Positions 1 through 30,305 of a stretch of 30,305 nucleotides of DNA are shown here, piece after piece. The stretch is from Fragilaria crotonensis (Eukaryota > Bacillariophyta > Fragilariophyceae > Fragilariales > Fragilariaceae). The first letter of the stretch is position 1. Each line of letters starts with the position of its first letter. The notes under the pieces are model-generated. The model had not been told where the DNA came from. It was given only the letters and a program-made list of their open reading frames with translations, and searched no databases. The DNA is taken from positions 1 to 30,305 of the forward strand of contig JAKSYS010000722.1 in NCBI GenBank assembly GCA_022925895.1, written 5' to 3'. Position numbers and translations under genes: made by a program.

Positions 1-559
1 ATTAGAGATGAAACCCGATGACGCCTTGAAGTGTTGATATTTGGCATCATTCTCATCCTTTGCCCATTCTTCACACTTGGCTTGCATGATCTGCCAAGAC
101 AGACCCTTCCCATCTGTTTTGAACAGTTTTGAACGCGAGTCAATATAGTGTATCAATTTTGCCTCAACTTCCTTGTACTTGGAACAATGAACACGCTTTG
201 CCTTCTTGGCTGAAGATCTCTTCTTCTGAAGGGTACACATCCGGGTGTATGGTCCTCGGGCGGTGATAACCCGATAATTAGGTTTTTGTTTTGTTTTTGA
301 AGATCTTTCTTCCTCTGGATTGCTTGAGGTAGTTTGCAAATGAATTCACACTGCTTTTCTTTCCATCAATATCTGGACCAGATGCCTCAGAACGTAATAA
401 AAGCTTGCCATTGATGTATGGGAGTATCTCGATGTATATGTCTCACAGACAATACCAAAAATGCTTTGATCTTTCAGTACGCCTCTTCTTAGGTCGTTCC
501 TTTTGAGAGGCAGAGCCACCATTGCAGCTGCTATCCTTGGCTTTCTTTGTCCCGGTCAT
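1..559 (-). pseudogene. CENP-B/pogo-type HTH DNA-binding protein, 5' part, runs off left edge
   Basis: Reads leftward from an ATG at 559-557. Three consecutive segments look like one protein. A basic N-terminus (KERPKKRR) runs to an in-frame TGA at 445-443. A middle part (EILPYINGKLLLRSEASG) follows in the same frame and ends in an A-rich run near 290. From 282 to 1 the next frame is open for 94 codons with YKEVEAKLIHYIDSRSKLF, then LSWQIMQAK and FKASSGFIS. That series resembles the CENP-B/Tc5-type helix-turn-helix that opens pogo-like DDE transposases and domesticated CENP-B-like proteins: a helix ending in a basic Wi/YI pair, an 'S.q.i..kA' helix, and 'F.aS.gwl'. The catalytic DDE part would lie left of the window. 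The TGA and the frame change in the A/C run mean it is either decayed or carries indels. Whether it is a mobile element or a host gene cannot be told here. Confidence 0.62.
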
Positions 560-1083
560 TGTTGGTTGGCAGCAGCAACATCAATAAACCAAAGATGTTC
601 ATTTATTGTTGTCGATTCCTTCAGATGCGCTACTTGTAGTACTGTCCTTGTTAAGCAAGAGTACGTAGCTACGCGGAGTGCTCCGTCATGTGCACACCAC
701 CAGTACCGCGGCAAAGTACAGTACTTAAAAAAGCACGTGCAAATCACGTGTTAATGCATTATGGGTGTTTCGATATTATGGGCACTTTTCGCCAGTTACC
801 AGGGTACCCATAATATCGCGAGTAGACTGTACTCCGAGTTGGAGTCTGTACGACTGGATATCTGTCGTCTGTACGTCGAACTTTCGATGCTTGCACACCA
901 TACACCGTACACCATGTTCGGTTTCAGACACGTACAGTAGCACTTACTGTACCTGCTTTAGCTGCTACACAGTACACAGTACTTCTACATGGTGAAACAA
1001 CCGATCAGCTGTGGACTTCGGACTGGTCGACCCATCGCGCCCTCCATGAAAACATTGATGATCTTGAATCCAGACTGTGGATC
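560..1083. other. Divergent intergenic region
   Basis: Separates the minus-strand CENP-B-like gene from the plus-strand RNase II-like gene, so it should hold both promoters. Visible structure: the 12-bp inverted repeat at 771-818 and several TACAGTA/GTACTGTA-type words around 715-725 and 925-985. Short ORFs across it show no coding character. No clear TATA box was identified. Confidence 0.5.
771..818. repeat. Perfect 12-bp inverted repeat
   Basis: CGATATTATGGG at 771-782 and CCCATAATATCG at 807-818 are exact reverse complements with a 24-nt spacer. The repeat lies about 270 bp upstream of the RNase II-like start codon. It could be a hairpin, a dimeric protein-binding site, or the ends of a tiny decayed MITE; no flanking duplication is evident. 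Confidence 0.75.
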
Positions 1084-3755
1084 ATGGAGATGAAGACGCG
1101 GCGGCGGATATTGTTACTGTCACCACTATCCACGATGAAATTAACGTTATGGTGTCTATTGGCACTCGGCATCCTTGATTTGTCATCATCTTTCTCGTTT
1201 GTCACGCATCTCAATCCACATTCTTGCCGTCATCATGACAATGATCGGCATCATGACGAAAGTCGTCGTCCACAGTGTACAAGTACTACTACTACTTCAC
1301 AGTTATCATCCCACAACCACGGACGACGAGGTTACCCAGTTACTCCACTCTTTGCCAAAACATTATCCGCCAAGGCTCGCATGAGTGAACGATGGTACAC
1401 GGGAGTTCTGGAAGAGCCATCATTGTCGTCATCATCATCGACGTCATCACAACAACAACGCCAACAACAACAAGAACAAATTGAAGAGGAATGTCTGGTT
1501 GTCGCATCAACCATTATTTCCAACAGATTATTACAACTTCGAAATGATAAAGGTGACAAGGAGATGAACGATGAGACTACTGCAGTATCAAGTACAACTC
1601 CTATTACTACGACTCGTGCCCATGATTTGGCCAAGGGTCGTTTTCAAGATTTGACCATGACCAAGGAGGGATCACAAATATTGGAATCCTTATTTCTTGA
1701 CGAGTCACTAGTCCATGTTACTGACAATGTCATTCTGTACGGTACCATATATCTCGTGCAATCGCTTTGTATCATGGGAATGTTGGTTGGCGTCAAGGGC
1801 AGTCCAGAACAAGAACAACGACGAGTTCAACATTTGAGAGAAATTGATAATGATCATGGTGCTGCTGTTGCTACGAATGATGCTGACAATGGGACGGACG
1901 ATGGTACCAATAATAAGAATAGAAAGAGTCTCCAAGACATGTCGATTGGGAATCTCAAATATTTGAGCGATCAAACAGCAGGAACACAACTCTTGGCCAA
2001 ACTCTCTCTCAAACGAACTACTCAGGGAGCCATGGATTTGTTGATTTCCTTGGGTGCGTGGACGAAACATGAAGATTTGTCGTTGTTGCGAAGTGGATTC
2101 CCCATTTCGTTTACAGACCAACAGCTGCAGGTTGCCGAATCGGCTGCTCAAGATACTGTGGATGTCGATGAACTGTTGGGGATCCGACGTGATTGACTCA
2201 TCACAAAGTATATACCATTGACTCGGAGTCAACATCAGAAGTCGATGATGGACTATCAGTAGAAGAAGTCGAGGATGGACGACACAAATTTTGGATTCAC
2301 ATTGCCGATGCCGATCGATGGGCACCGCGAGAGTCTTCGGTCTTTCACATGGCCAGAAGTCGAACCACAACACACTACTTGCCAACAGGACCTGTTCCCA
2401 TGTTTCCACCAAGGTACGAAACAATTTAAATGTGACGCCATGATTCTCTTGTGCATTCTGCTTCCGCATCATTCACGATTATTCTATATTTTGGCAGTCT
2501 CAGCATGGGTGTCATGTCGTTGCGACCAAATATGAATTCGTGTGCCTTGTCTCTTGGGGTTGAGCTCAATGATGATGGCTCAATCAACGTGGACAGCCTT
2601 GATGTGAGACAATCTACAATCAAAATCAACTATCGTCTAAGTTATGATGATGTGGATGATATGCTGATGGAGGGCGTGGGGTATAAGGAAGAGTGGCAAT
2701 TGGGAGCGTTGATGAGTGCTGCCACCAAGAGACGAGCGTATAGAATCAGAAATGGATCCACCGAGGGAATGATCCCACAACCAATTCCAAAATCTTTTGT
2801 TTCAACCTATGACAATGAGAATGAACCCGACGGGATCGGCATTAAACTATCGATTGATCCCTCTCACAATCAAGGCTTGAACCGAACGTCTGAAATGAGT
2901 AGCTCGGGTGACGTGATTCACAATGCTGTATCGGATTCGAATTTGCTCGTGACGGAAATGATGATATTGGCTGGCGAAGCACTGGGGAAATGGAAATTGA
3001 GACTTGATCAAGAGCCCCCCAGCTTCTATGGTCGCGTCGAGAATACGTTGATCCTGCCATATCGATCGCAACCCAAACCGGACTATTGGGCTCGTGAGAA
3101 GGAGACCAAGATACTGCAGGACCTGTTGGAACACAAGCACGGGTATTGTCACGCCTGGTACGCGCGGCGTTTCCTGGCACCAGTTGCCATTGGGCCAGAT
3201 CCCAAACCACACTTTGGATTGGGCATTGATTGTTACGTACAATGGACCAGTCCCATTCGTAGGTTTGGTGACCTGCAAGTGCACGCCGCAGTGAAGCGAT
3301 ACCTACGGCGGTGTCGTATTCACGATTTGCTAGTGACGCGACAGGATGTTCCGGCGGGCGTCAATCCTGTGGATTTGGGATGTCGTGCTGTTCCCGGACA
3401 GAGTGATATTGGTGACGCCGATTTGGCGCTAGATGCGGATATTGATTATAGTTGGGGTAAAGCGTACGTGTCTGCTTCCAAGGCTTTGAATCGAGAATCG
3501 CAGCAATATTGGTTATACGAGTATTTGCATCGACAGGTTGGTAATGGGACACCGCCCACCTTTGAGGGCATTGTTCTTGGCTGCATAGATCCCGAGAGGT
3601 TATTGTATGCTGTGTATCTGCCGGAAATCGGTTACGAGCATCGCTATGTGTCACAAAAGGGATACCTGGATGCGGGAGAAGTGCTTCTTCTGAAAGTTGA
3701 AAGTGTGATGCCGAGGATGAACTTAATGACGCTTTCTCTGATCAATATCGGCTAA
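1084..3755 (+). CDS. RNase II/R-family 3'-5' exoribonuclease (RNB domain), probably organelle-targeted; one frameshift
   Basis: A processive 3'-5' exoribonuclease of the RNB family, about 860 aa if the frame break is bridged. The first segment (1084-2196) opens with MEMKTRRR; a second Met at 1135 starts MKLTLWCLLALGILDLSSSF, a good signal peptide followed by Ser/Phe, reminiscent of the diatom plastid ASAFAP signal. Residues about 110-370 are a divergent N-terminal domain. The RNB domain begins with TIDSESTSEVDDGLS (Asp codon at 2220); the first Asp and the DD pair are present and the usual third Asp is Glu. IHIADADRW and HYLPTGPVPMFPP follow. After the intron come LSMGVMSLRP, LVTEMMILAGEALGKW and the RNB signature TSPIRRFGDLQVHAAVKRYL (about 3250-3305), then an S1/OB-like tail (about 3550-3755). 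At 2192 the frame slips by -1: RRD runs into TGA, while the next frame continues LTHHKVYTID. One missing T in a T-run explains this. The gene is convergent with the split host gene, 130 bp apart. Confidence 0.86.
2414..2497 (+). other. Spliceosomal intron in the RNase II-like gene
   Basis: 84 nt, GTACGA donor after CCACCAAG and TTTTGGCAG acceptor. Splicing joins FPP to SLSMGV through a split AGT codon and restores a continuous RNB domain, whereas reading through meets a TAA. Confidence 0.88.
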
Positions 3756-3885
3756 TCTACTAGTGCTTTTGGATGATTGCTCCGCGTTCTGAATTCTTGG
3801 GTTACTACCTGTCTTCTGTTCACGAAATGTTAGGTGCCTCTATAGCAAGTGTTTGTGGCATGTTGTTCGAAATGTGGCTGTTTCG

Positions 3886-5112
3886 TTATGCACTCGGTGC
3901 TCCGTGGGTGCGTCTTCTCGTCGCCCCACAACGACGTGGCGCAGACTGTCTCTCCTCTACTTGAGTTGGGCTCTTGTTCCTACTACTGCTGCCTTGACGG
4001 GTATAATGCTGGTCATCGCGCATGGTCCTGGAAGGACCTGGTTGGCGGTTCAAGGCAGGAGGAGAAAGAGGAGGGAGAGCGTCTTTGGACTTGGATCGTG
4101 TTGTTTTTGATTCCGAATTGGTTTGACCTTTCCCCGATCCCTTGTCCGTGGAGAGTTTTGGTTTTTGAAATGTTGGGGAATCTGCCCACGCCACCACTTC
4201 GTCAGGGTTAAGTTTGCGTGCAGAGACCCTGATGCGGTAAACTAGGGTTTCGCCAGGTTTTGGTACTACCGGTAGAGGTGGTTCCTGTTCCTGTTCCTGC
4301 TGCTGCTGTTGTTGTTGGGGACGGTCAAGTTGGCGCGCAGAGACGCGGATTCTGTAAACATGATGTGTATCATTGGTTTTCGGAACCGGAGGTTGCTGAT
4401 CAGGATGCTGCTGCTGCTGCTGCTGATCATGATGGTGCTGCTGAACACGCCGCTCTTGTTGCTGCTGCTGATCATGCGGTCCCTGTCGTTGATGCTGCTG
4501 CTGATCATAATGCGGTTCCTGTCGTTGTTGCTTTACAATGTAGCATGACGGAAACGCCGGTTTCGTGACCGCAGTGGTATTGGTAGTCGTGGTGGAAGCT
4601 TGAGACTGCATTGACGATTGACATGGAGTCACGTCAGGTAGATCCCACCACGATGGCAGGATGGATTCATCATGACCATGTCTGTCCCGCGGCGACGACG
4701 ACGATGATTTTGTGGCTTCAAAAATGCTTTGCAAGCAATACGTGTTTCGGTTCCGACCATTGCGTCTCAAGAGTCGTCGACGCATTTCAGGAGTGACTAG
4801 GTTCATGTCGACAAGATCGAACCATTCCTTTCTTGTTCTTGAAGATGTTGTTGTTGGTGGTGGTGATGCACGAATTGCCATGTTTTCGGCTGGATGAATG
4901 TTCATGTTCTCAACGTCGTCGCAAACGTTCGTCAGAGTGGCTGTGGTTGTTGCTAAGACAAGATGATACTCATCATCACCACCACCATCACCATGGTCCT
5001 GGTCATCATCATCATCATCATCGGTAACGAGTGCAGAAGAGATTGCAGATCCAAGATCCAATAATCCTTTACATTCGTGATCGTCCCCGGTAGTTGTTGC
5101 TGTTGTTGTGGG
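3886..5112 (-). pseudogene. 3' half of a host gene for a Q/H/D-rich protein with two YRIRVSAR repeats; split by the transposon nest
   Basis: Reads leftward from the transposon junction at 5112 to the stop at 3886, about 408 codons, with no frame break. Order: Thr-rich joint, HECKGLLDLGSAISSALV, an Asp/His/Gly-rich run, then EWFDLVDMNLVTPEMRRRLL, possibly a folded helical part. After it come SWWDLPDVTPC, a long Gln/His-rich stretch (4270-4520), and two near-copies of a short motif, VYRIRVSARQLD and VYRIRVSARKLN, about 40 residues apart. A Ser/Lys/Arg-rich basic tail ends the protein. I do not recognise the family; disorder and basic and acidic tracts would suit a nuclear or scaffold protein, but that is a guess. 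The open frame runs on into the transposon LTR and meets an ATG at 5163, giving a 17-codon foreign start. Its 5' half is at 24693-25296. Confidence 0.75.
5108..5112. repeat. Target-site duplication of the outer Copia element, left copy
   Basis: GTGGG directly precedes the LTR 5' end (TGTTGAAG) at 5113. The matching GTGGG at 24688-24692 directly follows the LTR 3' end (TGCAACA). A 5-bp duplication is typical for Copia integrases. Confidence 0.93.
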
Positions 5113-5173
5113 TGTTGAAGAAAGACGAATCGATGCACATGATTCCGCGCCTGCTCGCAACACGTCGCCTCTG
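5113..5173 (+). repeat. Outer Copia 5' LTR, first 61 bp
   Basis: Identical to 24364-24424, the start of the 3' LTR. It ends with TCTG, which is the left copy of the nested element's target duplication; the rest of this LTR resumes at 12212. Confidence 0.95.
5170..5173. repeat. Target-site duplication of the nested Copia element (TCTG), left copy
   Basis: TCTG here and at 12208-12211 bracket the nested element. The uninterrupted 3' LTR has a single TCTG at 24421-24424, which proves the duplication. Confidence 0.92.
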
Positions 5174-5435
5174 TCAGTGAAATCTCCCGCAAGTGCGGCG
5201 AATCCGCCATTGCCGGAGATTGACCCTTAACAATATAACAATCGACAAGAAGCGGCATGCAACTTGATCAATTATAAAAAGAGTGAGCAGATCTAGAATC
5301 TAGTTCCAAAACCGGTCCCACCATATGGACCAACAGGTTATCCGTGCGTGCGCGTCAGCAGTCCTCCACGTCATCGTGGGACACGCGCCTTGTATGCTTG
5401 TCCGAATATCCCGCACTCATGACAGGATTCATTCA
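5174..5435 (-). repeat. Nested Copia 3' LTR
   Basis: 262 bp, reads as identical to 11946-12207. Contains TATAAAAA on the plus strand near 5273 and TTTTTATAATTG on the element's own strand. Confidence 0.93.
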
Positions 5436-5446
5436 GTCCCCTCGCA
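5436..5446 (-). other. Polypurine tract of the nested Copia element
   Basis: On the minus strand GCGAGGGGAC abuts the LTR start TGAATG, where plus-strand DNA priming occurs in LTR elements. This is a short purine run, so the support is positional. Confidence 0.6.
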
Positions 5447-5887
5447 CTAGGCATCACAGACAACTAGTTCGACTCTTAAATCCGCCATGCAGAGGCCGGC
5501 CATCATCAGCTATTCTTGGTGGTTCCACGTGTCATCACATGTACGTCCACCCATCAGTTCAATCTGTGGTTCTGCACCATTGCATACATCCACATGACGG
5601 TGGTTCCGCGCCTTGCGTACATCCACCTAGGGGATAAGTGGTTCCATAATCATTATGTACTTCCACTTGCATCATGTCCGTTTTGGACACTTCACATGTC
5701 TGTGTTATGTCCCTTTTGGACACTTCACCATGGCACACATGAGAGCACAACTCTCTTAGTCGCGGTCCCCGGAAGACACTTAGTCAGTTCATCTGCTCTA
5801 AGTTGTTGCCTCAGTCTTCCTCGGCAATCCACACAAAACCAACCGCTAACGTACTTCGCATTTGTCGATAATGTATGTCACCGCCTT

Positions 5888-7160
5888 CAGTCGTTTACTT
5901 CACAACCAGGGTCACTGCAACCTTTGCAGCCACAAATTCAAATCTAATTCGTAAATCAGATCTTTGTTTGATTCAACCATGTATCACACCAACCTGCTTG
6001 GTTTGTGTTGACATGGCAAATCATCAAAATCAAGCACTCCTGACATCAGGTAGTTACGTCTGGTTACACAGCAGCATTGCTGATAACAGAGCAATACTCC
6101 ATCCAGTCATATAACCAGAAGCATGTCAAGCTTAGCTCCGCCTCGTCGAAGGCCACGCTCAACTGATTGTACCATTTCAGGTATTCAAAGACATGGAAAG
6201 CACGGTCATGATGTCCCCTCCTCAGTGCAGCGAGGAAACGCAACAACATTGCAACGTCCACAGAGATACCGATCCAACCAAATTCACAAGTCCAATGCAA
6301 TACGCTGATTCAATCCTGGAACAGATCACACACTTGGCAATCCAACTCTGGGTGGTATCAATCTCATTACATAACCATCTCTCATTATGATCAACACTCT
6401 TGCGCTCAGATGTTCACCAATCTCCTCAAGTTCACGTTCAATTTCAGTTGCACCAAGGCCAAACATCACTACCATCTTTACTTAGTTCGTTTGCCTGTTC
6501 CATTGATCGATTTCTTGACTTTGGTTTTCACATAAGAATCAAGTTTGCTTTACACATCCGTTCCTCAAGGTAGGCTTTGCGGGAAGATAGTCCATCACAA
6601 CTTGTGACTCACTATGTGGGATGCAATGAGCACCATTCACACAGCGTAGGAAATACTTTCAGCACGTCCCCATTCAGCTTAACCCTTGGTCTCATCCACA
6701 TGTCAGGATCTTCATTACATATAAAGACTTCCCCATACTGTGGCTGTGGTCCCAACTTCGGACAACATTCGACTTCAAACCAAATGGAACACGAACAAGC
6801 AGTAGCACCCAACAACTAACTTTGCCGCACCCAGCTCATGCCTTGCAGCTGCGTATATCTCCTCCAGCATTGGAGCATCCAGTCATGTCCCTTGCACATC
6901 AGTAGACAGGACATTCAAACTTATCTTCAACATTGAAGACTTCATTCAGTGTCGCCAACGTGGATGCAATCCTTTTACAGCCACGCGACACAATCGATCT
7001 GGTGCCCTTTGGCAACCAGACTTGCCGTTCTTGTCAAGATCATCTCGACATCAAAGATCATATGACAGCCAACATACTTGTGGAACTTCAGCATGACACC
7101 ATTGTCAATTAATTCGAACGCTGATCGGATGCACTTCATCTCCAGCTCGATTGCCTGTCC
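5888..7160 (-). pseudogene. Decayed Copia reverse transcriptase/RNase H of the nested element
   Basis: Read right to left, with frame changes between blocks. At 7156-6995: EMKCIRSAFELIDNG, GCHMIFDVEM and LTRTASLVAKGHQID, which correspond to the start of a Copia RT (HMIFDVKM...TRKARlVAgGH). At 6960-6640: a remnant of the YGLKS block (VPFGLKS), then EDPDMWMRPRVKLNGD. At 6300-6120: VDVAMLLRFLAALRRGH, HVFEYLKWYNQ and AFDEAE, the segment just before RNase H. At about 6010-5888: CHVNTNQAG stands where FVDADHAG is expected, then FEFVAAKVAV. The RNase H Asp is replaced by Asn and no YVDD motif was found. The protein cannot be functional as it stands. Confidence 0.86.
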
Positions 7161-10100
7161 TCAAGATTGGTCCCCATTCATTGAACTTAAGGAGCATGTG
7201 TCAAAGACCTTCTAGCACAATTCCAAACATGCAGCTCCATGCCCAATGTCTGGCCTTGACCATTAACAGAATCTGATCCTCCATGCGCAAGACCTTGTAA
7301 CCACCAAGGAATTATAGACTCATTTCCACAACCCTGTTGGCAACATCGAACTCCGCAACTTAGACCAGACCTAACTCTTCAATTCCATCAATTTATGGGA
7401 CGACCGCAATCGTTGGCTCATCACAGCATTTGACTTTCAGTTCCCAACCTTGCATTGTATTGATAGGCGGCCTGGTCTCCCCTGACATAAGTATGCCCAT
7501 CACTCTTTGACGGCTTATGCTCAGTCTGCCATTGGTCAACCATCACCCACAACAACACAGAGCAGCCTCACTCCTCCGTTAGACGTATAAATAGAAACCG
7601 CACCTGTCAATCCACCTGGGACACATAGTCACTCAGATAGCATACTAAGACATAGCACAATGATTACTTGTCAATTGCTTGACCAACATAGCCACGCTTC
7701 ACCCTATGGCATGCGCTTTCATAGCCTCTCAGCCTTGGGCAACAGCGCCTGTTGAATTCATTGTGATTGTTGGACTCTAGGGGTGTGGCCATCAGTCTCC
7801 TCCTTGGAGTCATCCATGTCCCCAGCTTCCAAACAACTTCCGTCTTCACCATTGAAGAACTCAATAGGATCCTTCAGCATGGAGTCCTTTCAATACGGGT
7901 CCATGTCCTCAGCTTTGAGGCATTCCCACCTTTTGGAGCAAATATCTTTGTCCTCCAATCTATTGAGCAAAAGCTTGGCAATTGGGTTGGCAAGATCATC
8001 TTCACACCCATTCCAAAAAAAAAAACTTTCAAACAACATCTTCACCAGTTATAGTCACCGGGGTACAGAAGGAATGCCAAAACTTCAGCAACTCCATCCA
8101 ATCCACTGACCAAACAATTGAATCAGACATCCTGGATTAAATCCCACTTGGGTCCAGCTCGTCCCCATCAATGACTTCATTGGAGTTGTTGCGTTCCCGA
8201 TACCATCAGCAGGTTTCTTGGCGCCATCACTTTGTTTTCTGCCCCTGCACCAAATTGTTTCAGTGCCATGGAGCATCAGTTCTCAAGATTCCAGCTTAAA
8301 GACTTTGCATGGTTTGGTTGAAGGCTGTTGGGCACCATCAGCTGTTCAGGAGAACTGCCAACTGACTTTCCAAGCTGCCCATGACCCATCTTCCAGCGCA
8401 TTGTCAGCTGCAACTGCCCAAGGGATACCCGTTCATTAGGTAATGACATCAATGCAAACACAGGTTGAGATGGGCGCATCCTTGACCGCTCATAGGTGCC
8501 TGCGTAGCCAATGCCATGTCCCCAGACAGGTAACACATTCAGAATCAATCGGAGTTCCAACAGCCATGGAAACCAGTAAACAACCTGACCACATTTCTGA
8601 TGCACTTCCTTTTGCCCAATACGTCAGTCTGAGTTGCCACTTGCAACAATTTCTCAACAGCAGGCCAACTCCCCACTGTCCTGACGGAACACCTGGTGTT
8701 AGTATAGATTGCTCCTTGCTCACCGATAGAACAAATAACTTTTGGCTCTTAACATCCGGCAACAAGTAGACAACTTTGCCTCTATGCCCAGACAAGCCAT
8801 CTCCAGCGACATCATTAACTGCAAAAATGCGCCCACAAAACGGTCCCCTAGAGCCATCCTCCTGACCGGTGTAATCACACATCAAACACAGCAATTCAAC
8901 CGCAGAAACCAACCTTGGTGCATTCCGCATATGATCAGTTGCCAACAACATTTCAGCAACACACATGCTGGAAATACAAATCTCCTCCTTTTTGGCAAAT
9001 CAATCAAAGTAGGAATCACAGAACATCTGTGAGATCAATGCAACAAGAGCTAACAACTCACGCATAGTGACAAAGTGCCATTCAAGGATATGGAATACGC
9101 AACATTGCGGTTGGATAAGGTAATGCAAGAACTTGGCATCAAACTGGTCAGGTACATCCATGACTAGTGACATCATTTGCACAATTGAGTTGGGGGTCAG
9201 CAGAGTCACATAACTCAGTCCCCATAGTACAGAGCCTCATGACATTGAGGATGTACTGTTTGTCCATTCTCAGGGTAAGTCCACATATTCGCAGCCGGGG
9301 CGATGGAATTCTCCTGTATGGGATAATGTTCACCATGAAAGGTGCACAGTGTTCTGACATCCTTTGTCAGAGACAAACAGAGCATTGCTTCTTGCAACAC
9401 GTTTGCCTGTGTGAGAGTCAAGTTCACTAAAAACAGTGATCAGTAGAACATGGCCCTGCCTGCAGATCATGCGGTTCTCGTGGCTTCAAATGTGCCTTAC
9501 AAGAACAGTTCATACTCTGCCAATCAGTGGCAAAGCTTCTTCCAGCATTGGAAGTCACAGTTTTGGCGCTTAGTCCTCCTCAAAGGTTCATCCTCCTGAG
9601 AATCTGCAGTTGCAGCAGCATTGTTACTTGCATTGGACTTGCCTTTCACATCCTTCTTTTTTTTCATCACAGGCCTGTTTGGCATGGGCCTTGCATAAGG
9701 CTTCAAAGTGTTGTATGCCTTGGTGGAGAATTTCCAGAGTTGCTCACAATCTCCCTTCTGGCTGCCTTCACCCTCACTTCAGTCTCCTATTCACATGCTT
9801 GGACTACCATTCTTGTACGTGTCTGCCAGCCTTGGCAATCTCACAAGCAACAGCTAGAGCCTTGATTGCACCACACAGTAGCTCATTGAAGTCTGCAAGG
9901 GAACCAGTCACTTCTTCAACTATGCCATTTCTGGCTCCTCCAGGAAATGCAACACATTATGCTCCTGTTGGTACCATCCTGAATCCATTCTTGACTGACC
10001 AAAAGTGTATCATCCTTACCCCTGAACAAGACCTCAGTAACAATCATTGCATACTGGGCAGCAGCAGTCATTGCATACTTCTAAGTCCCTCTGGTAGCAG

Positions 10101-11771
10101 TTGCAAAATAAGCCGCCCCCCAAGCCAAAGGCACTGGAGACCTGCACATCCATTGTACATTCCATTGGGGAACTAAGCAAATGGCCAACCAGCCAGGTTC
10201 CTCCACAACAGAAATGAGCATCTGTCTAGCACATGCCTGTCAGACATGCAAGAACATCTTGGTAGTCCAACATGGGCGCAACAGCAAGGCCATCATCAAC
10301 CAAACCAGTTGCCATGTCATTACAGATACTTCACTGTTGCCATGGGTGAACATGTTCCTTTGGAGTCCCTGCAACAACACACATTTGTTAATCAGGACAA
10401 GGGGTACACGGTTCCATCCACTTCAGCCAGCTCAGCATTGAGTGTAGCATTGGTGGTTCCTTTGTTCCATCCCATCTTCTTGGCCAAGCAAGTCATGAGA
10501 ACATCTCAGAATGCTGCACCAATCAGCACATGGGGACAAACAACCGGGGACAGGATGATTGTTGACATCAACATCAGCCACCTTGGGCCTCCACCCGGTA
10601 GAAACCATGGTCCTATAGTCAAAATCGAGGAGAGACAGGCTAGTTAGTAGGTTGTATATGGTATAAGTACCCAGCACCTCAAACAGTCCACACATTAGAA
10701 CATTGAAGCCCAAGCAAGGAGTAAAACAAACAGGGAATGACCGGGGATACACCATGCTGGTGAGAGGAGGAATTGTTGATAGTTACCAGGTGTGCGGGAA
10801 AAAATGCGGCATCCCGTGCAAAATTGTGAACTCCATGCCCAAAAATGCACTCTTGGCAAGGTACGTGGAACTCGGTATGTTCCTTACGCGGAAACGCACT
10901 ACCATTCATCAGTCTTGCCGTGAAACTCGGTATGTTTTGTACGCACAATCGCGTTACCAATCGTTCGTTCCACCATTCCAAAATTTTATCCGTGAATGCC
11001 GAGGCCAAACCGCCTAAGTAATACTTCAACCTCAACGTGCTCCTCGCTGGCACACGATCGTCATTCAATTTTCGACTTAGATGACACACAGACCAATCGT
11101 GGTTCGAGTACGTCAGCGCGAAGAATCTCGTTTTCACACGACCGCTTACTTAAGGAATCTTCAGACCAATCGTGCGTATGGTCACACGTCGGTCGTACAT
11201 CATCCGCACATTTTGGTCACACTTAGGCGACTTCCGGATCAATTTTGAAATTGACCTGTCTGTGTGAGTGCGAACGTGTACATGTTGAAGTAACACGAAC
11301 GTCCGGTACATACGTGGCGGATTCTGTGACATTTGTCACTCGTGTACCGCGCTAAGTAAAAAAACAAACGAGCTCTCACAACGACCATCGTTGTGCTCGT
11401 ACGGTTCTCACGTTCACACGTGCACCCTTTGCACACACGTCAGTGGGCATTGTCCATACGTGTACGGCCATCGTACATATATCCAAATGAGCCAAAGAGC
11501 ATAGTAAAATAGCACACTTTGCTAATGTGTCCGGTATACACTAGTCCCATAGGGACAATACCAAACCTGACCACCTAAGTAGGCTCAATAAAGCAATTGT
11601 ACTTAGGGCATCGCGTACCCATGACGCGCCACATCATGCATGACTAATTTTAGGAAACTTTTCCACGGAATTTTGCCTTGATGAAGTTGGTCCTTGTGCT
11701 TTCCTGTCAACATTGACAAGCACATCCCCACCATGGGGATTCTGGCCTCCTGCGCTTCTGGTTTGAACCAT
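7161..11771 (-). pseudogene. Decayed gag-protease-integrase part of the nested Copia element
   Basis: By position this should hold gag, protease and integrase. A possible N-terminus is an ATG at 11771 starting MVQTRSAGGQNPHGG, open for 45 codons. Further down the minus strand are short stretches with coding character, such as ATLNAELAEVDGTVYP (about 10455-10400), DMATGLVDDGLAVAP (about 10320-10270) and RNAPRLVSAVELLCLMC (about 8925-8875), each ended by a stop or frame change. I could not recognise a protease DSG or integrase DDE motif. The stretch 10700-11630 shows the least coding signal and may include foreign DNA. Confidence 0.5.
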
Positions 11772-11932
11772 AGCGCCTATGGTGTCGTCACCATCATCGT
11801 CAATTGCCGCCGCGCGCCAAGTTGTGTGACCAACACAACAATGATGGTCGCATTTGCACAGAATCAGCAATCATGCTCGGATTGATCAAGTCCTCGCATC
11901 ACTCACCAATGCAGCTCATCTGCAAAGCATGT

Positions 11933-11945
11933 GGGTCTGATAAAC
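11933..11945 (-). other. Primer binding site of the nested Copia element
   Basis: On the minus strand GTTTATCAGACCC lies directly after the LTR. It matches most of TGGTATCAGAGCC, the site complementary to initiator tRNA-Met used by many Copia elements. Confidence 0.65.
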
Positions 11946-12207
11946 TCAGTGAAATCTCCCGCAAGTGCGGCGAATCCGCCATTGCCGGAGATTGACCCTT
12001 AACAATATAACAATCGACAAGAAGCGGCATGCAACTTGATCAATTATAAAAAGAGTGAGCAGATCTAGAATCTAGTTCCAAAACCGGTCCCACCATATGG
12101 ACCAACAGGTTATCCGTGCGTGCGCGTCAGCAGTCCTCCACGTCATCGTGGGACACGCGCCTTGTATGCTTGTCCGAATATCCCGCACTCATGACAGGAT
12201 TCATTCA
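11946..12207 (-). repeat. Nested Copia 5' LTR
   Basis: 262 bp, reads as identical to 5174-5435. Followed at 12208 by the TCTG duplication and then the rest of the outer 5' LTR. Confidence 0.93.
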
Positions 12208-12211
12208 TCTG

Positions 12212-12474
12212 GACGAAGTAAGCGGTAAGGACCATGCCAGTAGAACCACGTGGGCAGACGTAGTAAAGGGACATGTGGCCGAAACGAAGCAAAAGCTGAA
12301 AGTAGAAAGTAAAGGATTGCGCACGAGATCACTTTCTCGAAACAATCCTGTTAAGTAGGACCGAAGTTTGTTTAGCAACTTCCGACTATTTTTCAACATC
12401 GGTTGATCCCCTGGAGATAGACTATACGGAGTTAAACGCTCAACGTATATCTAGGAAGATCTACTTCTGCAACA
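12212..12474 (+). repeat. Outer Copia 5' LTR, remaining 263 bp
   Basis: Identical to 24425-24687 by eye, ending CTTCTGCAACA. Together with 5113-5173 it restores the full 324-bp LTR length. Confidence 0.95.
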
Positions 12475-12499
12475 TTGTTTCGAGAAAGGTTCGAACTAG

Positions 12500-12616
12500 A
12501 TGGAAGAAGAGAGATCGGTTGACGAACTCATACCCGACCAAGTGCACATACGCACCGACAACGGAACAAACACCTGGAGGGCCCCGAACAACCTGGAAAT
12601 ACAGACGAAGCCATAA
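12500..12616 (+). CDS. 38-codon leader ORF overlapping the gag start
   Basis: ATG at 12500, 26 bp after the LTR, opens MEEERSVDELIPDQ and stops with TAA at 12614-12616. The last A of the stop is the first base of the gag ATG (TAATG). This is either a real upstream ORF allowing termination-reinitiation, or the true start of gag broken by a mutation. I cannot choose from one copy. Confidence 0.45.
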   Translation: MEEERSVDELIPDQVHIRTDNGTNTWRAPNNLEIQTKP

Positions 12617-12979
12617 TGAGCAGCAATAACAGCACAGCCGGAGATACGAACGTGAGTGGTTTGACCACAGAGACAGGCAGAAGCGGAGGCAGAGCGGGAC
12701 GCGGTGGACAGCGGAACCGTAGCGGAAGAAGCGGCAGAGGCCAGCAAAGCGGGCGAGGAAGCCACCGACCACCAAGAACCACAGGTTTTAAAAGAACGAC
12801 AACCGAGATGAACGGCAACGTGTTCGAGTGTTATGACGAGCAGACCGACCGGCGACAGTATGCAAAGACAGTAGAAGCCCTCGAAGGGTACGCGAAGAAG
12901 AACCTCAAGTATGCCGAGGACCTTGCAACCTTATTTGCCACGGAGATGAAACTCCCCACACTCGAGAAGCCCACATCTA
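12616..12979 (+). pseudogene. Gag, N-terminal part of the outer Copia element
   Basis: Opens MSSNNSTAGDTNVSG, then an RGG/SGRG-rich basic stretch (residues about 21-50), as in RNA-binding capsid proteins. It continues AKTVEALEGYAKKNLKYAEDL to LEKPTS at the insertion point. The frame then enters the TIR transposon and stops at 13008. Removing 12980-19658 with one TA copy rejoins this frame exactly to the gag C-terminal part at 19661 with no lost base. Confidence 0.88.
12978..12979. repeat. Target-site duplication of the TIR DNA transposon (TA), left copy
   Basis: TA here and at 19659-19660. Because the inverted repeat can be extended outward by CTA/TAG, the alternative is a CTAAGGG... terminus with an AT duplication at 12975-12976 and 19662-19663. 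Both readings keep gag in frame. Confidence 0.6.
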
Positions 12980-13040
12980 AGGGTGCCAAAACTAAGTACC
13001 ATAGTTGATACAAGAATTTTTTCTCATATGTATTGGAAAA

Positions 13041-13112
13041 ATTTCAGGATTCCCAAATGTAGTTCAGGATTCCTGAAGTTTTGTTCAGGTTAACTTATTT
13101 AGTTCAGGATTT
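13041..13112 (+). repeat. Left subterminal TTCAGGA repeats
   Basis: Four copies of (G/T)TTCAGG(A/T)T at about 13043, 13062, 13083 and 13102, spaced about 20 bp. One reverse copy (CCTGAGC) lies near 13178. Confidence 0.7.
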
Positions 13113-14445
13113 GGAAGTTTGCAGTTTCCTCATTTTTATGAAGAAAATTTTTCACTCTGAACTACTGCAGTATTATTCCTGAGCTTTTTTCTTCATAATT
13201 TCGACATCAATAAAAATGCTGGTACTGTATGCGCTGTTTACGATGTACTGGAGCATGGTGTATTGTAGATTGTGTATTGTGTACGGAGTGTTGCTTCTGT
13301 GCGCCATACAGTATACGAGTACAGTAATACAGCTTTTTACAGTTTCTGGCATACGGTATTCGGTGCAATGTTCGGTGTTCTACAGTATTGTTTACAAGCA
13401 TGGTGCACATTTCATGGTCTACTGTAGACGGTCTACGTTCTACCACGAAGTATGGTAGTATGGTTTATCGCGTCTATCGCTCACTGGGTTATATGGTAGT
13501 AGTATGAAGGATGGTGGTGTATATTTGTTTGTATTGTGTATGCTTGTTGTGCATGGCACCAGGCGTTGCGGTGTATCGTATGGTGTGCTGCATGGTTTTG
13601 TGTATCAGCATTTAGTGGCGTAGTGGCGTACTACAAGCCCTGGTGGTATGGTTCATACATAGTACCGTACGTTGTTGTGCGTTGTGTGTTGTTTGTGGAA
13701 CGGAGTCTATCGTACTGGAGTACAGTCTACTAGTCCTTCTATCTTTTCTGGTGCGATACGGTCAGTTTTTATGGTGGTACTCCGAGTACGTACAGTTCTT
13801 GTGTAGTGTACTGTCTATAGTGCATTTTCTTATGGTATGGTGGAATACGGTATGATATGGCGCGGTTTATGGTGTCGTGTACGGTCATACCAGGTACTGT
13901 TTATTAACGGAATGGTACTGGTACGGTGCTTCATGTACATGGTAAGGTGGTGTATTGCGTACTGTAGCTACTCGTATGACAAATGATGCCAAGTGTCTGC
14001 GCGTTTTACACCGTTCTTGCGCATGCGAGCGATCCGAAGAACGGCATTCCGTACAATTGTACCAGGTATGAATACACAAGTACTTCTGGTTTGTTCGTAG
14101 AGAGAACATGATACTACGCTGTAGATCTTACGTAAAAAGGTATTGTAGGTGGAATATGTCATATACACAGATTTATTCTTTCATCACCAATACCAGTGCA
14201 TGCTGTACGTTTCTACTGGCTTCGAAAATGCAAACTCATGCAGCCATGGTATTGCGCTTCGTAGAACCCTACCTGTGAATTTTTGTACGAAGTATCACAT
14301 CAATTCGTTCGTTGTTTTGTGAACTCCACCACTTGCTGTCACCCCATATTGAATACTCCATTCTTCGGCACCTTCGCCCCTTCTTCCTCTTCCCACCAAG
14401 CACACTTTGCTCTCCTTGTTGGTGAGTTGTTCCTGGTGATTGTTT

Positions 14446-14480
14446 GAGTGTTGATTGATTTGTTCAATCAATCAACACTC
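14446..14480. repeat. Perfect 13-bp hairpin
   Basis: GAGTGTTGATTGA (14446-14458) and TCAATCAACACTC (14468-14480) are exact reverse complements around a 9-nt loop. The loop side TCAATCAATCAA is itself repetitive. No flanking duplication was noticed. Confidence 0.8.
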
Positions 14481-14528
14481 ATGATGAGTTTTTGAGGTGC
14501 TCCTGTTGTGTGGGTACTGCCTCCTACG

Positions 14529-14820
14529 TACAGTACTCATTTCGGTATCACCGATCACCGACCGCAGTACTGTAGTACTGTAGTACTTGGAGTATCTTTG
14601 AGGCTACGGTGAACCAGCAGTACTACTACTCCAGTACTCCAGTACTCCAGTACACTCCTCCACTGTGATACTGCTGCATTGTACAGTACTGTGTTACCTA
14701 CAGTACTCATGACAACGGACTGCAGTATTCGGAGTAGCCTGAGGCTACGGTAGACCAGTAGTACTTCTACTGATCTCCCCTCTACTCCACTATGACACTG
14801 CTGCATTGTACAGTACTGTG
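14529..14820. repeat. Degenerate tandem duplication, unit about 120-170 bp
   Basis: Both copies run from TACAGTACTCAT through GCAGTA, a GAGGCTACGGT(G/A) block, then CCAG(C/T)AGTACT, to a shared end GCTGCATTGTACAGTACTGTG (ends at 14693 and 14820). The first copy is longer because of extra CCAGTACT units. Confidence 0.7.
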
Positions 14821-15983
14821 GTGATGGCATTGTACACCAGTACTAGTACAGCTGCTGATGTTCCCGTCCAGTTGAAGACAAAGATACGTCATTGTTCTTG
14901 TCCAGTCATGGCACCTTCATCCCGATGTACTTCTACAGTACGCTGGCAGCAGTATGCTGCTGCTTCATGTATTGCTTACAGGCAGGCTGGTACTATTGTT
15001 CTTTCTTGTTGCATTCAATCTCACATTGTCCCGCCTTTGTTCTGCTTTTTCTTTTAGGCGGCTGCTTGTGACAATGAATGTTGAGTGCCTCATTTTGTTG
15101 TGCTTTGATGGAAAATGTGCTTCTTCTGTTTGTGTGCTTCGATTGAGCATGTAAGGCAATCAGACTTTCAGAATCTTTATTCGGTCACCTGCGAGAGATT
15201 CTCATTGATATGAGTGAATCAAACCAGGTTGATCTACCGGTATAGGTTCTGTTTGTCAGTTGTCTGTTTGCATGCTCAAGAGTTGTATACACACAAGCCA
15301 GTTGCAAGATCATTCTTATTTAAACCAGCAAAATGTTGCACAATCCATCACTGTCCCAAGTCTCTCGCAAACCAGCAGTTGCTATGAATGAGGTGTAAAT
15401 TCATCCCCTGCCCTGTCCAGGAAAAACAGCCAACAAACAATTCATACACGTTTATTCCAGTACAACAAAGCATCAAAAAGGTGGAGGGAACCGGATGATT
15501 GCAAAGCTCCTCAAGCTACTGTACTGATGCCACTTCCTCTCCCAATCCATGCCAGCAAAAAACCAAATCTATTTTACGTGCCTATGACAAAGGGGCATTT
15601 GACTCACACAGATGGGCTCCACATTGGGAGGTGTAGTAGCCATCGCGAAGTACTGTTGGATGGAACTTGTGGCCAAAGCCAAATTCACTGTTGTTGAAAT
15701 AATCTCAAATGGATCGCATACTGCTCAGTGCGCGCTGCTTAATCCTCCGGTAGCTTTCTCGGAAAATGGAAGCATTGGCTGAGAACCAATTCTTTGTGAC
15801 AGCTTATGTGTGCTGATCATGATTGCCAATATCTTGATGGAGTAACTTCTGCACATGAATTTTGTACATGTTGATGAGTTGTCTTCGCACTTCACGCTTG
15901 GAAGCGTCTGCATGAGTCCGCGCATTGTGCCCATGGACTTCTTGGTTTTGCTCTTTTCAGAGTGTACTAGTATACAATCTCTG

Positions 15984-16907
15984 TCAGAAGAAGTGAATGA
16001 TGCTCGCTTGCCACCTTAAGCTTTGTCGAGTAAGGTCATCATGGGCACTGTGTGATAAAAGTGTTGTCGCTGATGCCGACACCACTCCTCCTATCACATC
16101 AGATGGAGAGCCATGATCTACATCCACTCTTTGTACAAAGGGAAGCAGTTTCTTCCCATTACAAACTGAGTTGATTAGGGCATCAACGTTTTTGGCACGT
16201 GAGAGTCCACCCACTGGGTTGTAAGAATAATTATCAGCAGATGCAGAGCGTGCCCACTCCAGAACTTCACCAAAAGTGTAGTTGGGTGCATTGGCATGGT
16301 CCAGGATCTTGAGGAGAGAAACAGTGCGTTTCTGATCGGTAGTATACATGAAGTTGGAACAAAATGATGGGGCTTCCACATCTTCATCAAGTGCAGAATT
16401 GCTGGTACAGGTAAGAATGTTTGGGTCATCACTTAACACGGACAAATCATCACTTTTGTTGCAATCCTCAATATCCTCACAAGAAGTGCTTTCAACTTCC
16501 ACACCATTGCCAGCCGGAGACTGCAGAAGGTTGTACTGCAGAAGGTTGTCTGTGCCAACAAAATCCATTCAGGGATCATTCACCAAATGTCACCTTAAAA
16601 GGGCAGCAGGCCTTTTGTTACTTGTGCATGTGACATTCCCATCCTCATGAAGACGGCGACGGTGTGAAACAGAAGCACCATGTGTTGCTGCAAGGTGTGA
16701 TTTCTTCACAATGAAATTATAGCACCCGATGTTTCTATCAATATGCTGTGTATATGCTGCTTGATTGGAAAATGGTTTCTTGTTGAACTTCAGGCAGAAG
16801 GGTTTTGACAGAAGAGCAGGGGTGCCTTTGAGGACAACATTTTGAAGAGGACAAGTGAAGTGAACATGAGATGTCAAAAGATGACAGGGCACAGATTCAC
16901 TGCACAC
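15984..16907 (-). pseudogene. Truncated N-terminus of a large diatom transposon protein (Plavaka/CACTA-like?)
   Basis: Two frames, read leftward. The first (16907-16590) has FCLKFNKKPFSNQAAYTQH then DRNIGC, a worn C2H2-type finger with one Cys lacking. The second (16568-15984, 194 codons) opens MDFVGTDNLLQYNLLQ, has an acidic Ser-rich part, then LLKILDHANAPNYTFGEVLEWARSA, NPVGGLSRAKNVDAL and LLPFVQRVDV. I recall the NAPdYaFgeil.WArsA / GGLSR.kNVD / LLP series from large transposon proteins in diatom genomes, where a zinc finger precedes a transposase-like body of several hundred residues. Here the body is missing: after SDVIGG the frame leaves the pattern and stops at 15984. The 5' end is cut by the hAT MITE at 16908. 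Confidence 0.62.
16900..16907. repeat. 8-bp target-site duplication of the MITE (CTGCACAC), left copy
   Basis: CTGCACAC at 16900-16907 directly before the left TIR, repeated at 17319-17326 directly after the right TIR. Eight bp is diagnostic of hAT transposition. Confidence 0.9.
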
Positions 16908-17318
16908 CAGTGCATGACATCGGGGCCCGTTAGCCGCAGCCGGCCGGAAACCGCGGGCTGGCCGTGATTTGGGCGGCTGCGGTCCGTGTATTTCTGTCCC
17001 GGCTGGTTCCAGCCGGCTCCGGTCGATTCCTATCACTTTTCGGCCAATCGCGGGTAAAGGGCGGATCACCTGTCATTTTTCACGGGTACGGTGGTTGCTG
17101 ACAACGTACTGTCAGTACAGTACTGTGTACTATGTTTGTACTATGTACTGTACTTCCTTACGACTGCGGCCGGGTCCGGGTACGGGCAGGGACTGTCGGA
17201 CTGCAGACAGGTACGGCCAGGCTCACATATTGGCATACGGCCGGCTGCGGCAAAAGCCTCTGCAAAAATCGGCCGGCTGCGGCTTCGGGTACCGTTTTAT
17301 CTCAGATGTCATGCACTG
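16908..17318. mobile_element. hAT-type MITE, 411 bp, GC-rich
   Basis: Perfect 14-bp terminal inverted repeats, CAGTGCATGACATC at 16908-16921 and GATGTCATGCACTG at 17305-17318, flanked by the 8-bp duplication. The CAG start fits hAT. Inside are subterminal GC-rich repeats: GCCGCAGCCGGCCG near 16933 and its reverse complement CGGCCGGCTGCGGC near 17241 and 17271. The centre has GTACTGTA words. No coding capacity is seen. Its GC content is well above the surrounding AT-rich transposon. Confidence 0.88.
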
Positions 17319-17588
17319 CTGCACACCAGCACAGAATTTTGGGAAAGCATGCATTCAAATTGTACATGTACTTTTGGTACATTTTTGGTGTATGTAAAAA
17401 TGAAGGGGGTGTGGTATGAATTCAAAATTCAAAACCTCTGCATGAATGTGTAGAACCTACCTACGAACTTGGTACTTGGTACAAAATTCAAATGGTCGCA
17501 AAATACTATCCCACAAAAGGATTTCCAGTGTTCAAAATTTGGTGCACCATCAAAAGTTTTTCAACAACAAGCAAGCACAAATACGACC

Positions 17589-19109
17589 ATGGCATCAATG
17601 CCACAGGAAACAGCAGCAGGCATCACTGCCTTAAAGCCCAGCTCTAGGAAACAAAGGAGAGAGTTCATAAAGGCGTGCAACAAGTGACCACAGATCCCAA
17701 TGATCTGATTCAAAGTGACAACAAGGAGGAGGAGTTGGTGCCACAGAAAATGGATGCAAAACAAGGATGGAAGCATGCATACGGAAATCCACCATCCCTA
17801 CCTTCAACTATTGGAAGCATGCATACAAATCCACCATCCCTACCTTCAACTATTAAAGTCGGGAATCAAGTGACAGCCAACTAACATCATCGGTTCCAGG
17901 GCTAAGCAGCTTAATGGACATGAGCATGACGGAAATCTCAGAAGAGAATCAAATCAGTATGATCAAGACTTGCATGAAAAAAACACGTGTTCTCTATTTG
18001 GAAGTTCTATCAAAAGACTATCATTCTCATTTCAGTGAAGATGAGAAAACACTTTGTGGCTTTATCATGAAGTACACAAACATTCGAGGAACCCAAAACT
18101 GGTGGCTTGGGATGTGGAGAATAGTTGTAAAAACACACACTGATCTTGAACAATGCAATAAAAAACATGCAAATGAAATTCAAAGGTGAGGATTTGAAGT
18201 GGATGTACTTTGCCAAGTCCGAGCATACTCACACCCACTTGCTTTCAACATCAAACACCTTGCATTCAGAGGATTCACTTCCCATTTAGGAACACATGGA
18301 CACAGCCTGTACAGTGGATGCAAGGATGAAACCAGTTACCTCCTCAAGATGAGGGATAACATCTGCTACAATGCCCAAATCATAGACACTTACTCGGCAG
18401 CAGCAACTGGAATAACATTATCAACAACATGGAGAACCACTGTGCAACAACTGACAGGAAAGTATGGAGCAAGAAAATCCTGTCCATAAGTGATGAAGCA
18501 TTCATTTTGCTGTGCCTGATCAACTATGGGAAGAGGTGGTTTGCCGAATTAGTAAAGACAGAGAAAATGGTAAGTTTATCCGAGTGGTTTGTCACAGAAC
18601 AAACAACAAGGAACTGACTTGCTTTGTTATCACTTGTTGGAAACAGCAAATCGGTACATGGACAGATGAGGACAACAAAAACCTACCCGTAAGTTACACT
18701 ATGATAAGTGAATGAAAAAACCACATCCTAAATTCTGACCAATCTTTTCTCATGTTCCGCAGCCACCACTTTACACATTCTCCAGGAACAAGGGTGCTCA
18801 TGATAATGGGGGAGGCTGTGGTTGGTCACAGGCTGGAATGAGGAAATACGATGAATTATACATGGCCATCAAGAATGATAGAAAGAAATCAGCCCAAACA
18901 TTCAACCAGGAACTACTAAAAATGTTTCTGTCGAGAAGGAAAAAGAGTCTGGCCAGGGGGTCAGGAAACAATTTGATGACAAGGGTAAGAAATGCCCACA
19001 CAAGCGCATGGATGTATTTGACGACAACTCTGATGAGGAGGATGATAACTACTCCAGGCATCTTGCTTCTGAACTTGTCTACAGTGAAGTGAAAGTGGAG
19101 GCAGTTTAG
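17589..19109 (+). pseudogene. Second gene of the TIR transposon, decayed; unnamed GGWS-type accessory protein
   Basis: Starts MASMPQETAAGITALKPSSR and continues through several frames: EFIKACN, TTDPNDLIQSDNKEEELV, then MTEISEENQISMIKT, FKGEDLKWMYFAK, VWSKKILSISDEAFILLCLINYGKRWF. After an apparent intron near 18569 (donor GTAAGT) comes a short exon ending NLP. A second intron runs from about 18690 (GTAAGT) to the CCGCAG acceptor near 18763. Then PPLYTFSRNKGAHDNGGG, CGWSQAGMRKYDELYMAIKNDR, and an acidic tail VFDDNSDEEDDN ending in TAG at 19107-19109. The (G)GWS..G..r..EL...vk.DR motif is one I remember from unnamed proteins of algal transposons. I do not know its function; an accessory or DNA-binding role is a guess. 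At least four frame changes. Confidence 0.55.
17769..17854 (+). repeat. Tandem duplication, 44 + 42 bp
   Basis: GGAAGCATGCATAC...CCACCATCCCTACCTTC...CTATT occurs twice back to back (17769-17812 and 17813-17854). The copies differ by a 2-bp length change. It lies inside the decayed second gene of the TIR transposon. Confidence 0.8.
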
Positions 19110-19299
19110 AATTGATCAGACACTTAGTATGAATAGTAGAATGCTTCATCAAAGCCACACGAATAGGCACATTAACACTAATATCCAACAAAAGTTAAAA
19201 TGTGTGACATGTATGTCAATTATATGAACAATGTCAGCTCAGAACTACTGTGGTGATTACTTCATACACACTACACAGGAAACTTCTTCTTTTCGGATG

Positions 19300-19512
19300 T
19301 CAAATTCAGGAATTGAAATTCATGATCACAAATGAAGAAGTGGTATAGTTCAGATATTTTGAGTCCCAAAGCTCAGGAATTCCACTTGGAAGCTAGTTAA
19401 AATGAGTCATTGAATTTCAGGATTTGAAATTTTGGAGCTCAGGAATACAAAGTATGAGATCCTATGCAAGAGATGAAAAATTCAGGAAAAATAAATTTCG
19501 AGTTCAGGAAAT
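19300..19512 (+). repeat. Right subterminal TTCAGGA repeats
   Basis: Copies of (T/C)TCAGGA(A/T) near 19304, 19372, 19415, 19437, 19480 and 19503, plus one weaker GTTCAGATA near 19348. They keep the same orientation as the left cluster rather than being inverted. Confidence 0.7.
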
Positions 19513-19660
19513 ACGAAACCCACTTCATACACATGATGTACAAGCTCTTTAGTCCTAAGTTTTTACCTGTATTTTAGGTAAACATTATGAGCAAAAAAAT
19601 ATCATATCAAAGATGATTGGTTTTTCATATCCAAGAGCCGACTTGGTTTTGGCACCCTTA

Positions 19661-20512
19661 GATGCATGAGACCTGGACCAGACGCAGACGAGACTGACCT
19701 CGCAATCTGGAACGAGGACATACGTGACTACGCGAAGCGCAAACGAGTGCTACGAGGCAACCTGGCAGCACTTCAGGCCGTCATCTGGGGCCAGTGCAGC
19801 GAAGCCATGAAGGCTAAGGTGAAGTCCCTGGACGGATACGCAGCCAGTGCGAAAGAAGACGACTGCGAATGGTTGCTCAACAACATCAAGGCGATCACGA
19901 TGCAGTTCGATGCAAAACACAACGGGTACATCTCCATGCTGGACGCCACCGCTGCATTCCTCAACTGCAGACAGCAGGGACAGAGCGCCGACAGCTACTT
20001 GGAGGCCATGAAGAGCCACACCGATACGATTGAGTACCACGGCGGAACGCTGGTACTGAATCAAAGCTCGCGCCGGAGACCAAGGACGACGGAACCATGT
20101 ACACCGCCGAGGAAAGGGCAAGTTGCACGTGACTGCACCCTGGCCGCCGCTCTCATTCGCGGCTCAGATCCCACGAGATACGGAACCTTAGTGGCTGATC
20201 TTGCGAACCAGTACAGTAAAGGTAAGGATGAGTATCCCACCGACATCACGTCCGCTTACAGCTTGCTCGTGAACTACCGGACGCCTGTGAACGCCACGTA
20301 CCGTGCCCGGAACAGCGCCGTCGCCAGCGAGTCCAGCACGACGCCTGCGCAAGCGAGCGCTGCGAACGAAGGAAGCGCCATGACTTTCGCACAGCGATCC
20401 ACGAGCACGCCAGGTACGAATGGCGTGACGCACGAAGGATCACGTGCTACAGGTGCAACAACACTGGACACTATGCATCGGACTGTCCGACGAACAGGCG
20501 AGCAGCACCACC
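19661..20512 (+). pseudogene. Gag, C-terminal part with zinc knuckle, outer Copia element
   Basis: Continues gag after the transposon: RPGPDADETDLAIWNEDI, AVIWGQCSEAMKAKVKSL, WLLNNIKAITMQFDAK, YLEAMKSHTDTIEYHGG, SDPTRYGTLVADLANQYSKG, AYSLLVNYRTP. This is the UBN2-type capsid of Copia gag. The zinc knuckle CYRCNNTGHYASDC (20445-20486) fits CX2CX4HX4C exactly but lies in another frame than the capsid; the switch is near 20395. Between about 20053 and 20125 a neighbouring frame reads TESKLAPETKDDGTMYTAEE, which fits gag better than the open frame does. A pair of compensating indels is therefore likely. Confidence 0.86.
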
Positions 20513-22640
20513 TCCGGAACCACCCTCCTGCAGTACGGACTCATGTTGGCGCAGGGGACGACCGCAATCGACCCATCGTGGATATTGCTTGACTCGCAAT
20601 CTACGATCTCGGTTTTCAGGAACCCGACATGCTCACCAACATTCGGCCGAGCGACCGTACTCTCAGGGCGGTTACGAACGGAGGGTTCCAGGACTCCACG
20701 CTCGTGGGTGATTTCCCAAACCTCGGACCCGTGTGGTTCAATCCGGCGTCCATAGCGAATATCCTCTCGCTCGCCGACGTACGCAAGGTGTGTCGTGTTA
20801 CGATGGACACGATAGCCGAGCCTGCCATGCATGTCCACCGCCTCGATGGCTCCACCATGAAGTTCGTCGAGCACGAGTGCGGGCTTTACGTATATTTTCC
20901 GAGTAATAGTAGCAATAACGTTGGTGCCTATACTCTGGTGTCCACGGTGGCGGAACAGAAGAAACTTTTTAGTCGGCGCGACATTGCGAACGCCGACATG
21001 GCACGCACGCTCTACCGCGCCATCGGCCGCCCCAGCGAGGCCGAATTCCAGCGTATCCTCGACAGTGGGTGTATTCGGAACTGCCCCGTCACTTCTCTGG
21101 ACGCCAAGCGTGCGCTCACGATCTACGGGCCTGACATCGCAACCCTCAAAGGGAAGACCACGCGCGCCGGTGTTGCACCGCGAGCCCCGAATTTCACTGC
21201 CGTGGCTCTACCCCCCTCCGTGCTTGAGCATCACCGCGACGTCACCCTGTGCGTGGATTTTTCTTTGTGCAAGGGCACATTTTCTTCCACACCATCTCCC
21301 GCAACATTTTCTTTCGCACGGTGCGTCTCGTGTCCGACCGCACACGCTCCACCATCCTGCACGAGCTGACTACCGTCTGCCGCACGTATACCTCACGAGG
21401 TTTCAACATCGTCGCGATCCATGGCGATCACGAATTCGCATGCATCAGGGACGACCTTCACCCCGTTCGCGTCGATATTGCCCGCCGACAGCCACGTCGG
21501 GGAGGTCGAGCGTTCCATACGTACTGTCAAGGAGCGCCTTCGAGCTTGCGTGCACGGTTTGCCCTTCACGCGGCTCCCAAAATTATGATCGAGCACATGG
21601 TTGTCGATGTCGTCCGGTGCCTCAACATGTTCCCTGCTCCCGGCATCTCCGAGTCTCAGTCCCTTTCCTTGGTAACGGGTGTTCCCCCCCCTGACTACAA
21701 CCACCTCCGTCTGGAATTTGGCTCGTACGTGCAACTGTTCGACAACCACGAACCGTCCAACACCATTCGCGCGCGGACCCTTGGCGCCATTGCCCTTACC
21801 CCCACCGGTAATGCCCAAGGCGACTATTTTTTTCTCTCCCTTGCCTCTGGTTTCCGCGTCGCTCGCCACCGCTGGACCGCTCTACCCATGACTGACACGG
21901 CCATCGCTCGCGTTGAGGCCCTTGCGAAACTCGAAGACCAACCGCTTATCCAAGAGACCGGTCTCGTCGTCGAATGGCGCCCCGACCACCCCGTCCCCGA
22001 CGACGAGTACGATCGGGACTACGTCCGCCCCGCTCGTGTCCCCACCGACCCCCCCCTCGCCGCTGGCGATTTCTCCTCCGTCGACGCTTCCGAACTCGCC
22101 GACCTACATGCTGACGCTGCTGCTCACGATGTTCCTCCCCCCGTTCTCACGGTCCCGGACCAAGGAGCGCCCATGCACCAGCGACAGCATGACGACGACG
22201 TAGCATACGACGCAGACGCTGCCGAGGACCGCGACGCAGCCCATGGCGCCGACGCCGACGACGATCGCGACGCATCCTATGGGGCTGCTGATGACGCCGA
22301 CTACCAATCCGGTGCTGATGATGACGACTACCAATACGGTGCCTATGGAGATGAAGGACGCCAAGATGGCATTCCCGAAGATGACATCGAAGCCGAGGAC
22401 GCCGTCGACGCCGAGGACGACATCGACGCTCACATCGAGGAGCCTGAGGACATCCCTGACGCTGCCGGGTACGAAGCAGGGGAAATCGAGGGCGACGACA
22501 TTGATGAAGCATCGTCCCTGGTCGGAGGTGCAACCAGCACAAACCAAGGAGCGCAACGGGTGCAATATGACCTCCGAGACAGGTCCAACCGGATCACGCA
22601 TCGATTCCGAGCCGCCATGGATGAGCCTTTCAGCAATAAA
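20513..22640 (+). pseudogene. Protease, integrase and acidic linker of the outer Copia element
   Basis: Protease: SWILLDSQSTISVF (Asp at 20591), then a frame change near 20628 to MLTNIRPSDRTLRAVTNGG. Next come ANILSLADVRKVCRVTMDT and ATLKGKTTRAG, as before Copia integrase. Integrase core: VTLCVDF near 21243-21261 (first Asp), frame change, IHGDHEFACIRD near 21418 (second Asp), then GEVERSIRTVKERLRA (about 21507-21554, catalytic Glu). The Glu block lies in a different frame from 21480 to about 21586, flanked by two compensating changes. All three DDE residues are therefore present but not in one frame. Residues coded by 22040-22560 form an Asp/Ala/Tyr-rich acidic linker, ending near VQYDLRDRSNR. 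Confidence 0.88.
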
Positions 22641-24571
22641 TCCTATTTCCCGCCGACCCAATTGCTATACTACGACATTTTCAAGCACATCATGACTGGC
22701 GACGACAACGTTGTGCGAGGACACACAATGACGCAAATGTCAGCAAATGCAGGAATAAAGAAGCGGCCGGAGAGCCGAAGAAGCCTTACTGACCGAGTTT
22801 TCGCAGTTCGAGGATTTGAACGTGTACGAGCCCCTCGACCCGAACAATCTAACCAAGGAGCAGAAGGAGGGAGCCCTTCGCGCAATCCCAACTATCAAAG
22901 AGAAAAGGTGTGGAAAGCTCAAAGGGAGAACTGTCGCTGACGGACGAAAGCAGAAATCACTGTATGACAAATCGGAAACGGCCTCCCCGACCGTGGCCAC
23001 CGACTCGCTCATGATCTCCGTTGGAATCGATGCGCACGAACAGCGTGACGTTGGGACATCCGATATAGCAGGCGCCTACCTAAAGGCCTACATGAAGGAC
23101 TATGTGATAATGAAATTCACGGGAATATCGGTGGACATACTCTGCGAGATGAATCCAAAATACATTCCATTTGTGACGATCGAAAACGGAGTCAAGGTGC
23201 TTTACGTGAGGCTAATCAAAGCGATCTATGGTTGCGTACAGTCCGCACTGCTATGGTACAAGCTCTTCTACTCGCACCTGCAAAGATGGGTTTCGTACTG
23301 AACCCATACGACCCATGTATAGCGAACAAGGTCATCAACGGAAAGCAGTGCACCATAGCATGGTACGTGGACGATATGAAAATTTCCCACGTCGATGCGA
23401 ACGTGGTATCACAAATAATTGAGCAGATTGAGGAGCGGTTCGGAAAGATGACGGTCACCCGAGGGCGCGAGCACATTTTCTCGGCATGAAAATTGTGTAC
23501 AAGCAAAATGGAACCGCAGAGATAACCATGCGCGACTATCTGGAAGAAGCAATCGCAGAATCGGGTATGAATATACGCAGGTCGGCTGCCACTCCGGCGA
23601 GACGTGATTTATTTGAGGACGACCCCAACGCTGCGCCCCTAGACAGAAAGACTGCTGAGGTATTCCACAGTGTCGTGGCCAAGCTCCTATACGTATCGAT
23701 CAGAGCACGCATGGATATACTACTGGCAGTGATCTACCTTTGTACGCGCGTGTCGAGGAGTGACGGACGACTGGGAGAAACTAAAGCGCGTGCTGGAGTA
23801 CCTGAATGGGACTCTACACTACAAGTACACGATAGGAATCGATGACGTCGCAAAGATCAGATCGTGGGTTGACGCATCATATGCGGTACATCCCGACATG
23901 AAAAGCCACACAGGTGGTTTGTTGTCATTCGGAACAGGAGGTTTGATCTGCAAGTCGGGAAAGCAAAATTAAACACAAGGAGCTCCACCGAGGCAGAAGT
24001 GGTTGGAGCGAGCGACTATTTGCCGAACATCATTTGGGTGCACATGTTTCTGGAAAAGCAGGGTTACAAAATGAAAGAGAGTATTATGGGACAGGATAAC
24101 GAAAGTGCGATGAAACTAGAGAAGAACGGACGCATGTCAGCAGGCCAAAAGTCAAGGCACATCAACATACGATACTTCTGGATCAAGGACAGGACAGAGG
24201 CCAATGGAATCCACATCCGACATTGCCCTACGCTTGAAATGCTGGCCGATTTTTTTACGAAGCCGCTCCAAGGAGCCCAGTTTCGACGTTTCCGCGATGT
24301 CATTTTAGGATACCGTCACGTTGACTCCCTTCGCCGCGACCCCAATGCATCTATCGAGGAGCGTGTTGAAGAAAGACGAATCGATGCACATGATTCCGCG
24401 CCTGCTCGCAACACGTCGCCTCTGGACGAAGTAAGCGGTAAGGACCATGCCAGTAGAACCACGTGGGCAGACGTAGTAAAGGGACATGTGGCCGAAACGA
24501 AGCAAAAGCTGAAAGTAGAAAGTAAAGGATTGCGCACGAGATCACTTTCTCGAAACAATCCTGTTAAGTAG
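22641..24571 (+). pseudogene. Reverse transcriptase and RNase H of the outer Copia element; C-terminus inside the 3' LTR
   Basis: QMSANAGIKKRPES leads to NVYEPLDPNNLTKEQKEGALRA, LKGRTVADGR, YDKSETASPTVATDSL, DIAGAYLKAYMKDY (first catalytic Asp region) and AIYGCVQSALLWYKLF. WYVDDMKISHV has the YVDD box at 23364-23375. FGKMTVTRGREH, VVAKLLYVSIRARMDI and LKRVLEYLNGTL follow. RNase H: WVDASYAVHPDMKSHTGG (Asp at 23871), STEAEVVGASDYLP, QDNESAM (Asp at 24095), then CPTLEMLADFFTKPLQGAQF, the usual end of a Copia RNase H. Frame changes occur near 22830, 23290, 23485, 23760 and 23970. The last frame passes the LTR start at 24364 and stops at 24569-24571, adding a 68-69-residue basic tail coded by LTR sequence. 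Confidence 0.92.
24347..24363 (+). other. Polypurine tract region of the outer Copia element
   Basis: CGAGGAGCG directly precedes the 3' LTR start TGTTGAAG. It is short, and the position rather than the purine content supports it. Confidence 0.5.
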
Positions 24572-24687
24572 GACCGAAGTTTGTTTAGCAACTTCCGACT
24601 ATTTTTCAACATCGGTTGATCCCCTGGAGATAGACTATACGGAGTTAAACGCTCAACGTATATCTAGGAAGATCTACTTCTGCAACA
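24364..24687 (+). repeat. Outer Copia 3' LTR (uninterrupted)
   Basis: 324 bp, TGTTG...CAACA, the intact reference copy against which the split 5' LTR is recognised. It contains the last 208 bases of the pol frame. Confidence 0.95.
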
Positions 24688-24692
24688 GTGGG
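24688..24692. repeat. Target-site duplication of the outer Copia element, right copy
   Basis: GTGGG, pairing with 5108-5112. Confidence 0.93.
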
Positions 24693-25296
24693 TGATGGCA
24701 AGGGCGAAGGTGACGGTAATTCTGTTGGCAATCCTGCCAGAGATGATGATAACGGTGTGCTCGGAGGAGCGTTTCGGTTGGAATCCTCATGACTGTGATT
24801 GGCGTGTTGATGAGTGTTTGTGGCAGCAACAACAGTATCCTCAGTATTTTGTGCCAGAGTGTCTGTGTCGAATTGATCGACTGCCGGGAGTCGTCTTCAT
24901 ATTCATGTGACGCATGGATTCTGTTCGTCGACCACGACTACGATCTCGATCACCACGTCCACCATCATGATTCAATGATCGATGCTGCGACTTTTGTATC
25001 ATTTGTGATTGTGATTGCGATCGTGATAATGCTCTTGACTTTGGACTGCAAAGATGATTGGCAAGTTTCTGGCGTTGTTTAGTCGGAACGGCCGGTTGTT
25101 GTAGTTTCGAATCAGCTGCAGCTGCAGCGACAACATTGGGTCCAAGACCGTCGTTTGGTGGTACCTCATCATAGAATGGGTTGAAATATGCGTCTCGTAA
25201 TGGCTCGTATCGCACGGCAAGGCTCAAGTCCAATTTATCGCTGTCAAAGTTGTCATCGTCGCTACAGTAGTGCTGCTCGTCGCGTGGAAGATTCAT
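24693..25296 (-). pseudogene. 5' half of the split host gene
   Basis: Starts at the ATG at 25296 (MNLPRDEQHYCSDDDNFDSD), with LRDAYFNPFYDEVPPNDG, an Ala run, and an Arg/Ser/Asp-rich part (GDRDRSRGRR) to a stop at 24841. Just before that stop a neighbouring frame takes over: DTDTLAQNTEDTVVAATNTH and on to LPTELPSPSPLPSP at the transposon edge. That second frame is the one that continues without a break into 5112 on the other side once the nest and one GTGGG are removed. The switch near 24850-24900 is either a 1-2 base indel or a short intron ending at the CGACACAG there. Joined, the gene would be about 1.83 kb, about 600 residues. No family was recognised. Confidence 0.72.
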
Positions 25297-25778
25297 GCTT
25301 CTTTAGCTACAGAATAAGGGCAAGAAATCACACCGTGGTGTCACGTCACAGTCCACTTTCCTTCTGTGTGTCCACTTCACTTGACTTCAGTTTGTCTCTT
25401 GGGTTCTCGTTGTCTCCATTAGGTTCTTTTGTCAATTCTTCGCACCTCTGTTGGACTTGTGTGTTTCAACACAAGTACTACTATGACGCATGCCAATAGT
25501 ACTGAGTCTCTAGTAGTACATGTAGTGCATATACGGCCCAGGAACAACAACATGTTCTAAATCATGATGCAGGAGGTGCTCTGCTTTCCACTATCAGGAA
25601 TTAAATCATTCTATATATATGGTTTGCACTTTCAATATTCCGCATAGAGTGTCCAGCACTATCACACTTGATGTGGTCTATTAAAATATCTTCGCCTCCA
25701 GCATCGACTATATTATCCTCAATGTTATGGAACTGCTCATACAGTATCTGAGTACAGTATGGCACACTCGGACCAATA

Positions 25779-25813
25779 GTGAGTTGTGAGTTGTGAGTAG
25801 TGAGTAGTTAGTA
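25779..25813 (+). repeat. Five tandem 7-bp units (GTGAGTT/GTGAGTA)
   Basis: Two GTGAGTT, two GTGAGTA and one GTTAGTA in a row. Confidence 0.85.
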
Positions 25814-27197
25814 CAGTAGGTCTACACATGGATAGCAATGTTGATCATGCCGAAAAATTCGTCTTCGGCGGGAACACATTTTACACATAAAGAGTATTTT
25901 GATGTGCATCGAACTGTTTTGTCAACTGGTGCATTAAAAGTTGACAATACACATTTGTCCTACGGCAATTGAGGTCCTAGCAAAGTATTATCGTCCGATG
26001 AGTTGAATTGTGCGAGTTAGGAGAGTCGCGAAAGTCCTGGAAAAGTCGCACGCACATGGATACGATTGCATTGTTATGCGTGGGACATACCACTTGACAG
26101 ATAGAAATCTGCTGAATCGCTGCTGACAATTAAAAACCTTGCCGGATCAATGGATCAACTGGACAACCAAAAATTTCGCTTCACATTTCCCCTTCAAGTA
26201 TGCATGTGACATACTGACATACTGATCAGGCTCTAAGCAGTGGGCCGATCCAGGCGGCTCAACGTTATATGAAGGTTATTAATGTAGTTGTTTTAAACAT
26301 TTATGTGAAATGTGTTTATTTTAGAGTGTTAATGGGTGAGTCACGTACCTGGTACAATACTCGCGTATGCTTCGTTTGCGATAACTCGACCAATTTCTGA
26401 AACGATGGCAGGAGCCTGTACATTGTACATTAGTGTACTTTGTATGGAGTATTGCTGCAGTCTCATAATCTGCACGCTCCTATCGTTATTTCAGGAATTG
26501 GTTGAGATATGGCAAAATGAACTCCGACTGAAAAAGGCTGATTGTCAACTATTCTGAACAAGTACACGTGGATAAAGAATAATGCCCGGCTTTAAAGATG
26601 AAGTACCCCCAAAGGGCTACTATATTAAAAAAATGGCGCTGAAGGACAGTCAAAATTATATTACAACAAAATGGTGGTGACCATAAATCGGGCAACTACT
26701 TCAGAGCAGGGGTGGCACGTTCGGTTTTTGGCAAAAACCTAACTGTTTCAGAACTCATGCTGGTTGCTGGGTTTTTGCTAACCCCTGACAGCCAGCGCAC
26801 GTCAACAAGCCAATCAGCGTGCTTGACTGGTGGTAGCAGCTAAAAAGTCCAAGGCACTGGCCATTGCAGTTTGATCATGTAGCTAACAAGGTATTTAACA
26901 TTTCTTTAAAGCGCTTGCAGCAACACAACAGCCTGCATCATGATGCAAAGGTACTACTATGGAAGCTGGTTTATATCAAATGGATCTATATGAATGTCTT
27001 TCACACTTGCACTTTGATATCTGATGATTGTCTTGTTACCAATTATGGCTGATGATGCTTCTCTGTACCAGGATCTGATAGCCATCACAAAAATAAGAAA
27101 TCAATGGCACTTATGAATTCGATTCTCGTATCTTCTACTACTGTATGCCTCAGCTACGGTAGGGAACATCCACCGTGTTACCATGTACACTAAGTTC

Positions 27198-27219
27198 AAA
27201 AACCTAAATTTAGGTTTTT
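27198..27219. repeat. Perfect 22-bp palindrome
   Basis: AAAAACCTAAA followed directly by TTTAGGTTTTT, with no loop. Shares the AAAAACC/GGTTTTT arms with the palindrome at 26723-26739. Confidence 0.85.
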
Positions 27220-27697
27220 CTGGTTCTTTGATCGAAACTCCAAAAACGTTATCTTGATTTTGAAACTTTTAGGTTTTGTTTTGCTGTTGGCAGCGCTGCT
27301 TCAGACAGGCCGAATGATTTGCTTTGAATGGCCTCCAAAATGAATAGCCGGATGTGTGCTTGATGGGCCTGACCTTCCAGTGCAGACGCTATGATTGCTA
27401 TGTACACAATTTCCTGTGTCGGTACATGTACAAGGCACACAGTTTGAATTGGCCATACTGGCAGACGGCAGCGCTTAACGTTAACCGGGAACGCTTTCAG
27501 CATTGGTACTGTATCGAGCGTGACAACTTTGACAGCACACAAGGCAACGCCACAGCAGCAACAAAAGCACCAAAGGTGCAGCCACTGTTGCCTGGTTAGC
27601 AAGATTGGATAGGAATAAGAACAGCAACGACAGCATCAATGGATCAACTGACCTTGACAGGAGCTACCTAATTGATAGGACAAAGCCTGCGAGTGGG

Positions 27698-29866
27698 ATG
27701 GAGGTGAAGAAAGGCTCGACAGTTGAAATGACATATCAGGATCATGATCATGATCATCACGCTTCCCATGCGTCCCATGCTTCCCATGATCACTCAGCGC
27801 ATTCACATTCGCACTCTCACGGACATGGTCATGGTCACAGTGGAGGAGGAAACAGTTGCTGTGCTGTTCCCAAAGTTCCACAAGTTAGAGTCGTTTACAC
27901 ACCACCAAGTAAGGAAGAATTAGACAAGGCCACGCCTCAAGAGATGCGAATGTCGCTGGAAACTCTCATCCGCCTTGGAGGCTATGAGGATACCTTTGAA
28001 CCTCTCTTGACTGTCATTCTTGACAATAGACCCGATGCCTATGACAGTGTACTCAATGCCTGGGGAGGATCATTACTCTTTGCTGCATTGGGCAGCCAAG
28101 CGAAGTACGTACAACTCATGACTACCTGATACTAAGGTGTGCTAAGCACATTGGCAATCGGCTTGCAAGCGATCTTGTGCAGCAGAATTTGCCCTGGCAT
28201 ACTTCAAACACTGCATTTGGTTTTACCACTGTGCCATCCTCAACCCGTATCACTAACCCACTCTGTCTTGCATCCTCTCTTCTTCTCCGTGACAGCTGAC
28301 GACGTTCGATTCCTCCAGCTCCTTTGCTCAAAGGTCAAACCAGAAATGTTAAATATCCCATCCAGCGATCATGTAGCCATGCGTCCCCTCCATTGGGCTG
28401 CAACAGAAGGAGGTCTACCTCACGCATCCACCTTGCTCAAACATGGAGCCAACTTGGAAGGAACTGACGGAGCTGGATGCACGCCTCTGTTGATTGCTGC
28501 TCAGTATGGTCACGTTGATTTGGTGGCACTCCTCTTGCAGAGAGGAGCCAACGGTAAAGCCGTTGATAAAAATCGAGATTCGGCACTGCACTGGGCTGCC
28601 TACAAGGGGTCGATCCAGGTGTGCGGTCACTTGCTGTTTCGAGGTGAACTCAGCTGGACGACTCCGGATGCCTACAATCAGACCCCATTGCACTTGGCAG
28701 CAATCCGCGGTAACACGGCCGTGGTTCGATACCTATTGCAGGAAGGCACCGAACAAGATGCCAAGCTCATTCTCCACACCAGACAAGAACGGAAAGACAC
28801 CACTTGACCTGGCCATTACCAAACAGAAACCTACCGTCGAACTGGTGTTGAGAGAAACTATGGAGAAGTATGACAAGTGGGGCAAACGAACGCGGTCCAT
28901 GCTGACGCAGATGTTTTCTTATCATTCCTGGAAAATCTGGTTGGGATGCTCCACTGCCCACGATGTCGATGTATCTCCCAAGTTTCCACTTTACTTCATG
29001 ATGTTTCACATGCTTCTCTTTACTCTCTGGTATCCGTTCGTATTTACTCCTATCTTCAATGTATCGAATGGTGTTCTTTGGGATTACTCAGGCTTTCATG
29101 CGATCAACATTTGTGTCGTGATCTTGTTCTGGTATAGCCATTACAAGGTTCGCACCACGGATCCTGGTAGATTGATCGAGTCGAACCCTGAAACAGCGAA
29201 GTACCGCAAGCTTTACGAAGAGGCAATTGAATCCTTTTCGGACGAATCAGTCACATACAAATGTCGGGGTAAGTGACACTCGTCGACAAGTTGCTGCTTC
29301 CAATAATTTGCTTCTCCACGTGCTGACTAACATGGTCCCGGTACACTTCAGCAACTATGTCACACTTGTCACATCCTTCGACCCTGCGATCAAAACACTG
29401 TCGCGATGCTCGTCGTTGTGTATTGCTGTTTGATCATCACTGTCCTTCGTCGGAAACACAGTGGGACTCTACAATTACAAGTGGTTCTACTTGACTCTTC
29501 TCTGCATGACCTGGTGTTGCATCAGCTTTGCGATCACGCTTTCCATTTACCTTCAACGCGAATTCTCTTGGTTCTTGTGCATTTTCGAATTTATCTTTCC
29601 GCCTTTATTATATTTGGCGGTGGCATGTGCGTGTATCACACTCAGTTGAGCATGATGAATCTGACAACCAACGAGCATATTAATGTGTCGAGTACGCCTA
29701 CCTGAAGGGTGAACGCGGAGAATACCGAAATCCATTCTACAGAGGTTGGGTCCCCAACTTTATCAGCCGATTCGTCCCATCACCTTCGGTCTACACGTTG
29801 CCATCACAGACCCAGCCACTGTTGGACCATCGACGTCAACCCCGAGGAGATGACAATGCAGTGTAG
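27698..29866 (+). CDS. Ankyrin-repeat DHHC protein S-acyltransferase, with several frame breaks
   Basis: A membrane palmitoyltransferase of the Akr1/HIP14 (zDHHC13/17) type, acting at Golgi or endosomal membranes in known relatives. First in-frame ATG at 27698; the frame is open further upstream but without ATG. N-terminus: His-rich run (residues about 15-50), then CCAVPKVPQVRVVYTPP. Exon 2 from 28296 has four or five ankyrin repeats (MRPLHWAATEGG, CTPLLIAAQYGHVDLVALLL, SALHWAAYKG, QTPLHLAAIRGN, GKTPLDLAITKQ). Two membrane segments follow (about 28986-29055 and 29100-29145). The Cys-rich domain has CHTC, RSKHC and FDHHCP (DHHC at 29432-29443), then NTVGLYNYKWF. Two more membrane segments precede the TTNE motif (NLTTNEHIN) and the YRNPFYRGW tail; stop at 29864-29866. 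Frame breaks lie near 28790, 29384, 29447, 29610 and 29690. Those at 29384 and 29447 fit single-base losses in C and T runs. Confidence 0.87.
28105..28295 (+). other. Intron 1 of the ankyrin-DHHC gene (donor uncertain)
   Basis: The acceptor TCCGTGACAG at 28295 precedes DDVRFLQLLC. GT donors at 28105 and 28109 both fail to keep phase, so either a base is missing or a GC donor near 28092 is used. Reading through meets stops, so an intron is needed. Confidence 0.6.
29269..29351 (+). other. Intron 2 of the ankyrin-DHHC gene
   Basis: 83 nt, GTAAGT donor in a GGGG run and CACTTCAG acceptor. It joins VTYKCR to LCHTCHI, the start of the DHHC Cys-rich domain. Phase is off by one G. Confidence 0.75.
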
Positions 29867-30305
29867 TTTGTGGAGTTATAAAGTTGAACTACATTTAGTC
29901 ATTCTCCAAAGCTCATGTATTATCTTGATACCAAGTCGATCTTAGGATTGTCGTTATTATTTGTCAGGTCTCAAAAACATGTGACAAATTGAACTAGCGG
30001 TATCTGTTCGCCTTCTGTCGTTCAAAAGCAAGTGTGTAGGCCATTGTGATTTCCAAATTCGAGAGAGATGACTCTGTACTTCACACGAATGCCGTTTGTC
30101 ACTTCACATGAATGGCGGCGCAACGTTGTTTATGTTTTCTTGTCGGCACTCAACTTGACAAGTACGCCGCCACAATTTTGGCGACCAAGATGAAAATCCA
30201 CAACTTCGATACACATAAGGGACAGCGTGGCAGCGAGCGAGCGCGCTAAACCGTATGTGGTGAGAGACAAAGCCCTCCTGAATCCAGAATTTCCTTTCAC
30301 TTGTC
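29867..30305. other. Downstream flank
   Basis: No gene seen. Contains an imperfect direct repeat, ACTTCACACGAATGCCG at 30078-30094 and ACTTCACATGAATGGCG at 30101-30117. A CTTGTC/GACAAG pair lies near 30140-30162. Confidence 0.5.

Follow-up and report, generated by a model that had tools for sequence, protein, structure and literature searches.

Introduction

Excerpts of two published accounts (PMC2806351, PMC8147415) describe haplotype-specific insertions of Copia (CoDi) elements, Blackbeard being an example, in the diatom Phaeodactylum tricornutum, and mention insertions into other transposable elements and nested elements; nested and haplotype-specific insertions in themselves are already known in diatoms. 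The locus described here lies in a 30,305-nucleotide stretch of Fragilaria crotonensis DNA, hereafter the window. Silicon transporters mark the host as a diatom. It resembles the CoDi cases of those excerpts in that a Copia element is found in one haplotype while the other is intact, and in that the long-read assembler has put the two haplotypes on separate contigs. It differs from them in that the heterozygous insertion is a stack with two later elements, and in that the diatom is a different one. Another system of relevance is PlavakaB of Agaricomycotina, for which an excerpt of its description (PMC12730594) gives target site duplications (TSDs) of 2 or 3 bp and 5′-CATC..GATG-3′ ends.

It is very probable that the locus records three insertions on one allele, namely those of an outer Copia element and, later, of a 7-kb LTR-like element and a 6.7-kb MITE-bearing Plavaka-like transposon, and that the other haplotype was never hit. 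The first-pass annotation had described four levels, each with its own TSD, in one host locus; the successive insertions are confirmed, and the number of events is reduced to three.

The Host Gene and Its Two Alleles

The host locus comprises the following features:

3889..5112, minus strand: host gene, downstream of the insertion; low-complexity Q/H-rich open frame, no Pfam domain
5108..5112, no strand: left copy of the outer element TSD, GTGGG; one copy only in the empty allele C245
24688..24692, no strand: right copy of the outer element TSD, GTGGG
24693..25296, minus strand: host gene, upstream of the insertion; the window stop at 24841-24843 is contradicted by contigs C245 and C512

The part of the host gene at 3889..5112 matches only contigs C694 and C245, and in C245 (46485-47701 and 47702-48713) the locus is empty: GTGGG is present once, and window base 5112 is joined to base 24693. 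An allele of exactly this kind, with one GTGGG and a joined host gene, had been predicted by the first-pass annotation. The continuous host frame that it also proposed is found in C245, where 205 codons run across the insertion site, and is broken in the window by the stop, with which the two other contigs disagree. To judge from these contigs, the outer element is heterozygous, one haplotype being occupied and the other empty.

Most of the occupied locus is repeated in C512 (98.07% over window positions 11611-30305). The assembly is noisy, with many private small indels, and C512 might therefore represent not the same allele but a third haplotype or a duplicate. Between the occupied C512 and the empty C245 there are 7 substitutions in 16,927 bases. 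Compared with the window, C512 has 49 substitutions in the transposon as against 5 across 5.6 kb of flanking host sequence, together with 3 indels and 1 substitution in the 5′ LTR part.

The Outer Copia Element

The following features belong to the outer element:

5113..24687, plus strand: outer Copia-type LTR retrotransposon with all its contents; TG..CA LTRs, 5-bp TSD, RVT_2; four siblings fetched
5113..5173, plus strand: 5′ LTR, first part
12208..12474, plus strand: 5′ LTR, second part, starting with the TSD copy TCTG
12528..12537, no strand: leader gap with a 10-bp overlap; about 250 bases missing from this copy are present in 4/4 siblings
12616..12973, plus strand: start of gag, which resumes at 19667; the frame crosses the transposon site in siblings L004 and L007
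22816..23298, plus strand: reverse transcriptase (RVT_2) part of pol, the window pol being broken up among several frames
24364..24687, plus strand: 3′ LTR, 324 bases, matching the joined 5′ LTR parts exactly

The borders and the GTGGG duplication had been placed exactly to the base, and the restored LTR has the right length, the two 5′ parts joining into 324 bases identical to the 3′ LTR. TG..CA LTRs and a 5-bp TSD were found in all five outer copies read. RVT_2 was matched in Pfam both in the window (E 6.5e-9) and in a sibling frame (E 2.7e-18), and no integrase domain was matched at E ≤ 0.01 in a 1518-aa sibling frame. The comparison covered the four siblings fetched; more distant outer relatives stand at 74-77% in the LTR. 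The earlier claim of a continuous gag frame is borne out by two of the four (L004 and L007), in which the frame runs through the transposon site, and not by L005 and L006, in which a small indel lies just ahead of it.

The Element Nested in the 5′ LTR

5174..12207, plus strand: nested LTR-like element of 7034 bases in which no coding was detected; LTRs at 5174-5435 and 11946-12207, TSD of 4 bp

The TSD of this element, TCTG, stands at 5170-5173 and 12208-12211, and its LTRs are identical in the window (262/262). Here too, the first-pass annotation was correct to the base; its assignment of the element to Copia is not upheld, since no RVT_2 was found in the frames scanned and the ends are of another type. 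In all four copies read, a 4-bp TSD surrounds an element with the ends TCAGTG..ATTCA, not TG..CA as in Copia. Neither RVT_2 nor any other Pfam match above the cut-off was obtained for the 64 frame pieces, out of 76, that were scanned in the window copy, or for ten further frames, four of them from siblings of the element; its best match to the outer pol (E 0.92) is at chance level. The longest frame in four copies has 279 codons, a figure to be read with the possibility that small consensus indels hide a frame. Translated matches to two relatives are short, with an identity of 55-89%; the best fall within the first 0.8 kb, where two overlapping frames match simultaneously, and the others lie on both strands.

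The element is comparable to the LARD-type large non-autonomous LTR elements, with which it shares LTR-like direct repeats, a short TSD and several kilobases of internal sequence devoid of detectable coding. Unlike these, it ends in TC..CA rather than TG..CA and has no clear primer-binding site (neither this nor a polypurine tract was obvious by eye next to 5435 and 11945). The larger relatives C74 and C153 were considered as an autonomous partner and rejected because both contain other elements, which by eye look Copia-like and LINE-like. These two relatives, chosen for reading on account of their widely spaced LTRs, revealed two further nests.

The Plavaka-like Transposon in gag

12974..19664, no strand: non-autonomous Plavaka-like DNA transposon, TIRs 12974-12992 and 19646-19664, TSD CA; empty site in 4/4 outer siblings
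15987..16568, minus strand: remnant of the N-terminal part of a Plavaka-like transposase; its identity to a frame of L028 is 84% in an alignment of 171 positions

The 19-base TIR of the transposon is CATCTAAGGGTGCCAAAAC, and its TSD, CA, occupies 12972-12973 and 19665-19666. These limits replace the earlier ones, 12980-19658 with a TA duplication: that TA lies inside the TIR, and the target site is seen uninterrupted in all four outer siblings fetched. A 2-bp TSD accompanies eight of the nine copies read (CA, TG, GA, GA, TT, TG, TA, TA), the copy on C69 having none. The TSDs of the family are arbitrary dinucleotides, and a Tc1/mariner-type TA element was rejected on this ground and because the TSD here is CA.

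The window transposon derives by deletion from a family of 12-kb elements. In one 12-kb relative, L028, Plavaka was matched in Pfam with 31.1 bits (cut-off 26.3), the domain falling outside the sequence that the window copy shares with L028, so that of the transposase the window copy retains the N-terminal remnant only; the broken frames of L026, the other 12-kb element read, gave no Plavaka match. For the window transposon itself, the 51 of 64 open pieces scanned yielded no Pfam match above the cut-off. Weak matches in window pieces were taken as chance, whether to CbtA (E 0.0019, 18.7 bits, cut-off 25) or to VP6, NapB, LRR, T-antigen, PAXNEB and two DUFs (E > 0.02). HELLH is present in both 12-kb elements, and C..C was not found in their broken frames.

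As far as the excerpt on PlavakaB (PMC12730594) allows a comparison, the diatom family shares with it a Plavaka transposase match, 2-bp TSDs, 5′-CATC..GATG-3′ ends and an H(3)H motif in the transposase frame. It differs in its diatom host, in that the C(2)C motif was not located, and in its ends, CATCT..AGATG against CATCA..TGATG, for which reason the transposon was filed as Plavaka-like and not as PlavakaB. A further difference from PlavakaB as described there is that the 12-kb form has an extra long plus-strand frame weakly resembling an Ulp1-type protease. With the 907-codon frame of the 12-kb transposon, nothing was found in PDB by single sequence, and a profile search returned chaperonin matches only (E 0.054 or worse). 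H, Q and C are invariant by eye; since Peptidase_C48 was matched at E 0.11 at best, in two of five related proteins, “Ulp1-like” remains a by-eye label.

The MITE within the Transposon

16908..17318, no strand: hAT-like MITE, inherited within the transposon subfamily, TSD CTGCACAC at 16900-16907 and 17319-17326

We take this element to be akin to hAT-type MITEs, given its 8-bp TSDs, short CAGTG.. inverted repeats and dispersed copies. Separate copies elsewhere have other 8-bp TSDs along with the TIR (5/5 read). In contrast to typical hAT-type MITEs, one insertion appears to be a passenger of the Plavaka-like 6.7-kb subfamily. Other transposon copies carry the same MITE with CTGCACAC at the same offset (right TSD in 6/6, left in 4/6), and the offset is constant in 13 of 14 TIR pairs of 6.69-6.90 kb, a count that omits the shorter pairs on C21 (about 1.5 kb) and C405 (about 3.4 kb), both absent from the MITE match list, and all unpaired ends. 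The exception, C364, has no MITE; its 92% end and a match to the frame of the 12-kb family were the grounds for assigning it to another subfamily. In both 12-kb elements read, the site is without the MITE. Six siblings differ from the window MITE by 3-8 substitutions in 385-401 bases, a rate like that in the rest of the transposon; between siblings it shows 16-60 gap columns, more indels than its flanks. Because the offset recurs in 13 of 14 sized copies and the exception comes from another subfamily, these comparisons indicate that the MITE came to the locus inside the transposon. Its borders and TSD had been annotated exactly; what does not hold is its count as a separate event here.

Order and Age of the Insertions

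A Copia-type retrotransposon would have entered the low-complexity host gene in one haplotype by a 5-bp staggered cut at GTGGG. The 7-kb LTR-like element without detectable coding would have entered the outer 5′ LTR by a 4-bp cut at TCTG, mobilised in trans by enzymes encoded elsewhere, and the 6.7-kb non-autonomous transposon would have entered gag by a 2-bp cut at CA, with the MITE already aboard, moved in trans by the transposase of its 12-kb relatives. The other haplotype would never have received the outer element. With the MITE already within the transposon and the outer element missing from the other haplotype, the count comes to three cut-and-duplicate events on one allele. The idea that one small target was special is not supported: the three target sequences, GTGGG, TCTG and CA, show no relationship, the two inner insertions sit at depths of 61 bases and about 0.8 kb in the outer element, and the two relatives of the nested element that were read, though chosen for their widely spaced LTRs, gave two more nests.

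That the MITE struck the transposon after its landing in gag, making four independent insertions, has a nearly negligible probability. The perfect 8-bp TSD of the MITE in the window, the different TSDs of its separate copies and its excess of indels over the flanks would agree with such an event, and yet its recurrence with CTGCACAC at one offset in sibling transposons, the MITE-free site in both 12-kb relatives and its substitutions, no more frequent than elsewhere in the transposon, speak for the passenger. The common offset and TSD already contradict a separate event here, except in the case that the other copies had been converted from this one. It is highly unlikely that the transposon entered gag elsewhere, at a donor locus, and that the composite reached the host gene by reverse transcription: the junction gives the order of sequences and not their timing, and a donor could be lost or unassembled, but the exact transposon/gag junction occurs only in C694 and C512, the transposon is absent from all four outer siblings fetched, and the RNA would presumably exceed 12 kb.

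The private indels of the assembly might suggest a chimeric stack, or that C245 is a paralogous locus and not the other allele. This is extremely unlikely, given an exact target duplication at every junction, the presence of the 12207/12208, transposon and 24687 junctions in both C694 and C512, and the collinearity of C245 with both flanks, the substitution distance being very low in the 3′ flank. An unlikely alternative, though one of some weight, is that heterozygosity was lost on each side after the insertion, so that the nest could be older than its flanks suggest. Divergence is indeed uneven, with 46 substitutions in 1001-3419 and none in 3420-5112, but two conversion tracts would have to end at either side of the 19.6-kb insertion and leave it heterozygous.

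On the preferred reading of three insertions, the two inner ones are younger than the outer one, and all three probably postdate the local split between the alleles. A recent origin had been deduced from the identical LTRs. The outer insertion does appear recent, and dating via LTR identity was rejected as too coarse, the 5′ LTR part of C512 with its indels and substitution being a case in point; recency is better based on the alleles, with their 7 substitutions in 16,927 bases.

Implications

One assembly holds an empty allele, the target sequences for three different kinds of element and part of the order in which they came, a clean natural series that allows the insertion to be dated by the divergence of the alleles rather than by LTR identity. 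The locus further illustrates that a nest can overcount events when one of its inner layers has long been a passenger of another, and it points to Plavaka-like elements in a diatom. Tentatively, and with slightly more doubt than confidence, we suggest that the elements of about 12 kb may represent an undescribed Plavaka-like lineage that carries an additional protease-like gene, and that their deletion form of 6.7 kb, marked by the MITE and multiplied to at least 13 copies, may have been mobile recently enough to strike a still heterozygous retrotransposon. If so, the time since the split of the two alleles would have seen three unrelated mobilisation systems at work in a single lineage.

The occupied locus and its empty allele

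The nest comprises three insertion events in one allele and one passenger layer, and it is real and well bounded. Its layers are as follows:

5113-24687, outer LTR retrotransposon, filed as Copia-type
5174-12207, nested LTR-like element in the outer 5′ LTR
12974-19664, Plavaka-like transposon in the outer gag
16908-17318, MITE inside the transposon, with CTGCACAC on both sides

Silicon transporters mark the host as a diatom: the assembly (62.1 Mb, 881 contigs) holds 19 matches to this family, 18 of them above the cut-off; among 14 control genomes, one matched and none above the cut-off. The first-pass annotation had predicted an allele lacking the nest, with one GTGGG, and this allele was found on contig C245, where the host flanks 3900-5112 (C245:46485-47701) and 24693-25700 (C245:47702-48713) adjoin with a single GTGGG. 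Most of the occupied state is present in two contigs, since a second one, C512, repeats 11611-30305 of the window at 98.07%. The end of C512 lies inside the nested element, and the borders 5112/5113 and 5173/5174 are present only in the window's own contig, C694.

The continuous host frame proposed earlier holds in part: a 205-codon frame spans the insertion point in C245, but the frames on either side are also broken there, and in the window the upstream part of the host gene carries a stop at 24841-24843. An error in the window's consensus is the most likely source of this stop, because at 24838-24875 the window has five bases fewer, within about 36 bases, than both C245 and C512. The host frame matches no Pfam domain and, when searched across the genome, nothing beyond C694 and C245, and may be called a putative gene only. 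Neighbouring host genes at 2451-3755 and 27605-29276, with frames broken in the window, encode an RNB-domain protein and an ankyrin-repeat protein, the latter continuing, by eye, into a DHHC-type palmitoyltransferase.

Outer Copia-type element

The outer layer was confirmed as annotated, with GTGGG on both flanks and identical LTRs of 324 bases that start with TG and end with CA. Four two-LTR siblings were fetched from C819, C116, C111, and C83 (more distant LTR matches, at 74-77%, were left out), and a 5-bp TSD was found at all five copies read, each sibling having its own duplication. The outer pol matches RVT_2 with E 6.5e-9 in the window and E 2.7e-18 in a sibling that has a single long frame; the search for an integrase domain gave no match at E up to 0.01. 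The element is filed as Copia-type. About 250 bases of leader, present in all four siblings, are absent from the window's copy, with a 10-bp overlap at 12528-12537.

Nested LTR-like element

The second layer, whose ends are TCAGTG..ATTCA, carries 262-base LTRs that do not differ from each other in the window. Its TSD is 4 bp in all four copies read (TCTG in the window; CTGT, ATTT, and GAAT in three siblings). The genome contains 31 full-length matches to its LTR at at least 97%, the window's two counted, which makes the family young and numerous. The earlier assignment of this layer to Copia finds no backing: Pfam gave no match above the cut-off in the 64 scanned of its 76 frame pieces of at least 50 codons (four matches were weak, at E 0.025-0.046) or in ten further frames, four of them from siblings, and comparison with the outer pol yielded nothing above chance. 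Two relatives, with approximately 68-80% identity in blocks, show no long frame in common and have other elements inside them. The best filing would be a LARD-like non-autonomous LTR element, in which consensus indels could hide a frame.

These relatives, L030/L031 (C74:46997-60506) and L032/L033 (C153:140136-155714), form two further nests; their interrupters, labelled by eye, are Copia-like with 557-base repeats 99% identical, and LINE-like on the other strand.

Plavaka-like transposon in gag

The transposon had been placed at 12980-19658 with a TA duplication. In all four outer siblings, however, GAAGCC-CA-TGAGACC runs uninterrupted at the site, which sets the bounds at 12974-19664, with the TSD CA and a perfect 19-base TIR. 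Removal of the layers was said to restore a continuous gag frame; siblings L004 and L007 have such a frame through the site, and in L005 and L006 a small indel lies immediately before it. The exact transposon-gag junction occurs only in C694 and C512, and the four other outer copies read are without the transposon, so that insertion after the outer element's arrival at the locus is the simplest reading. Of the nested element and the transposon, either may have arrived first.

Six sibling transposons have the TSDs TG, GA, GA, TT, TG, and TA; of two 12-kb relatives, one has TA and the other none, giving 2 bp in eight of nine copies read, the window's included. Genome-wide, the TIR has 111 occurrences, against none in a reversed control. 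Among the matches listed, 34 TIR pairs were sized (two shorter pairs were left out): 14 at 6.69-6.90 kb and 14 at 11.8-12.0 kb, the remaining six having other lengths, all above 7 kb. A minus-strand 454-codon frame of one 12-kb member matches Plavaka in Pfam (31.1 bits, cut-off 26.3), while the second 12-kb member read has no frame with such a match. The window frame 15987-16568 is 84% identical, over 171 positions, to the N-terminal part of the 454-codon protein. By our arithmetic, the Plavaka-domain stretch (approximately 8580-8948 of L028, on C69) lies outside the parts common to the window copy and the 12-kb form; hence the window copy very probably cannot make transposase and would have moved in trans.

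According to PMC12730594, PlavakaB elements have TSDs of 2 or 3 bp and the ends CATCA..TGATG; the window transposon ends in CATCT..AGATG instead, hence the label "Plavaka-like". Among the literature titles listed, none is on Plavaka in diatoms, which is not proof of absence. The 12-kb elements on C347 (129-12122) and C69 also have a long plus-strand frame of 907 and 832 codons, respectively, with a weak GNAT match below the cut-off and a conserved H..Q..C resembling, by eye, Ulp1/C48 proteases; part of it has 138 translated matches in the genome, some distant at 25-30% identity.

The MITE as a passenger

The annotation counted four nested layers as four insertions; the nest with matched ends stands, but the MITE is taken as an old passenger of the transposon and not as a fourth event at the locus. 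It sits at an equal offset, 2.3-2.4 kb from one end, in 13 of the 14 TIR pairs of 6.69-6.90 kb, and in both 12-kb elements read, the equivalent of 16901 joins that of 17331 with a two-base gap, representing a MITE-free site. Of six sibling transposons, all share ctgcacac at the right border and four, those in which the exact TIR was found, also at the left. The 14th pair, on C364 (6,898 bases), has no MITE; because of its 92% end and its match to the frame of the 12-kb family, it is taken as a shortened member of that group. None of the 20 longer TIR pairs appears among the best MITE matches listed. At five separate MITEs, the 8-bp TSD is different each time.

The picture is made less simple by the MITE stretch of the window, which is only 84-95% identical to that of other transposon copies, nearly all of the difference being gaps. 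Compared with the window, siblings L013-L018 show 16-60 gap columns and 3-8 substitutions in 385-401 bases, their flanks being nearly gap-free, and C512 shows 23 gap columns. The substitutions fit common descent, the indel surplus remaining a caveat.

Age and sequence quality

Identical outer LTRs had been taken as a sign of recency. The identity itself stands (0 differences of 324 in the outer pair and 0 of 262 in the nested pair), but as a clock it sets no tighter limit on divergence than roughly 0.9% (by the rule of three, own arithmetic), and consensus noise limits it further, since at the same locus C512 has part of the 5′ outer LTR with three indels and one substitution and a 3′ LTR equal to the window's. 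Broken pol frames tell little about decay. Where siblings have a majority, 82 indel and 20 substitution columns of pol differ between the window and C512, and only five, all indels, separate both from that majority; thus, the window's broken frames are mostly not common to C512. In the transposon, C512 differs from the window by 49-69 substitutions, depending on the alignment, against 5 in 5,599 bases of host flank, an excess that might come from different repeat copies being mixed in the consensus.

Allele divergence tells more. Over 16,927 aligned bases downstream of the nest, C512 and C245 show 7 substitutions and 113 gap events; on that side the window and C245 differ by 6 substitutions in 5,602, some absent from C512. 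Upstream, the window and C245 differ by 46 substitutions in 1001-3419 and then, with a sharp change, by none in 3420-5112 up to the insertion. If the rate here is 4.77e-10 per site and generation, the figure given for P. tricornutum in PMC6604790, and the tract is unconverted, the alleles are estimated from 7/16,927 to have split about 4e5 generations ago, and on the same conditions the nest would be younger than this split.

Nested and haplotype-specific insertion is a kind of event already known in diatoms from two accounts, one of Copia insertions in a single haplotype with the other intact, and of insertions into other TEs (PMC2806351), the other of such insertions, which are often single-haplotype and split long-read contigs, with nested elements mentioned (PMC8147415). 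The nest is therefore ordinary in kind and useful as a dating case, and the Plavaka-like family may merit separate study.
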